A DNA stretch of 64,000 nt from a virus. The notes under the pieces are model-generated. The model searched no databases. It was not told the DNA's origin and worked only from the letters and a program-made list of their open reading frames with translations. The stretch covers positions 1 through 64,000 of IMG/VR virus record IMGVR_UViG_3300025666_000002; one strand, 5' to 3'. Below, piece by piece: positions 1 to 64,000 of this stretch (position 1 is the first letter of the stretch; each line of letters starts with the position of its first letter). The position numbers and the translations under genes are program-made.

Positions 1-535
1 CAGGCTTCATAAAGAAGGGTAAGTTCTCAACAACAACCTTAGTCTTATCAATAATTTCTTTTGTAGTATCTGACTTATTTGCTAGGATTAGCGTATTCTT
101 ATCTGTATTAAAGATTAAGTACCATGCATTATAGATTGATGCTGTAATTGTCTTACCCATCTGGCGCGACGCGAGTACTATATTAAAACGTTCATGTTGG
201 AAATTACGCAACATGCGTTTTTGATATTCACGTAATTTAACGTTCTTAATTCCATCATCTGTCATTACAACAGCATACTTCTCTGCAAAGTAAACAATAT
301 CTGTGGCACACCTTGCTAGTTCAGCAACCTCAGCATCAGTATATTCAAAAACAATATTGCCACGGCGTAGGAACTGCTTACCCTCATAGAAAGGCATCTT
401 CACTTTAGGTCTATATCCTTGGTCAAGTGCCAATAAAAGGTCATTAATCTGCTTAGTAGACCAGACTATTCTGTCCGATTCTATGTCAGATTCACCCTTT
501 GGGATCCATTTGTTATCTCCTACGTAATCGCTCAT
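1..535 (-). CDS. terL: Terminase large subunit gp17, N-terminal part (3' end outside window)
   Basis: This is the ATPase motor that packages DNA into the prohead. The frame is open from the ATG at 535 to the window edge and gives 178 residues. Residues 104-109 read YQKRML (adenine-binding Q motif) and 123-129 read SRQMGKT, the Walker A form typical of T4 gp17. The nuclease domain lies beyond the edge. The start is 2 bases downstream of the preceding gene's stop, and the gp16 homologue lies one gene further upstream, so T4 order is kept apart from one inserted gene. Confidence 0.95.
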   Translation of the reverse strand, partial: MSDYVGDNKWIPKGESDIESDRIVWSTKQINDLLLALDQGYRPKVKMPFYEGKQFLRRGNIVFEYTDAEVAELARCATDIVYFAEKYAVVMTDDGIKNVKLREYQKRMLRNFQHERFNIVLASRQMGKTITASIYNAWYLIFNTDKNTLILANKSDTTKEIIDKTKVVVENLPFFMKP

Positions 536-537
536 TC

Positions 538-885
538 TTAGTCTTCTTTTTCGTCAACTAGGTACATGAAGTTAGATGGGATAACCATCTTTTGTATTTT
601 TAGAGCTTTGAGTAAAAGACCAACAATTAAACCACCTGGCATAACTGCTATTGCACTTAACCCAATAGTCTTTAATACATCTTTAAGTTGATTGCCAATT
701 TCTGTGCGCTCTTCGTCTGTTACCTCTTCTCCATGTCTTACGGATCTGTAGATTTTAGAAAAGGCATCTTTAGTTTCTTTACTCTCCTTTGCAAGAGCTT
801 TAAAGAATTTAGAAGTTGACTTACCTAAACTTTTTAAACGCGGGTCCTCATTAACAAAACCTTCAAATAATTGTACTTTTCTCAT
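538..885 (-). CDS. Small protein with capsid-targeting-like N-terminus and hydrophobic LETM1-like segment
   Basis: 115 residues. The N-terminus MRKVQLFEGFVNED matches the F-x-x-F-V-N-E pattern shared with other genes here and resembling the T4 capsid targeting sequence, so this may be an internal head protein cut after VNE. The C-terminal half has a hydrophobic stretch (about residues 75-95, containing MPGGLIVGLLL) followed by IPSNF. That layout resembles the PGG...lPSxF block of LETM1-like proteins, but the similarity is weak. It sits between the small and large terminase genes with 2-base gaps on each side, which is an unusual place for an extra gene. Function unknown. Confidence 0.8.
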   Translation of the reverse strand: MRKVQLFEGFVNEDPRLKSLGKSTSKFFKALAKESKETKDAFSKIYRSVRHGEEVTDEERTEIGNQLKDVLKTIGLSAIAVMPGGLIVGLLLKALKIQKMVIPSNFMYLVDEKED

Positions 886-887
886 CT

Positions 888-1556
888 TTATATTTCATCT
901 GTTTCTACATCTTCAACGTCTTCGATGTCTTCAATGTCTTGTTGGTTAATGCCTTGCTGAATGGCATGCATTAGATCTTTAGTTCCACGCTGTACGTTTC
1001 TGCTGCTACTGTCACCACCGGCTTCTTCAATCTCACGTTTGTCATCTCTCTTCTTATAGATCTCAATATCACGTGCTATTCTTTTAGTAGCCTCTTCAGC
1101 TGCCATCAGGTACATGGTTTGAGATTTGATGATGTCTAACATTGATTTCTGCAGAGTTGCAAGTACTTCAAACATTCTTGGTGCTAATTCACCGTTGTCA
1201 ATTGTTTGTAATAATGTAGTCAGGGCTCTTTCACCAGCTTGGAGCTGATAGATTAATGATGACATTGTCATCTCATCCATCTTCTTTTTGGCTTGAATAT
1301 ATTCATCTTTCTCGATAATATCTGCATCGAGATAGAATTTCATTAGACTTGTAATGGTCTTCTTGGCCTTCTTGGTTGAGCTTGCTTTCATCTCACCGTA
1401 GTTAGCCGGAGCCATTAACTGTGTATTTCTCTGTGTTGCTGGCAGGTCTCTTGGATCAGATTCAACGTCAATTGACTCTTCATCACCGATTAGATTATCA
1501 AGTTCACGTCTAATCTCGTCTGCCTGCTCAGATATACTTCTTTTATCTTCGCTCAT
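888..1556 (-). CDS. terS: Terminase small subunit gp16
   Basis: 222 residues, mostly helical. In T4 this protein recognises DNA for packaging and stimulates gp17. The central block APRMFEVLATLQKSM aligns with the T4 gp16 block SPRHMEVFATLMGQM as I recall it, and coiled-coil segments surround it. The tail is strongly acidic (ED/VED repeats). Position just ahead of gp17, with one small gene between, supports the call. A GATATATAG element lies 19 bases upstream of the ATG. It is longer than T4 gp16 (164 residues), mainly through N- and C-terminal extensions. Confidence 0.85.
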   Translation of the reverse strand: MSEDKRSISEQADEIRRELDNLIGDEESIDVESDPRDLPATQRNTQLMAPANYGEMKASSTKKAKKTITSLMKFYLDADIIEKDEYIQAKKKMDEMTMSSLIYQLQAGERALTTLLQTIDNGELAPRMFEVLATLQKSMLDIIKSQTMYLMAAEEATKRIARDIEIYKKRDDKREIEEAGGDSSSRNVQRGTKDLMHAIQQGINQQDIEDIEDVEDVETDEI

Positions 1557-1574
1557 AAGTTGTGCTTTTATATG

Positions 1575-1583
1575 CTATATATC
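1575..1583 (-). promoter_or_regulatory. Late-promoter-like element upstream of terS
   Basis: GATATATAG on the minus strand, ending 18 bases before the terS ATG. It belongs to a recurring GATATATA(A/C/G/T) motif in front of virion genes and resembles the T4 late -10 box TATAAATA. Confidence 0.55.
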
Positions 1584-1587
1584 TAGA

Positions 1588-3528
1588 TTATCTAGACTGA
1601 CTGTACCTTCTTAATTGAATTGAAGGAATAGCATTGTCGATTACATGTGCTAACTGCGAGTCTCTAACAACATACTGCTGTAAGACATTCATCTGTTGAT
1701 CTTGGCCTACTGTCTGACTAAAGATTCTAATGTTAGTCACATCTAGTTTCGCTGGCTGTAACATCCAGTTCTTAGTAGGTTCCCAGGTACGAGCATTCGT
1801 AAACGACTTGGTTTGATTTAGTTTTAAGACTAAAGTTTTACTAGAATTACTTGCCGCCTGTCTGTTGCTGTTAGGATCTAGACGATATAAATTACAAGAC
1901 ATCTGTCTGTACTTATTACTTAGATTATAGACTAGACCATACCAAACATTATTCTCAAGTGCCAAAGCACTACCGAATATATGTGTACCGTTGTTAAGAT
2001 AGACTTTAATGCTAGAGCCGTTGGTTGTTATTTTTAAACCATTTTGATTAGAATAGCCATCGATGATAACCTGTTCTGTTGTATCAACCAACTTTGGTCT
2101 AAACCAAATAGTCACTGCAAGATTCTCTTCCTCTGTTAAGCTTGAAACCTTATTGTAAGCTACAAGTTCCATTGATTTATCCGGAGTTGAGTCTAGATCA
2201 TAATTGTTCTTAGAGACTACAGTCCACTGATTTCTTAATTCAGCATCTGAGATTGTAAGTTTCTTGTGTAGTCTAGCTCTAACACCATCGCCGACCTCAG
2301 CAAATACAGTTTTGTACTGTGTTGGTTTGGTTACCTTCTCGAATTCTTCTTGTCTCTCTTCACCAAAGACTTCTTCTACGCCAGTTGTTAGTGCATCAAG
2401 TTCTTGCTCTACTGTTTCATCTTCATGGATATTGCTAGTACGCTCTTCATATTTGCGCAGCATTAGTTTCCAGTAAGTTAGGTCCAGATTAAACTCATCT
2501 GCATATGCAATTGAGCTAACCTCATACATACGGTTCATTTTTGGAAAGTAGAGATAGTCTCTGCTGCGTGGGCTTGGCCCAATACCAAATGCTGTCTCAA
2601 ACTGCGTCTTGGTTAGGTGGATTTCAAACTCATCGAAGCCCATACCAAAAATGTCATAGTTAAACTCTCTTGTTGGAAATTCGTTGCCCGGCACCATGAT
2701 CTTTAACTCAGCCGACTCTTTTACGTTATAGAGTGAATACTCTTTTAAGATTACGTCACGACTACGATCATCTGGCTCAACTCTAAAGTATTTTACTGGA
2801 TGGCCCCACATTTCAGTTGAAACGTCTGTAATTTGACGGTAAACTGAAGTTGGTTTAGTTAAGGCATATGGGTCCCACATTTCATCTGTACATTCTGCTA
2901 TGATATTTGCACAACCTGTCATTGCATATGGGTCTACACATTCACCACAGAATTCTGGACAGCTAATAATTGTACCATCAGCAGTACTTAGTTCATAAGT
3001 CAATGAAAGTAGTGTTATCTTGTTAACATTGCTTAGTCTATCAACTTCTAGCCTAAGTTCAATCCAAAGCGGTTGATCTGGGTCAAAATTAAGTCCTAGT
3101 AGATCATATGGTCCATTGTTAGTTGTCAAAGGTAGTAGCTGGCTCATTTCACCAGGCTCTTCACCTTGTGACCAACGGTATTGATATGTAAAAAGATTGT
3201 TTGCGTCTTCTGGTAAATAGAAAGTCAGACCACTTGCTGTAAATGTCGGTGCTTGTGTAACTGTAAACGTATTCGCGTCAACTACTTGGTCGACTGTATA
3301 GTATTCATTACCTACGATAAACTGATCTCCTGAGATTAAACTCAAGTTCGTGTTAGTGCCAGTAACTGTGGTAGATGCAGCCACAAAGTTAAGAGTGCCA
3401 CTAGTGTTTGGTGTACTAACACCAACAACTGATGTCCAGCTTAAAACGCTTTGTACGTTTAAGTATGGATTTTCTAGCTTTGCATATATTACATCACCGA
3501 TCTGGTCTGCTGTAAAATTATTTACCAT
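1588..3528 (-). CDS. Virion structural protein with C-terminal LamG/concanavalin-like domain
   Basis: 646 residues. The C-terminal third (about residues 450-630) has the pattern of a jelly-roll lectin (LamG/ConA-like) domain: VTIWFRPKLVDTTEQVIIDG, then NNVWYGLVYNLSNKYRQM. The N-terminal third has a Thr/Val-rich beta segment (GTNTNLSLISGDQFIVGNEY) like those in phage tail or fibre proteins. A Cys-rich patch (CPEFCGEC, about residue 190) could bind metal or form disulfides. It is preceded by a late-promoter-like element and followed by the terminase genes. Probably a neck, tail or decoration component; I cannot name a T4 counterpart. Confidence 0.7.
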   Translation of the reverse strand: MVNNFTADQIGDVIYAKLENPYLNVQSVLSWTSVVGVSTPNTSGTLNFVAASTTVTGTNTNLSLISGDQFIVGNEYYTVDQVVDANTFTVTQAPTFTASGLTFYLPEDANNLFTYQYRWSQGEEPGEMSQLLPLTTNNGPYDLLGLNFDPDQPLWIELRLEVDRLSNVNKITLLSLTYELSTADGTIISCPEFCGECVDPYAMTGCANIIAECTDEMWDPYALTKPTSVYRQITDVSTEMWGHPVKYFRVEPDDRSRDVILKEYSLYNVKESAELKIMVPGNEFPTREFNYDIFGMGFDEFEIHLTKTQFETAFGIGPSPRSRDYLYFPKMNRMYEVSSIAYADEFNLDLTYWKLMLRKYEERTSNIHEDETVEQELDALTTGVEEVFGEERQEEFEKVTKPTQYKTVFAEVGDGVRARLHKKLTISDAELRNQWTVVSKNNYDLDSTPDKSMELVAYNKVSSLTEEENLAVTIWFRPKLVDTTEQVIIDGYSNQNGLKITTNGSSIKVYLNNGTHIFGSALALENNVWYGLVYNLSNKYRQMSCNLYRLDPNSNRQAASNSSKTLVLKLNQTKSFTNARTWEPTKNWMLQPAKLDVTNIRIFSQTVGQDQQMNVLQQYVVRDSQLAHVIDNAIPSIQLRRYSQSR

Positions 3529-3550
3529 TGAGGCTTAAGTCTGTATTTTG

Positions 3551-3560
3551 TTTATATATC
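3551..3560 (-). promoter_or_regulatory. Late-promoter-like element
   Basis: GATATATAAA on the minus strand, 22 bases before the ATG at 3528. It overlaps the stop codon of the upstream gene, so the virion gene can be expressed separately from the replication genes ahead of it. Confidence 0.6.
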
Positions 3561-4202
3561 AGACTCAATATCGGTGATTAAGAGTATTTCTGGGTTATCA
3601 GTCTCATATGCCTCAAAGTATTGTATCATCGCATTGAGTATAGTGAAGATTTCATTTGTGTTGTTTGCAACAAGATAGTTATCAATCTTGTTCATTAACT
3701 CATTAGTCTTAACCACTTTAAAATATTCACCTGAGTTTAACAGATCCATCTTATTTAAAAGCTTATTAATAACATAAGTTTGATGGCTGTTAAAATGGTC
3801 AAAGACTCTGAAAGTACCTCTTAGTGTTTTAATACTGAACTTGATAGTTTTAATCTGCTCGATCTCAACTATGCGTTTATAGCTCATGTTCTTATTGAGA
3901 TTGACTTTAAGCCATCTAAGACTAGTCATATTCTCAAAAATCTTTTTAATAAAGTAGATTGTGGTTGCCTCTTTGTGTAATAGACTTTCACCGACTGAGT
4001 CTATTATGTTTAGATCATCATAGAAGTATTCGTTAACTACATTTTTAAGATCATTTGCAGAAATCAAGACAGAGTCCTTAGCTAGCTCTTTAGAATTATA
4101 ATGGCGCTTGAGTAAGCCCCATAGTTTTAAATCTATTGAGTTATACTTGTAGAGTGTAATATCTACAACTTCTGAAAATGTATCTTTATTTTGAGTAAAC
4201 AT
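3552..4202 (-). CDS. Protein of unknown function
   Basis: 216 residues from the ATG at 4202 (MFTQNKDTFSEVV). An in-frame ATG at 4217 would add five residues. I prefer 4202 because it gives a short 17-base overlap with the upstream gene, typical of this operon. The protein is rich in Lys, Asn and Ile, largely helical, with no membrane segment or recognisable motif. It is last in a run with gp44, RNase H and a gp62 candidate, so a replication or transcription role is possible but not shown. It ends in an acidic tail (ITDIESDI). Confidence 0.75.
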   Translation of the reverse strand: MFTQNKDTFSEVVDITLYKYNSIDLKLWGLLKRHYNSKELAKDSVLISANDLKNVVNEYFYDDLNIIDSVGESLLHKEATTIYFIKKIFENMTSLRWLKVNLNKNMSYKRIVEIEQIKTIKFSIKTLRGTFRVFDHFNSHQTYVINKLLNKMDLLNSGEYFKVVKTNELMNKIDNYLVANNTNEIFTILNAMIQYFEAYETDNPEILLITDIESDI

Positions 4203-4614
4203 CAACCTGCTCTTCAATCTTTTTTAAGTCGGCGTATAGACTTTCTTTGGCAAACTGCTCAAGTTCTTTAAACTCTCTGTTGCCAATTTCATTCTTCTCC
4301 ATATAGATTCTAACGGCACCTTCGCTTGGAATATATTTATCCTTGGCTGTGGTCTTAGCCTTTTTAGTTTTAGTGTACCACCAGCCGGGCACAGACTTAA
4401 ATCGCATAGCGACCATGCTCCATGATTCTACAACTGCAGCTCCGTTGATCCCGTTGTGATTAAAGAGATTAGCGTTACTTGGGAACTTAATAGCAAAGAA
4501 GCGATTAATCATAAAGTGATGGCGCTTCTTGTTGTGGTTCTTAATTTTATAAAATTGATCTCGCTTCGTAAACATGATCTTTACGAAGTCAAATAGTTTA
4601 GTTTCGTCTAACAT
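4186..4614 (-). CDS. 62: Possible clamp-loader small subunit (gp62-like)
   Basis: 142 residues. In T4, gp62 forms the sliding-clamp loader with gp44, which here lies two genes upstream. The patterns FMINRFFAIKFPSNANLFNH and MRFKSVPGWWYTK recall, from memory, the short loader A subunits of T4-like phages (xxINRxxS...xxN...RFxxWxxK), followed by a helix EFKELEQFAKESL. The match is not strong and the protein is shorter than T4 gp62 (187 residues). Context is the main support. The alternative is an unrelated small replication-operon protein. Confidence 0.45.
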   Translation of the reverse strand: MLDETKLFDFVKIMFTKRDQFYKIKNHNKKRHHFMINRFFAIKFPSNANLFNHNGINGAAVVESWSMVAMRFKSVPGWWYTKTKKAKTTAKDKYIPSEGAVRIYMEKNEIGNREFKELEQFAKESLYADLKKIEEQVDVYSK

Positions 4615-4615
4615 A

Positions 4616-4792
4616 TTATTTTATCCAGTCTAAAAATGCTAAATGGTAAGCATCCAGTAAAGTAAATTCTGTGTCGGATGAGCGTTCTTTCCATATTTTT
4701 TCAGCACTCTCTTTGACTTCCAGTCTTAAACCATGAGCATTAGCTTCGGATAAAATCTCTTGTATCGTAATCTCTTCTTGTAAAGTATGCAT
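4616..4792 (-). CDS. Small protein of unknown function (58 residues)
   Basis: A 58-codon frame starting MHTLQEEITIQEILSEA and ending LAFLDWIK. Its ATG overlaps the stop of the RNase H gene as TAATG, and its stop lies one base before the ATG of the next gene, so it fills an otherwise empty gap and is probably translationally coupled. The composition is that of a soluble helical protein. No family recognised. Confidence 0.7.
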   Translation of the reverse strand: MHTLQEEITIQEILSEANAHGLRLEVKESAEKIWKERSSDTEFTLLDAYHLAFLDWIK

Positions 4793-6066
4793 TAGAATAA
4801 GTTGTTTAAGTTTTTAGTCTTAGGTGCTGTTTTTGTTTCTCTGTCCGTGCTCTTTTTACCAACCAGTTTCATTGGCTTTACCGGCTCTTCTTCTGGAATA
4901 TCCATACCTGCAAATACATCTGGGCCAGCGTTATGCTTCTTCTCTAGCCAATCAGTACCTGCTAGGATCTTGTCCATTTTAAGTAGAGTTTCAACGTTAT
5001 TTAAGGCACCTTCCCAGTCAGTTTCAATAGCTGCAAAGATAGCTTTCTGAATAGCATCTGGAATAGTTCTAGTATGTAGCAACATCAATGCAATATTCTT
5101 AGTCAGGCCAGCCTTAATCAAGTTTGTATTACTGTGGCCGACAACTCTGTAGATAATATCGGATAATGCGTCTTTGTGCTCTGTAGAAAAAAGATAGTCA
5201 ATTGTAAAATCTGCATGTTCTTTTGTAAACTGATCGTAGATCTTATCAGCCATTTTATCAGTAATTGAGTAAGTTCTCAACTTACCATTCTTCATCTCTT
5301 TCTGCCAAGTCACAACTGACTGGATGTTATCCGACTTGTCACCTACAAGCATCTTAGTAAAGATAAAACGATCACAGTCAACTTCTTCAATTGTAACTTT
5401 ATTTTCTTTTACCCAGTCTAAGATTCTAGTCTGATAGTCGTCTCTAAGCATATGCTGACCGCCCATGTTGAATAACATGGCGTCTCTATCCATTTTCTGT
5501 GCTGCAGACTTTTCCATGTCTTCAACAAAACCAGGATATGCATACAGAGTTCTCTTAGTGTTATAGTACCAGATTGTATGTGCGTCGTTTGCAGTTGAAT
5601 GATTAACTAATTGGATTAAGTCACGGTCACCAGTCCAAACGATACAGCTTTTGCCGCGATCGTTCAGCATTGTTGACCAACCAAAGAGAACATCATCTGC
5701 TTCAGCACCGCTGATCTGATGTACTGTTACACCATGCTCTTGCATGATCTTTTGGAATTCTTCATAAATTGAGTAAACTGCAGTCCAGTCTACATCACTC
5801 TTTTGTTTTCTAGTACCTTTGTATTCTGCTTCTGGGTATAGGTCTTTACGCCAAGACTTAGAGTCAACTGCGATGACAACGTCATCCACAAAACATTTAA
5901 GCTTGCGCATCTCAGATGCAAAGTCAATTGACAGTTTACGCATAAACTGTGCTTTTTGTTTATCATCACCTAGAAGCATACCGCTCTTAGGTTTAGGCAG
6001 AACAAAAAGGCGGCTAAAGACAAAGTAGTTGCCGTCTATTAATAGTGTATGTTTTCCCACCTTCAT
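4792..6066 (-). CDS. rnh: RNase H / FEN-type 5'-3' exonuclease
   Basis: Removes RNA primers from lagging-strand fragments, as T4 RNase H does. 424 residues from the ATG at 6066 (MKVGKHTLLIDGNYFVFSR). The longer frame to 6114 runs over a promoter-like sequence and was rejected. Metal-site motifs of the PIN/FEN fold are visible: LLIDGNY near the start, AEADDVLFGW, WTGDRDLIQL and MLVGDKSDNI (helix-2-turn-helix region). It is longer than T4 RNase H (305 residues), with an extra C-terminal part that ends NLNNLF, a candidate sliding-clamp-binding tail like those of the gp33 candidate and polymerase here. It follows the gp44 gene. Confidence 0.9.
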   Translation of the reverse strand: MKVGKHTLLIDGNYFVFSRLFVLPKPKSGMLLGDDKQKAQFMRKLSIDFASEMRKLKCFVDDVVIAVDSKSWRKDLYPEAEYKGTRKQKSDVDWTAVYSIYEEFQKIMQEHGVTVHQISGAEADDVLFGWSTMLNDRGKSCIVWTGDRDLIQLVNHSTANDAHTIWYYNTKRTLYAYPGFVEDMEKSAAQKMDRDAMLFNMGGQHMLRDDYQTRILDWVKENKVTIEEVDCDRFIFTKMLVGDKSDNIQSVVTWQKEMKNGKLRTYSITDKMADKIYDQFTKEHADFTIDYLFSTEHKDALSDIIYRVVGHSNTNLIKAGLTKNIALMLLHTRTIPDAIQKAIFAAIETDWEGALNNVETLLKMDKILAGTDWLEKKHNAGPDVFAGMDIPEEEPVKPMKLVGKKSTDRETKTAPKTKNLNNLF

Positions 6067-6089
6067 ATTGTTATCTTTTACGTACAGTA

Positions 6090-6097
6090 CAAATATA
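6090..6097 (-). promoter_or_regulatory. Bacteroidota-type promoter element upstream of rnh
   Basis: TATATTTG on the minus strand fits the Bacteroidota -7 consensus TAnnTTTG and sits 23 bases upstream of the rnh ATG. The extended sequence TTATTATATTTGTACTGTA is nearly repeated at about 38305-38320. The -33 region (T-rich) is only a partial match. Confidence 0.45.
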
Positions 6098-6140
6098 ATA
6101 AAAATATTTGACACTGAAAAATTATTTTACAAAAATCTTG

Positions 6141-7097
6141 TTATTCTCTTACAATAGTCTGGATCTCATATACACAGCTTAACATGGTTACAACAGGATC
6201 GATTACATGGACTCTTTGTGCTTGGTGCTTAGCCACTGTAATAATAATCTGTGGTATATGTTTTACGCTTTGAGATCTTTCTTGTTTTATATATTCGACA
6301 AAGTCATCGCCTAGTGTCTGTAAGATGTCATCTGTCTTTGAAGCGTAATTGCTTACCAAGAGCTGATAGTTCTTAGCTGGATCTGTCTCGTTAAAGATTA
6401 GATCAAAAACATCTTTATAGACTGAGTTGAAGCGTTTAACTTCTGCTTCAGTAATATGGTTTGTACCTTGTGTTTTATAGCCCTGTAGCTTATTCAAGGT
6501 GCTTCTTAGATCTGGGAAGTTACGACGTACAAACTCAACTAATGCTGGTTTTTCAATTGTCATCTCTTCTTGGTTACAGATATTATAAACACGCTTGATA
6601 TATTTCTTAGTCAATTCAGCCTCTTCTTCCTTGTCAAAGTCAAAGTTAATTACTTCAAATCTGCTTAAGATTGGATCTGGTAATTTATTGATGTAGTTAC
6701 ATGTTGCAATAAAGCGGCTGTTACTTGCAAATATCTCCATTGTCGCACGCAGTGCTTTAAAGAACTGATCCGATACACCGTCAACCTCATCTAGGATTAC
6801 AACTTTAAAGCTGCCTGGTTTGTCCATAATTGAAACCGTTGAACAGAAGTCAGTGATTCTAGTTCTAATCACGTCAACCGAAGTATCTGTTGATGCGTTA
6901 ATATAGAGATAAGGCAATTCAAATTGATTGACGATTGCTTTAGCTGCTGATGTTTTACCAGTTCCAGGACTGCCTGCAAACAGCATATTCTGAACTAGGC
7001 CATCTTTAAACTTATTCATTACACGATCTGGTAAGATCAACTCGCTTAAATCTTTTGGACGATACTTCTCTGTGAAGAGCTGGTTTATTGACTGCAT
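6141..7097 (-). CDS. 44: Sliding-clamp loader large subunit gp44
   Basis: 318-residue AAA+ ATPase that loads gp45 onto DNA. FTEKYRPKDLSEL at the N-terminus is the RFC/clamp-loader signature. Walker A is GSPGTGKT (42-49), Walker B is VVILDEVD (99-106), and LSRFEVINFDF is the sensor/SRF region. Length matches T4 gp44 (319). Its start lies in the 62-base divergent region with the only plus-strand gene, so its promoter must lie there or within that gene. Confidence 0.95.
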   Translation of the reverse strand: MQSINQLFTEKYRPKDLSELILPDRVMNKFKDGLVQNMLFAGSPGTGKTSAAKAIVNQFELPYLYINASTDTSVDVIRTRITDFCSTVSIMDKPGSFKVVILDEVDGVSDQFFKALRATMEIFASNSRFIATCNYINKLPDPILSRFEVINFDFDKEEEAELTKKYIKRVYNICNQEEMTIEKPALVEFVRRNFPDLRSTLNKLQGYKTQGTNHITEAEVKRFNSVYKDVFDLIFNETDPAKNYQLLVSNYASKTDDILQTLGDDFVEYIKQERSQSVKHIPQIIITVAKHQAQRVHVIDPVVTMLSCVYEIQTIVRE

Positions 7098-7159
7098 ATA
7101 AGTTACTTTTGTATCTTATATGAAAGCTGGCCTCTTAGTTTCACTGATAGATAGTATAT

Positions 7160-7672
7160 ATGGCTAGATCTTACGCTGACATTAGAATTGAGAGAACCGG
7201 TGGTAGTTATCCAATCAACCGATATGGTATTAAACTGAAGCCTCTTCAGAAAAAGCACCGTAGATTCTTGGTTGAAAATCGTCATATCAAGAAGTGGTCT
7301 GGTGATGACCAGTTTATTCACTGCGTCCTTAGAATGCAGAAAGTCAGCACAAAGGATAGTACTGCATACAAAACATACTTTGATTGGCAATCTGAGCGCC
7401 CTGTGGACATTAACGAGTTTAAAGAGAGTGTCAACACAGTTAATTGGTTATGTGCCATCAGCGGCAAACCAATCAAGTCTAAGTTTATGAATTTTGATCT
7501 TGAGAACTTTGTCCACCCAGAATACCATGATGTCTTAAAGGCTCCAATGGTCGACAGCAGGATTCTTAAGAGTTCAATTGAGTTTCGCCGTAAATGTAAA
7601 GAACTCCTGCTCAATGAGAGACAGGAGTTCCTAGATCTTGCAAAGAAGAATGCTAAGCGTAAATTAGATTAA
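7160..7672 (+). CDS. Protein of unknown function; only plus-strand gene
   Basis: 170 residues, very basic (Lys/Arg-rich, ends KKNAKRKLD), beginning MARSYADIRIERTGGSYPIN. There is no membrane segment. The reading frame, composition and codon use look real, whereas the opposing minus-strand frames are Ser/Leu-rich shadows. It diverges from gp44 and converges on the next minus-strand gene, with overlapping stop codons (7669-7672). GATAGTATAT lies directly upstream of its ATG. The basic composition suggests nucleic-acid contact, but I recognise no family. Confidence 0.8.
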   Translation: MARSYADIRIERTGGSYPINRYGIKLKPLQKKHRRFLVENRHIKKWSGDDQFIHCVLRMQKVSTKDSTAYKTYFDWQSERPVDINEFKESVNTVNWLCAISGKPIKSKFMNFDLENFVHPEYHDVLKAPMVDSRILKSSIEFRRKCKELLLNERQEFLDLAKKNAKRKLD

Positions 7673-8529
7673 GCTTCGCTATCTTCAGTTTCTTCTTTAT
7701 CTTTAAATTCTTGTTGAAGCTTTTCTTTTTCAGCCTCAATTCTGGCTAAGTCTTCTTTAGAAGCATTCTTAACCTTTTCTTCTGCGGCTTTCTTTTCTTC
7801 TTCAGCCTTCTTTAATCTTCTATCTAGTGATCTTACTGCATTACGGTAAGTCTTTTGGTATCTTTCTTTTTCTGTATCTGTAAGAAGTTTTGAGTCTAAC
7901 ATAAACTGAGCGATTTCCATTCTAACCTCAGAATTTAGAGTGCCTATAAAATCTTTATATTTTGGGTACTTTTCAATCAGAGCGCCGTTCATGTCTTCTG
8001 CTGCCTGTCTTAACTCTTCGATCTTTTTATTAAATTCTTTAACTTTCTGTCTTGATCTATCATCAAAGTCTTGCTTCTTATAATCTCTAAGTTCTTTTAC
8101 GTAGATCTCCATCTTTGCAGCTTTTATCTTATTAGCTCTAACCACTTTTTTGTGTTTAGCTCTAATTTTAGCTTTAGTAACTGCTCTTTTAATTAGTATT
8201 CCAACACCTACACCAGCAGCTGCAACAACACCAGCTGCAATTACTGGAATCATATATAACTCTGCCGACACAATCTGATCTACAGTACCTTCATTAAGTT
8301 GTGATTCATTTGCAAATTCCTCAACATCTTCCATGTTATTTGCAAGGTATTCAAGTTTGTTAATAATGGTATCAACATCTTTTACAATATCTGTTCTAAT
8401 GCCTGGTTTTGCATCTACGTTAATATCAACACCCTGTTTAACGTCAACATTGCTAACCTTAGTATCTACTGCAGTTCTCGTCTCAGCAAATTCTTCAAAA
8501 AGCATTAATTTATTCTTAAGCTTCATCAT
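7669..8529 (-). CDS. Candidate internal head protein with membrane segment and coiled coil
   Basis: 286 residues. The start is MMKLKNKLMLFEEFAET; the first or second Met gives the motif LFEEFAE that parallels the T4 capsid targeting sequence. A second cleavage-like site occurs at SQLNEGT (about residue 77). A glycine/alanine-rich hydrophobic segment (MIPVIAAGVVAAAGVGVGIL, about 91-110) could span a membrane. It is followed by a basic helix and a long Lys/Glu coiled coil that ends acidic (EETEDSEA). It lies downstream of the capsid gene and its terminator, with its own GATATATAA element. A protein that enters the cell with the DNA and acts at the membrane is plausible. Confidence 0.8.
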   Translation of the reverse strand: MMKLKNKLMLFEEFAETRTAVDTKVSNVDVKQGVDINVDAKPGIRTDIVKDVDTIINKLEYLANNMEDVEEFANESQLNEGTVDQIVSAELYMIPVIAAGVVAAAGVGVGILIKRAVTKAKIRAKHKKVVRANKIKAAKMEIYVKELRDYKKQDFDDRSRQKVKEFNKKIEELRQAAEDMNGALIEKYPKYKDFIGTLNSEVRMEIAQFMLDSKLLTDTEKERYQKTYRNAVRSLDRRLKKAEEEKKAAEEKVKNASKEDLARIEAEKEKLQQEFKDKEETEDSEA

Positions 8530-8556
8530 ACTCTTATTTTTTTTAGTATCTTTGTA

Positions 8557-8565
8557 TTATATATC
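8557..8565 (-). promoter_or_regulatory. Late-promoter-like element
   Basis: GATATATAA on the minus strand, about 28 bases upstream of the ATG at 8529 and just downstream of the capsid-gene terminator. It gives the internal-protein gene its own late start. Confidence 0.6.
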
Positions 8566-8579
8566 AGACTTCTATAAAC

Positions 8580-8607
8580 AAAAAAGAGGCCCTCAAATGA
8601 GAGCCTC
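8580..8607 (-). terminator. Rho-independent terminator after the capsid gene
   Basis: On the minus strand GAGGCTCTC, loop ATTT, GAGGGCCTC, then TTTTTT. It lies 31 bases past the capsid stop codon. Confidence 0.85.
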
Positions 8608-8637
8608 TCTTATATAAACGTGTTATCTAGTTAAAGA

Positions 8638-10116
8638 TTATAGTTCAACGTTTTCAACTTTGAACTCAACGTATTGAGTTTCTGGGTGGAATCCAGCTTC
8701 AACCAATGCGAATCTAGACTTAACAGCTACTTTAGGAGCCATAGTTCCTTCAGCAATTGTTTGTACTGATTCAGCCATTAGGTAAGGCATGAATACTAGA
8801 CCAGCTGAGTTACCGTCACCTTTTCTACCTACTAGGATTCTGTGTGTACCAGCAGAATCACCTAGGTAACCTCCGTTGAAAGGAAGTCTAGGGTCAGTGT
8901 AAACGTTGATACCTGCTACAGAACCTACTGGGTAGATTGCACCTGCAACTTGGTTGAACGTGTTAGCCATTGGGTTAGGTACGAAACCTGCGATACCTTG
9001 TAGAGCTGAAGCGATTTTAGCATCAACTACTGCGAAGTTACCAGCACCTCTTCTACCTTTGTTAGCGATAAAGTTAGCAGCAGCAAGAACGTTAGTTAAA
9101 ATTCTTCTGTGTGCTTCACCTCTTGTCTCACCACCATAGTTGGTAGTTGGAGATAGGTCGATAGCAGCTGAGAATGGGTTTTCAGTTATGTTAGTAGCTG
9201 CAAGATTTCTCATTGACTTCAAGATGTAGTCGTTGATAGACTGAGTCAATTCGTTAGTTAATACTGCTTCTACTTGAGCAACAGCATCAACACCGAATTG
9301 TTTTAGGTCTTGTACTTGCTCTCTAGTTACACCAGCAGCAACTTGGAAAGTTTCAGCAGCAACTGACTTGCTGAATAGGCTTAAGCCCATTAGCTTGTCT
9401 CTAGTTGACTCACCTTTTTCTCTTGAGAAAGGAAGAGCGTTACCGTCTGAATCAGCATCACCAGTAAATCCTGGGATGTGATCTTCCATAGCTTTTACTA
9501 GTTCAACAGAATCACTATCAGCACCAGCAGCTTCTAAATCAGCAGCTACAGTTGCATCTACGATAGTACCTACTTTAAAGATTGACTTACCGTCAATTCT
9601 TGAAGTTCCTACGAATTCGTAGTCACCGTTAGTATCAGGTACAGCAGCGATGTCTGCAGTTCCAGCACCTGAAGCTTTTACGTAAGTTGGAGCTACAGTA
9701 CCGTCAGCACCGTTAGCGATAGCGTTAGCAACACCACCTTCGTAAGTGTAGTCTAAGTAAGAAAGTAATCCCATTGGACCTGCCATTGGTACTACTGGTA
9801 CTAAGTCTAGACCGATAGTTTGAGCAGCAACCTGCATTGCTAAAGGAAGCAATGTTGGAGCTTTGTCACCTGAACCGTTTGCACCTGAACCACCTACGTT
9901 AGCTGTGCTACCGTTAGCTGGGAAAGATACTGCGCCCATACCAGCTAAGTTCATACCTGGGTTAAGTGCCATAATGTTTGCGTCTTCGTACAGCTTGTGA
10001 TTGTGGCAGTACTCAGACATCCATGCAAGCTTGTTAGATTCAGTAATACCTGTAGCTTCCTCAATGATAGGAGCCCAAGTGTTTCTGATCTCAGCTTCGT
10101 TAATTAAATTTGCCAT
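8638..10116 (-). CDS. 23: Major capsid protein gp23
   Basis: Forms the hexamers of the head shell. 492 residues from the ATG at 10116 (MANLINEAEIRNTWAPII), matching the T4 gp23 N-terminal pattern of a short helix then NxWxPxxE. An in-frame ATG at 10152 would add 12 Lys-rich residues (MSNKQTKKDHSK); I prefer 10116 because it follows an A-rich leader like other starts here. In T4 an N-terminal propeptide is removed by gp21, and an acidic site near KLYEDAN could serve. The C-terminal part (INVYTDPRLPF, LVGRKGDG, FMPYLMAESVQTI) fits the gp23 core fold. It is flanked by its own late-promoter-like element, leader hairpin and strong terminator, as expected for the most expressed gene. Confidence 0.92.
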   Translation of the reverse strand: MANLINEAEIRNTWAPIIEEATGITESNKLAWMSEYCHNHKLYEDANIMALNPGMNLAGMGAVSFPANGSTANVGGSGANGSGDKAPTLLPLAMQVAAQTIGLDLVPVVPMAGPMGLLSYLDYTYEGGVANAIANGADGTVAPTYVKASGAGTADIAAVPDTNGDYEFVGTSRIDGKSIFKVGTIVDATVAADLEAAGADSDSVELVKAMEDHIPGFTGDADSDGNALPFSREKGESTRDKLMGLSLFSKSVAAETFQVAAGVTREQVQDLKQFGVDAVAQVEAVLTNELTQSINDYILKSMRNLAATNITENPFSAAIDLSPTTNYGGETRGEAHRRILTNVLAAANFIANKGRRGAGNFAVVDAKIASALQGIAGFVPNPMANTFNQVAGAIYPVGSVAGINVYTDPRLPFNGGYLGDSAGTHRILVGRKGDGNSAGLVFMPYLMAESVQTIAEGTMAPKVAVKSRFALVEAGFHPETQYVEFKVENVEL

Positions 10117-10157
10117 TTTTGAATGATCTTTTTTTGTTTGTTTATTCGACATTCGAT

Positions 10158-10179
10158 GGGCTTTCTGCTTCTTTAGCCC
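10158..10179 (-). promoter_or_regulatory. Leader hairpin in capsid mRNA
   Basis: On the minus strand GGGCT, a 12-base loop, then AGCCC, between the late-promoter-like element and the capsid start. It may stabilise the 5' end or affect translation. There is no U-run, so it is not a terminator. Confidence 0.4.
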
Positions 10180-10194
10180 TATTCGTCGATCAGT

Positions 10195-10203
10195 TTATAT
10201 ATC
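10195..10203 (-). promoter_or_regulatory. Late-promoter-like element upstream of the capsid gene
   Basis: GATATATAA on the minus strand, 79 bases before the chosen capsid ATG. This is the longest leader among the head genes that carry this element. Confidence 0.6.
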
Positions 10204-10232
10204 TTCTTAATTTTTGCTTTTTTGCAAAAGTT

Positions 10233-10260
10233 AAAAAGGAGAGTGAATTAACACTCTCCC
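10233..10260 (-). terminator. Rho-independent terminator after the protease-scaffold gene
   Basis: On the minus strand GGAGAGTG, loop TTAATT, CACTCTCC, then TTTTT. It lies between the protease-scaffold stop and the capsid promoter. Confidence 0.85.
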
Positions 10261-10287
10261 CTTAAATTTATAGAATGAACAGATAGA

Positions 10288-12492
10288 TTATTTGTTAAAT
10301 CTCTTCTTGAATTGCTCAGCGTAACCAGTTACATCGTATCCAAGGCCTTTGTTCTCTTCAACTTCTTTCGACTCTTTAATCATTTCGATCTTCTCCATTA
10401 CTGAGGCAGATTCTCTTAGATCTCTAGTTTGCCAGAAGTTTCTTACTTGGTATTCTGTTTCTAGTTTATGATACTTAGATTGAGCTAAAATTTGATTATG
10501 CTTAGCTTCTGAAAGGTTTGACCATACATCAGCGTATTCTGCTGGCATTGCCTCTAGTACGAATGGCTGTGCCTGTCTAGACTCAACAATCATGTTTGAT
10601 TTTTCGATTAGAGAAACAATCTCAGATTCTGTCATGAAACCTCTCTTAGAAACAATTTGTCTAACTTCAGTTTTTGCAGCTTCGTTAAGCTCGTTGTATT
10701 TAGACTGAGTTGTTGAAGATACAATTCTAAAGAATGATGGATTCTCATTCTCAGCTTTAGTTGCGCTTTCAACTAGTGCGTCTAACTTAGAAGAAACTTC
10801 TTTCTTGTAAGCTTCTAATGGATCTGAAGCTCCATCTTCGCCTTCGTCTTCTGGCATTTCATCATCAGCCTCTTCTTGAGTACCTTTGTCTTCTTCAGAA
10901 TGTACTTCTTCTGGAGCATCAACTCCATCAGCAGCACCTTCAGCACCTTCTTCTGCTTCTTGACCAGCTTCTTCGCCTTCAACGCCACCTTCAGCTCCGT
11001 TGTCGCCAATTTCTTCTAGTTCTTCTTCGTCCTTCTTAACAACGTCTTCACCTTCAATGCCAGCATCACCTTCAAGTAAAGATTTTACTTTAATTGTGAA
11101 AACTCCGTTAGATTCTTCAATGTACTCTTCTAGATCTGGATCTCCCCAACCTGCATCTTCGTCAGAAATTACAGCCATAAGATCTTTCTTAGAACCTGTT
11201 AGTTCAACTTCGTCCCATCCATTAGGTCCTTCTCCTAAGTTTTTCATAGAAACTTTATGTTTCTTCAATAATTTAAGAAGGTCTTTTGCCTTTGGATCAG
11301 TTACATCTAATACAATCGAATCTTCTGTTACTAAGTTCTCGTTGATTGATTCAGCGATGTACTCAGCGTATTCTGAGATTGACTGCATGTTTTCTTTTAG
11401 GTAGTTAACATACTCGATGATGTTTTCACCTGAAGCTGTATTTTCATTGTGAGCTTCTGCAAGATAGTTAGCAAAGTCTTTTAGTTTTGAAACTCCTTCA
11501 GCAACATGCTCTGTATACTGAATACCTTCGTCTAGTTTTTCTGCAACATGTTCAGAGTATTGAATAGACTGGTCTAACTTTTCAGCTAACTCTTCTGAGT
11601 ACTGAATACCTTGATCTGTTTTCTCTGCAACATGTTCTGTGTACTGGATAGAGTCATCTAACTTGCCAGCTAGATAACCAACATACTCGCCTATTTTGTT
11701 AACGCTTTCTGCGATATGGTCACCATGACCAATCACTTTAGTAATTTTCTCATCGACGTCGGTCGTTTCTACTTCAGACTTTGCGTCGATAGCCTCCTTA
11801 ATTGACTTGATCTCTTTAGCAAGATACTCAGAGTACTTGTTAAAGTCTTCAGCCTTTACGAATTCTGCCATGTTTTGATTTTCTTTTATTTGTGTGTCTG
11901 TTTTTTCTTGTTCTGAATTGTTTTCTAGAATGTTAGATTCTCCGCCCATTTCATAAATGTAAATGCCATCATCGTTGCTGAATCCATAAGACTCATTAAC
12001 TCTCTTTAGTTCGGCATTCTCGAAACCAGGATCTGCTACTAGGTCATATGTAAATAGTTGCTTGATCTTAACTTTGCCGTTAGATTCAACAGCGCCTGCA
12101 GCTCTAGAAGAAATTTGAAGTGGTACACCAGCGTCAACAAGTGCTTTAGCCTGACGGCCAGCATCTGTATCTAGAAGTCTAATTTTACCACGTACTTCTT
12201 TTGTATCTTTATCATAGTAAAGTTCTTCTACTATGTGTGACACGTTCTTTAAAGAAGTATCGAATTGTGTTGGGTGATCTAACTCGCCCAAAAGCTTTGA
12301 AGACTTAATTTTTGCTTGAAGAGCCTCAATCTGTGGAACATATTCATCTTCCGTATAGATTCTGTTGTTTCTGTTCTTTTGATCTATTTGACCAAAAATA
12401 CCCTCAAGCACATAGTCTTTGTTTTCATTCTTATCAACCGTAAGTGCCGATGAGGACCTCTCAACAATCAATAAATCTTTGCTATTTTTCAT
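10288..12492 (-). CDS. 21-22: Prohead protease gp21 fused to scaffold gp22
   Basis: 734 residues. Residues 1 to about 190 match T4 gp21, the serine protease that matures the head (GELDHP around the catalytic His; ISSRAAGAV around the catalytic Ser). The rest behaves as a scaffold: four 14-residue repeats of the form D-x-x-I-Q-Y-x-E-x-x-A-E-x-x (279-334), a 70-residue module shared with the protein at 40714..43158 (about 394-461), a very acidic stretch (478-555), and a helical C-terminus ending YAEQFKKRFNK, like the end of T4 gp22 (YAKVASRF). In T4, 21 and 22 are separate genes. An in-frame ATG at 11871 (MAEFVKAEDF, residue 208) could give a scaffold-only product. It lies between the gp67-like gene and gp23, matching T4 order. 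Confidence 0.88.
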   Translation of the reverse strand: MKNSKDLLIVERSSSALTVDKNENKDYVLEGIFGQIDQKNRNNRIYTEDEYVPQIEALQAKIKSSKLLGELDHPTQFDTSLKNVSHIVEELYYDKDTKEVRGKIRLLDTDAGRQAKALVDAGVPLQISSRAAGAVESNGKVKIKQLFTYDLVADPGFENAELKRVNESYGFSNDDGIYIYEMGGESNILENNSEQEKTDTQIKENQNMAEFVKAEDFNKYSEYLAKEIKSIKEAIDAKSEVETTDVDEKITKVIGHGDHIAESVNKIGEYVGYLAGKLDDSIQYTEHVAEKTDQGIQYSEELAEKLDQSIQYSEHVAEKLDEGIQYTEHVAEGVSKLKDFANYLAEAHNENTASGENIIEYVNYLKENMQSISEYAEYIAESINENLVTEDSIVLDVTDPKAKDLLKLLKKHKVSMKNLGEGPNGWDEVELTGSKKDLMAVISDEDAGWGDPDLEEYIEESNGVFTIKVKSLLEGDAGIEGEDVVKKDEEELEEIGDNGAEGGVEGEEAGQEAEEGAEGAADGVDAPEEVHSEEDKGTQEEADDEMPEDEGEDGASDPLEAYKKEVSSKLDALVESATKAENENPSFFRIVSSTTQSKYNELNEAAKTEVRQIVSKRGFMTESEIVSLIEKSNMIVESRQAQPFVLEAMPAEYADVWSNLSEAKHNQILAQSKYHKLETEYQVRNFWQTRDLRESASVMEKIEMIKESKEVEENKGLGYDVTGYAEQFKKRFNK
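11491..11658 (-). repeat. Four 42-base repeats encoding a 14-residue coiled-coil unit
   Basis: Residues 279-334 of the protease-scaffold fusion are four consecutive copies of a 14-residue unit (for example DQSIQYSEHVAEKL). Fourteen residues equal two heptads, so copy-number change would lengthen the coiled coil without breaking phase. Confidence 0.85.
11869..11871 (-). other. Possible internal start for a scaffold-only protein
   Basis: In-frame ATG, residue 208 of the fusion, preceded by an A-rich stretch (AAAAGAAAATCAAAAC) like many starts here, and followed by MAEFVKAEDFNKYSEYL. It falls at the junction of the protease and scaffold parts, and a product from it would be 527 residues. Nested protease/scaffold genes are known, for example lambda C/Nu3. 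Confidence 0.45.
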
Positions 12493-12514
12493 TCTATGTG
12501 TTTTTCTATTTTTA

Positions 12515-12523
12515 ATATATATC
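12515..12523 (-). promoter_or_regulatory. Late-promoter-like element
   Basis: GATATATAT on the minus strand, 23 bases before the protease-scaffold ATG. Confidence 0.55.
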
Positions 12524-12547
12524 AGCTTTGCTTATGTAAATATCTTA

Positions 12548-12904
12548 TTAGATGTCAAGGTCTAGCTTAGGCTCACCTGCGTCTCCGCCTTCTTTAGCCT
12601 TATCAGCCTCTTCTTTCTCCTTTTCTTCTTCGGCTTCTTTCTCCTTCTCTTCAGCTTTAACCTCGTTAAAAAAGGCAGTTATTTTTTCTAATTCACCACT
12701 AGCGAAAGAACCTTCACCATACTCATCAAAGAAGTACTGCTTGAATTCCTTTTCGGTTGGTGATGCATTAATTGCACCTAGTATCTCAGCGGCCTTAATA
12801 GTCTCACCAGAATCTAGAGTATAGTCATCAACGTAAATTTCAGATTCTTCGCCAGCTTTTAGGGCTTCTTTTATGAATGATTCGAATGTGTTGTAAATTT
12901 TCAT
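12548..12904 (-). CDS. Prohead core protein, gp67/gp68-like, with capsid-targeting-like N-terminus
   Basis: 118 residues. The N-terminus MKIYNTFESFIKEALKAGEE closely resembles the T4 capsid targeting sequence (MKTYQEFIAEA). The C-terminal third is a Glu/Lys/Asp run ending PKLDLDI, like the acidic tail of T4 gp67. Position between the portal and the protease is where T4 has genes 67 and 68. It is probably a core component of the prohead, degraded or trimmed by the protease on maturation. The assignment rests on position and composition rather than alignment. Confidence 0.75.
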   Translation of the reverse strand: MKIYNTFESFIKEALKAGEESEIYVDDYTLDSGETIKAAEILGAINASPTEKEFKQYFFDEYGEGSFASGELEKITAFFNEVKAEEKEKEAEEEKEKEEADKAKEGGDAGEPKLDLDI

Positions 12905-12907
12905 AAT

Positions 12908-12916
12908 CTATATATC
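12908..12916 (-). promoter_or_regulatory. Late-promoter-like element very close to a start codon
   Basis: GATATATAG on the minus strand with only 3 bases before the ATG at 12904. If used as a promoter it would give a nearly leaderless mRNA, so it may be fortuitous or may mainly serve the gene further downstream. Confidence 0.4.
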
Positions 12917-12918
12917 TT

Positions 12919-14523
12919 TTAAAATCCAAGACCGCCCATTTGATCCTCATCACCCTCTTCACCGGCTTCTTCCATATCTACTCTGGTTTTTGCCGCTGAG
13001 TTGGCTTGAATCTCATCGTCGGTAAGTTTTAAGTACTTCTTAACAAGGTATGCCTGGTCAAAATAGTACTCTTCTTCCATTGTTTCTTGGTTTGTTGTCA
13101 TTAAGCTATCTCGCATACTACCGATGAATTCTAGTCTACGCTCCATGATTTCCATGTGCTTTAATTCAGCAAACATATTCTCTTCGTTGAATCTTAATGC
13201 AACTTGAGTTTTAAACTGTGGGTCTTCGGTAAATTCTGGGTATTTAAGACACATTTGAATAAAAAGTGGCTTAACTAGTATTTCTTGGAATGTAGATCTT
13301 AAACGCTTGATAAACTTGCTGAACTTGATCTCATCGCGAATCATACCATCAGCTGCAAGGTTAAAGTCTCCACCGCCATCTTCATATAAGAATCTTGAGT
13401 AAGGAATTTTAGATACGTGCTTTAACTTATCAGAGAAGTACTTAAGTGCTTCAGTATCTGATAAATCTGGTCCATCACCGCCAAGAGTTTCAATCTCTGG
13501 GCTTTCACCCTCTTTACTTGGTAACCAGTATTCTTTGTTGAACTGTAGCATTGGCTGGCCATCTGTGTGCAGTGTTGCACTTTCCCAATCAAAATCAACA
13601 TTCTCCTTATAAGAGTTCATCAGTTGTGCCAAGGATTGCTTAGCACGAGTCTTAGACTTACCTCCAACTGGAATAATAAACTTCATTCTAAACGAAGCAT
13701 TAGTCACGGCCCATACAACTCTAGTATGTTCCATAATTCTTAATAAGTTAAATGCTCTGATTAGTCGTTCTAGATAACTTACACGGCTTGCCGTTGTAAT
13801 TGAAGAGTAAGATATGTAAAGAACCTGCGAATCGTAAAGTTTACGTTCTTTTGTTGGATCATCTTTAAATTGTACCCAAACTTTTTTACCATCATCATGG
13901 TTGTAGCCTGGAATAAGTGTAATCGGGTCAATCTCTTTGAAACCAATAATCTCAGTTTGATCTGGATTGTATATAATCTCAAACGCTAGATAACCATCAA
14001 CTAGAAACTTTCTAAAATAATACCAAGCTGATTGGTCTGTGTTAAAACCAAAATAGTGGTAGATCTGTCTAAAATATTTGTTAAGGTCTTTCTCAACCTT
14101 TTCAGAGACATCAAGTCCTAAGATTTCAGGTTGACAGAAAAAGTTTTTATCATCATAAACTACAGTCTCATCGCAAAGAATGTCTAGAATATCTTCAATC
14201 TCATCATTAATTGAAAAGGCTCTAAGTTCTTCTCTCTTCTGTTGGTATTCTTGGTCAAAAAACGGAATGTTCTTCTTAAGGTTAATGTCGGTCATTGACA
14301 GTGCAGCAAACGCACCGTAAATGTCATCATTGTCAAGACCCATTGGATTCATCTGGCCGTAGCCAAACATATCCTCCATTGGACCAATCGCTTGAGACTG
14401 GCGTAGAACCATGTCATCATAACGCATACCGAATGATGAAAGTGACTTTAACGTGTTCGATAAGTTAAACGGTTTGCTACCGTAACTTAAAGGTCCGTTT
14501 CTTTTGTTTGTATAACCTGCCAT
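12919..14523 (-). CDS. 20: Portal vertex protein gp20
   Basis: 534 residues, close to T4 gp20 (524). It forms the dodecameric ring at the head vertex that DNA passes through. Matching blocks: INDEIEDILDILCDETVVYD (T4: YEVDNAVSEIVSDAIVYED), WYYFRKFLVDGYLAFEIIYN, RVVWAVTNASF, EYWLPSKEG with LGGDGPDLSD, KIPYSRFLYEDGG, and ELKHMEIMERRLEFI near the end (T4: ELKEAEILERRINML). The C-terminus is acidic. A late-promoter-like element precedes it, and the core protein and protease follow as in T4. Confidence 0.95.
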   Translation of the reverse strand: MAGYTNKRNGPLSYGSKPFNLSNTLKSLSSFGMRYDDMVLRQSQAIGPMEDMFGYGQMNPMGLDNDDIYGAFAALSMTDINLKKNIPFFDQEYQQKREELRAFSINDEIEDILDILCDETVVYDDKNFFCQPEILGLDVSEKVEKDLNKYFRQIYHYFGFNTDQSAWYYFRKFLVDGYLAFEIIYNPDQTEIIGFKEIDPITLIPGYNHDDGKKVWVQFKDDPTKERKLYDSQVLYISYSSITTASRVSYLERLIRAFNLLRIMEHTRVVWAVTNASFRMKFIIPVGGKSKTRAKQSLAQLMNSYKENVDFDWESATLHTDGQPMLQFNKEYWLPSKEGESPEIETLGGDGPDLSDTEALKYFSDKLKHVSKIPYSRFLYEDGGGDFNLAADGMIRDEIKFSKFIKRLRSTFQEILVKPLFIQMCLKYPEFTEDPQFKTQVALRFNEENMFAELKHMEIMERRLEFIGSMRDSLMTTNQETMEEEYYFDQAYLVKKYLKLTDDEIQANSAAKTRVDMEEAGEEGDEDQMGGLGF

Positions 14524-14544
14524 ATTATGATAGTATTTTCAATT

Positions 14545-14553
14545 TTATATATC
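14545..14553 (-). promoter_or_regulatory. Late-promoter-like element upstream of the portal gene
   Basis: GATATATAA on the minus strand, 22 bases before the portal ATG and directly after the TAG stop of the upstream gene. Confidence 0.6.
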
Positions 14554-15153
14554 CTATTTTCTAAGATGATTTCTGAACTGGTATCTGATCTTCCCGATTG
14601 AAGCACCGTTAAGCTCTATAAAGTCGCAAAGTGCTATTCTAGCCCAGTTTTCATAGTTAACTATTTTTTGATTTGATTTTAATGCTGGTATGTATTGTCT
14701 AACGGCAAAACCCAGTCCAAATCGCTCTAGAAAGGCCTTAGCACCAGTATATGTTAATGGTATTTGACCTTGCATTCTTGCCACGCCTTTTTTGCCTGCT
14801 TTTTTAGACTCAATTTGACCTTCTAGTCTATCATAAATCAAGTCCAGCATATCTTCTTTAAAAGAGACTGGTAATAGATTAAGGTTAATACCGAAGTCAT
14901 TACCATCAGCGGGATCTAGTGCTAAAACAACTGGATTGCGATCCCACCACGGTAAAGTTGCTTCATTTTTAGGCTTATCATATCTAAACACGTGAATCAT
15001 GCCTGTTCTAAATCTACCGCCGTATCTAGCCACAGCACCTTCTCTAACGTTTTTGCTGCTCTCAACAAACCACTTCTCAGCCTCTCTACGTGCTTTAGTT
15101 TTGCCACCAGCTTCTCGGCTTAATTCTTTTATATCTTTCTTAATTTTACCCAT
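14554..15153 (-). CDS. Probable head/neck structural protein of unknown function
   Basis: 199 residues. Lys/Arg-rich N-terminus, then a core FRYDKPKN, LPWWDRNPVVLALDP and DFGINLNLLP. This pattern looks like a conserved myovirus structural family, but I cannot assign a T4 number. It lies between gp4 and the portal. Gene 53 in T4 follows gene 4 and has a similar length, but I see no sequence match to gp53 and do not claim it. Confidence 0.65.
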   Translation of the reverse strand: MGKIKKDIKELSREAGGKTKARREAEKWFVESSKNVREGAVARYGGRFRTGMIHVFRYDKPKNEATLPWWDRNPVVLALDPADGNDFGINLNLLPVSFKEDMLDLIYDRLEGQIESKKAGKKGVARMQGQIPLTYTGAKAFLERFGLGFAVRQYIPALKSNQKIVNYENWARIALCDFIELNGASIGKIRYQFRNHLRK

Positions 15154-15154
15154 C

Positions 15155-15628
15155 TTAGCCTAGAGTCTTTTCAGTAAGCACAATGAAACGCCAGCCGCGG
15201 GCTTCTGCCCACTTCTTAGCATATGCGTATTTGTCTCTATTTTTTATGTATTGCTCTGCCAAAAACTTATATGAGTTAAGAGCCTTTTTTGAATTCTTGG
15301 TTGGTGGCTTTGGCTTTTTAATCTGAGCTTCTGGTTTCACCTCAACCAAAAACTCTTTTTCACCTTCTTCTGTTTTGGTCTTCATGTAGAAGTCTGGATA
15401 ATATTTATGCTCTTTATTATCTATAGATGACCAATATTTAATTGTAACAGGTTCGCTAGACCATTTTAGCACGTGGTCTCTAGTGTCACACATAATCATG
15501 AACTTGCGCTCCCATGAACTTCTGTAGATGATGGGAGTGGGGCCAATATATTTGTCTGGATTAGTAGGTTTAAAATAACCTTGAATGTGGCCTGAATTAT
15601 TACTTGGCTTTAAGTTCTTTATCGACAT
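15155..15628 (-). CDS. 4: Head completion protein gp4 (nuclease fold)
   Basis: 157 residues, close to T4 gp4 (150). It completes the head before the tail joins. The motif run YRSSWERKFMIMCD, then YYPDFYMK, then EFLVEVKPEAQ, is the T4 gp4 pattern and fits a PD-(D/E)xK nuclease core (D in YPDF, E-V-K). The C-terminus RGWRFIVLTEKTLG also matches the family. Its ATG overlaps the stop of the gp55 gene. Confidence 0.9.
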   Translation of the reverse strand: MSIKNLKPSNNSGHIQGYFKPTNPDKYIGPTPIIYRSSWERKFMIMCDTRDHVLKWSSEPVTIKYWSSIDNKEHKYYPDFYMKTKTEEGEKEFLVEVKPEAQIKKPKPPTKNSKKALNSYKFLAEQYIKNRDKYAYAKKWAEARGWRFIVLTEKTLG

Positions 15629-16014
15629 TAGATGTTAAACATGCCACCGTCGTGATCTGAGCCGTTTCCACTAATACGGTCAATTGACAGTGTGTTCTTA
15701 TACTTTGTTGGGTGAATTTTATTCCAGCCTTTTGCGTAGCCTCTTTTTGCTATCTCTGTAAAATATGCAAATGCGTTGGTATATTTTGGGTTAAAGTTCT
15801 GCCAGTATTTAAGTAAGTCTAATAGAGCAAACTGTAGACAGTCATTTCTATCATCTTCATTTACATAGGTTAATTTTCTAATTGTACGTTCTGCAAGAAG
15901 CACTAACATCTTCTCAGCGTCTCTAGTTAACTTGCCTGCTTCTTTTGATTTTACAATTTCGTTGTAAAGGTCTTTATTGTTGAGATAGTTCTTTTTCTTA
16001 GCCACCTGGATCAT
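15628..16014 (-). CDS. 55: Late sigma factor gp55
   Basis: Redirects host RNA polymerase to late promoters. 128 residues from the ATG at 16014 (MIQVAKKKNYLNNKDLY); the frame extends to 16044 but that region is an A/T-rich leader. YLNNKDLYNEI parallels T4 gp55 YVNNKELLQAI, and NFNPKYTNAFAYFTEIAKRGYAKGWNK parallels the T4 block around HNFDETKYKNPHAYITQ, the sigma region-2-like part. It is shorter than T4 gp55 (185) and ends GGMFNI, which might be a clamp-contacting tail. It is the natural partner for the GATATATAA elements in this window. Confidence 0.85.
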   Translation of the reverse strand: MIQVAKKKNYLNNKDLYNEIVKSKEAGKLTRDAEKMLVLLAERTIRKLTYVNEDDRNDCLQFALLDLLKYWQNFNPKYTNAFAYFTEIAKRGYAKGWNKIHPTKYKNTLSIDRISGNGSDHDGGMFNI

Positions 16015-16041
16015 TCTTTTTATTTTTATGTATATTATAAA

Positions 16042-16070
16042 CAAAAAAGCCCATTTGTTTCCAAACGGGC
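16042..16070 (-). terminator. Rho-independent terminator
   Basis: On the minus strand GCCCGTTTG, loop GAAA, CAAATGGGC, then TTTTTTG. It lies 28 bases past the stop of the gene at 16098. Confidence 0.85.
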
Positions 16071-16097
16071 TCCTTGACTATTAAAAGTCTAATGGAT

Positions 16098-17270
16098 TTA
16101 TGTCAATTCTGAACTAGGAAGTTCAATTGCTCTCTTCTCAATTCTCAATGGCTTGTCGTCTTTAAAAACAGTCAGAAGATCTGTTTTTCCAGCTGAAGAA
16201 TATTCCATTGCATCTATCAATACCTTAGTACCTTTGGTTAGACCGTCAAAATCAACTTTAAGAGTAGCTTCTAGATAGCCTTCATCTCTGCCTAATTTTG
16301 CTTCCTCTAAAGATTCAATCTCTTCACCGATTCTTTTAATCTCAGAGCTTAAGAAATGATCTGCTTCTTTAATAGCTGGTATATTTCTATCTGCTTCTGC
16401 AAGTCTACCTTTTTGATCCTGTAAGAATGAGATCATCTCTCTTCTTAAAGCAACTGCATTCTCTCTATCTTCAACTTGTTCTTTAATACCATCTAATAGA
16501 TCTTGAACTGAAGCTGTAATATCTGCTCCTGTTTCTTCAGCAACGTAGTTGATTAATTCTTGTGGCTCCATTTGAATAAACTTACCGATTCTAGTTGCCT
16601 CGTTAATTCTCCAAGCATATACTCTATTCTCAGTACGGATTGTAGAAACTTTTACATCTCCAAGTTGAGACTCAGTTACGAATTCTAGGATGTTGTACAT
16701 ACCGAAGTTTTTAGCAGCCGTTTCAAATAGATTCAGAAGACCTTTATCTTCATATCTAATTAATGCTGATGCAAAAGCTTGTTCTGTAACACCTTCTGTG
16801 ATAACCTCACGGTTGCCAATAAAAGTCTTATTCTCGTTAGCATCGTATTTAAAGGTTACTTGAATACCACTGTTGGTTAAAGTTAAGATAGTTTCATTAA
16901 CTTCTGCTAATTCTTTTTCTAATTCAGTAGTAGCTGCTTTCTTACCGGCTAACTTAGATTCTTTTAACTCAGTCTTAAGGAATTCAGCTTTATCTTGTAG
17001 ACCAACTAATTCGTCGTAGTTTTTAGACTTCGCCTCGTTCAGATCAGTGATCTGTGACTTTTTGTTTAAGTCATAGTTAAACTGAATGCCAGATTCATCT
17101 ACCTTGAAAGCCTCAAGAGCCTTTGATAGAGCGTTAAACTCTTCAGATGCTCCAGTTGCTTCTTTAATGATATTACCAGTAACTTTAAATAGTTTGCCGG
17201 CAGTCTCAAAGATGTAACCTACGCCTTGTTTTTCTGTTGGCGAAATGATGCCTTTTCTTAATTTAGTCAT
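16098..17270 (-). CDS. Protein of unknown function, late region
   Basis: 390 residues, mostly helical with several coiled-coil stretches (around 75-125 and 270-320). It has recurrent TE/EA sites (VITEGVTEQAF, LEEAKLG) that could be cut by the prohead protease, but lacks the F-x-x-F-N-E start. No enzyme motif is seen. It is preceded by a GATATATAA element and followed by a strong terminator, so it is a monocistronic late gene between gp15 and gp55. A virion or assembly role is likely; I do not recognise the family. Confidence 0.75.
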   Translation of the reverse strand: MTKLRKGIISPTEKQGVGYIFETAGKLFKVTGNIIKEATGASEEFNALSKALEAFKVDESGIQFNYDLNKKSQITDLNEAKSKNYDELVGLQDKAEFLKTELKESKLAGKKAATTELEKELAEVNETILTLTNSGIQVTFKYDANENKTFIGNREVITEGVTEQAFASALIRYEDKGLLNLFETAAKNFGMYNILEFVTESQLGDVKVSTIRTENRVYAWRINEATRIGKFIQMEPQELINYVAEETGADITASVQDLLDGIKEQVEDRENAVALRREMISFLQDQKGRLAEADRNIPAIKEADHFLSSEIKRIGEEIESLEEAKLGRDEGYLEATLKVDFDGLTKGTKVLIDAMEYSSAGKTDLLTVFKDDKPLRIEKRAIELPSSELT

Positions 17271-17294
17271 TTCGTATTTTGATTTTTTGTTTAA

Positions 17295-17303
17295 TTATAT
17301 ATC
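17295..17303 (-). promoter_or_regulatory. Late-promoter-like element
   Basis: GATATATAA on the minus strand, 25 bases before the ATG at 17270. Confidence 0.6.
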
Positions 17304-17311
17304 TGTCTAAT

Positions 17312-18397
17312 TTACTCGTTAAATGGAAGGTCTCTACCAGTGACACTATAATCATCACCCAATGCAGATTTACCGTCTTCATTATCGTTGATTGTGTTTA
17401 GGCTTGAATTACCAATAGTGAACATTCTGTTGGATGCTTTTCTACGCTTAGATATTCTACGTTCATATTCTATCGTGTCTGTTGGTGTTTCAGTTAAAAC
17501 TGTAGCAGTAGCCTCGTCAATAGCGTCTTGACCCTCATGTGTAAGTGTCCATCCAGATTCTGGAGATCCAGAACCTACATATTGCCATAATTTTAAATAG
17601 TCTTCACTGTAATATACAGAAGTGGTTTCAGATGTTAATACTCCATTTGGATCTTCTATATTACCAATGTAGTTACCACCGTCAGTTGTTGTGAATGTCA
17701 GTGTTTGATAAGCATCTTCTTCAAAGTCAAATGAAGGCATGAATGAATTTATCTCTAGACTAAAAGTAACCTTATGATTACCTTTATCATCAAAGCCGTA
17801 CTCAATCGGCCTCTCCATTGTATAGTCATCTGGCATTGCATACTCAGAACTAATTCTGTAAGTACCGTCCTCTAGATGGCCTGCATCAACGTGGTACGAA
17901 TTGGCTTTATACATCTTCTTGATGATAGCCTCAGTTACTTTAAAAAGGTCTAACTGACTTGAAACTATAATTTCAACATCAACGCCTAACACTACTGGAA
18001 TCATTTCAAATTCAGCCACAAAAGACTCAAGCATACCATCTTCTGGGTTAAGTCTATTGTAATTGCCTAGATTACGTTTGTTAACTAGCTTTGAAGGATC
18101 TACTGCAAATGACGTTAGATTAACAATACCTCTTGGTACGCGGTCATAGTTGCCATCTGCTTTTGTTGGATCTACGTCACAATTCTCACCATTCAAAGTA
18201 CTGAAAAGAAAGTTATCACGCATGAAGTTTTCATCACCAGAAACAGCATAATAGAAAGGCACATCTACTACAACTCTATTATCGTTAGTCAGCTGCCTTG
18301 AGATGCTTAACTTATTGTTAAGATCTGCAAGTAGACCAATGATAATATGTCGGATAACTGAGTCATCCTTGTTGTATTTTAGATTGTAACTTGCCAT
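17312..18397 (-). CDS. 15: Tail sheath stabiliser and completion protein gp15
   Basis: 361 residues (T4 gp15 is 272). It caps the tail and joins it to the head. Blocks match the T4 protein in order: IIGLLADLNNKLSISRQL with VDVPFYYAVSGDENFMRDNF (T4: LMGDLFSNIQIKRQL, VPITYASKEHFMMK), RGIVNLTSFAVDP with KRNLGNYNR, then MIPVVLGVDVEII with FKVTEAIIKKMYK, and VTFSLEINSFM. The extra length is a Thr-rich C-terminal region. It is separated from the upstream AAA+ gene by 3 bases. Confidence 0.85.
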   Translation of the reverse strand: MASYNLKYNKDDSVIRHIIIGLLADLNNKLSISRQLTNDNRVVVDVPFYYAVSGDENFMRDNFLFSTLNGENCDVDPTKADGNYDRVPRGIVNLTSFAVDPSKLVNKRNLGNYNRLNPEDGMLESFVAEFEMIPVVLGVDVEIIVSSQLDLFKVTEAIIKKMYKANSYHVDAGHLEDGTYRISSEYAMPDDYTMERPIEYGFDDKGNHKVTFSLEINSFMPSFDFEEDAYQTLTFTTTDGGNYIGNIEDPNGVLTSETTSVYYSEDYLKLWQYVGSGSPESGWTLTHEGQDAIDEATATVLTETPTDTIEYERRISKRRKASNRMFTIGNSSLNTINDNEDGKSALGDDYSVTGRDLPFNE

Positions 18398-18400
18398 TTA

Positions 18401-19753
18401 TTATAAGTATCTCTGTGCCATTCTTTGCCAGTCAGAAAGACCTGCTCTTTTAAAGCCTGCAGCTTTTACGAATGTTCTCATTGAAACATCACCTGCATTC
18501 TTCATGAACTCATAGATCTCCTCTTTCTCGTTCACTGGCATATCAGTTGGTTCTAGATAAGGAAGTAACTTCTTCATACGCTCCATTAATGTAGCATCAT
18601 CTGGTGCCACATCAATTAGGATCGATCTAGAACGAATTGCGCCATCTGGATCTGCTTTCTCTTTCTCTAAGTTAGAGATAAAAATTACACGACCTGCAAA
18701 TTCAAATTTGTTTGGTACAAGACCTGATTCTAGCGCGTTAAATTCTGCTTCTGGGTTATTTTCAAAATCTTTTGGGTCAAATACAATTGAAGACTTCTTC
18801 ATCCAGCTAATCTTTCTAACAGCTTTAGTATCAAGAGCTGCTTTAAGCATGTTACGGCCATTCTCATCTCTAAATACCGAGTCACAATCATCAAAGACTA
18901 GAGTCTTATTTCTAAATTGATAGAACTTCTTGAACATCATAATTGGTGATGCTGCACCTGAAACCAATATCCAGTCTTCACCTTCTTCAAGACCTTCATC
19001 TTGCATTGCTTTTTCAACGTTGTATGTTTTACCAGTACCTGCTCGGCCTGAAATAAAGAGTGAGTTGAATGCACCTGCTGCAACTTTTCTTGAGATTTGA
19101 TAGATGTCTTCAATGGTTTCCTCTAAGAACTTCACTTTATCATCAAGAGTCTGTTCGTTTTTAACTTCCATGTTAGATTTAACTTCACCAGAAGAAATAT
19201 TACGCTTTACCTTTAAGACTGATCTATATGGAATATCCATCTTCTTAGCAATCTTAGTTACCGGCATCTTCTTGTCTAGAAGCTTATTAATCTCATTGAT
19301 TTCAGCCTGGCTAAATGCATAGTCTGAAGCAGCTTCGTTAAGAGCATCATATGATTCTGCAATCTGCTTAACGTATTTAGCATCCATCAGTCTAACAAAC
19401 TCATCAATTAATTTAACGATTGGAAACTGATCTGAAGTAACCATGAAGTCAGCAACTTCAGTATAGTGCTTTGAGTAAAAAGCAAGAGAACCTACAATAC
19501 CAGGTCCTTTACTTTGACCACCGATTCTAACAGCCTTGTCAGACTTATTAGAGTAGAGCATGATACCTGGATCTTCAGCACCGTCAATTCTGTGTACTAA
19601 AATGTATGGGAATTTCTTGTAGTCATCGCCAGTCTTCTTGTTCAAGTATGCCATGATAACATCTGCAGCCTTGTCTAACTTAGCGTCAAACATGCCCGTA
19701 GTTTTCATTACTTGCGCTTCGTTAAGAAAGCTATTAAAATCTAAAAAGTGCAT
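18401..19753 (-). CDS. AAA+ ATPase with capsid-targeting-like N-terminus
   Basis: 450 residues. The N-terminus MHFLDFNSFLNEAQVMKT fits the F-x-x-F-L-N-E pattern of putative packaged proteins here; another such site is ALNEAAS (about 138-141). A helix-turn-helix-like segment follows (PVTKIAKKMDIPYRSVLKVK, 164-183). The ATPase domain has Walker A GRAGTGKT (236-243), Walker B TLVFDDCD (284-291), sensor FISNLEK and an RSRS arginine pair. Its target is unknown. It has its own GATATATAC element, placing it in the late class directly after gp46. It may be packaged into the head or may act during assembly; the sequence cannot decide. Confidence 0.85.
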   Translation of the reverse strand: MHFLDFNSFLNEAQVMKTTGMFDAKLDKAADVIMAYLNKKTGDDYKKFPYILVHRIDGAEDPGIMLYSNKSDKAVRIGGQSKGPGIVGSLAFYSKHYTEVADFMVTSDQFPIVKLIDEFVRLMDAKYVKQIAESYDALNEAASDYAFSQAEINEINKLLDKKMPVTKIAKKMDIPYRSVLKVKRNISSGEVKSNMEVKNEQTLDDKVKFLEETIEDIYQISRKVAAGAFNSLFISGRAGTGKTYNVEKAMQDEGLEEGEDWILVSGAASPIMMFKKFYQFRNKTLVFDDCDSVFRDENGRNMLKAALDTKAVRKISWMKKSSIVFDPKDFENNPEAEFNALESGLVPNKFEFAGRVIFISNLEKEKADPDGAIRSRSILIDVAPDDATLMERMKKLLPYLEPTDMPVNEKEEIYEFMKNAGDVSMRTFVKAAGFKRAGLSDWQRMAQRYL

Positions 19754-19775
19754 TGTAGAATATGTTTGTTTTTTA

Positions 19776-19784
19776 GTATATATC
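19776..19784 (-). promoter_or_regulatory. Late-promoter-like element
   Basis: GATATATAC on the minus strand, 23 bases before the AAA+ ATPase ATG, at the boundary between the recombination operon and the late head genes. Confidence 0.55.
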
Positions 19785-19800
19785 CTACTGAATTATTATG

Positions 19801-21471
19801 TTATTCTATGCTGCCGATCTCGAACTTAGAAAAGCCGTTCTCTCTGTAGATCTGAATCTTCTTATCAAAGATCTCATGTGGCAGAACCGTATGGTTAATC
19901 ACAAAGGTATTAATCTTGTTCTCTTTAATAACCTGGTTTAAGATCTTTAGAATATTGTAGACGCCGTCGTGGTCAACTGAACTCAATAACTCATCTAAGA
20001 AGAGTAAGTTCAGTTGTGGGAACCTTAGCTTCAAGATCTTAATAATAGCTATGATAATAATAAAGTCTGCTTTCTTACGCTCACCCGTTGATAAGGTTAA
20101 CGGGTTAATATCTTCACCAAGGTGATTGATAATACAGTTAAACTTCTCATCAAATCGAATATGGAAAGGTAAGTGCATTGTTTGAGCCATCGCTGCAATG
20201 TTCGCATTTAAGCCTGGTAAGATTGTCTTTACCGCTAGATTCTTAACACCATCTTCACCTAAGACTTGCTCAACAATGCTCATAAAGTTATAGTCGCCGC
20301 TTAGCTGATCGCGCTTGTTTGATTTCTCAATTTCAGATTCTTCAAACTGTTCAATCAAGCTCTTAAGATGGTCAAACTCATCACCACTTGAAGTCTCTTT
20401 AATCTTGACAAGTTCTGCCTTCATTGACTTCATGTTATACTTAATGTCGTTGATCTTTGTATCGATGCTCTTCTTAGACTCTTTTAGCTCTGTTGCGTTC
20501 GCAGTGATTGCATCCATCTCAAGTTTAATTGACTTGATCTTCTTAGTGTCCTCTTCAATCTTAGTAGCATACTCATCTTTCTTCTCCATATGCCACTCTG
20601 AGTCTAGCTTAGTTTCACAAGTTGGACAGTGCCCATCTTCATATAACTCTAGCTTCTTCTTAAGATAGTCAAGCTCATGCTTTAAAGAGCTGGCATCTGT
20701 TCTTTGGCTTTCATATTCGTCCTTCTTAAGTGTAATGTTCTCGCTGATCTGATCTGCATCGACCTTCATTGTTTTAGCCTCTTCGTTCAAGGCAACCAGA
20801 CTCTCTTTTAGCTCTTTAATCTTACTAGCATTCTTCTCACTTGATTCTTCAAGCAGCGTATTGAGCTTATGGCGTACTGACTTGATTGACTCCATGATCT
20901 GATTTAACTCAGATTCATAGTTGTCAATGTCCATCTTAACCGACTTGCGCTCTTCTTTGATTGCGCGCTGCATATCGTTTAAGATTGAAAAGCCAAACAT
21001 CCTGTCAATAATCTGGCGTTTGTCGGCGCCATTCATTGTCAAGAAAGACTTAAAGTCATTGATTGAAAGAATGATAATATTCTTGAAGACATGATACGGT
21101 ATACCATAGACCTCTTCTTCCAAGTACTCTTGGACGCTGCGCTTGCCTGCTTTGTCAAACTCAACGCCGTTGATTAGTACGTTAAACTTAGTAGGTGCAA
21201 GACCGCGCTCAATCTCAACATTGATCGTGCCACACTGAATACCAACCTTAACCCAAAGTTCTTTGTTGATTCTGTTTGGCAGATCACTTAACTTTACACC
21301 CTCTACTTTACCGTAGAGTGCAAAAATAATGGCGTTAGCGATAGTTGTTTTACCATCACCATTCTTACCTAGAGTTAAAAATAACTCTGAGCCATCTTTT
21401 TTGAATTCTAGCCTCTGTTTTTGATTACCGTAACTCGCAAAGTTTTTAAACTCAATGTAATCTATTCTCAT
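19801..21471 (-). CDS. 46: Recombination exonuclease subunit gp46 (SbcC/Rad50-like)
   Basis: 556 residues (T4: 560). ATPase subunit of the gp46-gp47 nuclease that resects DNA ends for recombination and recombination-dependent replication. Walker A is GKNGDGKT (35-42); a long coiled coil holds a zinc-hook CPTC (282-285); the C-terminal ABC domain has LSTGERKKADF (signature) and LLFLDELLSSVD (Walker B and D-loop). Its ATG overlaps the gp47 stop. Confidence 0.95.
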   Translation of the reverse strand: MRIDYIEFKNFASYGNQKQRLEFKKDGSELFLTLGKNGDGKTTIANAIIFALYGKVEGVKLSDLPNRINKELWVKVGIQCGTINVEIERGLAPTKFNVLINGVEFDKAGKRSVQEYLEEEVYGIPYHVFKNIIILSINDFKSFLTMNGADKRQIIDRMFGFSILNDMQRAIKEERKSVKMDIDNYESELNQIMESIKSVRHKLNTLLEESSEKNASKIKELKESLVALNEEAKTMKVDADQISENITLKKDEYESQRTDASSLKHELDYLKKKLELYEDGHCPTCETKLDSEWHMEKKDEYATKIEEDTKKIKSIKLEMDAITANATELKESKKSIDTKINDIKYNMKSMKAELVKIKETSSGDEFDHLKSLIEQFEESEIEKSNKRDQLSGDYNFMSIVEQVLGEDGVKNLAVKTILPGLNANIAAMAQTMHLPFHIRFDEKFNCIINHLGEDINPLTLSTGERKKADFIIIIAIIKILKLRFPQLNLLFLDELLSSVDHDGVYNILKILNQVIKENKINTFVINHTVLPHEIFDKKIQIYRENGFSKFEIGSIE

Positions 21472-22583
21472 TCGTCAGTCTCGTAATTGTACGCAGCTTG
21501 CGTGTACAGTTGTTTTAGCTTATCTTTTAGCTTTTGTTTCAACTCATCGTCTTCTTGAATACCTTCAACGTACATGTTACATAGATTCATGATGTTATAA
21601 TCCTTGTACATTTCTTCAATCTTGTCGATGTCATGAAAATCCTTGTCGATCCAGTTCTCTTCTTGGTAGATGTTGGGTTCTAATCTACGACTAACATGTT
21701 GGATCTTATTAACCAGATGGCTTAGAGCACTTGTGCTTGCAATTTGGCTTGGTACAAACAGATCTACAAAGTTATTGTTAATCTGCTTCTTAAAGCTTCC
21801 TAGAGTTATATCGAAGAGTTGTGTGATGTTGTATTTAACAAAACGTGGTGATATATGGTTTTCAAAGAAGGTCTCTGACATGTCTTCTAAATCAACCAGG
21901 TCGAAGCCTTTCGGATTGTTAGCGTCTGATCTTGTTAGCTGGTAAGGCACACCAACCATCAAGAGTTTATCCTTCTCTTGTCGGTAGTGGATGTGGCCAC
22001 TGTAGACTCTAGTATACTTACTGTAAACATTGGTCTCGGTACCATGCTCATTACGTACTTTAGAGTTTAGGTAGATGCCTTTAACTTCTGAATGACAGAA
22101 TACAACATCTGACTGTGGGTATTCTGCCAGTGTCTCAGTCTCATGCGTAGTATCTCTACGCCATGGCATCAGTAGTATATTTCTACCGGACCATTTTAAA
22201 AGTTCAGGGTCCTTATAGATCTGTACGTTTGGAATCCATTTTAAAGTATCGATTGATGATACTTCATTTGTTTTCTTTGCCCAAATATCGTGGTTTCCGA
22301 CAATAACATAGACTGGTAGAATTTCACCAAGTCTCTCAAATAGATCAACAGCATAGTTTAATACTTTGATATTAATACTCTGTCTGTTGTCAAATGTATC
22401 ACCAACCTGGACTAAAACATCACCTGGCTTTACATGCTTCTTTAATGTTGGGATAAACAATTCTTCGAAAAACTGCTTTTGGATAGCTAACCACTCTTGT
22501 GAATTGGCTCTAACGCCAAAATGAAGATCGCCTAATACCCAAACCCTTTTCGCTCCTGCTTCAATTACTTTAGGCTCAATCAT
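21468..22583 (-). CDS. 47: Recombination nuclease subunit gp47 (SbcD/Mre11-like)
   Basis: 371 residues (T4: 339). Calcineurin-type phosphoesterase. Metal-site motifs in order: LGDLHFGV, VGDTFDNR, IVGNHDIW, CHSEVKG and SGHIHYR. It forms a complex with gp46 and overlaps that gene by 4 bases. The preceding gp33-candidate gene ends 1 base before its ATG. Confidence 0.95.
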   Translation of the reverse strand: MIEPKVIEAGAKRVWVLGDLHFGVRANSQEWLAIQKQFFEELFIPTLKKHVKPGDVLVQVGDTFDNRQSINIKVLNYAVDLFERLGEILPVYVIVGNHDIWAKKTNEVSSIDTLKWIPNVQIYKDPELLKWSGRNILLMPWRRDTTHETETLAEYPQSDVVFCHSEVKGIYLNSKVRNEHGTETNVYSKYTRVYSGHIHYRQEKDKLLMVGVPYQLTRSDANNPKGFDLVDLEDMSETFFENHISPRFVKYNITQLFDITLGSFKKQINNNFVDLFVPSQIASTSALSHLVNKIQHVSRRLEPNIYQEENWIDKDFHDIDKIEEMYKDYNIMNLCNMYVEGIQEDDELKQKLKDKLKQLYTQAAYNYETDE

Positions 22584-23021
22584 TTAAAATAACTTGTTAA
22601 TGTTTTTTCTCTCTAAAACACCAGTTCTTAAATCTAGTTCTTGAATTAAGTCTTCTTTGTAGACGTTACTCAATGAACTATAAAACTTATCAGGTTTAAT
22701 ATCGAAGTACACACACATTTCGCTAAAAATGTCTATTCTGCTAAATTTAGCTTTCATCTCATCAACAATGTAACCATATACATCGTTGATGTCTGACTTC
22801 TTCAGCTTCTTACATCTACCTAGGTCATCAACATCATTAAACTGCTTAAAACGTGAAAGCTCGATCAATTTATGGATCTTATTGGCAATCATGTCATAAT
22901 GAATCTTGATGTCTTCATCTAGGGTGTCTTTGAAACTAGAATCGAGTTCAAACGACATGTTTGAATTTATCTCAAAATCCGGTGAATCAAAGTTATTGTC
23001 AAATATTTTATCTCTATTCAT
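22584..23021 (-). CDS. 33: Candidate late-transcription coactivator gp33
   Basis: 145 residues. In T4, gp33 bridges RNA polymerase to the gp45 clamp during late transcription. The C-terminal block FSEMCVYFDIKPDKFYSSL then KEDLIQELD and the tail KNINKLF parallel, as I recall them, the T4 gp33 block YLEATTAFLEENSIPETQF, IIEKIQSEA and terminal LDFLL. The terminal NINKLF is a plausible clamp-binding tail. The N-terminal half has no match. Position between gp41 and gp47 differs from T4. The call is tentative; an unrelated replication protein with a clamp tail is the alternative. Confidence 0.5.
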   Translation of the reverse strand: MNRDKIFDNNFDSPDFEINSNMSFELDSSFKDTLDEDIKIHYDMIANKIHKLIELSRFKQFNDVDDLGRCKKLKKSDINDVYGYIVDEMKAKFSRIDIFSEMCVYFDIKPDKFYSSLSNVYKEDLIQELDLRTGVLERKNINKLF

Positions 23022-24337
23022 TATATTCCGTGTAAATTTGATGTGCTTAATTCTTCTGTTTCTATTAGGCGCATATAGTTCCAGTTGATGTTCAACTTAC
23101 ATTTAGTGCCCTTTCCTTCACCGTCTCTTATCTTTAAGATCTTAAGCCAGTATTCTTCATTTGCTCGCATTAGATCATCTTGAATAATACCGTACATAAT
23201 ATCGGCAGTGTGTGATAGACCAGCTGATTCTGCAATGTCGGACATTGTAATGTCGCTTGAGTTATAACCGCTTCGTGTAATCTGAGTTGCTGTTACGATC
23301 AACCAGTCATTGCGTTGACCCATTGCTCTTAAGTCCTCTGCAATCTGCTTAATCTTCATATATGTATTCTCCGTATTTAAGTTACGGTAGTTGGCCAAAA
23401 TGTTTATGTAGTCAATTATAACTGCACCGATTTTAATCTGACGTTCTTCTTCAATCTGACTAACATAAGCCTCAATATCAAGTACTGTTGCTTGTGACGT
23501 TGGCATTTGTTTAACAAAGAGTTGACCAGGAGGAGTAAAGCCATCACCCACGGTCTCAAGCTTACGCTTCATTAAGTCTCTGTTCTTAGACTTGTCAGCA
23601 TATTCACTTATATTAATCGATAGTAAGTTTGAACCAATACGTTTTACAAACTTATGTGCTGCCATTTCCGCTGTAATTACAACGGTGTTTGTGCCCATCT
23701 TAACAAAGCTTGCTGCGTCGTTAGCTAGATAAATTGATTTACCAATGTTTTGTTCACCAGCATAAACGATTAAGTTACCGCCTTTGTCATAACCACCACC
23801 AAGTAGTCTATCAACAAAGTTGTAACCAGAGCTTACTTTATCAGTCTCTTTCTGATCGTGATCTTCTGGGTTAAAGAAGTCTAGACCCAGATCTGAGTTA
23901 AAGGTAATGTTGTTACGTTCGTTGATTAAGCCTTTAACTTTCTGAATAATACTCTCAGTATTCTCTGGTGTAACTTGAGTTGTCTTAATAAACTCAATTG
24001 TATCAGTAAGTGATGTGTTAAATGTTTTCCATTTAATCCAAGACTCTGCAGTATCTGTTAGCCACTCATCATCATACTGATCTAGATCAACGTCAAAGAG
24101 CAGGTCTAAGATGCTGTCTGTGACTTTTTCTTTAGCTCGCTTGCTGTTCTGTGCAAGTAGTTTTAGTTGGTCCTTTGATGGTGTCTCATTGAACTTAACA
24201 TAAAACTTGTTTGCAAGATAGCTTAAAATATCAATCTCTTCAGACTGATAATAGTCAGTCTTAATAGCTTGTAGATATTTTGGCTTGGCCAAAGATAGTC
24301 TAAAGAATATCTTCTCAAAGTCTTGTCCGAATTGCAT
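23021..24337 (-). CDS. 41: Replicative DNA helicase gp41 (DnaB family)
   Basis: 438 residues (T4: 475). Hexameric 5'-3' helicase partnered with the gp61 primase. Walker A is GEQNIGKS (194-201), Walker B is GAVIIDYINIL, followed by the DnaB-family motif IVTATQITRSGYN and a conserved arginine-containing C-terminus. It shares its start/stop base with the gp33 candidate. Confidence 0.93.
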   Translation of the reverse strand: MQFGQDFEKIFFRLSLAKPKYLQAIKTDYYQSEEIDILSYLANKFYVKFNETPSKDQLKLLAQNSKRAKEKVTDSILDLLFDVDLDQYDDEWLTDTAESWIKWKTFNTSLTDTIEFIKTTQVTPENTESIIQKVKGLINERNNITFNSDLGLDFFNPEDHDQKETDKVSSGYNFVDRLLGGGYDKGGNLIVYAGEQNIGKSIYLANDAASFVKMGTNTVVITAEMAAHKFVKRIGSNLLSINISEYADKSKNRDLMKRKLETVGDGFTPPGQLFVKQMPTSQATVLDIEAYVSQIEEERQIKIGAVIIDYINILANYRNLNTENTYMKIKQIAEDLRAMGQRNDWLIVTATQITRSGYNSSDITMSDIAESAGLSHTADIMYGIIQDDLMRANEEYWLKILKIRDGEGKGTKCKLNINWNYMRLIETEELSTSNLHGI

Positions 24338-24360
24338 ATATTTTTATTGTTATATGAGGT

Positions 24361-24660
24361 TTACTCAAATGGATTCATTAGAATCTTATAAGCCTCTTTG
24401 CCCTCTTCTTGGTTAGTTTGTTCTAGTAGACCATCGGTAACAGCCTCGTTTAATGAGGCCACTAGATGTTCTTCTTCTACTTCTGGGAAACGGTATGTTT
24501 TTAAAGCGTGTAGAGTGAAAGTACCTTTATATCTGTCTGTGTTACGCACACACATTGTAATTTCATTATAGACAATGTCCATGCCTGTTGGCCAGCCCGG
24601 TAGATCTTTCTCAATACCAATCACATATTTAATCGGCAGCTTATCTTCATTAATCCTCAT
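24361..24660 (-). CDS. Small protein of unknown function
   Basis: 99 residues (starts MRINEDKLPIKYVIGIEKDL, ends KILMNPFE). It overlaps the uvsX stop by 11 bases and precedes gp41, so it is in the same operon. Soluble, with no motif recognised. By position it might be a helicase accessory protein, but it shows no resemblance to T4 gp59. Confidence 0.7.
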   Translation of the reverse strand: MRINEDKLPIKYVIGIEKDLPGWPTGMDIVYNEITMCVRNTDRYKGTFTLHALKTYRFPEVEEEHLVASLNEAVTDGLLEQTNQEEGKEAYKILMNPFE

Positions 24661-25771
24661 CTTCTACCGTACTTTCCATAATATCGTCTACATCAAACTG
24701 AACGTCTGTATTGTAGTTGAACAGGTCGTAGATTTTCTTATCAATCTTCTCAAGAACTTCTTGGGTAAAGACCTTATCGGTAAAGAATTCGTTGTTAGGT
24801 ATAACCTCTTCTAGGTGCTTACAGATCCAGCCACGAGCCGTTGCCTTTGGCACTTTCTGGCCTTTTTCAATACTGCCACGTGCAATACCAATATCTTCCC
24901 AGTCAATGTAGTTCTCTAGACCTACGTATCTGTTCATACCTTCACTAAAGTGTAGATGAAACTTAATTGGATTTGGTTTTGCAAATCTGTTCTTGTTTGG
25001 TTTTGCAGTTACAATAATACCGGCCTTTTCACCACCTTCTTTGAGCTGTGCCTTGTTTAAAAAGAGTACGATTGATGCTGCATATTCAGGTCCTGTACCA
25101 CCACCGGCAACTTGCTGTGAAATAAAGCTCTGTGTCTGGTATGTATGGTTAGTAAAGATAAAAGGAATCTTTAAGTCGGCCATTGGTGTCATGATAATTC
25201 TAAAGATTGACTTAAGCACTTTAGAGCGTGTCATATCAGACTTGTCACTGCCTGACTTAGCATCTTCAATCTCTTTGGCCGTAGCTAAGTTACCTGCTGA
25301 ATCTAAGATAAACATCATCTTAGGTAGTTCAGCACCAGCACGCTTGGCCTCTTGCATTCTAGATGTGATCGTAGTAATAGAGGTTCTAAAATCTTGTACT
25401 GTGTTTACCGGCTGATAGTTAACTTTAGTAGTGTCAATACCGAATTTCTTCATAAGGTCTCTATCAACAGCGGCTTCTGAATCATAAAATATGATGTTGT
25501 AGCCCATTTCAATCGCACGATGGATTGAGTTTAGAATTAGATATGTCTTACCGGTTCCAGAAGGTCCTGCAATTGAGCAAGATCTGTTGTTTGGCCAACC
25601 ACCAAATAGAGTTCCACTAACACATGCATTTAAGTGGTAGTTACCAGTGTCAATCCACTCTGTAACTTCACTAAAACTAGAGTGTTCCATTACTGAACCT
25701 AATGGATTTAAGTTTGCTAATTCAGCGTTAATATCGTCAAAGCTGAACTCTTTATTCTTAGTTTTTGCCAT
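24650..25771 (-). CDS. uvsX: Recombinase UvsX (RecA family)
   Basis: 373 residues (T4: 391). Strand-exchange protein for recombination-dependent replication. Walker A is GPSGTGKT (69-76), FYDSEAAVD carries the catalytic acidic residue, MMFILDSAGNL is Walker B, and FIFTNHTYQTQ with QVAGGGTGPEY covers the RecA L1/L2-region pattern. The C-terminus is acidic (VEDED). Confidence 0.95.
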   Translation of the reverse strand: MAKTKNKEFSFDDINAELANLNPLGSVMEHSSFSEVTEWIDTGNYHLNACVSGTLFGGWPNNRSCSIAGPSGTGKTYLILNSIHRAIEMGYNIIFYDSEAAVDRDLMKKFGIDTTKVNYQPVNTVQDFRTSITTITSRMQEAKRAGAELPKMMFILDSAGNLATAKEIEDAKSGSDKSDMTRSKVLKSIFRIIMTPMADLKIPFIFTNHTYQTQSFISQQVAGGGTGPEYAASIVLFLNKAQLKEGGEKAGIIVTAKPNKNRFAKPNPIKFHLHFSEGMNRYVGLENYIDWEDIGIARGSIEKGQKVPKATARGWICKHLEEVIPNNEFFTDKVFTQEVLEKIDKKIYDLFNYNTDVQFDVDDIMESTVEDED

Positions 25772-25773
25772 AA

Positions 25774-25941
25774 TTATTCTTCTGTTTTAAATTTTGTACG
25801 TTCTTCTTCACGTAATGTTTCAAGCTCTTCGATTAAGGCCTGGCTTTCTGCCTGCAGTTCCTGCATTCTGCCCTCTAACTGAGCAAGTCGATCGTAGATC
25901 TTTTGATATTTTAGAACAAACTCATGTTGTTCTTTATTCAT
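25774..25941 (-). CDS. Small coiled-coil protein (55 residues)
   Basis: 55-codon frame starting MNKEQHEFVLKYQKIYDRL and continuing as a Glu/Gln/Leu heptad helix to ERTKFKTEE. A GGAG sequence stands 7 bases before the ATG, one of the few Shine-Dalgarno-like sites here. An upstream in-frame ATG at 25953 is possible. It fills the gap between the 63-residue gene and uvsX. Function unknown. Confidence 0.7.
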   Translation of the reverse strand: MNKEQHEFVLKYQKIYDRLAQLEGRMQELQAESQALIEELETLREEERTKFKTEE

Positions 25942-25942
25942 A

Positions 25943-26134
25943 CTAATCTCCATTGTTGACTTCGTTTATCATGTCCTCAAGATCGATCTGATTAGATGCT
26001 GCTTTTTGAGCATTTAGCTTTTTAGCGTTCTCTTTGTTAATCTGGCAAAACAAGTGTCTTATTTTACAGCCTAATTCTGAATCATTAGGAGTGTCTTTTG
26101 CCATTTGTCTGATTACTTCGTAAAAATTGTCCAT
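25943..26134 (-). CDS. Small protein of unknown function (63 residues)
   Basis: Starts MDNFYEVIRQMAKDTPN and ends MINEVNNGD; helical, with two Cys. Its ATG is 2 bases after the gp43 C-terminal-half stop. Operon position suggests an early replication accessory protein; no family recognised. Confidence 0.65.
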   Translation of the reverse strand: MDNFYEVIRQMAKDTPNDSELGCKIRHLFCQINKENAKKLNAQKAASNQIDLEDMINEVNNGD

Positions 26135-26136
26135 AA

Positions 26137-27345
26137 TTAAAATAGTGCTGATGCATAAAGTAGATTAGTGTCAAGTGTCTGTAGACCGATTGCTGTAAGT
26201 ACTCTGTTTAACGGGTCAATCATTGCCTTTTCAAACTGAGTGTCGTAGTCTATCTCTGGTGCAAACTCATAAGGATGTTCACCTGGTAGATAGGCATAAA
26301 CTTCACTGATTGGACTCTTACAGTTGTAGATCTTTAGCTTCTCACCGTTACCAATTACTTTATACTTTGTTTTAAATTTAGAGTTCATATTAAGCAGGTA
26401 GTTGTAGTAACCTGCTGCTTTAACATTGGCCGGACATTTTAGACCAACTTGAAATTCAATCTGGTCGTCAACAATATATTTCTCAATATTGTTTGTCCTT
26501 CTGTTAAATGAGATCTCGTCAATATCTGCAAGCTGGAACTCTTTTCTGACCTGCTTCATGAATTGAACAAGTTCTTGTAATTCTTCAGCACTTGGTGTTT
26601 TAGCGCTCTTAAATATAATTTTAAGTGCTTCAACTAGTTTTGCTCTTACAAATGCTGGTGTTGAAGATTGAATAGTATCATATCCAATCGTCTTAATCTT
26701 TTTCAGAGGCGCATGTCGATCGGTCTTCTCTAGTTTATCGTCCCATGCAATATTCTGAATGTACTTCTTCTTGCTCATCCAGATACCATTATATGCAATA
26801 GTCTCAAGCTCAAACATTAAGAAGTTATCAGTATTACGTTTCTCAGCGTACATCTCCATACACTTAACAATATAATTATTAAGTCTAAAGCCATAAAGTG
26901 CTAAGATAAACTCGTCAATTGACATCTTCTTACTTTCATCTTCCCAGATGATAGACTCATAAACATCTTGAAACTGAACGTAACATGAGTCAGTATCGAT
27001 GTAGATTACAGCTGGCTTCTCTATTTTACCCTTTACTTTAATACCGAATTGCTCGTGAACTGCAGTGTCTTTATGCCAAAATTCTTGAACATATTTGTTC
27101 AAGATTGACTCTGAGTAGAGAATAGCATTCTTACCCTGTTTTGTAATTGACTCTGCAATGTCGATATTGAAGAAGTGAAACCATTTGTTACCAAAGGCTC
27201 CGTAGATCGAGTTAAGAGTTAACTTAACCGCCTGCTCATAAGCTGTATACTTTGCTGAAAGCTGCTTGTAGTGATCTACAAGCAGCTTAGCGTCAGCATC
27301 AGTCAATTGATCTATTGGTTTATTTTCTAACTCTTTTATATCCAT
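26137..27345 (-). CDS. 43B: DNA polymerase gp43, C-terminal half (motifs B and C)
   Basis: 402 residues. Carries the family B motif B KLTLNSIYGAFGN (41-53), motif C YIDTDSCYV with catalytic DTDS (117-120), KKKYIQNIAWD and IGYDTIQSSTP (T4: MGMETQQSSTP), i.e. the second part of the fingers, the rest of the palm and the thumb. Motif A and the exonuclease are in a separate gene at 31265..32668. The terminal residues ASALF resemble the T4 gp43 clamp-binding tail. Its own ATG lies 3 bases past the gp45 stop, so it is a translated gene, not debris. The two halves presumably assemble into one enzyme. Confidence 0.93.
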   Translation of the reverse strand: MDIKELENKPIDQLTDADAKLLVDHYKQLSAKYTAYEQAVKLTLNSIYGAFGNKWFHFFNIDIAESITKQGKNAILYSESILNKYVQEFWHKDTAVHEQFGIKVKGKIEKPAVIYIDTDSCYVQFQDVYESIIWEDESKKMSIDEFILALYGFRLNNYIVKCMEMYAEKRNTDNFLMFELETIAYNGIWMSKKKYIQNIAWDDKLEKTDRHAPLKKIKTIGYDTIQSSTPAFVRAKLVEALKIIFKSAKTPSAEELQELVQFMKQVRKEFQLADIDEISFNRRTNNIEKYIVDDQIEFQVGLKCPANVKAAGYYNYLLNMNSKFKTKYKVIGNGEKLKIYNCKSPISEVYAYLPGEHPYEFAPEIDYDTQFEKAMIDPLNRVLTAIGLQTLDTNLLYASALF

Positions 27346-27348
27346 TTA

Positions 27349-28092
27349 TTAAGCTGTTTGGCAAGTTGATACAGTTAATAGTGTTTCTGAATCCTTAGAC
27401 TGGAAGACAACTTTCGAGCTCGATACGAACACGTTTTGTTCTTCCCTGTCTAACAGGTTCAAATACTTCTTATAGACTGTAGCCTTACCAGAGCCTTTGC
27501 TTTCTGGATTAATCACAACGCTAAATGATTTACCATCAACGTTAACTCCTTTACCGTTAGCTTTAATACTAAATGTTTCTTCTGTGTCTAGATTAAACAA
27601 GTTCTTTACTTTGTTAATCATATGAGTATCGATCTCAAAGTTGAATGCACTATTATCTCTTGAGAAGATAGCTTCTTGTTGCTCTTTTGTAAGATCTTTA
27701 AAGCCCAATGATGGTTCTGAACAAGATAGCTTAATTTCTAACTCATCGTTGTAGATTCTAAACGTAGATGCTACGTATTCTTCATCATTCTCGATGAATT
27801 CAATTTCACCTTTAATAGCATCATGTTCAAAGTGTTTGATTGCTTCAATAACTTTAACACCATCGAAGAATGCAATCTTTAGGGCTTTGTCACTAGGTAC
27901 AATCTCATTGGTCTGGAAAATCTGGTCCATGTTTACAACATGGCTCTTTACTGCATCTCTCTGCGGTAAATAAACAGAAGACTCGATTCTACCATTAGTG
28001 ATTTTCATGTAGATGAAAGAGTCAATTAGCTTAACGCGATTGATAAAGTTGGTCAACGCGTGCTGGTCAATACGATCAATTTTTAACTTCAT
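27349..28092 (-). CDS. 45: Sliding clamp gp45
   Basis: 247 residues (T4: 228). Trimeric processivity clamp; in T4 it also activates late transcription. Short beta-rich pattern: MKLKIDRIDQHALTNFINRV at the start, SDKALKIAFFDGVKVIEAI in the middle, FNFEIDTHMINKVKNLFNL in the second half. Sequence identity to T4 is low, so the call also rests on position immediately ahead of a polymerase half and downstream of a terminator, with no other clamp candidate nearby. Confidence 0.8.
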   Translation of the reverse strand: MKLKIDRIDQHALTNFINRVKLIDSFIYMKITNGRIESSVYLPQRDAVKSHVVNMDQIFQTNEIVPSDKALKIAFFDGVKVIEAIKHFEHDAIKGEIEFIENDEEYVASTFRIYNDELEIKLSCSEPSLGFKDLTKEQQEAIFSRDNSAFNFEIDTHMINKVKNLFNLDTEETFSIKANGKGVNVDGKSFSVVINPESKGSGKATVYKKYLNLLDREEQNVFVSSSKVVFQSKDSETLLTVSTCQTA

Positions 28093-28146
28093 ATTTTTTT
28101 AATTTATGTTTAGTTATTGTATGTGAAAAGAGCAAACAGTTTCAAT

Positions 28147-28183
28147 AAAAAGGGCAGAGATAGTAGCGAACTTTTCTCTGCCC
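28147..28183 (-). terminator. Rho-independent terminator after nrdA
   Basis: On the minus strand GGGCAGAGA, a 14-base loop, TCTCTGCCC, then TTTTTATT. It lies in the 146-base gap between nrdA and gp45. Confidence 0.8.
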
Positions 28184-28186
28184 AAC

Positions 28187-28202
28187 CCGTTAACTATAAC
28201 GG
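28187..28202. repeat. Short perfect palindrome
   Basis: CCGTTA, ACTA, TAACGG: a 6-base inverted repeat with a 4-base loop, just upstream (minus strand) of the nrdA terminator. It could be an operator or an mRNA hairpin protecting the nrdA 3' end. Confidence 0.4.
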
Positions 28203-28238
28203 TCCTAAATGTGGTCCTGTTTCATACCACCGGATTTC

Positions 28239-30092
28239 TTATCCATCACAGCTGATACAATCTGGATCCATTGCTCTTGTTGCAATATCGCCTCTCAGTA
28301 CTGACTCTGTTCTCATGTAATAGAGCGTCTTAATACCTTGATTGTAAGCTTCTAGGTGCACTTGGTTGATAAACTTAGGTGTTGCCTCAATTGGAAACGC
28401 TAAGTTCAAAGAGACTGCTTGGTCAACATATTGTTGTCTCACTCCAGCCTGTTTTACCAGCTCAAGTTGGTTAATTTCTTTAAAGGTCTTGTATACATCT
28501 TTCATTGGAATAAACTGATCTTCGGCTGCTTCTGGCGCTTCTTTCAATTTATCTTTATGGATCGGAGTGCCCCAATCTTTATCTAGAGCCTCACCGATAT
28601 GTACGTGATAATCATCCATCCAATCTAGACCTTGTACACTACCACCATCTTCTAGGATCTTATCCCAAGTGTCTTTTGTATTCTTACCGATTAGATCTAA
28701 AGCTTGTTCTAACGTTGGGTTCTTACGAATAAAAGTACCCTTTGCAGTTTGTTCTGTGAATACGTTAGCAGCCCAAGGCTCAATACCTGGTGAATAGTTA
28801 CCAGCAAGTTTTGAGTTGCTCACAGTTGGCGCAACGGCTCTCAGGTGCGTATTACGCATGCCGGTGCCAACGCACCATAGAGGTTCACCATATTCTTTGG
28901 CTAGATCTCGGCTTGCCTTCTCACTTTCAGTCTTTAGTTGAGAGAAGATCTTACGTGTTTCAAACTGAGCTGTTAGGCCTTCGAATGGAATATTGTGCTC
29001 TTGCAGGTAAGTGTGCCAGCCCAAGACTCCAAGTCCTAAAGCTCTACCTTTTTCTGCTGATCTCACGCTATTCTCAAAACCACGCATGTATTTTGCTTTC
29101 TGGATAAATTCTTCAAGTACTCCATCCAAGAACCATGTTGCAGTGTAGATTAGATCTGTGTCTTTCCACTCATCATATTTTGCCAGGTTCAATGAACTTA
29201 AACAACATACAAAAGAGTGGTTCTCATCTGTATGTAGTGCAATCTCAGAACAAATGTTGGTCATATAAACCTTTAGACCATTGTTCTTGTAAGCATCTGG
29301 ATTTGCACTGTTCACATTACCTTTAAACATGATATAAGGCTCACCTGTTGCTCTACGTTTTCTAAGCACTGCAGCCCATCTTTTACGTGCTTCTTTATCA
29401 CCGGCTTCTACCTTTTGCATAAAACCATCTGGTACAATCACACACTGGTGGATATTTAAAGACTGGCGATTAACGTCACCCTTTGGTTCACGTATTTCTA
29501 ACCATTCCCAAAAGTCACCATGCTCAATGTCAATGTTAACCGAAGCTGCGCCACGTCTTACACTTCCTTGATTAGTAGCTAGGATAGTTGAGTCATAGAT
29601 CTTAATAAAAGGTACAACACCGTCTGAAGTTCCATTACCGCGGATCGTAGATCCAGCAGATCTGATCTGGTTAACACCAATACCAACACCACCGCCATGT
29701 TTTGCTAAGAGCATCATCTCTAGATTCTTACCGCCAATATCTGCAATTGAGTCTGCGACATCAATCCCAAAACAAGAGATTGGTAGACCGCGCTCAGTTC
29801 CAGTGTTTGAAAGTACTGGAGATGCTAGGTTTAACCAGCCTTTCCAGATGTAGTCAAAGAACTTGCTTGCCATTTCTGGCTTTTGCAGTCTTTTAGCAGT
29901 TGTAGTTGCAACTCTCCAGTAAGCATCTTTCGGTGTTTCACCTTCTAACAGATAGCCTCTGCTGATTGTTTTTACGTAGATTTCAGTGTTAGCCCATGTT
30001 GGAAAATCTACTCCGATTTCCCAGCCTAAGTCTGCTGCGTAATTAACCACTTCAGTGCGGTCTGTATCTTCTTTTTTAAACATTTTAAACAT
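28239..30092 (-). CDS. nrdA: Ribonucleotide reductase large subunit NrdA
   Basis: 617 residues; converts ribonucleoside to deoxyribonucleoside diphosphates with NrdB. It starts directly in the ten-stranded barrel region with no N-terminal ATP cone, so dATP inhibition through that domain is absent. Visible features: SPVLSNTGTERGLPISCF (substrate-site Cys), NICSEIAL (N-x-C-x-E active-site loop), FVCCLSSLNL, APTVSNSKLAGNYSPGIEP, and a C-terminal CISCDG redox pair. The gap to nrdB is 13 bases. Confidence 0.95.
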   Translation of the reverse strand: MFKMFKKEDTDRTEVVNYAADLGWEIGVDFPTWANTEIYVKTISRGYLLEGETPKDAYWRVATTTAKRLQKPEMASKFFDYIWKGWLNLASPVLSNTGTERGLPISCFGIDVADSIADIGGKNLEMMLLAKHGGGVGIGVNQIRSAGSTIRGNGTSDGVVPFIKIYDSTILATNQGSVRRGAASVNIDIEHGDFWEWLEIREPKGDVNRQSLNIHQCVIVPDGFMQKVEAGDKEARKRWAAVLRKRRATGEPYIMFKGNVNSANPDAYKNNGLKVYMTNICSEIALHTDENHSFVCCLSSLNLAKYDEWKDTDLIYTATWFLDGVLEEFIQKAKYMRGFENSVRSAEKGRALGLGVLGWHTYLQEHNIPFEGLTAQFETRKIFSQLKTESEKASRDLAKEYGEPLWCVGTGMRNTHLRAVAPTVSNSKLAGNYSPGIEPWAANVFTEQTAKGTFIRKNPTLEQALDLIGKNTKDTWDKILEDGGSVQGLDWMDDYHVHIGEALDKDWGTPIHKDKLKEAPEAAEDQFIPMKDVYKTFKEINQLELVKQAGVRQQYVDQAVSLNLAFPIEATPKFINQVHLEAYNQGIKTLYYMRTESVLRGDIATRAMDPDCISCDG

Positions 30093-30105
30093 CGTGTATA
30101 ATTAA

Positions 30106-31113
30106 TTAGTCGAATAAGTCATCTTCGTCCCAGTTTTCGTCTTCGCCTGCTTTTGAATAGTCAGTTGGTCGAACTGCAAAGAAGTCGGTATGTGTGTGGC
30201 CACCGGTTAGATGGTAGAACCAGTCTAGTTGACTAGCGCTCTCTTCATCATATTCCATGAAAGGGCCTTCTGTGTAACCAAGTTCTGCAATTTTTTCATT
30301 GGCTCTTTTGGTAATAAAGCTCTTAAGATCTTCTTTCTTAAGGTTTTCAAGATTACCCATTTCAAACATCTTATCGATGAATTTGTGCTCCATTTCAACC
30401 ATTAGTTGAGCAGCTCTAACAACATCGTCTTTAACCTGTTCTTTTAGATCTGGGTATTCATCAGTCATGTGTCTGAAGAGTTGACAACCCATTTTAGAGT
30501 GTAGAGACTCATCACGTACTGACCATTTCATTTGCTGACCAATACCTTTTAATAAGTTTCTCATTTGGAACGAGTAGAGTACCGCAAATGAAGAATAGAG
30601 TGAAACGCCTTCTGCAAAGGCACTAAAGATTGCTAAAGATCTAGCAACTTGTCTTCTTGCATTTGAGTTTTCGGCAAGATCGTCATGAGTCCAATCAGCT
30701 TCGGTTGAGGTTAAATGCTCAAACTTTTCAGCTGTTGCTGGTTCGTGTAAGAATGCAGTGAAGTCCTCTAGTCCTAGAGTTTCATTTAGATATGAGTATG
30801 CAGTGGCATGAATAGTCTCTTGTGAGCCAAACATCATTGCCATTTGCTTGATTTCATGCTTCGGAAACCACTTTGTTACCATACCAGTCCAGTAATCTGA
30901 AACTGCACATTCAGTTTGTGCAAAACCTAGCAAAATATTGCCTACCAGGTTCTTTTCATGTGCTTCCATTCTTTCATTCCAGTCTTTTACATCTCCTTGC
31001 ATAGAGATCTCTGTGTGTAACCAGAACGCTTGAGCTTGTTTCAGCCAACCCTCGGTATAATACTCCGGGTACTCAAAAGGCTTAAATTCTATTCTTTCTT
31101 TAAATAGTGACAT
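30106..31113 (-). CDS. nrdB: Ribonucleotide reductase small subunit NrdB
   Basis: 335 residues; carries the dimetal centre that generates the radical. Metal ligands visible: QTECAV (first ligand), QETIHATAY (Glu, His and, seven residues after the Glu, the radical Tyr), AEGVSLY, RDESLHSKM. The first ligand is Glu where E. coli NrdB has Asp84: the spacing of 31 residues to the next Glu matches exactly. Glu there with a retained Tyr is not the textbook class Ia arrangement. The C-terminus DEDDLFD is the tail that docks on NrdA. Confidence 0.95.
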   Translation of the reverse strand: MSLFKERIEFKPFEYPEYYTEGWLKQAQAFWLHTEISMQGDVKDWNERMEAHEKNLVGNILLGFAQTECAVSDYWTGMVTKWFPKHEIKQMAMMFGSQETIHATAYSYLNETLGLEDFTAFLHEPATAEKFEHLTSTEADWTHDDLAENSNARRQVARSLAIFSAFAEGVSLYSSFAVLYSFQMRNLLKGIGQQMKWSVRDESLHSKMGCQLFRHMTDEYPDLKEQVKDDVVRAAQLMVEMEHKFIDKMFEMGNLENLKKEDLKSFITKRANEKIAELGYTEGPFMEYDEESASQLDWFYHLTGGHTHTDFFAVRPTDYSKAGEDENWDEDDLFD

Positions 31114-31146
31114 TATTTGCTAGTTTTTTTACAATTGCAGATTAGT

Positions 31147-31178
31147 CTAAAAAAGGCCTGCTTATTAGGGTAGACCTT
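31147..31178 (-). terminator. Probable terminator between gp43 N-terminal half and nrdB
   Basis: On the minus strand AAGGTCTAC, an 8-base loop, an imperfect complement ending GCAGGCCTT, then TTTT. The 151-base gap (31114..31264) also holds a palindrome AGCAGCGCTGCT (about 31212-31223) and the promoter-like element at 31231. Confidence 0.5.
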
Positions 31179-31230
31179 GTTCCGATTAATCGTTTTTTAT
31201 TAGTAAGACACTAGCAGCGCTGCTTGTTTT

Positions 31231-31239
31231 TTATATATC
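31231..31239 (-). promoter_or_regulatory. GATATATAA element upstream of nrdB
   Basis: Same motif as in front of virion genes, but here 118 bases ahead of nrdB and upstream of the probable terminator, so its role is less clear. Confidence 0.4.
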
Positions 31240-31264
31240 AAACAGGCTGCTGGTTCTTTCTAAA

Positions 31265-32668
31265 TTAGAGCCTAAATTTTTTTTGAAGTTCATGTGCTTT
31301 TTCATAATAAGCATATGAAGCCTTCTTGTATTCCTTTCTTTGTGCATATAGATCGCTGAGGATCTTTTTTAGGATTGAATCTTCCTTTTTATAGACAACT
31401 CCGTTCTCGCAAACGATTACGTTATTATCTTTTCTGCGCTCGGCAATTTCAGCTTCCGGTACAATTTCAATGAAAGCATCCGGCGAGATATTAAACTGCC
31501 TCATCACCGATGGGTACAGTGATGCAAAGTCAAATGCACTTACTCCTGAGTAATAACCAACAATTGGTTGTTTTACAAAAGCACCTTCATACTGACCGTC
31601 TTTCTTACTGTCCTCTTTGTCATACTCAACGCCGATCTTAACGTTGTCTTCTGCAAGCTTTCTTGCAATTAAAGACTCTGTTACTGCAACGGGGCTGGCT
31701 GCTTTATAGAGTGGCATTTTAGTAATAGTTGATAAGGTCAGTAGGACTTCCATTGACTTTAACTGTTGGTCAATATAATAAACCAACACAGAGTCAACTA
31801 CGTTATAGTAAACATATTTTTGAAAGTTGTTCTCGTAAAGATCTTGCAGTGAACCTGTGTATTTAATCTTGGCCACATTCAAGACTTGGCTTGACACAAA
31901 GTCAAGTTTGTTAGACTCTTTTACCGCAACCGAACGATCATACTTATCATAGAGCTGCATATAGTCAAGAATACCCATGTGTAATGGTCTTGAGTCTTTT
32001 TTGTCTAGTGCTCCTGTGATTGCAACTTCAGTTAGATCAATCTGTAGCCTCTTACAGCGATTAACAATATATTGCCAGTCATAGTTGATAAAGTTCCAGC
32101 CGGTCATCATTGGAAACTTAGGCAAGAACTTGTGCAAGAAGTTATAGAGCATATCATACTCATTCTTAAACTTGTAGTAGCTAAAAGTCCAGTCTTGATC
32201 GTAGTTCTTGAAGTGAGCGTTAGTGTCATCTTCAATCTTCTTGATCTGTTCTGCATTCAAGTCATCTAGACCAAGTACAATTGCTTTACGTTCTGGTGTA
32301 ATGATCGAAAAAGTTAAGATACGACTCTTAGCCTCTTCTGGTCTTGGAAAGCCATCTACAATCTCAGTCTCAATATCGACATAGTATGTTCTTGGCATGT
32401 TGAATGCAAAGATCTCTTCTCTATCTGCTTCAGGCAGAGAGTCCATAAAATAGAGTAGACTGAATTTGTTGTAAGTTCTTGAGCGTTTGCGTTTGATTGC
32501 TCTGCCGTCCCAGTTTTTAAAGTTTTGGTCTCTGTATCTGTCGTTATCTTCAGCTACTGTCCAATTCTCAAAGTTATCTACGCGATAGCGTTTAAATGAA
32601 ACTTCGCCTTTCTTATCGTAGTAGCTGACGATTACTTCATTTTCTTTCTGCTCAATGTCTAATAGCAT
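31265..32668 (-). CDS. 43A: DNA polymerase gp43, N-terminal half (exonuclease and motif A)
   Basis: 467 residues. The N-terminal domain is followed by the 3'-5' exonuclease motifs (YYVDIETEI with DIE at 98-100; MTGWNFINYDWQYI; YYNVVDSVLVYYID) and polymerase motif A DFASLYPS (380-387) near the end. It stops about 80 residues after motif A, within the fingers (AQRKEYKKASYAYYEKAHEL). Motifs B and C are encoded 3.9 kb downstream at 26137..27345. The end shows no intein-like residues. A terminator-like hairpin follows. Confidence 0.93.
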   Translation of the reverse strand: MLLDIEQKENEVIVSYYDKKGEVSFKRYRVDNFENWTVAEDNDRYRDQNFKNWDGRAIKRKRSRTYNKFSLLYFMDSLPEADREEIFAFNMPRTYYVDIETEIVDGFPRPEEAKSRILTFSIITPERKAIVLGLDDLNAEQIKKIEDDTNAHFKNYDQDWTFSYYKFKNEYDMLYNFLHKFLPKFPMMTGWNFINYDWQYIVNRCKRLQIDLTEVAITGALDKKDSRPLHMGILDYMQLYDKYDRSVAVKESNKLDFVSSQVLNVAKIKYTGSLQDLYENNFQKYVYYNVVDSVLVYYIDQQLKSMEVLLTLSTITKMPLYKAASPVAVTESLIARKLAEDNVKIGVEYDKEDSKKDGQYEGAFVKQPIVGYYSGVSAFDFASLYPSVMRQFNISPDAFIEIVPEAEIAERRKDNNVIVCENGVVYKKEDSILKKILSDLYAQRKEYKKASYAYYEKAHELQKKFRL

Positions 32669-32688
32669 GTACTCTATCCTGTTTTAAA

Positions 32689-33153
32689 TTAGTAGCCTCT
32701 TTCTTGTCTGTCGTGATTCTCTGCGTTCTTCGCCATGTATAGATTAACAACATCTTTACTAGTCATACCAATTGCTATTGCAAAGTTCATGTAAAAATGT
32801 AATCCGTCAATCCATTCATAAAAGAGTTCTAATTTGTCTGCTTCGGATAGATCTTCAATTTTCATGTTAGCAGCTTTTGCATTGTCTTGCTTCCAATACT
32901 TCCAGCCTGCGTTACCAATACCGTCGTTGATACCGCCTAGGGCATCAAACATCTCGTTGAGTTCGTCACTTAATGCATGTTTGTTAACCATCCAAAAGTC
33001 AGCGATTTCTTTGATTGTCCAGCCTTCAAAATTAAAGCCAAGACGCTCTTGTAATTCTTTCTGCTTGTTAAAGATTAAGCCAAAGGTGTCATCTGCATTT
33101 GAGTGGAAATCTGCCACGTCAAGATCCGAACATTTATTATCTGTGTTTGCCAT
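32689..33153 (-). CDS. Dimeric dUTPase-like all-alpha NTP pyrophosphohydrolase
   Basis: 154 residues. Fits the dimeric dUTPase / MazG-related family: FNKQKELQERLGF, LSDELNEMFDALGG (acidic metal-binding helix), ELFYEWIDGLHFYMNFAIAI (second acidic helix), and the ending LYMAKNAENHDRQERGY (K-N-x-x-N-x-x-R-Q-x-x-G-Y). It hydrolyses dUTP or a related nucleotide to the monophosphate. It lies between gp43 and a putative base-modification cassette, so it may lower dUTP or dCTP or feed a modified-pyrimidine pathway. Confidence 0.85.
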   Translation of the reverse strand: MANTDNKCSDLDVADFHSNADDTFGLIFNKQKELQERLGFNFEGWTIKEIADFWMVNKHALSDELNEMFDALGGINDGIGNAGWKYWKQDNAKAANMKIEDLSEADKLELFYEWIDGLHFYMNFAIAIGMTSKDVVNLYMAKNAENHDRQERGY

Positions 33154-33192
33154 ATTATTTCTTTGTAGTATTATAGATTAATCCTCTTTTGT

Positions 33193-34089
33193 TTACACGT
33201 CTTCGGTTAAAACTTGACCCCATTCTCTGTAAGAATTAGTGTTTACTTTGGTCATCGAGTCTTCTGGCTTTGGGTCACCACCTACGTTCCAGAACCAGGC
33301 TCCAGGGCTGGCATGCTTCTGCATGAATTCCCAAGCCTTAGCGTCGTAGTTTAGTGCAGATGGAAAGGGAGGGTAAAATTCTGCATCAACATTCTGCGTA
33401 AAAGCCTTTGGATGTGACCATAATGTAGCTCTACCTCTTTCGCCTTTCTGTATGTTACGTGCAACTGCAACTCCATGAAAATCTGCATCCGGCCATGCAA
33501 TCTGTAAAGATCTTTGTAGAACACCGGTTGAAATAGCCGACCAAACCTCTTGTGGATAGCCTTGCTTCTCTGCAAGATCATAAGCTACTTTAACAGCTGC
33601 TGCAGTTACTAGTTCATGTTTAAGCCCAAGCGGTATAAAGAAAGCATCGTTCTCTTCTGCCCATTTTTTAGCATGTGCGTTTAAGACTGGCATTGCTGCA
33701 ATACGCTTAAACTTCATCTCAGCGCCACGTTCAATACAGATCGCCTGGTGGTCTGAGATCTCCTTTTGACTTGGACTAAATAGAACTAACTTCTTGTTAT
33801 ACTTCTTGGCCAGATATGCAAGTGAGATACCTGCAAAACCGTATCTTGGTTGTACATAGACTAGAGTATCTTTTTCACATGTGCTTACTAAGATGTCACC
33901 AAAACGGCACTTAGAACCAAAGCCCATCATGTCCTCTCTAACTACATTAAAGCCATTGTGCTCTGTAACTATTGGGTCTGGAAACGGATCTTGCCAGTCA
34001 CCGGCTAGATCTAGCCAAGCCTGACGATTAGGCATCATCAAGTTTAAATCCTGGTTGATTAATAATCCTGTGTGTTTATTATGCGACAT
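33193..34089 (-). CDS. Fold-type-II PLP-dependent enzyme (tryptophan synthase beta/ACC deaminase-like)
   Basis: 298 residues. REDMMGFGSKCR (Lys60 the likely Schiff-base lysine) parallels the KREDxxGGNKxR signature of this superfamily. RYGFAGISLAYLAKKYNKKL parallels the SNHxRxxAxxA helix, and FFIPLGLK then WSAISTGVLQRSL parallels the PLP-phosphate loop region. The substrate is not apparent. PLP enzymes of this fold occur in phage clusters that modify thymine with amino acids (families described by Iyer and colleagues), and the neighbours fit that. It overlaps the next gene by 11 bases. Confidence 0.75.
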   Translation of the reverse strand: MSHNKHTGLLINQDLNLMMPNRQAWLDLAGDWQDPFPDPIVTEHNGFNVVREDMMGFGSKCRFGDILVSTCEKDTLVYVQPRYGFAGISLAYLAKKYNKKLVLFSPSQKEISDHQAICIERGAEMKFKRIAAMPVLNAHAKKWAEENDAFFIPLGLKHELVTAAAVKVAYDLAEKQGYPQEVWSAISTGVLQRSLQIAWPDADFHGVAVARNIQKGERGRATLWSHPKAFTQNVDAEFYPPFPSALNYDAKAWEFMQKHASPGAWFWNVGGDPKPEDSMTKVNTNSYREWGQVLTEDV

Positions 34090-35287
34090 AGTGCTCTTTT
34101 ATCATATTTTTGTATTGTTCTACTGTAATACCGGCCTCGGCAATAACTTTATCATCTGACGGGTGGTGTTTCATACCGTTAAAGGTTTCGATAATACCCA
34201 GTTCCAGCATTGCTTTCTGTCTACCAAATGGATGGTCCTTAATATTGGATGAGTTCCATAGGTTATCATAGTCCAGATGGTCATATGCTGCACCAGGCCG
34301 CACGTAGTTCTCAACCCAACGGATATAATCACATGCAACATCTTCTGCGTCGTATGGTCTTCCACCTGTATCTCGGTTGATCTGCAGCATCACTTCGTCT
34401 AAAAATTCAATCTTGTTCATCTTACCTACCGGATCTGCCAGATAGCTAATACATTCAACTGCATTTGTGCCATAGTAGAATGGACTGTAGAGCTCAATAT
34501 ACTCTGGGTAGAAGTCTGCAATATCTGCCAAGAATGCTGCGTACTGGAATCTGTAGGCATTCAGGCCATTCTTCTCATTCCATGCAAACATCCATTCACC
34601 AAGTTCTCTAAGTGGAAACTTGCGGTTCTCTTTCTGGATCCAGTCTGCCATCTCTCTAACCAGTCTTGGTGCAAACTCACATAGGTAGTAGTCGCCACCT
34701 TTTTTATACTGGAATTGAGTAGAGTAATCCTCCATGCCCACAAAGCCACTGGGTTCAGCCTTAGGCGGCTTCGGGAACTTTGGAAATTGATACCCAACCG
34801 AAGTAAAGAACGGCTTAGGATGTGTCTTAACAACCTCACACATAGCTTCAATTGTATCACATTCATGTAGATGAAAAAGCAGTGAGTTGTGGTAGCCTGA
34901 TGGCTTCTTAGCATAGTTAATGCCACTGCCGGTTACAGCATGTAGCAAGAAGACGTAGAACCATTCGGCCATGCCGAATGTTTTCTGTTTGCCAGTCCAG
35001 TTGGTAGCAACTTCTTTACGCTGAGCTGAGACATTGCCGGCATGCATCTTTGACCAGTATGGGTGTTCTTTAGACCAGCCATAGAATACATCATTCTTGA
35101 TCTGACTAAAACCTGCCAACTTACGCTCTACTACGTCGTAGAGTTCAACATGCTCCATTAAGCTATCATCCATACCGCTTTCTGGGTGCGGAATAGAGCC
35201 TAGATTACATTTCTTCTGCTGATCCTTTGCCTTCTGATAGTAATAGAGAAAGTCTTCGTAATATCTATTAGTTTTAATTTTAGTCAT
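34079..35287 (-). CDS. Candidate DNA-base hypermodification protein (aGPT-pyrophosphorylase / 5-hmdU-kinase helical-domain-like)
   Basis: 402 residues, all-helical and aromatic-rich. Blocks such as FGMAEWFYVFLLHAVTGSG, ELGEWMFAWNEKNGLNAYRF and YDAEDVACDYIRWVENYV look like the glycosylase-related helical proteins of phage thymine hypermodification (alpha-glutamyl/putrescinyl thymine pyrophosphorylases or the helical domain of 5-hmdU kinases). This is recalled similarity, not an alignment. No P-loop is seen, so it is not a kinase by itself. The gene overlaps the PLP enzyme gene and is followed by a glycosyltransferase, which supports a base-modification role. Confidence 0.5.
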   Translation of the reverse strand: MTKIKTNRYYEDFLYYYQKAKDQQKKCNLGSIPHPESGMDDSLMEHVELYDVVERKLAGFSQIKNDVFYGWSKEHPYWSKMHAGNVSAQRKEVATNWTGKQKTFGMAEWFYVFLLHAVTGSGINYAKKPSGYHNSLLFHLHECDTIEAMCEVVKTHPKPFFTSVGYQFPKFPKPPKAEPSGFVGMEDYSTQFQYKKGGDYYLCEFAPRLVREMADWIQKENRKFPLRELGEWMFAWNEKNGLNAYRFQYAAFLADIADFYPEYIELYSPFYYGTNAVECISYLADPVGKMNKIEFLDEVMLQINRDTGGRPYDAEDVACDYIRWVENYVRPGAAYDHLDYDNLWNSSNIKDHPFGRQKAMLELGIIETFNGMKHHPSDDKVIAEAGITVEQYKNMIKEHYVA

Positions 35288-35299
35288 ATCTTCTTTCTG

Positions 35300-36169
35300 T
35301 TATCGGTCATGGCCATGATAGATCTTAGTTTTATCCCAGTCTTTACCATAGAGCATTTCCATGATTTCACGCATATGGCCGTTGCAATAGTGTTGAACGG
35401 TCATAAATGAGTCTCTATCACCCACGAAGGGTCGACCAACACCATGCGGATCAGCCATTACAGGATGGTATTTTGATTCGAAAAGAATTCGGCTATCATG
35501 CCATAGGTTAATACCATTCTTATAGAGGAAGTGGCCTGCTATTAGATCACATGCCCATAATTTATCTGAACCCCATGGTTCTTGATTAGTCTTATTAATA
35601 TAAGAATCGTAGTCAAGCTCATCAACCAGTATTTGCATAGCTTTATTTGACAATAAAAAGCCTGAACCACCGCTTGCAAAATAAGAGATATTGTTCCAGT
35701 TTCCGGGTAATATTTCACATTTATTTAAAGTCCATGTATTAAAGCCTGGATAAGGTATTGTACAGCCTACCCAATCTTTAGGATTTTCATCAACATATTC
35801 TTCTAGTAGGTCGACAAACCGCTCAGGGTGAATAAAAGTATCACTATCTGTATGAAATCTGTAATCATAATCAGTATCGTTATTCACATATTGTGAGACG
35901 TAGTAATGATTCTTAAGGTAGATTGAATCTAGATCATCTTTACAGTTTACAAAGAAGAAATTACCAACTCTTTCGTAAGGTTTATCTAAGTGTGGGTTTG
36001 ACACCAGATAGACAACATCAAAGCCCTTTTCTCTTAGTTTACTAACCCATGTCATCTCACATTCCATCCAATTTTTAGCATGTGATGGTGCCCAAGTACC
36101 CGTTACTGTAATAAGTACTCTTTCATTAATACTTCGTTTTTCCATTAAATTTTCCATTAAATTTTCCAT
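35300..36169 (-). CDS. Fringe-like (GT31-type) glycosyltransferase
   Basis: 289 residues. RFHTDSDTFIHPERF holds the metal-binding D-x-D (108-110) and YFASGGSGFLLSNKAMQIL the GGAG-like block of fringe/GT31 enzymes; EPWGSDKLWACD is the following acidic motif. It uses a sugar nucleotide, and the acceptor could be modified DNA or a surface glycan. The context favours DNA. The start is unusual: three in-frame ATGs 12 bases apart (36169, 36157, 36145) encode MENLMENLMEK. The first overlaps the upstream stop as TAATG. Confidence 0.8.
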   Translation of the reverse strand: MENLMENLMEKRSINERVLITVTGTWAPSHAKNWMECEMTWVSKLREKGFDVVYLVSNPHLDKPYERVGNFFFVNCKDDLDSIYLKNHYYVSQYVNNDTDYDYRFHTDSDTFIHPERFVDLLEEYVDENPKDWVGCTIPYPGFNTWTLNKCEILPGNWNNISYFASGGSGFLLSNKAMQILVDELDYDSYINKTNQEPWGSDKLWACDLIAGHFLYKNGINLWHDSRILFESKYHPVMADPHGVGRPFVGDRDSFMTVQHYCNGHMREIMEMLYGKDWDKTKIYHGHDR

Positions 36170-36176
36170 TAAAAAA
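36141..36176 (-). repeat. Triplicated 12-base start-codon unit
   Basis: On the minus strand TTAATGGAAAAT occurs three times in tandem with slight variation in the last copy, each copy carrying an ATG in the same frame. Slippage would add or remove MENL units without a frameshift. Confidence 0.8.
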
Positions 36177-37248
36177 GTGCATTTGATTGTACTCTACTCT
36201 CTAGGTTTGAATTAGGTACATTGTTAGTTAAATCCCATCTATAATATTTTCTAGCGATATGGACTGATTTAGGTTTTTCCATTACTTCAAAGTCTAATTC
36301 GCCAATAGAATTTAGATAAACGTCAGGGTGTTTCCATACTTGCCAGCCATTACGTTCTCCCATCTCATTAACATACCAGTTAAAGGTATTAACTAGGTGA
36401 GTGCGTTCTTCCCACGATCCAGCGAAAGGAGTGCCTTTATAATAACCGGTCTTCGGTAAGGCTCTAGACTCATTCTCGATTGGTAAAGCCTGTACAATCT
36501 CGATCTTTTCTATACCACGTTCCTGCATTCTTAGAAGTTCGCCTTCATAGTTCTGCATTAAACCTTCTAATGCAGATTCTGGATCTTTTTGACGCATTAA
36601 GTGGTGTCTAATATCGATGTTGCCTAGATAGACTCTAAGTTCTTTAGTCCAAGGATAAACGCATTCTTCCATGCCACGCTTTAGAGTGCCGAAGAGTGTT
36701 AGACCGTCGTTGCGATCACACATATAACCTGGTGTATACTGGCTGAAAGAGTGGCTATCACCAAAACAGAGTTTATCTGTCTTCTCGATATGGTCCACTC
36801 TTGGAATCTGGCTGCATATTGTTTTAGCCTCGTCAATCCTTGTCTCAAGCGTTTTGAATAGATCTGAACCGGTCTTTAATCGTTTCTCAATTAGTTCATT
36901 AACAGCTGGCATATCATGGTGTAGACTGTAGAATCTTACACCTTCTACAAAGAGGCGATTAAGCTGATGATAAAGATCATCGTTGGCTCCGCCAAAGATA
37001 TTGAAAGCACCTTTAAACTCCATACCATGTTCAATCAGGATTACGTCATAGTCTGACCAATCCACGTTGACCTCTGTAATAACTTCAGCATTCTTAAAAC
37101 CAGCATGCCAGAGTTGATTACAAAGCATGAAAGCCCAGCCGGACTTATGTGAACTATCCTTTGGGCTTAATTTGCCAACTAGTGCTGCAATACCAATCTT
37201 AATTGAGTGGTCTTGCTCATAATCTGTAAAGTACTTAAATTCCTGCAT
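36169..37248 (-). CDS. Conserved phage protein with GDSH motif
   Basis: 359 residues. CFGDSHSFSQ (GDSH at 163-166) resembles the SGNH-hydrolase nucleophile block. Further on are DGLTLFGTLKRG, VYLGNIDIRHHL, ALPIENESRALPKTGYYKG and PKSVHIARKYYRW, a string of blocks I associate with an uncharacterised phage family near glycosyltransferases. The C-terminus is QSNALF, similar to the polymerase tail ASALF, so it may bind the sliding clamp. It overlaps genes on both sides. Activity (hydrolase or transferase) not established. Confidence 0.65.
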   Translation of the reverse strand: MQEFKYFTDYEQDHSIKIGIAALVGKLSPKDSSHKSGWAFMLCNQLWHAGFKNAEVITEVNVDWSDYDVILIEHGMEFKGAFNIFGGANDDLYHQLNRLFVEGVRFYSLHHDMPAVNELIEKRLKTGSDLFKTLETRIDEAKTICSQIPRVDHIEKTDKLCFGDSHSFSQYTPGYMCDRNDGLTLFGTLKRGMEECVYPWTKELRVYLGNIDIRHHLMRQKDPESALEGLMQNYEGELLRMQERGIEKIEIVQALPIENESRALPKTGYYKGTPFAGSWEERTHLVNTFNWYVNEMGERNGWQVWKHPDVYLNSIGELDFEVMEKPKSVHIARKYYRWDLTNNVPNSNLESRVQSNALF

Positions 37249-37567
37249 CTGCGTCGCCTGTTTCTAGTGGTTTTTCTGTCTCTTTGTAGCCGTACTTTTG
37301 GATGTAGTTATCCAGGCCACCGATATAAGCTGCAGCATCAAGCAAATTATCTTGCTTGTAGTTATAAGAGTGTCTGCTCAGTTTAAGAGCAACAAGTGCG
37401 GCGTACATGTCAGCTCCTGTGAATTGCTTACCAGTCATACCAGAACAGATCATCGCAGCTCTGCGCATGCCTTCTTCGAAAGGACCGTATTGGCGGTTCT
37501 TTTCTTCTGATCTGTGGTTAATGATTTGGTCTGCTTGTTCTAAGATGTTGTCTATTAAATCGCTCAT
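37235..37567 (-). CDS. DUF6378-like small protein
   Basis: 110 residues. The pattern RSEEKNRQYGPFEEGM, DMYAALVALKLSR and DNLLDAAAYIGGLDNYI matches the DUF6378 family of phage and bacterial proteins as I recall it. These proteins look like small helical, possibly MazG-related, nucleotide-handling domains, but function is not established. It is first in the operon leading into the modification cassette and overlaps the next gene by 14 bases. Confidence 0.7.
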   Translation of the reverse strand: MSDLIDNILEQADQIINHRSEEKNRQYGPFEEGMRRAAMICSGMTGKQFTGADMYAALVALKLSRHSYNYKQDNLLDAAAYIGGLDNYIQKYGYKETEKPLETGDADAGI

Positions 37568-37622
37568 ATTCTTGTTTAGATGTTATATGGTGAAGTACTA
37601 CTTTGTTTAGTATATCTATACT

Positions 37623-37658
37623 AAAAAGCGGGGCAACGCGCTCTGATGTTGCCCCGCT
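37623..37658 (-). terminator. Strong rho-independent terminator
   Basis: On the minus strand AGCGGGGCAAC, a 10-base loop, GTTGCCCCGCT, then TTTTAG: a perfect 11-base stem after the gene at 37677. A GATATACTA variant of the late motif lies just downstream (37608-37616). Confidence 0.88.
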
Positions 37659-37676
37659 TGGTTCTACGTGGTTTGT

Positions 37677-37994
37677 TTACTTTTGAAGCTCAGCAAGCTC
37701 CATTGGCATACCGACGTTATAGATTAACTTGCAGTAGAAAGGCAGCATCTTAATATTTGTGCCATCTGCTCTGCCCACAGCTGCCATTAGGTCATTGTCA
37801 ACCACAGCCTGTACAAAGCTACCTCCTGAATAACCAATGCCCCATTTTGTACAGAGTATGGATGTACCAATCTGGATTATATGTTGACCTTGGTCAGATG
37901 TCATTGGTGGCATTGTGTAGTCCCATACTAATGAGTCTTTATAATAGCCCTCTACTAATTTGCGTACTGCTTGCATTTGATCTGCTACTTGCAT
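37677..37994 (-). CDS. Protein of unknown function
   Basis: 105 residues (MQVADQMQAVRKLVEGYYKD at the start). It contains GTSILCTKWGIGYSGGSF and a mostly soluble C-terminus. It is followed 18 bases later by a strong terminator, which ends this small operon. No family recognised. Confidence 0.65.
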   Translation of the reverse strand: MQVADQMQAVRKLVEGYYKDSLVWDYTMPPMTSDQGQHIIQIGTSILCTKWGIGYSGGSFVQAVVDNDLMAAVGRADGTNIKMLPFYCKLIYNVGMPMELAELQK

Positions 37995-38012
37995 GATTTT
38001 ATAATTTAAAGG

Positions 38013-38285
38013 TTAGACTAATGTAACTGATTCTCCGTTAGCTTTAATATGATCTTCAATCTTCTTAAGAGTCTTAGTAAGGTTACAAAAAACCTTGAAG
38101 TCTAAGATTTGGTAAAGTTTTTCATCGAGACCTTCGTAAAGGTAACCGTCATAGAGTCCCCAAAGACTGTTTTCGATAGAAGTAAATGCCTTCTCTTTTT
38201 CGCCCAGATTTTTAATGGCTTCTCGAACATTGTCTAAATCTTCGCAGTTAAAAACTTCGTGGCGGTTAAAATTCTTGTAGTTCAT
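38013..38285 (-). CDS. Protein of unknown function (90 residues)
   Basis: From the ATG at 38285 (MNYKNFNRHEVFNCEDLDNV). The frame is open to 38429, but that extension crosses a terminator and promoter and overlaps the upstream gene, so it is not likely used. Helical, acidic, no motif. A promoter-like TATATTTA lies about 25 bases upstream. Confidence 0.65.
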   Translation of the reverse strand: MNYKNFNRHEVFNCEDLDNVREAIKNLGEKEKAFTSIENSLWGLYDGYLYEGLDEKLYQILDFKVFCNLTKTLKKIEDHIKANGESVTLV

Positions 38286-38310
38286 GTTGTTCTTTGTTTT
38301 AATTACAGTG

Positions 38311-38318
38311 TAAATATA
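38311..38318 (-). promoter_or_regulatory. Bacteroidota-type promoter element
   Basis: TATATTTA within TTATTATATTTACACTGTA on the minus strand, nearly identical to the sequence upstream of rnh (6083-6100). It lies just after a terminator and 25 bases before the ATG at 38285. Confidence 0.45.
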
Positions 38319-38319
38319 A

Positions 38320-38351
38320 TAAAAAAGCCCGAGACTAAAAAATCTCAGGCT
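38320..38351 (-). terminator. Rho-independent terminator
   Basis: On the minus strand AGCCTGAGA, loop TTTTTTAG, TCTCGGGCT, then TTTTTATT. It ends the internal-protein island after the gene at 38380. Confidence 0.85.
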
Positions 38352-38379
38352 AATTATTTTGTAAAAGTTGTTAACAATC

Positions 38380-38898
38380 TTACTTGAAGTCTGCTCTAAC
38401 CTTAAATTTTCTGTCTTTGATAATGTCATTCATCTCATTAGAAAGGTGAGCTAAGATTTCCATCTGTGCGTTCTTAGCTGCTTCATCAACTGAATCTTCA
38501 GCCATGTCTTCTTTAAAGTCTTCCCAGTTATCTGCGGTGTCTTTATACCATTGTCTAAATGCATCAATCAATTCAGTTGCAGGTACATCAAGACTTGGAA
38601 GTTCAATGTATTCTTCGTTGACTTTAGACTCATAAACTGTAATTGCAACGTTGCTACCTTTGTTATAACTGATTAGATCCAAGTTCATTGCAGCACCAAC
38701 AGCTTTCATTTCATCTTCACTCATGTAAGTTGAGGTTCTAACTTCATAACCTTTACCGCTCTTAGTGATTCTCTTGATAGCTTTTTCTGGATTACCTGTT
38801 ACTTCTTCAAACTTCATTGGAAACTCATATTTAAAGTCTGACATGTTACCGTCATATGATTCGTTTACGAAAGATTCAAAGTTATTTAGATGTTTCAT
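38380..38898 (-). CDS. Candidate internal head protein with capsid-targeting-like N-terminus
   Basis: 172 residues. N-terminus MKHLNNFESFVNESYDGN, one of four near-identical starts in this island. A second cleavage-like site, KVNEEYIEL, occurs at about residue 93-98. The rest is a small alpha/beta domain (about 20-90) and an acidic helical part ending DRKFKVRADFK. No known domain. It is last in the island and followed by a terminator. Confidence 0.75.
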   Translation of the reverse strand: MKHLNNFESFVNESYDGNMSDFKYEFPMKFEEVTGNPEKAIKRITKSGKGYEVRTSTYMSEDEMKAVGAAMNLDLISYNKGSNVAITVYESKVNEEYIELPSLDVPATELIDAFRQWYKDTADNWEDFKEDMAEDSVDEAAKNAQMEILAHLSNEMNDIIKDRKFKVRADFK

Positions 38899-38911
38899 TT
38901 TTTTATTTTAT
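38891..38911. repeat. 21-base direct repeat, copy 1 (gene-start region)
   Basis: The start-codon region of this gene (TGTTTCAT followed by T/A-rich sequence, read on the plus strand) is identical over 21 bases to 39309-39329, suggesting duplication of the expression-plus-targeting leader. Confidence 0.7.
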
Positions 38912-39316
38912 ATTTCCTTTTGCCAAATGGCCGCCAATCTCTGTAAATGGTACATTATTACCCTTAACTGTAATAGTCCCATATGAGAAAGAAAGATTTG
39001 CACCAGTTCCTCCAACTTTTAGTTGTGTATCATATGCTGCTTTAATCGATGCTTCATCTTCAGCAACGGCAAGTACCGTAGGTCTAAATCCAGCACCAAT
39101 GTTCATATCTCCTTCAGATCTTAAATACATGGATTGTTTGTTAACCTCAACGGTATTATGTGCAATCAAAGCATATGCAGTTTCTCCTTTAGCAGGTAGA
39201 TCGAATTCACTAAATTGTCCTTTATTAAAGTAGTAAGATCCGAATTTTATTTTTTCATAAACTGCGTTTTCAGATCCTGGATTAAGAAAGGATTCAAAGT
39301 TCTTTAAGTGTTTCAT
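38903..39316 (-). CDS. Candidate internal head protein with capsid-targeting-like N-terminus
   Basis: 137 residues, starting MKHLKNFESFLNPGSENAVY. The usual Glu after Asn is replaced by Pro (FLNPG), so cleavage at this exact site may be lost. The body is beta-rich (SYGTITVKGNNVPFTEIGGH). It is preceded by an A-rich leader like its neighbour, 4 bases before the next gene. Function unknown. Confidence 0.75.
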   Translation of the reverse strand: MKHLKNFESFLNPGSENAVYEKIKFGSYYFNKGQFSEFDLPAKGETAYALIAHNTVEVNKQSMYLRSEGDMNIGAGFRPTVLAVAEDEASIKAAYDTQLKVGGTGANLSFSYGTITVKGNNVPFTEIGGHLAKGNIK

Positions 39317-39329
39317 TTTTTTATTTTAT
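39309..39329. repeat. 21-base direct repeat, copy 2 (gene-start region)
   Basis: Second copy of the leader and start-codon sequence at 38891-38911, at the start of the gene ending at 38903. Confidence 0.7.
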
Positions 39330-39333
39330 TGTT

Positions 39334-40092
39334 TTATGCTTGTTTCCAACCAGATTTACCTACCTCTAAGTTTGACATTGCTTTTATAACATCATCAATT
39401 GTAGCAACATTACCTTTTGTTACATACCAATTGCGTTTGGTACGACCTCCGCTGCCGTCTGTTGGTTGTGCGACTATCTGCATTTCTTTTGGTGCCAATG
39501 GTTCATAATCGTCAGAGTTAAGAATTCTCCAAGTAAAACTATAATCCAAATCTTTTATTCCAAATATTTCAGTTCCGGTATTTCCTTTAGTCTTTGTATT
39601 CATGGTAAAAAAACCATGGCTATAGTCTACTTCCCATGTTGTAATCCCGGTTGCCTTAATTAATTTTTTTGTTAGTTCTGTACGTTCTTTTAGCCTTAAC
39701 TTAGCATCTTGATTAGAAGTACTATCATCAGCGAATTGAGATTCATTGATAAACTGTTCAAAGTTCTTTAAGTGTTTCATTTTTCTACGTTTCTTTTTAT
39801 ATTCTTCTTCTGCATCGCCTTGGCCTGCAGGAACATCACCAGAACCGGTCTCAGTTGCTGTTGGGAATTTGATTGGTCCCATTCCACCAACATCTCCTGG
39901 TTGAAGATTGTCGTCCACTTTGTCTGGTAGTCCTTCATGTTTTGTTGCAGCATACTTCTTAAGCTGCTTTAATGTCATAGAGTCTGCTAGGTCTTTTACC
40001 TCCTGGCTAGCCTCTTTGGCATCAAGCTCACCCTTTTTATAAGCGTAAGCCATTCCCATTAGTCTCTGTTGTGCTTTTGAAGTACTTGGCAT
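39334..40092 (-). CDS. DUF3008 domain fused to a capsid-targeting-like internal protein
   Basis: 252 residues. The first 60 (MPSTSKAQQRLMGMAYAYKK, VKDLADSMTLKQLKKYAATK, HEGLPDKV) match DUF3008, a short phage domain of unknown role. A Lys/Arg linker leads to MKHLKNFEQFINESQFADD at residue 105, a complete targeting-like start preceded by an A-rich stretch, so an internal start at 39780 giving a 148-residue protein is possible. The C-terminal domain (about 130-250) is alpha/beta with KELTKKLIKATG-like basic segments. Either a true fusion or two nested products. Confidence 0.75.
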   Translation of the reverse strand: MPSTSKAQQRLMGMAYAYKKGELDAKEASQEVKDLADSMTLKQLKKYAATKHEGLPDKVDDNLQPGDVGGMGPIKFPTATETGSGDVPAGQGDAEEEYKKKRRKMKHLKNFEQFINESQFADDSTSNQDAKLRLKERTELTKKLIKATGITTWEVDYSHGFFTMNTKTKGNTGTEIFGIKDLDYSFTWRILNSDDYEPLAPKEMQIVAQPTDGSGGRTKRNWYVTKGNVATIDDVIKAMSNLEVGKSGWKQA

Positions 40093-40121
40093 ATTGAATT
40101 AATGAACATCGAATCGACCTA

Positions 40122-40610
40122 TTATAAATAGGGCGTGAATCGACCTATTCTAGTTATATCTGAAAATCTGTCCCATTGCCTTTCGTCATGGTACCTTTCA
40201 AGACTTTTTTCTAAAGCCCTATCTTTAGTATCGCCTTCCTCTGGTGTCCAATTAGGATCATCTTTATATAATAAAAGTGGCGCTTCTTTGACATGCGGAG
40301 AGCCATGCCATGATGTATTTTGTAGATATGACACTGAATACTGAGCATTTTTATACTTAGGTAAGTAGCGCATTGTAACATCTACAATCTCGCATTCATA
40401 ATTGGCTTCTAAGAACTTTTTTTGTGCTGGTGATTTTTTACCTAATTGAGCAGCTCCACCATGCCATTTTGAAAATTCTTTCCAGTTTAATTTTTTACCG
40501 ATAGCCCGTTTTAGAAAATCAAGCAATTCATTAGCTGTTTCTTCTGAGATATTACCTTTAACTTTAACATCCTCATTTAGAAATTGTTCGAATAATTTTA
40601 CATGTTTCAT
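40122..40610 (-). CDS. Candidate internal head protein with capsid-targeting-like N-terminus
   Basis: 162 residues, starting MKHVKLFEQFLNEDVKVKGN. The body is Lys/Trp/Tyr-rich (KWHGGAAQLGKKSPAQKKF, SYLQNTSWHGSPHVKEAP) and ends FSDITRIGRFTPYL. No known domain. It is in the same run as the other targeting-like genes, with a 29-base gap to the next. The 103 bases upstream (40611..40713) are A/T-rich with no clear signal. Confidence 0.75.
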   Translation of the reverse strand: MKHVKLFEQFLNEDVKVKGNISEETANELLDFLKRAIGKKLNWKEFSKWHGGAAQLGKKSPAQKKFLEANYECEIVDVTMRYLPKYKNAQYSVSYLQNTSWHGSPHVKEAPLLLYKDDPNWTPEEGDTKDRALEKSLERYHDERQWDRFSDITRIGRFTPYL

Positions 40611-40713
40611 TTTTTGTTAGATTTATTTAATAATTTTATATGCACATTATTATAGTAAATATTACAATGAGTACCACGGTTTAATCCAATACTCAAAGAA
40701 TACTTTTTTAAGT

Positions 40714-43158
40714 TTACCAAGCATAATCAAAGGTATCAATCTGGTTGATCTTGTCTTTAATGTTCTTAGCATATGTTTTTGCCTCTCTAGCGTAGTATGA
40801 GTTTTCTTCACCCCAGTCTTCTTTCTCCTTTTCACCATCAGCAATATATTGTACATATCTGCCATAGTCATCTAGGATATTGCTCATGTGGTTAGAAGCA
40901 TCTCTCATTTTAGCTTCGCGGCCTTTTGAGTTTTTACCAATGATAATGTCGCCGTAACGTCCTTTTTCGCCTTTAGCTACACCTTCTTTAATCTGATCAG
41001 CGAGTTTGTCGATTGCACCTTTAACCATTTTATCAAGTGGCAGTGCTGCAGCCTTATTAGCTAAGATCTCGTTGTATCTTGCGATATTCTCAGCTTTAAA
41101 CTCTTTGTCCGTCTTAAATGCAATAGCTCCTTTCTTAGCAGCAGTTCTTGAATCTTTTTGTTGTTGAGCTGAATATCTCTGTCTTAAGATGTCAATATCG
41201 ATTACGATTGCTCTATCTGCAAAGTCAGCAATTCTCTTAGCACTTGAAAGTCCAGTAGCGCCGTAGCCCTTTCTTCTCTTGTCAACACCAAGTGAATCCG
41301 CTTTATCAGTTTTAGTTAAGACTCTACCTTTTTCATTGCTAAATCTTTTATAAACAGCTCCCATAAAATCATTGTTACCGTTTAAGACTGCAATTAGTCC
41401 TGGTTGGATTCTACCGTCAGAGTTATCGTCAGTGTAAGGACTCTGCTTTTCGTTGTCGATTAAGAAGAACTTTACTTTAGTACCACCTTTTTGCTTGTAA
41501 GCAGTCTGTGGATCTATTTCTAACAGGTCGTGGTCTTCAACCTTATCTAGTTTAACTTGAGTGTAGTTATAGAACTCTTGAGCAAGACCTTTATCCCAGT
41601 TTGTTTTCTTCTTAGGTGTTAGCAGTTGTGCAAGCTTCATTGACTTGAATGCTTCTGTAAGCATTTCAGACTCGTTAAGGCTTTCTACAAACTTAGAGAA
41701 AGACTCGATGATAAAAGACTCACCTTTAAATTCTTCAGCGTTCTCTTTGTCTTCTTTGTCAACTGATTTTACCTTGTAAGTTTCTCCGTCAACTGTAAAC
41801 TCATCTTTACCATCAGCAATTGCTTTAGCTCTTGCTGCACCAAATGCATTTCCTTCTTTAATAGTCACCGGGAACTTCTTGCCGTTAAATTCAAACTCTT
41901 CGTCACCAGCATCTTTAGCTTTCTTGGCAGCAGCTACAAACTTACGACCTTCTTCAACATACTCTGATTCCTCTAATTTTTTAGCCGCTAGTTTAGGATC
42001 TTTCTTAGAAACGTTGTCTAAGTAAGAACCATTTCCCCAAAAAGAGACAACTAATTCAGTTTGAGTTGTTGAATACATTCCTGGTTTGTAAACTGCAATA
42101 TCCCTTAGTTTTTTATTAGAAGCAATGGTTTGCTTCATGAAGTCAAGAGCTTGTTTTTCATTTCTGAATTTTTTCATAGCACTTACACCATCACTATAGA
42201 TAACTTCATAGTTTTCAGTAACTACTGATTCATTGTATAAATGAACATAGTTGCTTCCTTTTTCAGAATAAACTGATTTGATTTCAAATTCTTTTTGTCC
42301 TTTTGTATAGTATGCTTTAAAGAATAAATTTTCATCAAACTCTCCAAAGAAATGATCTGATTTACCGATAAAGAATTCAGCGTTTGGATAAAGCTCTAAA
42401 ACTTCTTCTTTTGTTTTCGCGTTTAAAACATCTCTATTAAAATCTTTTACGAATTTAGCTTCAGTAACTGTTGATTCGTTACATAAAGAATGTAATTCCT
42501 GTGCAATCTTTTTTGCTTTAGAACCTTTATGTCCGTATGCTTCGACTGTATCTAATGCATCTTCCATTTCCATTCCATGTAATTCTCCCATATCTCCGCC
42601 TCTCTCATCTAAAAGATCGTCTAAAATGTTTTCAGCTTCTGATTCAGTAACTGATTCTTCTTCGTTAACTACAACTGCAGAAAGCGCTTTCTTACCAAAC
42701 TTAGAAAGTGCAATACCTTCTTCAGATACGTTAAAGAATCTAGCGTTTCTCTTCATCCACTGTTTTGCGTTTGCAGAGTATTCGCTTAAGATATTGTTAA
42801 ACTCTTCTTCAGTAAGGGCTCCGTCAGCAATTGCTTCGAGCATTTTATTTCTGATACGAGCTGCTTTACCAACTGTAACTGCTGGATGATTCTCAGTGTA
42901 ACGTCTCTTGAGAGTGATCTTTGCCTCATTAACATCAGCACTTTCTTCAATGTACTCAGCTAATTCTGGGTCATCCCAACCATATTCACCGTCGGCTAAA
43001 ACTGTTTCAAGATCTTCTCTCTTACCAGTTAGTTCAACCTCAGGCCAGCCTGAAGGGCCTCTCATCGTTAAGATCTCCATCTTTACTTTATTCTTCTTAA
43101 GTAGTTTGGCTAGACCTTTTGATTTAGGGTCCATTGCGTCCATTGTTACTGTTGCCAT
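40714..43158 (-). CDS. 814-residue multidomain internal protein candidate with repeated cleavage-like linkers
   Basis: Residues 1-73 share a module with the scaffold part of the protease-scaffold fusion (MDPKSKGLAKLLKKNKVKM, GPSGWPEVELTGKREDL, DPELAEYIEES). The modules that follow are separated by Glu-rich linkers that fit prohead-protease sites: VNEA (76-79), EESVTES (167-173), NESTVTEA (227-234), NESVVTEN (308-315), EYVEEG (399-404) and LNESEMLTEAF (494-504), the last preceded by SFSKFVES, an internal copy of the targeting pattern. Residues 405-465 hold two copies of an A-x-x-G-x-x-x-F-x-x-x-G-x-x-(F/Y) unit. The C-terminal 300 residues are an unrecognised domain. Possibly a polyprotein cut into several packaged pieces. 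Confidence 0.75.
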   Translation of the reverse strand: MATVTMDAMDPKSKGLAKLLKKNKVKMEILTMRGPSGWPEVELTGKREDLETVLADGEYGWDDPELAEYIEESADVNEAKITLKRRYTENHPAVTVGKAARIRNKMLEAIADGALTEEEFNNILSEYSANAKQWMKRNARFFNVSEEGIALSKFGKKALSAVVVNEEESVTESEAENILDDLLDERGGDMGELHGMEMEDALDTVEAYGHKGSKAKKIAQELHSLCNESTVTEAKFVKDFNRDVLNAKTKEEVLELYPNAEFFIGKSDHFFGEFDENLFFKAYYTKGQKEFEIKSVYSEKGSNYVHLYNESVVTENYEVIYSDGVSAMKKFRNEKQALDFMKQTIASNKKLRDIAVYKPGMYSTTQTELVVSFWGNGSYLDNVSKKDPKLAAKKLEESEYVEEGRKFVAAAKKAKDAGDEEFEFNGKKFPVTIKEGNAFGAARAKAIADGKDEFTVDGETYKVKSVDKEDKENAEEFKGESFIIESFSKFVESLNESEMLTEAFKSMKLAQLLTPKKKTNWDKGLAQEFYNYTQVKLDKVEDHDLLEIDPQTAYKQKGGTKVKFFLIDNEKQSPYTDDNSDGRIQPGLIAVLNGNNDFMGAVYKRFSNEKGRVLTKTDKADSLGVDKRRKGYGATGLSSAKRIADFADRAIVIDIDILRQRYSAQQQKDSRTAAKKGAIAFKTDKEFKAENIARYNEILANKAAALPLDKMVKGAIDKLADQIKEGVAKGEKGRYGDIIIGKNSKGREAKMRDASNHMSNILDDYGRYVQYIADGEKEKEDWGEENSYYAREAKTYAKNIKDKINQIDTFDYAW

Positions 43159-43177
43159 TTCTTTATCTTTTGTTTTT

Positions 43178-45022
43178 TTATATATTCTTTGTAAATTGAT
43201 CGAAGGTCATAATGGTTGACTCATTAGTTGCCATTGAGGCCTCTAGTTTGTCTTTTAAATCACCATACATAGAATGTATCTCTTTCGGAGTTAGCTTCTT
43301 AAAGAGCTTCTCGTCACCATCTAGCATTGCGTTTCTAACCTGCGTTGCTGAAATATTCTTGCCGGTTCTTGGAATCTCAAACAGGCCAAAGTCTGCTCTA
43401 ACTCCTAGATCCTCTCTGTATTGTTGATTGTTTACTTGAAATCCATAGTTTTTCATCCTATCAGTTCCTGTTCCCCAAAGCACTGGTTCATATCCATCTC
43501 CTCTCATTGCGTTAAACATTTTATCAATTCCAGCAGAACCTTCAATTACATATACATCCTTAATTGGGTACTTTGACTTTAATTTGTTTAGCATCTCAAT
43601 CTGTAGATCTTCATCATAAGGTCTCTTAAAAGCATCTTCTTTCTTTTTAGCTTTTGCCTTTACTAGAAAAATAACTACTGGGAATCCATTCTGCTTACTA
43701 ATCGTCTCAATCACTTTAGCATGTCCAAGCGTAAATGGTTGAAATCTACCCACGAACATGTTAACAGGCTTCTTGCCTTGTTCAGCATATTTAACAGTTA
43801 ATGCTTCAGTAATTGGGCTTACTTGTGTTTGTAAATTCTGTGTCTTTAGATAGGTGTTGAAGTTCATAACGTCGCCTTCGTTTGTTTCGCCCATCACTAG
43901 AGCTTCAATCTTAGCAACGATCTCGTTGATCTGCTCCATTAAAGCAGCGTTGATAATATCAGTCTCTTTAGTTCTCTTCTTTCTAAATGAACCCAGCGCA
44001 ATCTTGTAAAGCTCTGCTAGAACATCTTTCTGAACCAGTGATAGTGTCTTTTCGTTTTTAATAAATGTAGTATTGAGTGCAAACTCTTCGCCTTGTGCAA
44101 AGTCTGCTGAGTCAAAGCTAGCACCAATATATTTTGTTGCGTGCTTTTCTACATATGAGTTAAATAGGATTGAAATAAGTTCGATGTACCTTATGTCGGT
44201 ATCATCTTCTTTAAGTTCAATGCTAGGAATATCGTATTGTGAGATGTATTCTACTAGATCTAAGATTGAGATCTGATACATGTCAGATGGATTGCGGCTG
44301 TCTCTTTCAGCCTTGTCAAATCTCTCAAGCTTAAAGTTCTTAACTGACTTACCGTCAAAGAAGTTTAAGATTAAAGAGTCAATGTCTTTTTCTAAATCTA
44401 GATTAAGACCTGTTGAGTTCAAGCCTTTATTAAAGATATTATAGATCTTTCTAGTAAAAGAAGCGTCTGTAAACTCTTTCTTGAATTGAGTTTCGCTCAT
44501 TTCTAAAAGTTTAACCAAATCTTCTTTCTGGTAGTCTGACAATTTACCTTGGAAAATAACTTGAGGTCTCTGTACGCTTAGAATATCTGCCCACTTGTAA
44601 AGAATGTTTGGGTCTCTAACCACCTTCTTGATTTCAGTAGGATTGCTAGGACTCATCACCTGAATATGCGTTAAGATCAGGTGGTTCTTTGGTAGCTTGT
44701 CGTATTCAATGTCTACAGTCTTCTTATCAACCATATAATCAAAGCCAAACTTCCAGTCAGTTGGCATCTGTTCAGCAATGTCACCAGAAATTGATTTAAA
44801 GTACTTGATGGCATTTTCATAGTACTTTACAATAGTTCTATCAACTTTGTTCATTGCGTCCTTAGAACCGCTCTTATAATACTCAAAACCGCTGTTAGTT
44901 TTTCTAACGTGGAATGAGGATGCTTGAATCTTCTCAGAAACAACGCATGTGTTTTCTAGAAGTTGCATGAAGTCGTTTCTGTTAGTCGACTCAAAATATG
45001 TCTTAAGGTTTTGTAATGCCAT
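43178..45022 (-). CDS. Ligase-like domain fused to NMN-adenylyltransferase-like domain
   Basis: 614 residues. The C-terminal part has GRFQPFTLGH (425-434) and ISATQVRNAML near residue 563, the HxGH-type and ISxTxxR signatures of nicotinamide-nucleotide or related nucleotidylyltransferases (NadM/NadR type). The N-terminal part begins with SEKIQASSFHV (Lys31), a degenerate match to the nucleotidyltransferase/RNA-ligase motif I, so it may be ligase-like. A protease-like site, SPITEAL (402-408), lies between the two parts. The protein ends NESTIMTFDQFTKNI, a C-terminal echo of the targeting motif. It could make NAD-type cofactor or act on RNA ends. Confidence 0.7.
   Translation of the reverse strand: MALQNLKTYFESTNRNDFMQLLENTCVVSEKIQASSFHVRKTNSGFEYYKSGSKDAMNKVDRTIVKYYENAIKYFKSISGDIAEQMPTDWKFGFDYMVDKKTVDIEYDKLPKNHLILTHIQVMSPSNPTEIKKVVRDPNILYKWADILSVQRPQVIFQGKLSDYQKEDLVKLLEMSETQFKKEFTDASFTRKIYNIFNKGLNSTGLNLDLEKDIDSLILNFFDGKSVKNFKLERFDKAERDSRNPSDMYQISILDLVEYISQYDIPSIELKEDDTDIRYIELISILFNSYVEKHATKYIGASFDSADFAQGEEFALNTTFIKNEKTLSLVQKDVLAELYKIALGSFRKKRTKETDIINAALMEQINEIVAKIEALVMGETNEGDVMNFNTYLKTQNLQTQVSPITEALTVKYAEQGKKPVNMFVGRFQPFTLGHAKVIETISKQNGFPVVIFLVKAKAKKKEDAFKRPYDEDLQIEMLNKLKSKYPIKDVYVIEGSAGIDKMFNAMRGDGYEPVLWGTGTDRMKNYGFQVNNQQYREDLGVRADFGLFEIPRTGKNISATQVRNAMLDGDEKLFKKLTPKEIHSMYGDLKDKLEASMATNESTIMTFDQFTKNI
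43179..43188 (-). promoter_or_regulatory. Late-promoter-like element, variant
   Basis: GAATATATAA on the minus strand, 21 bases before the ATG at 43158; one base longer than the usual motif. Confidence 0.4.
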
Positions 45023-45032
45023 GTGTTATGTT

Positions 45033-46316
45033 TTATCTACCGTATTTTATAAAACCCATAAGCTGGTTAACTGCAGCGAATGTTCCTGTTAGCTTCATAG
45101 TCTTGCCTTTGTATCTAAAGACAATACCCTCTGTTGGTATAATTGATTCGATACCTCCGATTCTTTCAAGTCTTTCAAGTTCTTTAGCAACTTTTTCAAT
45201 GTCCGAAACATCACCGCTTTTTCTAACTGCTTCCGCTTCATCTTTTAATTGCTTTTGTAGTCTCTGCATTTCTGCAGCTGGATTAGCAGCCACAAAGTTA
45301 GATGCGTTCTTTAAGATAACACTACCTAGTTCAAGAAATAAATCTTCAAAAGGTCTCATGTTCTCTTTTTGTTTTTTCTTTACATCTTCTTTGTCAAACT
45401 TTTTAATTAGAGCAGCTTTATCTTTACCTAACTCTTTATCAAGACTTCTTATATTAAGAGTCTTCTTATCATCATACGCCCATCTTAATAAAAGTCCTTC
45501 TTTGTGATCTTGTGTTAGATCCGGAAAGTTCTTATCGATAGTTTCTCTCCACCACATTTCATGATACATAGAAACTTCATCAGCATCTGTTAAGTTGTAC
45601 TGTTTACGTAGATCTTCAATTTGTTTAAGGAATTTAGCTTTGTTTGCATCGAAGTCAATATCCTTACCCATTTTAATGATTTGTGGTGGGATAATTGAAA
45701 ATGTTTTACCCATATCAAGTTTAAGGTCTTTAAGAACCTTTGCAATTGATGCTGCGTATTTTGTTTCATCTCCTATTTCATTACCATCACCATCAGTATG
45801 TTTAATACCATGGAATTGAATAACATCCCTGTCGTAATAAATTACATTTGGGTTCTTCGAGTAGATTAGCTCCATATTCATAAAACTCTTACCATTATTA
45901 AAAACCTCTAAGTCTTTTGCTGGTAGCTTATTTAATGAATTTGCTAAATCTTCTGCTGCGAATTGAAAAGTATCTCTTACTAGTGGACTTTTATGTGCTT
46001 CAAACTTTTGTTTAAAAGTTTTTAGATCCATTGGATTCCTCATATCATTAATACCTCTGGCAAATTTAACCTCACCATCCATTACAGTTGCAAATAAGTT
46101 TTGTCCGTCGGTCTTTTCGGTAACTTCTTCTTCAAAGTTAAGTTCGCCTCTTAAGCCAAACTCAACGATCTTTTTAAAGTCACCAAATGTCAATTCTTTT
46201 TCGTCGAACGGATGCGACATATGACCAGCTGCACCGCCCTCTAGAATGAGATTTGCATCTACCGGAGCAGATGCTTTCTCAACTAAAAATTCTTGATATG
46301 AAAGTAATTTTCTCAT
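45033..46316 (-). CDS. Ligase/nucleotidyltransferase-like protein with capsid-targeting-like N-terminus
   Basis: 427 residues, starting MRKLLSYQEFLVEKASAPVD. Motifs of the covalent nucleotidyltransferase superfamily can be read in order: VTEKTDGQNLFA (K68-T-D-G, motif I), KSFMNMELIY (motif III-like), PTEGIVFRYKG (396-400, motif IV) and MKLTG (407-411, motif V). Between them lies an unusually long helical insertion with a Lys/Glu coiled coil (about 300-385). This suggests a polynucleotide ligase or capping-type enzyme, probably non-canonical. It lies next to the adenylyltransferase fusion, and the two may form one pathway. Confidence 0.65.
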   Translation of the reverse strand: MRKLLSYQEFLVEKASAPVDANLILEGGAAGHMSHPFDEKELTFGDFKKIVEFGLRGELNFEEEVTEKTDGQNLFATVMDGEVKFARGINDMRNPMDLKTFKQKFEAHKSPLVRDTFQFAAEDLANSLNKLPAKDLEVFNNGKSFMNMELIYSKNPNVIYYDRDVIQFHGIKHTDGDGNEIGDETKYAASIAKVLKDLKLDMGKTFSIIPPQIIKMGKDIDFDANKAKFLKQIEDLRKQYNLTDADEVSMYHEMWWRETIDKNFPDLTQDHKEGLLLRWAYDDKKTLNIRSLDKELGKDKAALIKKFDKEDVKKKQKENMRPFEDLFLELGSVILKNASNFVAANPAAEMQRLQKQLKDEAEAVRKSGDVSDIEKVAKELERLERIGGIESIIPTEGIVFRYKGKTMKLTGTFAAVNQLMGFIKYGR

Positions 46317-46337
46317 TGTTGTAGTTCTTTTTATTGA

Positions 46338-47903
46338 TTAGCCAAGTGAGCTTTGCAAAATACCTGCAGCCTTACCATAATCGCCATCAACTTTACCTAA
46401 GATACCATCGACAACTTCTTGCGCTTTTGCTTCATCAAAGTCTGCTCCAAATGCTTTTTGAAGTATTGTGAATGCATATTCTTTGAATTCATCATCAGAT
46501 TTAATTTCAGTCTCGTTTACTTCAACAGACTCTTTAAAATGCTCAATATCTTTGTAATTGATTTCAAACTCTTCACCATCTTGATCTAATGCAAATACTG
46601 AATCGTCATTCCACATATCTGTGTTTTCGTCATTACCGTTATCTGGATTATAGATGATGTACCATTTTCCATTAACTAGGATTTCAGCATCATCATGATT
46701 CTTGATTAACTTTAAAAGCTTCTTCTTATCGTATTTAGCTTCGTTTACTGATTCTTTAGCCTCATTGGTAGATTCTAATCTCTGTGATAATTCATAAAGC
46801 TTTTCAGTTCTAGAAACTCTTTTCTCTTCACCTTCAAACTGTGCATTAAAAGAGTCAAGAAGTGCTTGTGCCATGTTAGACTCTCCGATTTGATCTAAGT
46901 ACATTGCAAAACCTTCAGTAATACCAATACCTGACCAATCACCTGCATTTGCAAGATCTGAGTAGTATTTGTCTGCTATAGTTTTTATCGTCTTAGCTGA
47001 AATTCTAATAACTTCACCATCCAAGCCTTCTACTTTAACTTCTAGCGGGCTAATCTTACCCTTAATCATGTTCATTGTCACATTGGCCTCGCGTGAAAAG
47101 TTAGCGTCTTCCATTGCATAGAAATATAACTCTTTCAAGAAGCCTAGCATTGTTACTTTATCCGCAGCAAGAGCTGTTAACTTGGTATCAAATAATCTGG
47201 TTAGTCTTAAAGCTACTTTCTTGGCTGTTCTCTTACCACTGATTGCAATAACAGCCTCGTTTACTGATTCAACTACTTGTAATACAGGGCTACCATAAGT
47301 ATCTCCCATGTACCACTTTCCATCTCGTTCATCATATAGATAAACGTATTCAGCTCCACCGTCATTAGCAACTTCTTTAAAGTAACCTTTAATGTCAGCT
47401 GCGTTGGTCCATGTAGTAGTCATATCTTTGTTCTCTCCGCGATCTCTACCGTAGAATAGAGTGGTTCCCCTTACTGGACTATTAAAGTCTTGCTTTTTAC
47501 CGATATTCTTGTCTAAATATGAGATACCAGACTTACCTAGTTTAACTAGTTGGTCAACACCTTTCTTGTCGTAGTTCTTAATCATTGGTACCATGTGGTC
47601 TGGATAACCATCATAGTGTACATAGACCGATGTAATCCTACCTTTCTTATCGATCTTCCCTACTTGAGATCTTGTGCCTTCTAGCAATAGTGCAGATTCT
47701 GTTAAAGTACCTAATCTCTCGTTAAATTTAGGCTTATCTTCTTCAGATAATTCACTCATTGAAGTTACACCGAATTCAGATAATAAGTCCTTAAAGCTAT
47801 TTGCTGAAGCTTCCCTTTTTGCATTCAACTCTTCCTCAAGTTGAACCTGATCTTTTTTTGCCTTTTGCTCAGCAAATTGTTCAAATGTTACTAATCGTTC
47901 CAT
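46338..47903 (-). CDS. Multidomain internal protein candidate
   Basis: 521 residues from the ATG at 47903 (MERLVTFEQFAEQKAKKDQV); the frame extends to 48023, but that part overlaps uvsW and a promoter. It carries the targeting-like start and several linkers that fit the protease: VVESVNEAVI, STNEAKESVNEAKY and SVEVNETEI. Domains include a segment around GKIDKKGRITSVYVHYDGYP and YDERDGKWYMGDTYG, a helical middle, and a C-terminal 50-residue unit (EFKEYAFTILQKAFG then YGKAAGILQSSLG) of a type that recurs in large phages. Probably packaged and cut into pieces; functions unknown. Confidence 0.75.
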   Translation of the reverse strand: MERLVTFEQFAEQKAKKDQVQLEEELNAKREASANSFKDLLSEFGVTSMSELSEEDKPKFNERLGTLTESALLLEGTRSQVGKIDKKGRITSVYVHYDGYPDHMVPMIKNYDKKGVDQLVKLGKSGISYLDKNIGKKQDFNSPVRGTTLFYGRDRGENKDMTTTWTNAADIKGYFKEVANDGGAEYVYLYDERDGKWYMGDTYGSPVLQVVESVNEAVIAISGKRTAKKVALRLTRLFDTKLTALAADKVTMLGFLKELYFYAMEDANFSREANVTMNMIKGKISPLEVKVEGLDGEVIRISAKTIKTIADKYYSDLANAGDWSGIGITEGFAMYLDQIGESNMAQALLDSFNAQFEGEEKRVSRTEKLYELSQRLESTNEAKESVNEAKYDKKKLLKLIKNHDDAEILVNGKWYIIYNPDNGNDENTDMWNDDSVFALDQDGEEFEINYKDIEHFKESVEVNETEIKSDDEFKEYAFTILQKAFGADFDEAKAQEVVDGILGKVDGDYGKAAGILQSSLG

Positions 47904-47940
47904 TATATGTTTCTTTGTTTTTAAATTTGTTATTACAGTA

Positions 47941-47949
47941 TTATATATC
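47941..47949 (-). promoter_or_regulatory. Late-promoter-like element
   Basis: GATATATAA on the minus strand overlapping the uvsW stop codon, 38 bases before the ATG at 47903. It separates the internal-protein island from the recombination genes. Confidence 0.6.
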
Positions 47950-49455
47950 ACCTTCAAAAGTGACGTTTTTAATATCGTACTTGAACTTCTGTTCCTTGTA
48001 GATCTTCTGTCTAGCTTTAGCATGTCGAATCAGGTAGTTATCCCAGTCCGGCAGACTAATATCATCTACAAAATCTATAATGTTAACTGAGTCTTTTGAA
48101 GAGTGTTGTCTAAGCCCTCGACCAATCGACTGGCGAATGATAACTTCAGACTTAAACGACTCTGTAAAGAATATGTTATGGATCTTTTTAATTGAAATAC
48201 CGGTCGAAAATGTACCATAAGAGGCTACAATCACCACTTCTTCACCCGCCTCCATCTTCTTCTTGTATTCTTCGCGAATATCTTTATCGGTACCGCCGTC
48301 GACATAGTAGACCCGTTTGTCACTCTCTTGGCGCAATTTCTCATAAATACGCTGACCATGTTCAATGCGGTGGAAAAGTACAAGGGAATTGCGTGGTATT
48401 CTGGAAATAACGTTACAAATAAAGTTGAGCCTACCTGGCGAATTGATAACGTAATTTTGTTCAAATTTAAAGACATCTTTGCTTTCATATTTATTGAATG
48501 CCATCTCTCTAAAAGCCTCTTTTGTAGACTCAGTAGCATAGTCCATCTTAATTACCTTTACATTACATTTAGCAATGTGACCTTCATTCTGTAGGTAATT
48601 GGCAGTCACCTCTGTAATTACAGGGCCTGTATGTGACATTAAGGTTAATCGGTCCAATGAACCTGGTTTAGGGATCGTACCTGATAGTCCGAATCTATAG
48701 TCTGCATTCTTACACTTAGATAGAATGGTTTTAATGGACTGTGACTTAGCTTTATGTGTCTCGTCAATGATAACTGCATCAAACTGATCGAAGTACTCAG
48801 CCTTCTTCTTAACAAGCGACTGGTATGTGCCGATCACAACATTACGCCCAGCTCTAATCTTCTGGCCACTGTAGATCTGCTGTACTTTAATACTAACTCT
48901 GTTTTGCCAGTTATAATCTAAGAAGTCTTCAGATGCTTGAACTACAAGCGAAACGTTAGGTACAATAAAGAGTATCTTCTCGGCCTTCTGCTTCTCTAAC
49001 GTATAAGCCACAGTCAAGAATGAGATTAAGGTCTTACCGGCTGATGTAGCCAGCTCTGCTAAACAGCGCCTAAATTTTAGGATGTTAAAAGCTGCGTCCA
49101 TCTGATAGTCTCTAGGTGAGATACCGTCTGGGTGACCGTCAAAAAAGTCTAACGCCCATTCTTCAAAAGCCTCTTGTTGAATGTTGCGGTCAAATAGTTC
49201 AGTGATGCCGTTCAGTTTTAGATCATAGTTATAATCTTTAGCAATCAACATAACTTCACGCCATAGGCCTGACGGGATCCACGTATCGTCTTTAATATAT
49301 GAGATGTAGCCATCCCAAAGACCTTTCTTTACCAACGGGTTAAAACGCCATGATTCAATCCTCTTATTTAAGGATATGTTGAGTTGCTCGAGCTCCATGT
49401 CTGTAGCCGAGTCAATTCGTAATAGCTGTTTATTTTCCGTTAGTGTAAGTTCCAC
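47941..49455 (-). CDS. uvsW: Recombination helicase UvsW (SF2)
   Basis: 504 residues (T4: 587). ATP-dependent helicase that unwinds R-loops and branched DNA. Motif I is ATSAGKTLIS, motif II VIIDETHKA, then GLSGTIPKPG (III), and the C-terminal RecA domain has TGISIKKIHN and IRQSIGRGLRQH (VI). The N-terminal domain is short. It is next to uvsY, as in T4. Confidence 0.95.
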   Translation of the reverse strand: MELTLTENKQLLRIDSATDMELEQLNISLNKRIESWRFNPLVKKGLWDGYISYIKDDTWIPSGLWREVMLIAKDYNYDLKLNGITELFDRNIQQEAFEEWALDFFDGHPDGISPRDYQMDAAFNILKFRRCLAELATSAGKTLISFLTVAYTLEKQKAEKILFIVPNVSLVVQASEDFLDYNWQNRVSIKVQQIYSGQKIRAGRNVVIGTYQSLVKKKAEYFDQFDAVIIDETHKAKSQSIKTILSKCKNADYRFGLSGTIPKPGSLDRLTLMSHTGPVITEVTANYLQNEGHIAKCNVKVIKMDYATESTKEAFREMAFNKYESKDVFKFEQNYVINSPGRLNFICNVISRIPRNSLVLFHRIEHGQRIYEKLRQESDKRVYYVDGGTDKDIREEYKKKMEAGEEVVIVASYGTFSTGISIKKIHNIFFTESFKSEVIIRQSIGRGLRQHSSKDSVNIIDFVDDISLPDWDNYLIRHAKARQKIYKEQKFKYDIKNVTFEGDI

Positions 49456-49460
49456 TCTTA

Positions 49461-49883
49461 TTATAGATCTTTTAGAGCTAGCCTATTTCTAATAGCAAAG
49501 CCCATATTATCTAGAGTCTTAACCGACTCTTTCAAAAATTCAAGTTGATTTTCTAGGTGTGAAAGAATCATGTTCTCATCTCTGAGATCAGTCTCAATAA
49601 AGCGTTCTTTCTGCTTCTCGCCTAGTTTATAGTCGTATTCGTAGTATCTTATATATGCCTCTCTGTATCTAGAGCCAATTGTGGCTTTCTGCTCTTTTAC
49701 CTTCATGTTAATATAGGCCATGTTGTCTATCAAGATCTGTCTTGTAGATAACACTTCCGATATTACATCTTCTAGTTGATTAATGTTCTTTAGGCCTTTG
49801 GCAAGTTCTTTAATCTTATTAGACCAGTTGGTGCGTTGGGTGCTTAATTTTTTGTCAAGCTCTAGTATCTTTTCTTTGCTCAT
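49461..49883 (-). CDS. uvsY: Recombination mediator UvsY
   Basis: 140 residues (T4: 137). Helps load UvsX on gp32-coated single strands. Helical throughout; the C-terminal block KTLDNMGFAIRNRLALKDL parallels T4 GALDAIKSRGFAIKHIQDM, and the middle (KVKEQKATIGSRYREAYIRYY) parallels T4 EAQKKVALKARLDYYSG. Its position directly ahead of uvsW is a second, independent support. Confidence 0.85.
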   Translation of the reverse strand: MSKEKILELDKKLSTQRTNWSNKIKELAKGLKNINQLEDVISEVLSTRQILIDNMAYINMKVKEQKATIGSRYREAYIRYYEYDYKLGEKQKERFIETDLRDENMILSHLENQLEFLKESVKTLDNMGFAIRNRLALKDL

Positions 49884-49894
49884 TCAATATATCT

Positions 49895-50110
49895 TTAAAA
49901 TAGAGAACCTTTGTCTCTACTAGGTTTTATGTACTTGGCAGCCGTCTGTTTCTTCTTCATCTTTGGCTTGCCGGCACTAAAATCCTTTGGTGTAAACTTA
50001 AGCTCAATTTGCTCAAAGTCAATTAAGAGCTTATGACCTTTGAATCGGTCGCGGTCTCTATAAAAATCGTCTAATTCGTTGTCAATCATTAATTCATCTA
50101 TATGTACCAT
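49895..50110 (-). CDS. Small basic protein with clamp-tail-like C-terminus
   Basis: 71 residues. Acidic start (MVHIDELMIDNELDDFYRD), basic second half (KPKMKKKQTAAKYIKPSRD) and terminal KGSLF. The ending resembles the xxLF tails of the polymerase, RNase H and gp33 candidate, so it may be a clamp partner. It overlaps the primase stop and precedes uvsY. No family recognised. Confidence 0.65.
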   Translation of the reverse strand: MVHIDELMIDNELDDFYRDRDRFKGHKLLIDFEQIELKFTPKDFSAGKPKMKKKQTAAKYIKPSRDKGSLF

Positions 50111-51168
50111 AGGTCTAATTGACTTGATGTGAAATAATCGTTAATCTTCTTATGTGCGTCGTTTTTAAGCTCGTAACATTTCAACATCAGATCATTTAGA
50201 TCCTTTATATCATATTTATCTAGCTTAAAATCTTGTAAGAATTTCTGCCACATAAAGACTGGTCTGCCCTTCTTAAGCTTCTCAATCATCTTCTTCTTAC
50301 CTGTTTTATCGTTGTCAAACATATATCTGACAGTTGCCATTTCATCAAACTCTTCTGTCGATCTACCAGCAGTTGCAAGTGCAAGTGAGTTGCTCATGAA
50401 CTTGGCGTCAAGAGGACCTTCAAACATTGTAACGTCTCTTTGGAAATTAAGTTGCATTATACCGAAAAGTGTAGATGCCTTGTTAACTCGAGCCAGTTCA
50501 TCTTCAGTCAGACCATGCTCTTTCTTCATCTCTTCATAGAGCTTACCAATATCGTAGGTCAAATAACGTTGACCGTAGCCTTTCATTCTTCTACTCTGTA
50601 CGCCAATGATATTACCGTTAGCGCCAAAGTTTAGGATCCAGAGCTTATAGGTCTTAGGTGAGTAGAGAAACTCTTCGGCTCTATTATGTAAGAGTCTTTC
50701 TTTTAGTTTAAACCAGATCCAGTCGCCAGGTTGAACCTCTTCCGCATGTGCAAATTTCTTAAACTCATCAACTGTAATTGCAATATCGTTTAGCTTCTTT
50801 AAGATGTTGTGTTGCAAAGCATCTGACTGCTTCACCTTCATCTTATTGCTCTGAATATAGTCAATAACGTTAAATGTGTCTTGGCTCTGGCCCATCCGAA
50901 CCTGAAAGTCCTTGGCCATTGTGTGGATATTCGTATGATGTCCACAGTTATAACAGTGATACTGTAAAGTGTCCCAATATAAGTTGCCACGTTTCTTTGT
51001 GTCATCAGTATGCGAGTCACCACAATAAGGACATGCCAAGACTATTCGTCCTGGCATGTCTTTTAGCATTTGCTTATTAGGTGCAGAATGTTCTTGTACT
51101 GCTATTTCTTTAAGAGTACTTTTTATTCTGTCCTTTAAGTCATCAGTAAGTTTAGATGTCGAGGTCAT
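50098..51168 (-). CDS. 61: DNA primase gp61
   Basis: 356 residues (T4: 342). Makes RNA primers with the gp41 helicase. The N-terminal zinc ribbon is CPYCGDSH then YHCYNCGHH; the TOPRIM-like domain includes TMFEGPLDAKFMSN and VRYMFDNDKTGKKKM. Its ATG lies 17 bases inside the end of the gp32 gene. Confidence 0.93.
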   Translation of the reverse strand: MTSTSKLTDDLKDRIKSTLKEIAVQEHSAPNKQMLKDMPGRIVLACPYCGDSHTDDTKKRGNLYWDTLQYHCYNCGHHTNIHTMAKDFQVRMGQSQDTFNVIDYIQSNKMKVKQSDALQHNILKKLNDIAITVDEFKKFAHAEEVQPGDWIWFKLKERLLHNRAEEFLYSPKTYKLWILNFGANGNIIGVQSRRMKGYGQRYLTYDIGKLYEEMKKEHGLTEDELARVNKASTLFGIMQLNFQRDVTMFEGPLDAKFMSNSLALATAGRSTEEFDEMATVRYMFDNDKTGKKKMIEKLKKGRPVFMWQKFLQDFKLDKYDIKDLNDLMLKCYELKNDAHKKINDYFTSSQLDLWYI

Positions 51169-52075
51169 TCAAGAAAGAATCTAAATCATCATCTGCGTTC
51201 ACGCTAGAAGAGCTGCTTGCGCTAGCTGCTTCTGCTTCAACTGCTACTGGTTCTTCTTTCTTAGGCTCTGCCTTAGCTGCACTTTTCTTTGGTGCTGGGC
51301 TAGAGATTTCAGAGATAGAATCACCTGGATTTAGATACATTCTAAGGACGTCGTTTACGAAAGCACGAGTTGTTTCGTCCCACGCTTGATAGTCATACGT
51401 AGCAAGCGAAGGTGCGTCTTCTAGCTCTTCTTTAATAGTAGCCATGTTCTCTTTGTTACGTTCTGCCGGAGCATCGCCTAAGATAATAGCTGACTGACTT
51501 GAAGAGAATTTAGATTTGTCGTAGTTGTTGTATTCACCTTGACGAGTGATAATCAACTCAAAGTTCTTACCTTCAAATAGGTCAAATACTTGTGTTGGCT
51601 CACCGAAGTCTGGCTTCAACTCAGCGTCGATCTTCTCTTTGATTTTGTAACCGAACTTAAAGACTTTGTAAGTACCGTCTAAGTCTGGGTTTTGTGGATC
51701 TTTAATGATCTTAATCAACGCGTAGTACTGTTGACGACGCTTCAATTTTTCTGAAGCTTTACGATCAACTGCAGAATCACTTTTACGCAATTTCCAGAAT
51801 ACGTCTGCAATCGGGCATTTCTCACCAATTGAACTTGGAGAGTCTACCAGTTTACCTTCACCAGATGAATTAGTCAACCAGTGTACGTACTTTTGAATAA
51901 GAGAGTTGCGTGGATTCTCTGGGTTAGGAACAAAGCGGATTAGTGCTTTGTAAGTTCCATCTTTGCCGTCGTCGGCTGATGGTTTGTAGACTTCATTTGC
52001 TGAAGTGTTTGCTGCGGGCTGATGCGTTTCTACGTCTTCTACGCCCAAATTGAAAATGTCAAAATTGTCGCTCAT
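51152..52075 (-). CDS. 32: Single-stranded DNA-binding protein gp32
   Basis: 307 residues (T4: 301). Coats single strands in replication and recombination. Core match: KYVHWLTN, EKCPIADVFWKL, YYALIKIIKDPQNPDLDGTY, VFKFGYKIKEKI. The acidic C-terminus after an Ala/Pro/Lys linker ends LDSFLNDLDI, as in T4. In T4 zinc is held by one His and three Cys; here only the His and one Cys of that block remain, so the zinc site is probably lost. Confidence 0.93.
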   Translation of the reverse strand: MSDNFDIFNLGVEDVETHQPAANTSANEVYKPSADDGKDGTYKALIRFVPNPENPRNSLIQKYVHWLTNSSGEGKLVDSPSSIGEKCPIADVFWKLRKSDSAVDRKASEKLKRRQQYYALIKIIKDPQNPDLDGTYKVFKFGYKIKEKIDAELKPDFGEPTQVFDLFEGKNFELIITRQGEYNNYDKSKFSSSQSAIILGDAPAERNKENMATIKEELEDAPSLATYDYQAWDETTRAFVNDVLRMYLNPGDSISEISSPAPKKSAAKAEPKKEEPVAVEAEAASASSSSSVNADDDLDSFLNDLDI

Positions 52076-52140
52076 TTTACTTTAATTTACTTTTTAAATG
52101 TTTAATTCCTTGAAATTACTTTCAAACCTTATAGTTGCAA

Positions 52141-52359
52141 TTAGACTATTGTTTCAGTCGAGTTGAGAGTTAATATGTCTCCGTTTGAATCTTTCCACTT
52201 ACCATCCTCAGTCTTTAGCAACTTCGCTTTGTGTAGTAGTTCTTCGCGATCATCGTTTGAGATCGAACCGTGTAACACCATATTTGTTAGAATGCTATTA
52301 AGCTGGAAATATTCTGCCGTGCATAAACATCTACTCGTCATAGTATAATCTGCTTGCAT
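52141..52359 (-). CDS. Small protein of unknown function (72 residues)
   Basis: Starts MQADYTMTSRCLCTAEYFQL and ends DGKWKDSNGDILTLNSTETIV; a second ATG is available at residue 7. A GATATATAA element stands 3 bases before the first ATG, so the leader would be very short or the second start used. An opposing plus-strand frame of similar length looks like a shadow. Function unknown. Confidence 0.55.
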   Translation of the reverse strand: MQADYTMTSRCLCTAEYFQLNSILTNMVLHGSISNDDREELLHKAKLLKTEDGKWKDSNGDILTLNSTETIV

Positions 52360-52362
52360 GTA

Positions 52363-52371
52363 TTATATATC
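52363..52371 (-). promoter_or_regulatory. GATATATAA element
   Basis: Minus strand, 3 bases before the ATG at 52359. The stretch 52372-52479 upstream has no gene; it holds an inverted repeat (TTCAAC...GTTGAA, about 52388-52407) and A/T runs. Confidence 0.45.
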
Positions 52372-52479
52372 TAGCTAACAGATTGTTTCAACTGAAAAAA
52401 GTTGAAGTTTTTTTGAACCTTTTTGGAACAAATCCCCAGGGCTTGCATATAATAAATGTCTTTTCGGGGAGAGATAAGG

Positions 52480-53133
52480 TTAGGTTAGAGCTGGAGCAGA
52501 GATCATGGCTGCAAGAAAGAAAGCGTCGACGAGGTCATCAACAGGTTTAGGCACCTTTTTCCCACAGTCTAGCTCTTTAATCCGAGCGTAGAATGGACTC
52601 TTAAGCAGAGACTTGTCATCTATTGAATTAGCAACGAAAGCATCGAACACTTGAGACTTATTCATATTACCTTTACCAGCGAATTTCTTAATTGTCGTCG
52701 GAGCGACCGTTAGCAAATCTTCCGGCTGTAGAACTTTCAACATCTTTAGTTTTAAGATTGCTGCGCCGGCTGCCATATCGATCATATTGTTAGTACCCAT
52801 CTTTGAGCCGTATGAAGTTCCTTCGAATGCAATAGTAAATGAGTCGCCTGGAAAGGACTCTTGTAGAATGAGATTAATTATTTCATCAGCCATTCGATCG
52901 TAGCGCTTTACTTTTGCAAGTTCAGAGCCCGAATAGTTTTCATCATTTGTAAAATCTGGCTGAGTCACCATCGTTACATCTTGCAACATGCCTAATTCTT
53001 CTTGTAAGGCTTGTTCTTTCTTTGTGCCTGTCTTCGGCTTAATGTAACCAATAAATTTATACTTCTTACTCTTATCGTTATATAAGCAAATACCCGGAGA
53101 GTTTAAGGAGAAGTCAACTGCGATATAGTTCAT
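52480..53133 (-). CDS. RuvC-like resolvase/nuclease
   Basis: 217 residues. RNase H-fold nuclease pattern: YIAVDFSLNSPGIC (Asp7), IAFEGTSYGS (second acidic residue), MAAGAAILKLKML, KKFAGKGNMNKSQ and KPVDDLVDAFFLAAM with C-terminal acidic residues, as in RuvC-type Holliday junction resolvases. T4 uses endonuclease VII for this task, so here a RuvC-like enzyme may replace it in resolving branches before packaging. It abuts the next internal-protein gene. Confidence 0.8.
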   Translation of the reverse strand: MNYIAVDFSLNSPGICLYNDKSKKYKFIGYIKPKTGTKKEQALQEELGMLQDVTMVTQPDFTNDENYSGSELAKVKRYDRMADEIINLILQESFPGDSFTIAFEGTSYGSKMGTNNMIDMAAGAAILKLKMLKVLQPEDLLTVAPTTIKKFAGKGNMNKSQVFDAFVANSIDDKSLLKSPFYARIKELDCGKKVPKPVDDLVDAFFLAAMISAPALT

Positions 53134-53502
53134 TTAGAATCTTTTACCAAGACTAGCGCCTAAAGCAGCACCGACTAGTCTTGAAGTTAACAAGTCATAA
53201 AGTACACCTTTTTCAATACCCAATACCTTAGCAACCATTTTACCAACTGATTTACCAAGTGCGTATCCTGTTAAACCACCTAAGATAGAACCTAGAAAAC
53301 CTTCATTAGTCATCTCTTCATTAAGCCTTTCAATACTTAAGTTTCCATCAGCATCTGCGTATTGCTTCATGAATTCATCGATAGCAGCATCAACCTTAGC
53401 TTCTAATTCCGGAGTCCATTCTTCCTGTAAACCCTCTTTGATTAGTTCCATGTCGGTTTCTGTCACATGTTCTTCAACTAAGTATTTATTAAATGTCTTC
53501 AT
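53134..53502 (-). CDS. Candidate internal head protein with glycine-zipper membrane segments
   Basis: 122 residues. N-terminus MKTFNKYLVEEHVTETD resembles the targeting sequence (MKTF...LVEE). A second cleavage-like site, NEEMTNEGF, lies ahead of two Gly/Ala-rich hydrophobic stretches (GFLGSILGGLTGYALGKSVG and LVGAALGASLGKRF). After cleavage the product would be a small membrane-active peptide-like protein, possibly used when DNA enters the cell. It lies between a RuvC-like gene and tail genes. Confidence 0.7.
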   Translation of the reverse strand: MKTFNKYLVEEHVTETDMELIKEGLQEEWTPELEAKVDAAIDEFMKQYADADGNLSIERLNEEMTNEGFLGSILGGLTGYALGKSVGKMVAKVLGIEKGVLYDLLTSRLVGAALGASLGKRF

Positions 53503-53509
53503 TTTATCT

Positions 53510-54061
53510 TTATTCTATTTCTAGCCTTAAGTTTAATTTATTGTAGAAGAATGTAACCTCAAATGTGCTAAATTCCGCCACGTTGTCTGCCATGCTTAAA
53601 CTTAGTTCGTTAATTGAGTTCATAATAACTCTTTCAAACTGCATATAAGCAACACTGCTTCCTTCTGAATCTAAGATCCTTAATGTCAATCCTTGAATAT
53701 AAGGCTCTTTTGTGGTTCTTGCATAATAATAGAGCAAGGTGTCCATCATAATCCAGTAGTTTATATATCCATCCAATAACTGAAAGGTCACTGTAAACTG
53801 ACGATCAATTGTATTTTGGATCGGAATAGCACCTCTGTGGTATCTTGTTGTTCCATCATTATCAGCTTGAGTCGTTGGATCAAAACTAATTCCAGGAATA
53901 TTTAAACCCTGGATTGAATAGTTCACAAAGTCTACTGGCTCTGCCAAAAGACCACCTGGAATTTTATTCAGATAAGGCTTATACTTTTCAGCAACTTCTT
54001 CTGGAACAAACTTTCTTGGAAAACGAAAGTCAAATAAGTTATTTCTACTGTTTAATATCAT
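53510..54061 (-). CDS. Tail tube-like structural protein
   Basis: 183 residues, beta-rich. LNIPGISFDPTTQ, then IPIQNTIDRQFTVTFQLLDG, then FSTFEVTFFYNKLNL fits the strand order of T4 gp19/gp54-like tube proteins (IP..., FxVTFxLxxG..., xxFxVxFxY). Low similarity, so it could be the tube, an initiator or a hub protein. It follows other virion genes and shares its first base with the upstream stop. A GATATATAA within the gene (53761-53769) is probably chance. Confidence 0.5.
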   Translation of the reverse strand: MILNSRNNLFDFRFPRKFVPEEVAEKYKPYLNKIPGGLLAEPVDFVNYSIQGLNIPGISFDPTTQADNDGTTRYHRGAIPIQNTIDRQFTVTFQLLDGYINYWIMMDTLLYYYARTTKEPYIQGLTLRILDSEGSSVAYMQFERVIMNSINELSLSMADNVAEFSTFEVTFFYNKLNLRLEIE

Positions 54062-56127
54062 TAGCCTGCTCTATATCTTCCTGTTGTTAACATAGTTTCT
54101 TCGTTACCGTTATCCAGAGATATGTAGAATCTACCTCTGTTACGGCCATTAATGATCTTAGCATTTCCTTCATCAATCTTAAATAGAACTTCACCGTCGA
54201 TCATCTCAATGTCTTTATGTGGATAGTGGTTAAACTTAAGAGCCTTTTCACCTCTACCAACAGTTAGGACAACGTTTTCAATATTATTTAGTGAGATATA
54301 TTCCAGATCATCGCCTTTCTTTTTAGCAAACTTAAATTTAATATAAGTTGTAAAAGGTGGTATTATTATTACTGTTTGCTTATTACTAACATAGCTTACT
54401 TCTTCTACGTCTTCGATTTCAATTGTATTTGGATCCGAAAGACTAGGTACCGCTTGTACTGGAGCAGAAGCTGTTACAACATTATGTCTTTCAACAAGTG
54501 CAATTACCTGTTTTGTACTTCTCGGTAGTGCATTTGTCAATACATCTTGAATAACTCTATTCGGAACTGTATTTGGCAACACATTATAAATCTCAGATAA
54601 TTTGTTAGCTGAGCTAATTGTAACCTTCTGTAAAGTCTTACCGTATTTCGCAGCCTGAGGTACTGTTAAACTCGCTCTCTTTACGATTTGAGTATTATCA
54701 GTCTGGTTGTAAATTCTCATCGTTACGTCAATTGAGAAATTAACCGCTGTATTTGCATTTTGAATAACTGGTCGATATACAACTGGAGTATCAAAATCTT
54801 CATATTGTGTAAAGCCTGCAGTTGCCGTCTTAATATTAGAAACACCAACTTGTTCAAATACTTCGATGTCAAAGAAGACTGTAATATCATCTTGGCTAGT
54901 CTGAATTCTATTCAGGATATAGCCCTCAAAATTAGAAGCTGAATTATCTTTTTCACCGTAGATCTTAAAGTAATCTCCATCATCAGCGTCTTCAACTACA
55001 ACCGTAAAGTCCTGGAATTCATCCTCTCTTGAAACCGTAAACTTATTCTCTTCACCTGTGTAAATATAGTCAAATCCAGCTTCAGCTGAAAGAGTATCGA
55101 TTAGCTTAAAACTAATACCGTAGTTTGAAGTCTGTGAAACGTCAGATGAGAATTGAGTACCGTCACCATAGAACCTATCTAAGAACTCTTGATTCTGCTG
55201 TACTAGAGTTGGTACCTTTACTTCAATAAACTTAGAGTAGAGAGTCTCACCTAGAATAAAAGGCTTTGGATTAGCGTACTCGTAGTTACTCTGATTCAAG
55301 TAGACTAACTGTGTTAGATAGTTCTTCACGCCAGAAGTTCTATCGGCAGTTACTTCAAACAAGAAACCCTCATAGCCTCGAGCAGCGAAAGAATAGCCAC
55401 TTCTTAAATGTAGTCTAATTGTATCGTACTTGATATAGTTGATAGCAAGTGTATTCGCCGCCTGGTTGGTCACCAGATCGCCTGAGTTTGATCCTTGCCA
55501 ATCCGTTGAGTTGTTTATGTAATTATACTTAGCGTAGACTCCAGTTGAGTCATAACCAATCAGAGCATACTTTGTTTTATCATCTAGATGTTGTACCGCA
55601 TGAAAGCGACCTAATGTCTGGTTAACGTCATTGCCAGTATCTTCATCTGGGTTTGAGAACAGTGGATTAGCTCTACGGTCAACTGTAATTTTACCACCAA
55701 CTCTATTTGGATAAGTATAACTAGTTTGGCCGTCTGTATTCGGCACAAACGTTAAAACTCCGGCAACCACATCGTAACTCTTTATACCTAATGTACCTTC
55801 AATATCAAAGTCTGTAGGTACTGCAAGAGCGCTTACGTTAAATTTATAAGTCTTACCGTTCTGTAATAGTAGAGTTCTAGCGGCAAATCCTTCAACTGCA
55901 ATGTAGGCTCCATCATCAGTTACATCGAAGTTGACAACGTCGCCACCTAATTCAGAGATCAGGTGTCTTTGAGCAAATGGATTGCCTTGGTCCGTGTCCA
56001 AGAACATAACTTCAGAGCCATTATCGTCTACGTCAATCTCATACGCGTTTGGGTTAGATTGATCGTGATAGATGAACTCTAAAAGTACGTCGTCGTCTAT
56101 TCTAAAATATCTTGATGATTGTGCCAT
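54061..56127 (-). CDS. Large virion structural protein
   Basis: 688 residues, beta-rich, with Asn/Asp/Thr-rich composition (starts MAQSSRYFRIDDDVLLEFIY). Repeated short beta segments such as YFKIYGEKDNSASNFEGYIL suggest several Ig- or jelly-roll-like domains. It ends with a YISLDNGNEETMLTTGRYRAG block. No T4 counterpart recognised. It is in the tail-gene run between the tube-like protein and the spanin-like gene. Confidence 0.65.
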   Translation of the reverse strand: MAQSSRYFRIDDDVLLEFIYHDQSNPNAYEIDVDDNGSEVMFLDTDQGNPFAQRHLISELGGDVVNFDVTDDGAYIAVEGFAARTLLLQNGKTYKFNVSALAVPTDFDIEGTLGIKSYDVVAGVLTFVPNTDGQTSYTYPNRVGGKITVDRRANPLFSNPDEDTGNDVNQTLGRFHAVQHLDDKTKYALIGYDSTGVYAKYNYINNSTDWQGSNSGDLVTNQAANTLAINYIKYDTIRLHLRSGYSFAARGYEGFLFEVTADRTSGVKNYLTQLVYLNQSNYEYANPKPFILGETLYSKFIEVKVPTLVQQNQEFLDRFYGDGTQFSSDVSQTSNYGISFKLIDTLSAEAGFDYIYTGEENKFTVSREDEFQDFTVVVEDADDGDYFKIYGEKDNSASNFEGYILNRIQTSQDDITVFFDIEVFEQVGVSNIKTATAGFTQYEDFDTPVVYRPVIQNANTAVNFSIDVTMRIYNQTDNTQIVKRASLTVPQAAKYGKTLQKVTISSANKLSEIYNVLPNTVPNRVIQDVLTNALPRSTKQVIALVERHNVVTASAPVQAVPSLSDPNTIEIEDVEEVSYVSNKQTVIIIPPFTTYIKFKFAKKKGDDLEYISLNNIENVVLTVGRGEKALKFNHYPHKDIEMIDGEVLFKIDEGNAKIINGRNRGRFYISLDNGNEETMLTTGRYRAG

Positions 56128-56128
56128 A

Positions 56129-56959
56129 TTAAAATCTTAACCATTTAGGTGACCAGAAAAGACCTATGCCTAGACTAGGTCCATAGCTAATTACTTGGTT
56201 ATTGTTTAAATTTACTCCATACCCAACGCCTAAGCCTATAGACCAGCCAGATTTCTTCTCATACTTCTGGTTCAACTTACTATTTATCAGGTTTATATTT
56301 TCAATGTCAGTTATTATAAGGCCAGGATAGTCCGTTGTAATCTTAATCTCATCTTGGCTATCTCCATCAGCATCTTCAATCGCAGCATAAAGGCTCATTT
56401 CCTGTTGAATTGAAAAGATAGCGTCCCTGTACAGTAGATTATCTCCATCCCTATAAACAAACATACTACCGGCTAAATTCCTAGTATTGCCATGACCAAA
56501 GTCATCAAATCTATCAAACGTTACTTTATCAGTAATTGAGTCTATTCTTTCTACAGAAATAGCAGCTAGCAAACTATCTTTAATCTTAATATCTGCCGAA
56601 AGAAGAGTGTTAACCTTGTTCAAGTCCTTATTAATATCTAAAACACCCCGGTACTTAGCTATTAAACCATGTTGTTCTTCTTCTAGGTTAGCAATATCAA
56701 ACTCATAACTCTTAATCGTAGCAGCTTGCTTACCATTTTTAAGTTCTAAAAGTCTAACTGTATCTTGAGCTGCCTTGTAATTATTAAAGTTTCTATTTGC
56801 AGTTTCTTCAACTTGATCGACTTCTCTTTTTAGATTAGAGATTTGATTACATTGTTTTAAGAATAATAGAGCAACAAGAACAATTATCAAGAAGTTCCTG
56901 AGTTGCTTATTCTGCCAAATAGCTTTTAATTTATCTAACACGTACGTTAATGTTATCAT
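56129..56959 (-). CDS. Membrane protein with periplasmic coiled coil; spanin-like
   Basis: 276 residues. One N-terminal transmembrane helix (about 22-36, NFLIIVLVALLFL), then a long coiled coil (about 40-135), a globular region, and a C-terminus of alternating Gly/aromatic strands (GWSIGLGVGYGV, YGPSLGIGLFWSPKWLRF) of the kind seen at the end of Bacteroidota phage lysis-region proteins and outer-membrane strands. This arrangement could bridge inner and outer membranes as a single-protein spanin. No lysis enzyme is seen beside it, so the role is inferred. Confidence 0.6.
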   Translation of the reverse strand: MITLTYVLDKLKAIWQNKQLRNFLIIVLVALLFLKQCNQISNLKREVDQVEETANRNFNNYKAAQDTVRLLELKNGKQAATIKSYEFDIANLEEEQHGLIAKYRGVLDINKDLNKVNTLLSADIKIKDSLLAAISVERIDSITDKVTFDRFDDFGHGNTRNLAGSMFVYRDGDNLLYRDAIFSIQQEMSLYAAIEDADGDSQDEIKITTDYPGLIITDIENINLINSKLNQKYEKKSGWSIGLGVGYGVNLNNNQVISYGPSLGIGLFWSPKWLRF

Positions 56960-56961
56960 CC

Positions 56962-58953
56962 CTAGTTTTGGTTTTGGTTTTGGTTTTGTGTAAGTTCAGC
57001 TTCAGTGTAAATAGCAAGAGAATTAGAACTAAGATCATATGAGTTTATATCAGTAGGCATGCTAAAGTTATACTCTAATGTAATAACTTCACCTGGTGTA
57101 GCTGATGTTACTTTTAAATCATCAATATCTAAATGCTTAGCGTGGTGTGAATCGGCTGATTCTGACGCTTCGTCAGGTATAAAACCAGTACTATCATCTA
57201 CTTGTATAATTGTAAACACATTCATACCTGGTTCAATAACTCCAAAATATCTAAAACCAACACTAGCAGCTGTACCGTCTTGTGCTGTTAAACTAACAGA
57301 TATTGGGAATACAACTCTAGTATCTGTAAGACCAGAAGTATATGGGAAAGTAGCTGGTTTACCTATTGCAAATGCAGCTCTTCTAGAAGGTGTAGTAATA
57401 CCAGATGATCCGCTTGTGCCATCAAAATTAATATCTGGTGTTTCTGTACTTAAGTTAGTACTGGCTATTGAATAAGGGAAATAATCGATTCTTCCCCAAA
57501 CCGTTACCATATGCCCAACTTTAACATAAGACATTTTTGTTTTATTGTGGTCAATGATAATAGCTACGTTTGCGCTTGATAGAGTACTTCCAACAGACGG
57601 ATCCCAACCAAGAGCCTTTATAACCTGATTTGTTCTTCTGTAGCTAGATGTAGAAGCAGTGACCGTATTAGTAAATGGAGTACCGTCAGTAAATGCATCA
57701 ACGTCATATTGTAATGCACTTTCTCTATAAAAGTAATCTGCTAAAGTTCTATTAGCAGCTGCAGCACCGCTATTCTGTGCAGCAACTTGACTACCGCCCG
57801 GTGTTGCTCCATTTTCCTTAATCCTTAAACCAGAATCATTTGCCACTAAAATATCATCAGCTGCATAAATAACGTTGTTATACTTAAATACTCTATCAAT
57901 ATCTGTTGTTCCATCACTTACAGTTTCACCAAAAGTACCAACAACTTCTGTTAAGTAAGAACTACCGCTAAGATAACCAACATTAAGTCTAATCACATTA
58001 TCAGTTCCATCGTTTTCAGCATAGTCTACTGTAATAAAAGTATCGCCGTCTGCGTCTACCATATTACCCAAAGGCTTCCAGTAATCTCCTTCTGGGTGCT
58101 GAACAAAAGTCTCTAAACTACCTTTATCACTGCTATGACCAACATCTAAATTAGTATTGTAGCGGATCATACCATAAGCACCGGTTGGTCTATTAGCCGT
58201 AGTACCATTTGGCACTTTAATATAACCAGTAGTAGTACCTTCAACTGTCAAATTACCTCTAGCAATAACACTATCTGCTCTTAAGTCAATTAGACCTGAA
58301 GAAGTACCAGTATCTGGCCCTAATGTAATATTGTTGTTAGCAGCATTAAGCTTAATCGCAGTATTAGATGTAATCTGCACTAAATCAGGTGCATTTAAGT
58401 ATAAACTATTCTTAATGTCTATCTTAAAGTCTACACTATTTGTAGAAGTTCCATGGCTAATCTGGTAAGTATCAACGCTTGACTGGGTTGAACTTGTAAG
58501 ATTTAAAACAGAAGAAGTGCTGTTTAAAAAACTAGCATAATTACTGTATTTTGGACTATCAGGTAAAACTATATTTAACCACGCAGTTGGATTGTCAATA
58601 CCATCTGTTACACCGTATACATAGGCTTCATCGCCTAGAATAATAGAAACAGGCTCATCAGTAGTACCACCTCTCTTCGGTTTTAATATATCAGCGTCTG
58701 TAGCGCTGTCGTAGCTTATTCTACCCCAGTTGTTAACATCAGCGCCAGTATCTCCTTTTGCTCCTTTTGCTCCTTCATCACCATTTTCACCCTTTGCTCC
58801 TGTTGTACCGACACCTCCAAGTTCGCCTTTCTGGCCCTTGATCCCGATCGGTCCACCGCCGTTAGCAACAAGCTGATCAAAGTTGTAATTAGTCTTGTCA
58901 ACTTTAATTACATCGCTATCATTAGTTAATATTTCTTTTATGTTGATTGCCAT
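56962..58953 (-). CDS. Tail fibre-like protein with collagen-like repeats
   Basis: 663 residues. After an N-terminal MAINIKEILTNDS, residues 33-71 are Gly-X-Y collagen-like repeats (GIKGQKGELG, GAKGENGDEGAKGAKGDTG). The middle is beta-rich (LNAANNNITLGPDTG, TVEGTTTGYIKVPNG), as in trimeric fibres, with AIIIDHNKTKMSYVKVGHMV and a beta-sandwich C-terminus typical of fibre ends. It ends with four QN pairs. It likely binds a receptor or forms a tail or head fibre. A late-promoter-like element lies 57 bases upstream, inside the preceding gene. Confidence 0.8.
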   Translation of the reverse strand: MAINIKEILTNDSDVIKVDKTNYNFDQLVANGGGPIGIKGQKGELGGVGTTGAKGENGDEGAKGAKGDTGADVNNWGRISYDSATDADILKPKRGGTTDEPVSIILGDEAYVYGVTDGIDNPTAWLNIVLPDSPKYSNYASFLNSTSSVLNLTSSTQSSVDTYQISHGTSTNSVDFKIDIKNSLYLNAPDLVQITSNTAIKLNAANNNITLGPDTGTSSGLIDLRADSVIARGNLTVEGTTTGYIKVPNGTTANRPTGAYGMIRYNTNLDVGHSSDKGSLETFVQHPEGDYWKPLGNMVDADGDTFITVDYAENDGTDNVIRLNVGYLSGSSYLTEVVGTFGETVSDGTTDIDRVFKYNNVIYAADDILVANDSGLRIKENGATPGGSQVAAQNSGAAAANRTLADYFYRESALQYDVDAFTDGTPFTNTVTASTSSYRRTNQVIKALGWDPSVGSTLSSANVAIIIDHNKTKMSYVKVGHMVTVWGRIDYFPYSIASTNLSTETPDINFDGTSGSSGITTPSRRAAFAIGKPATFPYTSGLTDTRVVFPISVSLTAQDGTAASVGFRYFGVIEPGMNVFTIIQVDDSTGFIPDEASESADSHHAKHLDIDDLKVTSATPGEVITLEYNFSMPTDINSYDLSSNSLAIYTEAELTQNQNQNQN
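56965..56988 (-). repeat. Hexanucleotide tandem repeat at the fibre gene's 3' end
   Basis: Four copies of CAAAAC (minus strand) immediately before the TAG stop, encoding QNQNQNQN. Copy-number change would keep frame. Confidence 0.8.
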
Positions 58954-58954
58954 T

Positions 58955-61900
58955 TTAGGACTGTATTTTTATCATAGGTCTAATATTGTAAGAATAGCCT
59001 AGTCTTTTGTTATATATCAACCTGAAGTTTAGCGGTGTATCACCATGTAAGCTATAAGTAAAGCTCTGATCTCTAGTAAAGCCGCCGTCATCTAGACCCT
59101 CAAGACTTGAAGTGCTTAATATATTAGACTGAGCACCTTTAAATCTACTTACCCAAAGGTCAATCTGGTCAATTGTAAACGCTTGAATCAAGTTCTTGTT
59201 TACGTAGTCCTGCATATCATCACTCAGCGTAGTCTTATCACCAATTGACTTTACCGGGTCAATAAACTGAGAAAGCGTATTTAAAGCACCGAGATCACTT
59301 AATTTTTGATAGACCACGTCATTCATGTAGAAGTCAGCAATTAGTGTCTGATCGTCTTCGTAGATTACAACATCATTCTCATTATTATTAGTTCTTAAAA
59401 TATCGTCTAGCTCTTCTTCCGAGCCTGCAAACTGAACTGTAAACTCTGTTAAGAAATAAGCATCTTGTAGTTTCATGACCGTAGAACCCAGATAAGATCT
59501 TTCTTCTGCAGTATCAAAAGTACCCGCAACGTTAACCTTATTACCACCTGCCAGAGACCTTGTGTAATATCCATCTTCCCAAGAAGACTTAAAGACATTA
59601 ACATCTTTGTAGTCAATTGCTATCTCATCAATCACCGGGTAAACAGGTAAAAAGTCTCCACCTTTAGTCAGTTTCAACACACCGTTCGGATTAATCTCAT
59701 TAACCTTATGATAGTAATGGTTCTTAATTTTACCCCAACCTAAATCATGTGTTGACGCCTGAGGCACAATAGCTTCACCTTGAACCACCTTCATCACGTT
59801 TGAGTCTTTAATAAAACCAACGTTAAAAGCAACACCACATCTATTGAATTTATTATAGTAAGATCTAGCAACGTTAATCTCAGCTGAACTAGTCAGACTG
59901 TGTTTATATAGAGGCGTCTCAAATAGTTGTTCACGTAAATCTAGAGTAGAGTGCTTTCTATTTGTTTTAAAGTGTGTATAAATGTCCGTAAAGGTAACTA
60001 CAGGTTCTAGATCTATAGTATAATCACCTGAGTGTCTTACCATGAATGCATAGTATGGATTAGTAGCTACGATGTTATAGCCTATTGTTTTCTTAGACTT
60101 ATTATAATCATCATAATACTTCTCTTTAGCAGCGACCGGATCGCTTATAGTCAACTTTGCTGTAACACCAGTGCTTAATAATTTATAGCTCTTCGGTTTA
60201 TCAACGTCTTCAACTGTGGTTAGATCTACCTTCTTAACAAACTCTTTACCATCATTAAAGTTAATAGTAAACCTATTATTATTTACAGTTCCATCACTCT
60301 CGATAGTTGTATAAGTAACTCTGTCATCGTTGTTGTTAAGTACTTTAGAGACATTACCGGCAGTTAATTCATTAAGTATCAATTGCTGTGCGTTAAAACC
60401 ACCGCCAATATAAGTATATGTTGCGTTCTTAAGATCAGCAATATTTAAAGCAACTGTATCTAAATAATAATCTGGGTCGCTAACAGACCCTCCGACTTTA
60501 GTTGGTCTACCTTGTATGAAAAGTTCACTATCAGATTCTACTGAGAAGACTTGTACTTGATATTCACCAATAGCACCTAAGTCAATTACAATATTATTAT
60601 AAGTACCTGAAGTATTCTTAGATATTTGAGAATCAAAATTAGAAACTGATCCATCCGCATGGTCAATACCATAAACTCGATAAGGACTTAAACCGTTAAA
60701 ATTAATAGCCTTTAAGTCTAATGCGCCGGAAATGTTTATATCAGCATAAACGTATTTATTAGTAACTGTGTTATAGTTAAGTTGGTGTTTAAGTTCATAG
60801 AATAGCTTTCTGTTTAGATCTGATGCCCAAACATCACCCGTATTCAACGTAATATAGAAGATTACAAATTTAAACTTCTTATTCTGAATAACCTCAAAAT
60901 CAATTGAATTGTTAGAAGCTTGATTGTTAACCTTAACCATTATACTAAACTTATAACCGTTGAACTCGGTATTCTTTACAAATTCTGAAGCTACGCTATT
61001 AACAAACTCTTTTCTAGATTTAAGAGTCACATTTAAGCCCTTAAATATAGTATTTGCAAAAGTTTCAGAAGAACCATTGTCAATGATAGTGTATTTCTTA
61101 CGTAGATTAGATTTTACATAACTGTTAATATTGAAAAGACTTGAATCTCGTTCAAGTGGATCATCATTATAAAGATCAATTTCGTGACCTTCGCCGACCA
61201 TGAACATATCGAAGTAGTCGTAGTCAACTCTCTTAAATAGGTCTTTAGTTAGATCAAACCCTTTAATAAAGTTAATGTAACTAAAAGTATTGTTAATCTG
61301 CCAGAACCTTAAATAATCTGGTAAGTTTTCAATATAGAACCATTCATGAGTAAATGCTTTTATATCACGTTCTGTAACTTCAAGGTCCGGTGCAAAGTTT
61401 GTTCTACCAAAAGCACTATTAGCGTTTAAGTGATAAGGCTCTTCTCTTACAGTATTTCCATTTCTTAGAACCCACTTGTTAATATTAGGCACAACTCTTG
61501 ACCCTATTGCAAACTCTTTGATTTCATTTTCAGAAAGCCTATCGTACTCACTTCCGATTGATTCTAAGTCAACATCATCAATATCTTCGTTGCCAAGAAT
61601 AGGCTGTAGATTAGCAAAATATAAATCTGGTGAAATTTCGTAAGCTGCATCTAGAACATCGGTTTTTATTAGGTCACCTGCTCCTGGACTAGTATTTTGA
61701 CTAACCCCACTATAAGGTTCATAAACTATCTGGTCTATTGTCTCGTGATTCAATTCTTTAAGATTAGAATTAGCTGTATCGTGGAAGTCAAAGTCCATAT
61801 CGTAAATTGAGTATGCTGAGAATAGACCCATCGTTAAGTCTCTATCTACAAAAACTCTAACCTCACCATCCTTAACTGAGTTCTCCAAAGATAATATAAC

Positions 61901-64000
61901 CTTTAAGTAATCACCGGCAGGGTCTGTAATATCTTGAACAATATCTACGACTCTATTATAACGCCCCTTATATGCAGTTGGTAAATACTCACCTACACTT
62001 ATAATTGGAGCAGTTTCTTTAGTCACTAAAATACTCTTATTCTCTAAATTACCACCTTTAAAGAAATACGCATCCCAGTTGCCAGAAGTACCGATAGCTA
62101 AATCTCCTAGCTCTAATTCGTTATCAGAGTCTACGTTAATAGCATCAAACTCCAAGAACGGTAGTGTATTATTCCTGTTAACTAAGAATGCTTGCTGCAT
62201 AATTTTATAACCCGGTATCTTAACACTTATATAAATCTCATCACCAATGTTAAATGCATCAAAGTCTCCTCTTTCTCTAATTAACTTAGTTAAAGCAATA
62301 GCGACATCTCTAGTATTACCAGCAGCAGAAAAGTATTGTCCGCTGAAAGTTCCTTTGGTTAAGTAATTCGGGCTTGCAGTATTTGGATCTGCGGCATAAT
62401 AAGATCTGTTTGGTATCTCAACGTTTGTATAGATCTCCTTTCTATTAAAGACGTTACCATTCGATGTGGTAACTTCTGGTGCTAGATTAAGTAGATTGGC
62501 TAACTTCTCGGTTAAGATAAAGCCATTGTCTAAAATTTCAAGGTTGTAAACATCAGCAAATGGAGCTGTATATGCGGTTTGTACGTTAGAAAGAGCTGTA
62601 GTAATATCAGCACCAGTGTTAAAAGTTATTGTATTACCAACTGAATCATCAATCTGAACGTTAACATTAGCTACAAATTTAACAAAAGTAAATCTATAAG
62701 ACTCATTCTTTACTGTAGCCAGTGCAATTTTATCGTTGTGGTTTGGAATATCGACAACTTTAACTTTGATAAAGTCAAACCCCCTGTTAGGATTAGCCTT
62801 TATGTCAATTGTTTGACCTTTGTACTGTATACCCAGCTGTGTTGGGATCTCATTTCTAGAGTCCTGAACTCTAAGCTCCAGTCTACTATGGTCATAGCTC
62901 TTTGTATTATCTAGCTTATAGTAATTTTCGCCAGTTCTAGCATATGCTAAAATTGGCATTTCAGTTAACATCTTATAAGAAGGTATTGCCGCATAGTCAA
63001 ACGTAGAGCTCATGTTAGAGTTCACGTTCTTAAAGATAATACTACCATTTCTAATCGAAGAAACTCGACCAGAACCAGTCTCAATATCATCTACGTAAAG
63101 ACCAATATATCTGTTAACTGAATAAGTACTTGCATGTGGGTCATCGAACAAGAATTCCATGTTGATGATGTTTGCAGCCGCAATATGGTTTCTTCTAAAG
63201 CCATCTGTAACAAAATCATTAGCGGCTACTAAAGGCTTATCTTTAAGTATAAAATCGTTATGCATATACTCAGCCTTCTTAGTAAAACCACCTTTAATTA
63301 AATCAATACCATTATATGTAGTCTTTTCATTCTCTTCGAATGAGAATGTAATCGGAGCCTTTGGAAAGGCTTGATCCTGTACGTAATTTCTTAAATACTT
63401 ACCGATATTACTATTTTTAGTCAGATCAAAAACCTTAACAATCTCAGATTTCTCAATTAACTTTTTAATTCTAGCTTCGTTGCCAAGAGCACTATCTGTA
63501 AAAGAAGTACTATCCTTAGGGTCGTTTATCCTGTAGATTACAAACTTCTTAGGCATATTTAGATCAACATAGATCGGAGCAAACATTCTAAACTCCTCGT
63601 CATATAACTTAGAGTAGTTCATTGCCGTACCGTAATGGTAATCTTCTTCGATCTGTTTCTCATACTCAGAGAAAACAGAGAAGTCAGAATCTCGCCTCTT
63701 AGTTGTGTAAACTATTTCAAGCGGTGTTTTATTCTTAGTGTAGAATCTAGTCAGATCATACGCATACGATCCTCTTGGATTAACCGGGAACTTCTTGTAA
63801 TTAGCAGATGCTAAATCATCAGTTGCACTGATCGAATCAAGATATAGTTCATCTCTTGAGTTAACAACAAGTTTAACATTAGTTGTTAGTTTAGGATTAG
63901 TTCTTAAAAGAGGTTTAGCAACGTTATCCAGCTTTGCATTTCTCTCTACTGCAAAGTTAGGCCCTAGGCCAGCTGGTTGAACAACACCAGTTTCACCAAA
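58955..64000 (-). CDS. Giant virion structural protein (5' end outside window)
   Basis: The frame stays open from the stop at 58955 to the window edge, giving at least 1681 residues. An internal Met at 63622 looks like a start but is preceded in frame by coding-like sequence (SVFSEYEKQIEEDYHYGTA), so the gene begins beyond 64000. The visible N-terminal part has LRTNPKLTTNVKLVVNSRDE and GSYAYDLTRFYTKNKTPLEI; later come NMPKKFVIYRIND and many beta segments. Asn/Asp/Tyr-rich, no enzyme motif. Size and place suggest a baseplate or tail structural component, but I cannot name it. Confidence 0.75.
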   Translation of the reverse strand, partial: FGETGVVQPAGLGPNFAVERNAKLDNVAKPLLRTNPKLTTNVKLVVNSRDELYLDSISATDDLASANYKKFPVNPRGSYAYDLTRFYTKNKTPLEIVYTTKRRDSDFSVFSEYEKQIEEDYHYGTAMNYSKLYDEEFRMFAPIYVDLNMPKKFVIYRINDPKDSTSFTDSALGNEARIKKLIEKSEIVKVFDLTKNSNIGKYLRNYVQDQAFPKAPITFSFEENEKTTYNGIDLIKGGFTKKAEYMHNDFILKDKPLVAANDFVTDGFRRNHIAAANIINMEFLFDDPHASTYSVNRYIGLYVDDIETGSGRVSSIRNGSIIFKNVNSNMSSTFDYAAIPSYKMLTEMPILAYARTGENYYKLDNTKSYDHSRLELRVQDSRNEIPTQLGIQYKGQTIDIKANPNRGFDFIKVKVVDIPNHNDKIALATVKNESYRFTFVKFVANVNVQIDDSVGNTITFNTGADITTALSNVQTAYTAPFADVYNLEILDNGFILTEKLANLLNLAPEVTTSNGNVFNRKEIYTNVEIPNRSYYAADPNTASPNYLTKGTFSGQYFSAAGNTRDVAIALTKLIRERGDFDAFNIGDEIYISVKIPGYKIMQQAFLVNRNNTLPFLEFDAINVDSDNELELGDLAIGTSGNWDAYFFKGGNLENKSILVTKETAPIISVGEYLPTAYKGRYNRVVDIVQDITDPAGDYLKVILSLENSVKDGEVRVFVDRDLTMGLFSAYSIYDMDFDFHDTANSNLKELNHETIDQIVYEPYSGVSQNTSPGAGDLIKTDVLDAAYEISPDLYFANLQPILGNEDIDDVDLESIGSEYDRLSENEIKEFAIGSRVVPNINKWVLRNGNTVREEPYHLNANSAFGRTNFAPDLEVTERDIKAFTHEWFYIENLPDYLRFWQINNTFSYINFIKGFDLTKDLFKRVDYDYFDMFMVGEGHEIDLYNDDPLERDSSLFNINSYVKSNLRKKYTIIDNGSSETFANTIFKGLNVTLKSRKEFVNSVASEFVKNTEFNGYKFSIMVKVNNQASNNSIDFEVIQNKKFKFVIFYITLNTGDVWASDLNRKLFYELKHQLNYNTVTNKYVYADINISGALDLKAINFNGLSPYRVYGIDHADGSVSNFDSQISKNTSGTYNNIVIDLGAIGEYQVQVFSVESDSELFIQGRPTKVGGSVSDPDYYLDTVALNIADLKNATYTYIGGGFNAQQLILNELTAGNVSKVLNNNDDRVTYTTIESDGTVNNNRFTINFNDGKEFVKKVDLTTVEDVDKPKSYKLLSTGVTAKLTISDPVAAKEKYYDDYNKSKKTIGYNIVATNPYYAFMVRHSGDYTIDLEPVVTFTDIYTHFKTNRKHSTLDLREQLFETPLYKHSLTSSAEINVARSYYNKFNRCGVAFNVGFIKDSNVMKVVQGEAIVPQASTHDLGWGKIKNHYYHKVNEINPNGVLKLTKGGDFLPVYPVIDEIAIDYKDVNVFKSSWEDGYYTRSLAGGNKVNVAGTFDTAEERSYLGSTVMKLQDAYFLTEFTVQFAGSEEELDDILRTNNNENDVVIYEDDQTLIADFYMNDVVYQKLSDLGALNTLSQFIDPVKSIGDKTTLSDDMQDYVNKNLIQAFTIDQIDLWVSRFKGAQSNILSTSSLEGLDDGGFTRDQSFTYSLHGDTPLNFRLIYNKRLGYSYNIRPMIKIQS
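59010..59018 (-). promoter_or_regulatory. Late-promoter-like element inside the giant gene's 3' end
   Basis: GATATATAA on the minus strand, 57 bases before the fibre gene ATG at 58953 and within the last 65 bases of the giant structural gene. Confidence 0.5.

Follow-up and report, generated by a model that had tools for sequence, protein, structure and literature searches.

A capsid-targeting-like start shared by many proteins of a T4-like phage

Tagged genes and head genes of the window

The window (the whole stretch of 64,000 nucleotides analysed here) belongs to a contig of 140,787 bases with 174 genes from a T4-like phage; a search for near DNA with window positions 1-20000 against phages gave no match. 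The original prediction held that at least ten of its proteins share a capsid-targeting-like N-terminus, and this is borne out: all 11 named starts are present on the minus strand (Table 1). Counted by eye, the literal pattern given there fits nine of them, the exceptions being 46316 (YQEFLV) and 53502 (FNKYLV), which have Val at its last place. Our strict tag motif, [FYW]xxF[VILA]x[ED] at most 22 aa from the start, is found at seven (885, 12904, 19753, 38898, 39780, 40610 and 46316). The other four are degenerate: 8529 (FEEFAET), 39316 (FESFLNP) and 47903 (FEQFAEQ) have no in-register Glu, and in 53502 (FNKYLVE) Tyr replaces the second Phe. A similar start is kept in the orthologues of 8529, 47903 and 53502. 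For two frames the start was taken from orthologues, namely 39780 as cargo start of frame 39334-40092 (where the orthologue in contig G004 begins) and 47903 as corrected start of frame 46338-48023.

Table 1. Features of the tagged genes, the protease-scaffold gene and their surroundings (CTS, capsid targeting sequence; a slash marks the predicted cut)
Feature	Position	Strand	Evidence
CTS protein, 115 aa, MRKVQLFEGFVNE/D	538..885	-	strict motif
Protein adjoining major capsid gene, degenerate CTS-like start LFEEFAET	7669..8529	-	
Major capsid protein, gp23-like, early LINEA	8638..10152	-	
Prohead protease fused to scaffold, 734 aa	10288..12492	-	Peptidase_S77, phrog_207
Scaffold repeats, CTS-like core, 6 copies	11350..11643	-	comparison with shuffled protein
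CTS protein, MKIYNTFESFIKE/A	12548..12904	-	strict motif
Portal protein, gp20-like	12919..14523	-	
CTS and AAA+ ATPase protein, MHFLDFNSFLNE/A	18401..19753	-	strict motif; phrog_1250 match
Internal LNE site, at start of phrog_1250 match	19334..19342	-	
CTS protein, MKHLNNFESFVNE/S	38380..38898	-	strict motif
CTS-like start MKHLKNFESFLNP, cleavage Glu missing	38903..39316	-	
CTS protein, MKHLKNFEQFINE/S, internal start of 252-aa frame	39334..39780	-	G004 orthologue start
CTS protein, MKHVKLFEQFLNE/D	40122..40610	-	strict motif
Multidomain protein, 814 aa, no N-terminal CTS	40714..43158	-	
Internal VNE of 814-aa protein	42925..42933	-	BLAST, q76 to s8
Ligase-like and cytidylyltransferase/NMNAT-like protein, 614 aa	43178..45022	-	
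C-terminal CTS-like tail TFDQFTKNI, after conserved ES	43181..43207	-	6-sequence comparison
CTS and RNA-ligase-like nucleotidyltransferase, MRKLLSYQEFLVE/K	45033..46316	-	strict motif
Multidomain protein, degenerate CTS (MERLVTFEQFAEQ), several internal NE sites, phrog_1987 domain	46338..47903	-	
CTS-like start MKTFNKYLVE/E, glycine-zipper-like C-terminal half	53134..53502	-	relatives in G002, G003, G005, G006

The bodies behind these starts differ in character. By eye, the protein starting at 885 has a hydrophobic, glycine-containing C-terminal part; it has an identical copy in G001 and no match in five other contigs. The protein starting at 8529 carries ANES and LNEG at residues 73-80 followed by a hydrophobic segment (by eye), and its N-terminus is similar to proteins of G002, G003 and G005. 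The gene starting at 12904 lies between the portal and protease genes, which in the T4 gene order is the place of gp67/gp68, and its product is a probable prohead core protein. For the protein starting at 39316 the G003 relative begins MKHVKLFGELINES. A DUF3008 domain and a linker sit in frame upstream of the 39780 start, and other bodies also occur behind the same module. The Gly-zipper match of the protein starting at 53502 is below cut-off.

The protease-scaffold gene encodes a gp21-type Peptidase_S77 domain (above cut-off at 12079-12438). Its scaffold part contains the copies YTEHVAE, YSEHVAE, YTEHVAE, FANYLAE, YVNYLKE and YAEYIAE at a spacing of 28/14/14/21/14, against a mean of 0.13 and a maximum of 2 in 5000 shuffles of the protein. 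The motif was widened for these counts, since the repeats have Tyr or His for the second Phe of the tag and are consequently not matched by the strict motif. In each of seven contigs the scaffold is the sole protein with three or more CTS-like cores, and 14 further contigs have a scaffold with 5-13 of them (the 13 copies forming an unbroken 14-residue period). In 21 contigs the protease-fused scaffold carries 5-13 CTS-like cores, in many cases repeating every 14 residues. Repeats were looked for and not found in loci L286, L289 and L290 (132-aa frame), nor in PTm1, which has an annotated protease-scaffold fusion and no tagged gene among the 24 called in 25 kb.

AAA+, ligase-like and multidomain proteins

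The labels of AAA+ ATPase and ligase-like protein in the original prediction hold as family or fold resemblance, the Pfam AAA match (AAA_16) being below cut-off. In the AAA+ protein the tag is followed by a first domain, an ALNE/A site and the AAA+ part, which matches phrog_1250 (residues 137-448); most of the 15 phage matches listed begin at query residues 89-129. The protein starting at 46316 has KTDG at residues 68-71, invariant in 14 sequences; nine of these were picked by the tag motif, the conservation of which is tested by the other five alone. No Pfam match was obtained for this protein. When its model (pLDDT 72) was compared with known structures, the 13 top-ranked matches were all ligases, with a best Z of 5.8, and Foldseek gave E 0.07; searching PDB sequences with an alignment of the ligase-like proteins returned RsgI2 alone (E 0.06). 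A homologue in Mel-JY01 (35%) has no CTS and stands behind a nucleotidyltransferase-like part. The 614-aa protein contains a CTP_transf_like domain (31.4 bits against a cut-off of 21), and Foldseek relates its N-terminal part to T4 RNA ligase 2 (E 1.6e-6, from a low-confidence model with pLDDT 55). In its tail E601, S602, T606, F607, F610 and K612 are invariant in six sequences.

CTS-like tags and NE-type sites also occur within multidomain proteins. Relatives of the 814-aa protein in G002, G003, G005 and G006 have a CTS start where the window protein has its internal VNE/A, and BLAST places this VNE, residue by residue, against the IGE in the tag of the G006 protein; in the G004 relative a CTS precedes the first domain. 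Relatives of the protein starting at 47903 (in G002, G005 and G006) align from that start. Over six contigs, internal sites of the form [VIL]NE[ASG] are 2.0-fold enriched in the 49 strict CTS proteins (10 sites, against 107 in 1122 others; p = 0.04), which is weaker than the 5-fold enrichment of internal [VILM]NE[ASGTDEK] seen in a hand-picked protein set. We keep the idea of a polyprotein just for those cases in which relatives start at the internal site, where it may apply.

The tag in the contig and in other viral contigs

Over the whole contig 14 of 174 genes have the strict motif near their start, against 0.82 expected from the motif density elsewhere; when the first 22 residues of each gene were shuffled 2000 times, the mean was 0.46 tagged genes and the maximum 4. 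The match in 81041-82867 (WPKFITD), counted among the 14, looks accidental. Eight more clear tagged genes, absent from the list of the original prediction, lie outside the window; the C-terminal tail at 43181-43207 and the scaffold repeats at 11350-11643 are likewise additions to that list. Altogether the phage appears to put the tag on about 16 clear genes, in addition to degenerate, internal and C-terminal versions. For G001 to G006 the corresponding counts are 13/203, 4/218, 7/133, 11/206, 5/132 and 8/308 (0.6-1.4 expected), a few of these matches looking like chance. Wherever compared, G001 is the same phage as that of the window.

A DNA pattern of the CTS run over IMG/VR matched at least 118 viral stretches. 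These hold 309 near-start tagged frames, 308 bodies of which form 182 clusters; this is an upper figure because some of the frames are short or start with TTG and look spurious. Of the cluster representatives, 125 out of 182 were compared with the family libraries, these being the longest ones (75 aa or more), and the bodies in relatives include acetyltransferase, ATP-grasp, nuclease-like and 2H/Acb1-like proteins. As to the last, L207:979-1518 is above cut-off for both Pfam 2_5_RNA_ligase2 and Acb1, L127:6068-6625 for 2_5_RNA_ligase2 only and not for Acb1, and L247:1757-2359 is at the 2_5_RNA_ligase2 cut-off and below that of Acb1.

In 380 within-locus pairs the tag codons not forced by the search have pN 0.33 and pS 0.56, the bodies pN 0.70, and pN rises to 0.66 at codon 14, right after the tag Glu. 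For the tag as a whole pN is 0.20 and pS 0.67, against pS 0.63 in the bodies. Among the tag-bearing contigs above 100 kb an S77 match is found in 15 of 17 (14 above cut-off, one of the 15 in a 132-aa frame only) and a capsid protein in 14 of 17; all surveyed contigs were found by the tag, so the association of tag and protease is not a comparison with untagged ones. The 17 are those above 100 kb among 80 listed loci, with G004, G006 and 38 unlisted loci left aside; G022/G024/G026 and G014/G025 look like near-copies.

Promoter and ribosome-site words were counted upstream of genes in G000, G004 and G006 and compared with shuffles. Both TATAAATA and AAGGAG stay at shuffle level in these three, and AAGGAG, AGGAG and GGAG are absent upstream of the CTS genes (0/14 in G000, 0/11 in G004, 0/8 in G006). 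TAAATA in G004 occurs 43 times against 29 in shuffles (5/11 CTS genes), AAGAG in G006 21 times against 11 (0/8 CTS genes) and GGAG in G004 8 times against 4.6, while ATATATA is the 7-mer with the highest enrichment in each of the three. These results support neither late expression nor Shine-Dalgarno starts.

Interpretation, known systems and alternatives

The comparison with T4 capsid targeting made in the original prediction stands, given the ipII/ipIII spacing, the S77 protease in the window and the mostly unrelated bodies. Among 43 T4 coding sequences (ipI and alt not among them) ipII and ipIII alone fit the strict motif, and both share with the window tag a short N-terminal peptide on diverse bodies, an S77 protease (PMC3012670, PMC9026906) and the spacing aromatic-x-x-Phe-aliphatic-x-Glu. 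In T4 IPIII, mutant work is reported to assign targeting chiefly to residues 4 and 7, and processing to residues 8 and 10 (PMC9026906); the conserved tag residues occupy equivalent relative positions. The window tag differs in its longer lead (Phe at 7, against Tyr at 4 in T4), in the Asn that usually precedes its Glu, and in its use on about 16 clear genes with enzyme cargo and internal and C-terminal versions; no IPI-IPIII family was found among the Pfam and PHROG matches of the scanned proteins (bodies being compared by family hits only). As with T4 gp21 and gp22, protease and scaffold adjoin the capsid gene and the presumed cut motif is of the L/I-x-E type as for gp21, but here the two are one protein (as annotated in PTm1). 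CTS-like repeats were looked for in T4 gp22 and not found, so T4 does without such a resemblance between tag and scaffold.

Other systems offer looser parallels. In the cultured Sphingomonas phage PAU, a related peptide (LYEA/LYEN, in three cases followed by KLNEA) stands at the start of four of the five genes that bear the label 'internal capsid protein', whereas gp70 and the 'internal capsid vertex' proteins gp1 and gp10 have no such peptide. The PAU starts share an MK lead with L(Y/F)E, a loose form found in 27 of 296 genes against 5.5 expected; the second aromatic is usually absent, and the strict motif occurs in none of 295 genes, with 1.2 expected. For the PAU major capsid protein a mature length of 520 is reported, which would place the cut behind residue 65; the nearest L-x-E lies one residue earlier (ALME, residue 64), so this is not clean support. 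Ejection proteins of SPN3US and phiKZ are described as having propeptides processed by the prohead protease (PMC5694885), as predicted here for the packaged proteins, though several of theirs exceed 100 residues (20 for SPN3US gp45). Polyvalent and MuF- or portal-fused effectors are likewise multidomain and predicted to enter with the DNA (PMC9503650, PMC7824862), but in those accounts they are proposed from domain fusions and not from a short cleavable tag.

We consider it very likely that the shared start is a packaging tag, and have similarly high confidence in reading it as a capsid targeting sequence of the T4 type at which the S77 protease would cut. The motif, its enrichment, the drop in similarity right after the Glu, the protease and the scaffold repeats are observed; targeting, cleavage and docking are inferred. 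During assembly the 13-residue propeptide would take the protein into the prohead core, where the protease would cut after its Glu and leave the mature protein in the head. Docking is suggested because the tag core, aromatic-x-x-aromatic-aliphatic-x-Glu, is similar to the repeat in the protease-fused scaffold; that the tag docks by mimicking this repeat is slightly favoured. Release of the cargo and breakdown of the scaffold would then come from one kind of cut. It seems reasonably probable that at least part of the cargo is injected into the host, and delivered enzymes, for instance the RNA-ligase-like proteins, might then act before phage genes are expressed.

Alternatively, the tagged proteins might be parts of the prohead core or scaffold that are mostly degraded, which we regard as unlikely: it would suit the acidic (by eye) product of the gene at the gp67/68 place and the several internal NE sites in several proteins, but some bodies behind tags are recognizable enzymes (GNAT, ATP-grasp, cytidylyltransferase, SNase, 2H, AAA). 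The original prediction is partly borne out, its broad injected proteome going beyond what sequence can show; four of the 11 examples are degenerate, and some tagged proteins, such as that starting at 12904, are likelier core proteins than effectors. There is only a small chance that the start serves purely as recognition site of the S77 protease, with aromatics at P7 and P4 helping the protease and entry into the core achieved otherwise. Scaffold repeats and tag do resemble each other in their cores, the Glu among the common residues, as expected for two substrates; yet putative internal sites such as ESADVNE/A (where cleavage is likewise putative) lack the aromatics, the start at 39316 retains them and not the Glu, and the T4 work separates targeting from processing residues. 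That the starts owe their likeness to genes duplicated recently or to an element repeated in the DNA, with no functional peptide, is highly improbable, for although tagged genes are often in tandem (up to 13 in one stretch), the peptide is kept while its synonymous sites are as different as those of the unrelated bodies, which form up to 182 clusters among the matches listed.

A further reading of the packaging tag, which we put forward tentatively, is that the CTS is a one-unit copy of the scaffold repeat and that an environmental T4-like clade uses it to carry exchangeable enzymes into the host. Any protein gaining such a copy (as 13-residue start, C-terminal tail or internal copy near a cut site) would enter the core and be released by the same cut; the exchangeable set would comprise RNA-ligase-like, nucleotidyltransferase, 2H/Acb1-like, GNAT and ATP-grasp proteins, entering before phage expression. 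The principle is already known from T4, whereas scale, cargo and scaffold resemblance are new with respect to the open-access literature searched. A 2023 review calls localization into the T4 scaffolding core 'mysterious' for certain proteins (PMC9958956), and a scaffold with up to 13 tag-like cores provides a concrete, testable docking model. The tag would moreover be a genome-readable label for packaged proteins where phages are uncultured, and draws attention to enzymes with which a phage could oppose host defences on entry.

A shared start beyond chance frequency

The strict start motif ([FYW]xxF[VILA]x[ED] in the first 22 residues) is present in 14 of the 174 genes called on the 140,787-base viral contig that includes the 64-kb window (161 genes lie on one strand), against 0.82 expected from its density in the remaining proteome. 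When the N-termini of the same genes are shuffled 2000 times, the motif turns up 0.46 times on average and in no more than 4 genes. The original prediction, that eleven listed starts share a capsid-targeting-like motif, is borne out: seven fit the strict form and four are degenerate. One additional tagged gene (123750-124196) is found in G001, a longer contig with proteins that match their window-contig counterparts, where these were found, at 100% identity; altogether the phage has about 16 clear tagged genes. In the related contigs G002-G006 the strict motif occurs in 4, 7, 11, 5 and 8 genes (0.6-1.4 expected), a few of them chance-like.

The proposed likeness to the T4 capsid targeting sequence (CTS) also holds. 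T4 ipII and ipIII start with MKTYQEFIAEA and are the sole strict-motif fits among 43 T4 coding sequences examined (a set without ipI and alt). Targeting of T4 IPIII is described as depending most on residues 4 and 7 and its processing on residues 8 and 10, with gp21 cutting after L/I-x-E (PMC9026906); the conserved residues of the tag have the same relative spacing. Phage PAU, with a Sphingobacterium as proposed host (PMC3738902), would provide independent support for the tag reading, 'internal capsid protein' being a label of its sequence record. Of five PAU genes so labelled, gp142, gp154, gp199 and gp270 start with MK-x4-LYEA or LYEN, continued by KLNEA in three of them; this start peptide is absent from gp70 and from gp1 and gp10, the two proteins labelled 'internal capsid vertex'. 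A loose form occurs in 27 of 296 PAU genes (5.5 expected).

Conserved tags, diverse bodies

All 14 sequences of the RNA-ligase-like family keep F10 and E13; nine of them were picked by motif, the other five (window, G002, G003, G005, G006) were not. Scanned with a degenerate DNA version of the tag, IMG/VR yields at least 118 stretches; the 118 listed contain 309 near-start and 57 internal tagged frames, and 308 bodies (first 20 residues stripped) form up to 182 clusters. Across 125 representatives the majority consensus reads MKxIKxFExFxNE (F, F and E forced by selection), followed by only three isolated columns (K, I, D). Within single loci synonymous divergence is alike for tag and bodies (pS 0.67 vs 0.63), and nonsynonymous divergence is low in the tag (pN 0.20) and 0.64-0.71 from codon 14 onward; tag codons unforced by the search show pN 0.33 and pS 0.56. 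Judged from these sequences, the shared start is best read as a targeting sequence, the result of neither chance nor duplication.

Among 17 contigs longer than 100 kb, all tag-bearing, a Peptidase_S77 match is found in 15 (14 above cut-off; G018 by a 132-aa frame only) and the capsid protein in 14. A second, small S77-like frame of this length (L286, L289, L290) occurs in four of the 17; three also carry the full protease-scaffold fusion and G018 has the small frame alone. Stretches L153, L246, L206 and L233, with 11-13 tagged genes each, are candidate cargo islands.

Head module and scaffold repeats

The minus strand of the window carries a T4-like head module (see table). Among collected phages, its major capsid protein is best matched by Prevotella Lak phages, Tenacibaculum phage PTm1, an uncultured phage of 462 kb and further huge phages that are uncultured; the host is therefore likely a member of the Bacteroidota. 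Elsewhere on this strand a single family B DNA polymerase seems, by eye, to be split over two frames, one resembling its C-terminal and the other its N-terminal part, with ribonucleotide reductase-like and clamp-like frames between them.

Features of the window phage (contig positions)
Feature	Position	Strand	Remarks
Major capsid protein	8638-10152	-	
Prohead protease-scaffold fusion	10288-12492	-	734 aa; Peptidase_S77 above cut-off; phrog_207 E 2.3e-43
Small protein at gp67/68 place	12548-12904	-	
Portal	12919-14523	-	
Candidate split polymerase, C-terminal part	26137-27345	-	by eye
Candidate split polymerase, N-terminal part	31265-32668	-	by eye
DUF3008 and linker protein	39334-40092	-	
Modular protein	40714-43158		814 aa; internal VNE site
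Ligase-like + cytidylyltransferase protein	43178-45022		614 aa; tag-like C-terminal tail; predicted cargo
RNA-ligase-like protein	45033-46316		KTDG invariant; predicted cargo
GNAT protein	96394-97314		306 aa; predicted cargo
Clear tagged genes outside window	97314, 98036, 106502 (GTG start), 116817, 117079, 117585, 122860, 139380		

A tag-like core, aromatic-x-x-(aromatic/His)-aliphatic-x-Glu, is repeated in the scaffold half of the fusion (YTEHVAE, YSEHVAE, YTEHVAE, FANYLAE, YVNYLKE and YAEYIAE in the window). Against these six copies, 5000 shuffles give 0.13 on average and never more than 2, and in each of seven contigs the protease-scaffold (5-6 copies) is the sole protein with at least three. 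Fusions from 14 further contigs (L274-L285, L287, L288; some near-copies) contain 5-13 cores, with 13 in L287 at an unbroken 14-residue period (YSEYLAENxDKxI) and 12 in L283; several also contain plain tag-like FFKFISE, FFKFINE, FFKFIAE or FFRFISE. Uncultured phage LR756500 has three cores and three tagged genes within the 41 kb examined; PTm1 has neither repeats nor tagged genes within 25 kb. T4 gp22 lacks such repeats, yet T4 has tags; T4 gp23 contains FGSFLTEA with its Glu at 65, and a 65-residue N-terminal region is reported to be removed from it (PMC9958956). Since the cores resemble the tag, and in spite of the repeat-free gp22, we propose that in the clade of the window phage the tag would dock as an extra scaffold unit.

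Putative modular proteins and predicted enzyme cargo

Tag-like sequences are not restricted to N-termini. The 614-aa protein has no tag there and ends in ...NEST..TFDQFTKNI, a tail whose E, S, T, F, F and K are shared without exception by the window protein and five others of 68-69% identity to it; the C-terminus of T4 Alt is described as likewise processed (PMC9026906). The 814-aa protein contains an internal ESADVNE/AKITLKRRYTENHP (slash, putative cut after Glu) and its G006 relative starts MKKFEEFIGE/GKITLKRRYTENHP, VNE and IGE being aligned residue for residue by BLAST. By eye, the tag starts the G002, G003 and G005 relatives ahead of the same sequence; in G004 it precedes the first domain. 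The AAA+ protein has ALNE/A at the start of its phrog_1250 match, and in 15 listed of 1231 phage matches 14 begin at query residues 89-129 and one at 27. In the GNAT protein a further tag lies at residue 105, and the domain that follows it stands alone as a tagged protein in G006. An 80-aa domain is common to the protease-scaffold, the 814-aa protein and the G003 and G005 relatives of 46338-47903. These arrangements suggest a modular build in which putative cut sites separate the domains, with modest support from a test over six contigs. The DUF3008 protein carries a GSGDVPAGxGDAEEEYKKK-like linker in frame upstream of a CTS; this module precedes different bodies in G002 and G003, and the linker recurs without DUF3008 in G004-G006.

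An AAA+ ATPase and a ligase-like protein were predicted among the tagged set, and both assignments hold as likeness of family or fold, the first by the phrog_1250 match and the second by the invariant KTDG and a structural comparison in which ligases take the first 13 places (best Z 5.8). GNAT, ATP-grasp R2K and DUF5661 proteins are further predicted cargo. Pfam families in relatives, each in one of 125 representatives and among the first 25 of 35 listed, include RimK-like ATP-grasp, cREC, SNase, cytidylyltransferase, GNAT, AAA and 2H; the 2H/Acb1-like cases checked individually (L127:6068-6625, L207:979-1518, L247:1757-2359) are all CTS-tagged. In Microcystis phage Mel-JY01 the homologue of the ligase-like protein lacks a CTS and follows a cytidylyltransferase-like part within a single 640-aa protein; in the window, domains of these kinds are encoded by adjacent genes.

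That T-even internal proteins form a highly diverse set in which the CTS alone is conserved is already established (PMC3012670), and packaging of 2H and Nudix domains was proposed earlier from fusions to head proteins (PMC9503650). Judged by the open-access papers searched, several features are new: how many genes are tagged, and that up to 13 of them share one stretch; enzymes as predicted cargo; tags at internal and C-terminal places; and tag-like scaffold repeats. A role at entry in mending cut RNA or in clearing signal nucleotides would fit the RNA ligase, 2H and cREC domains.
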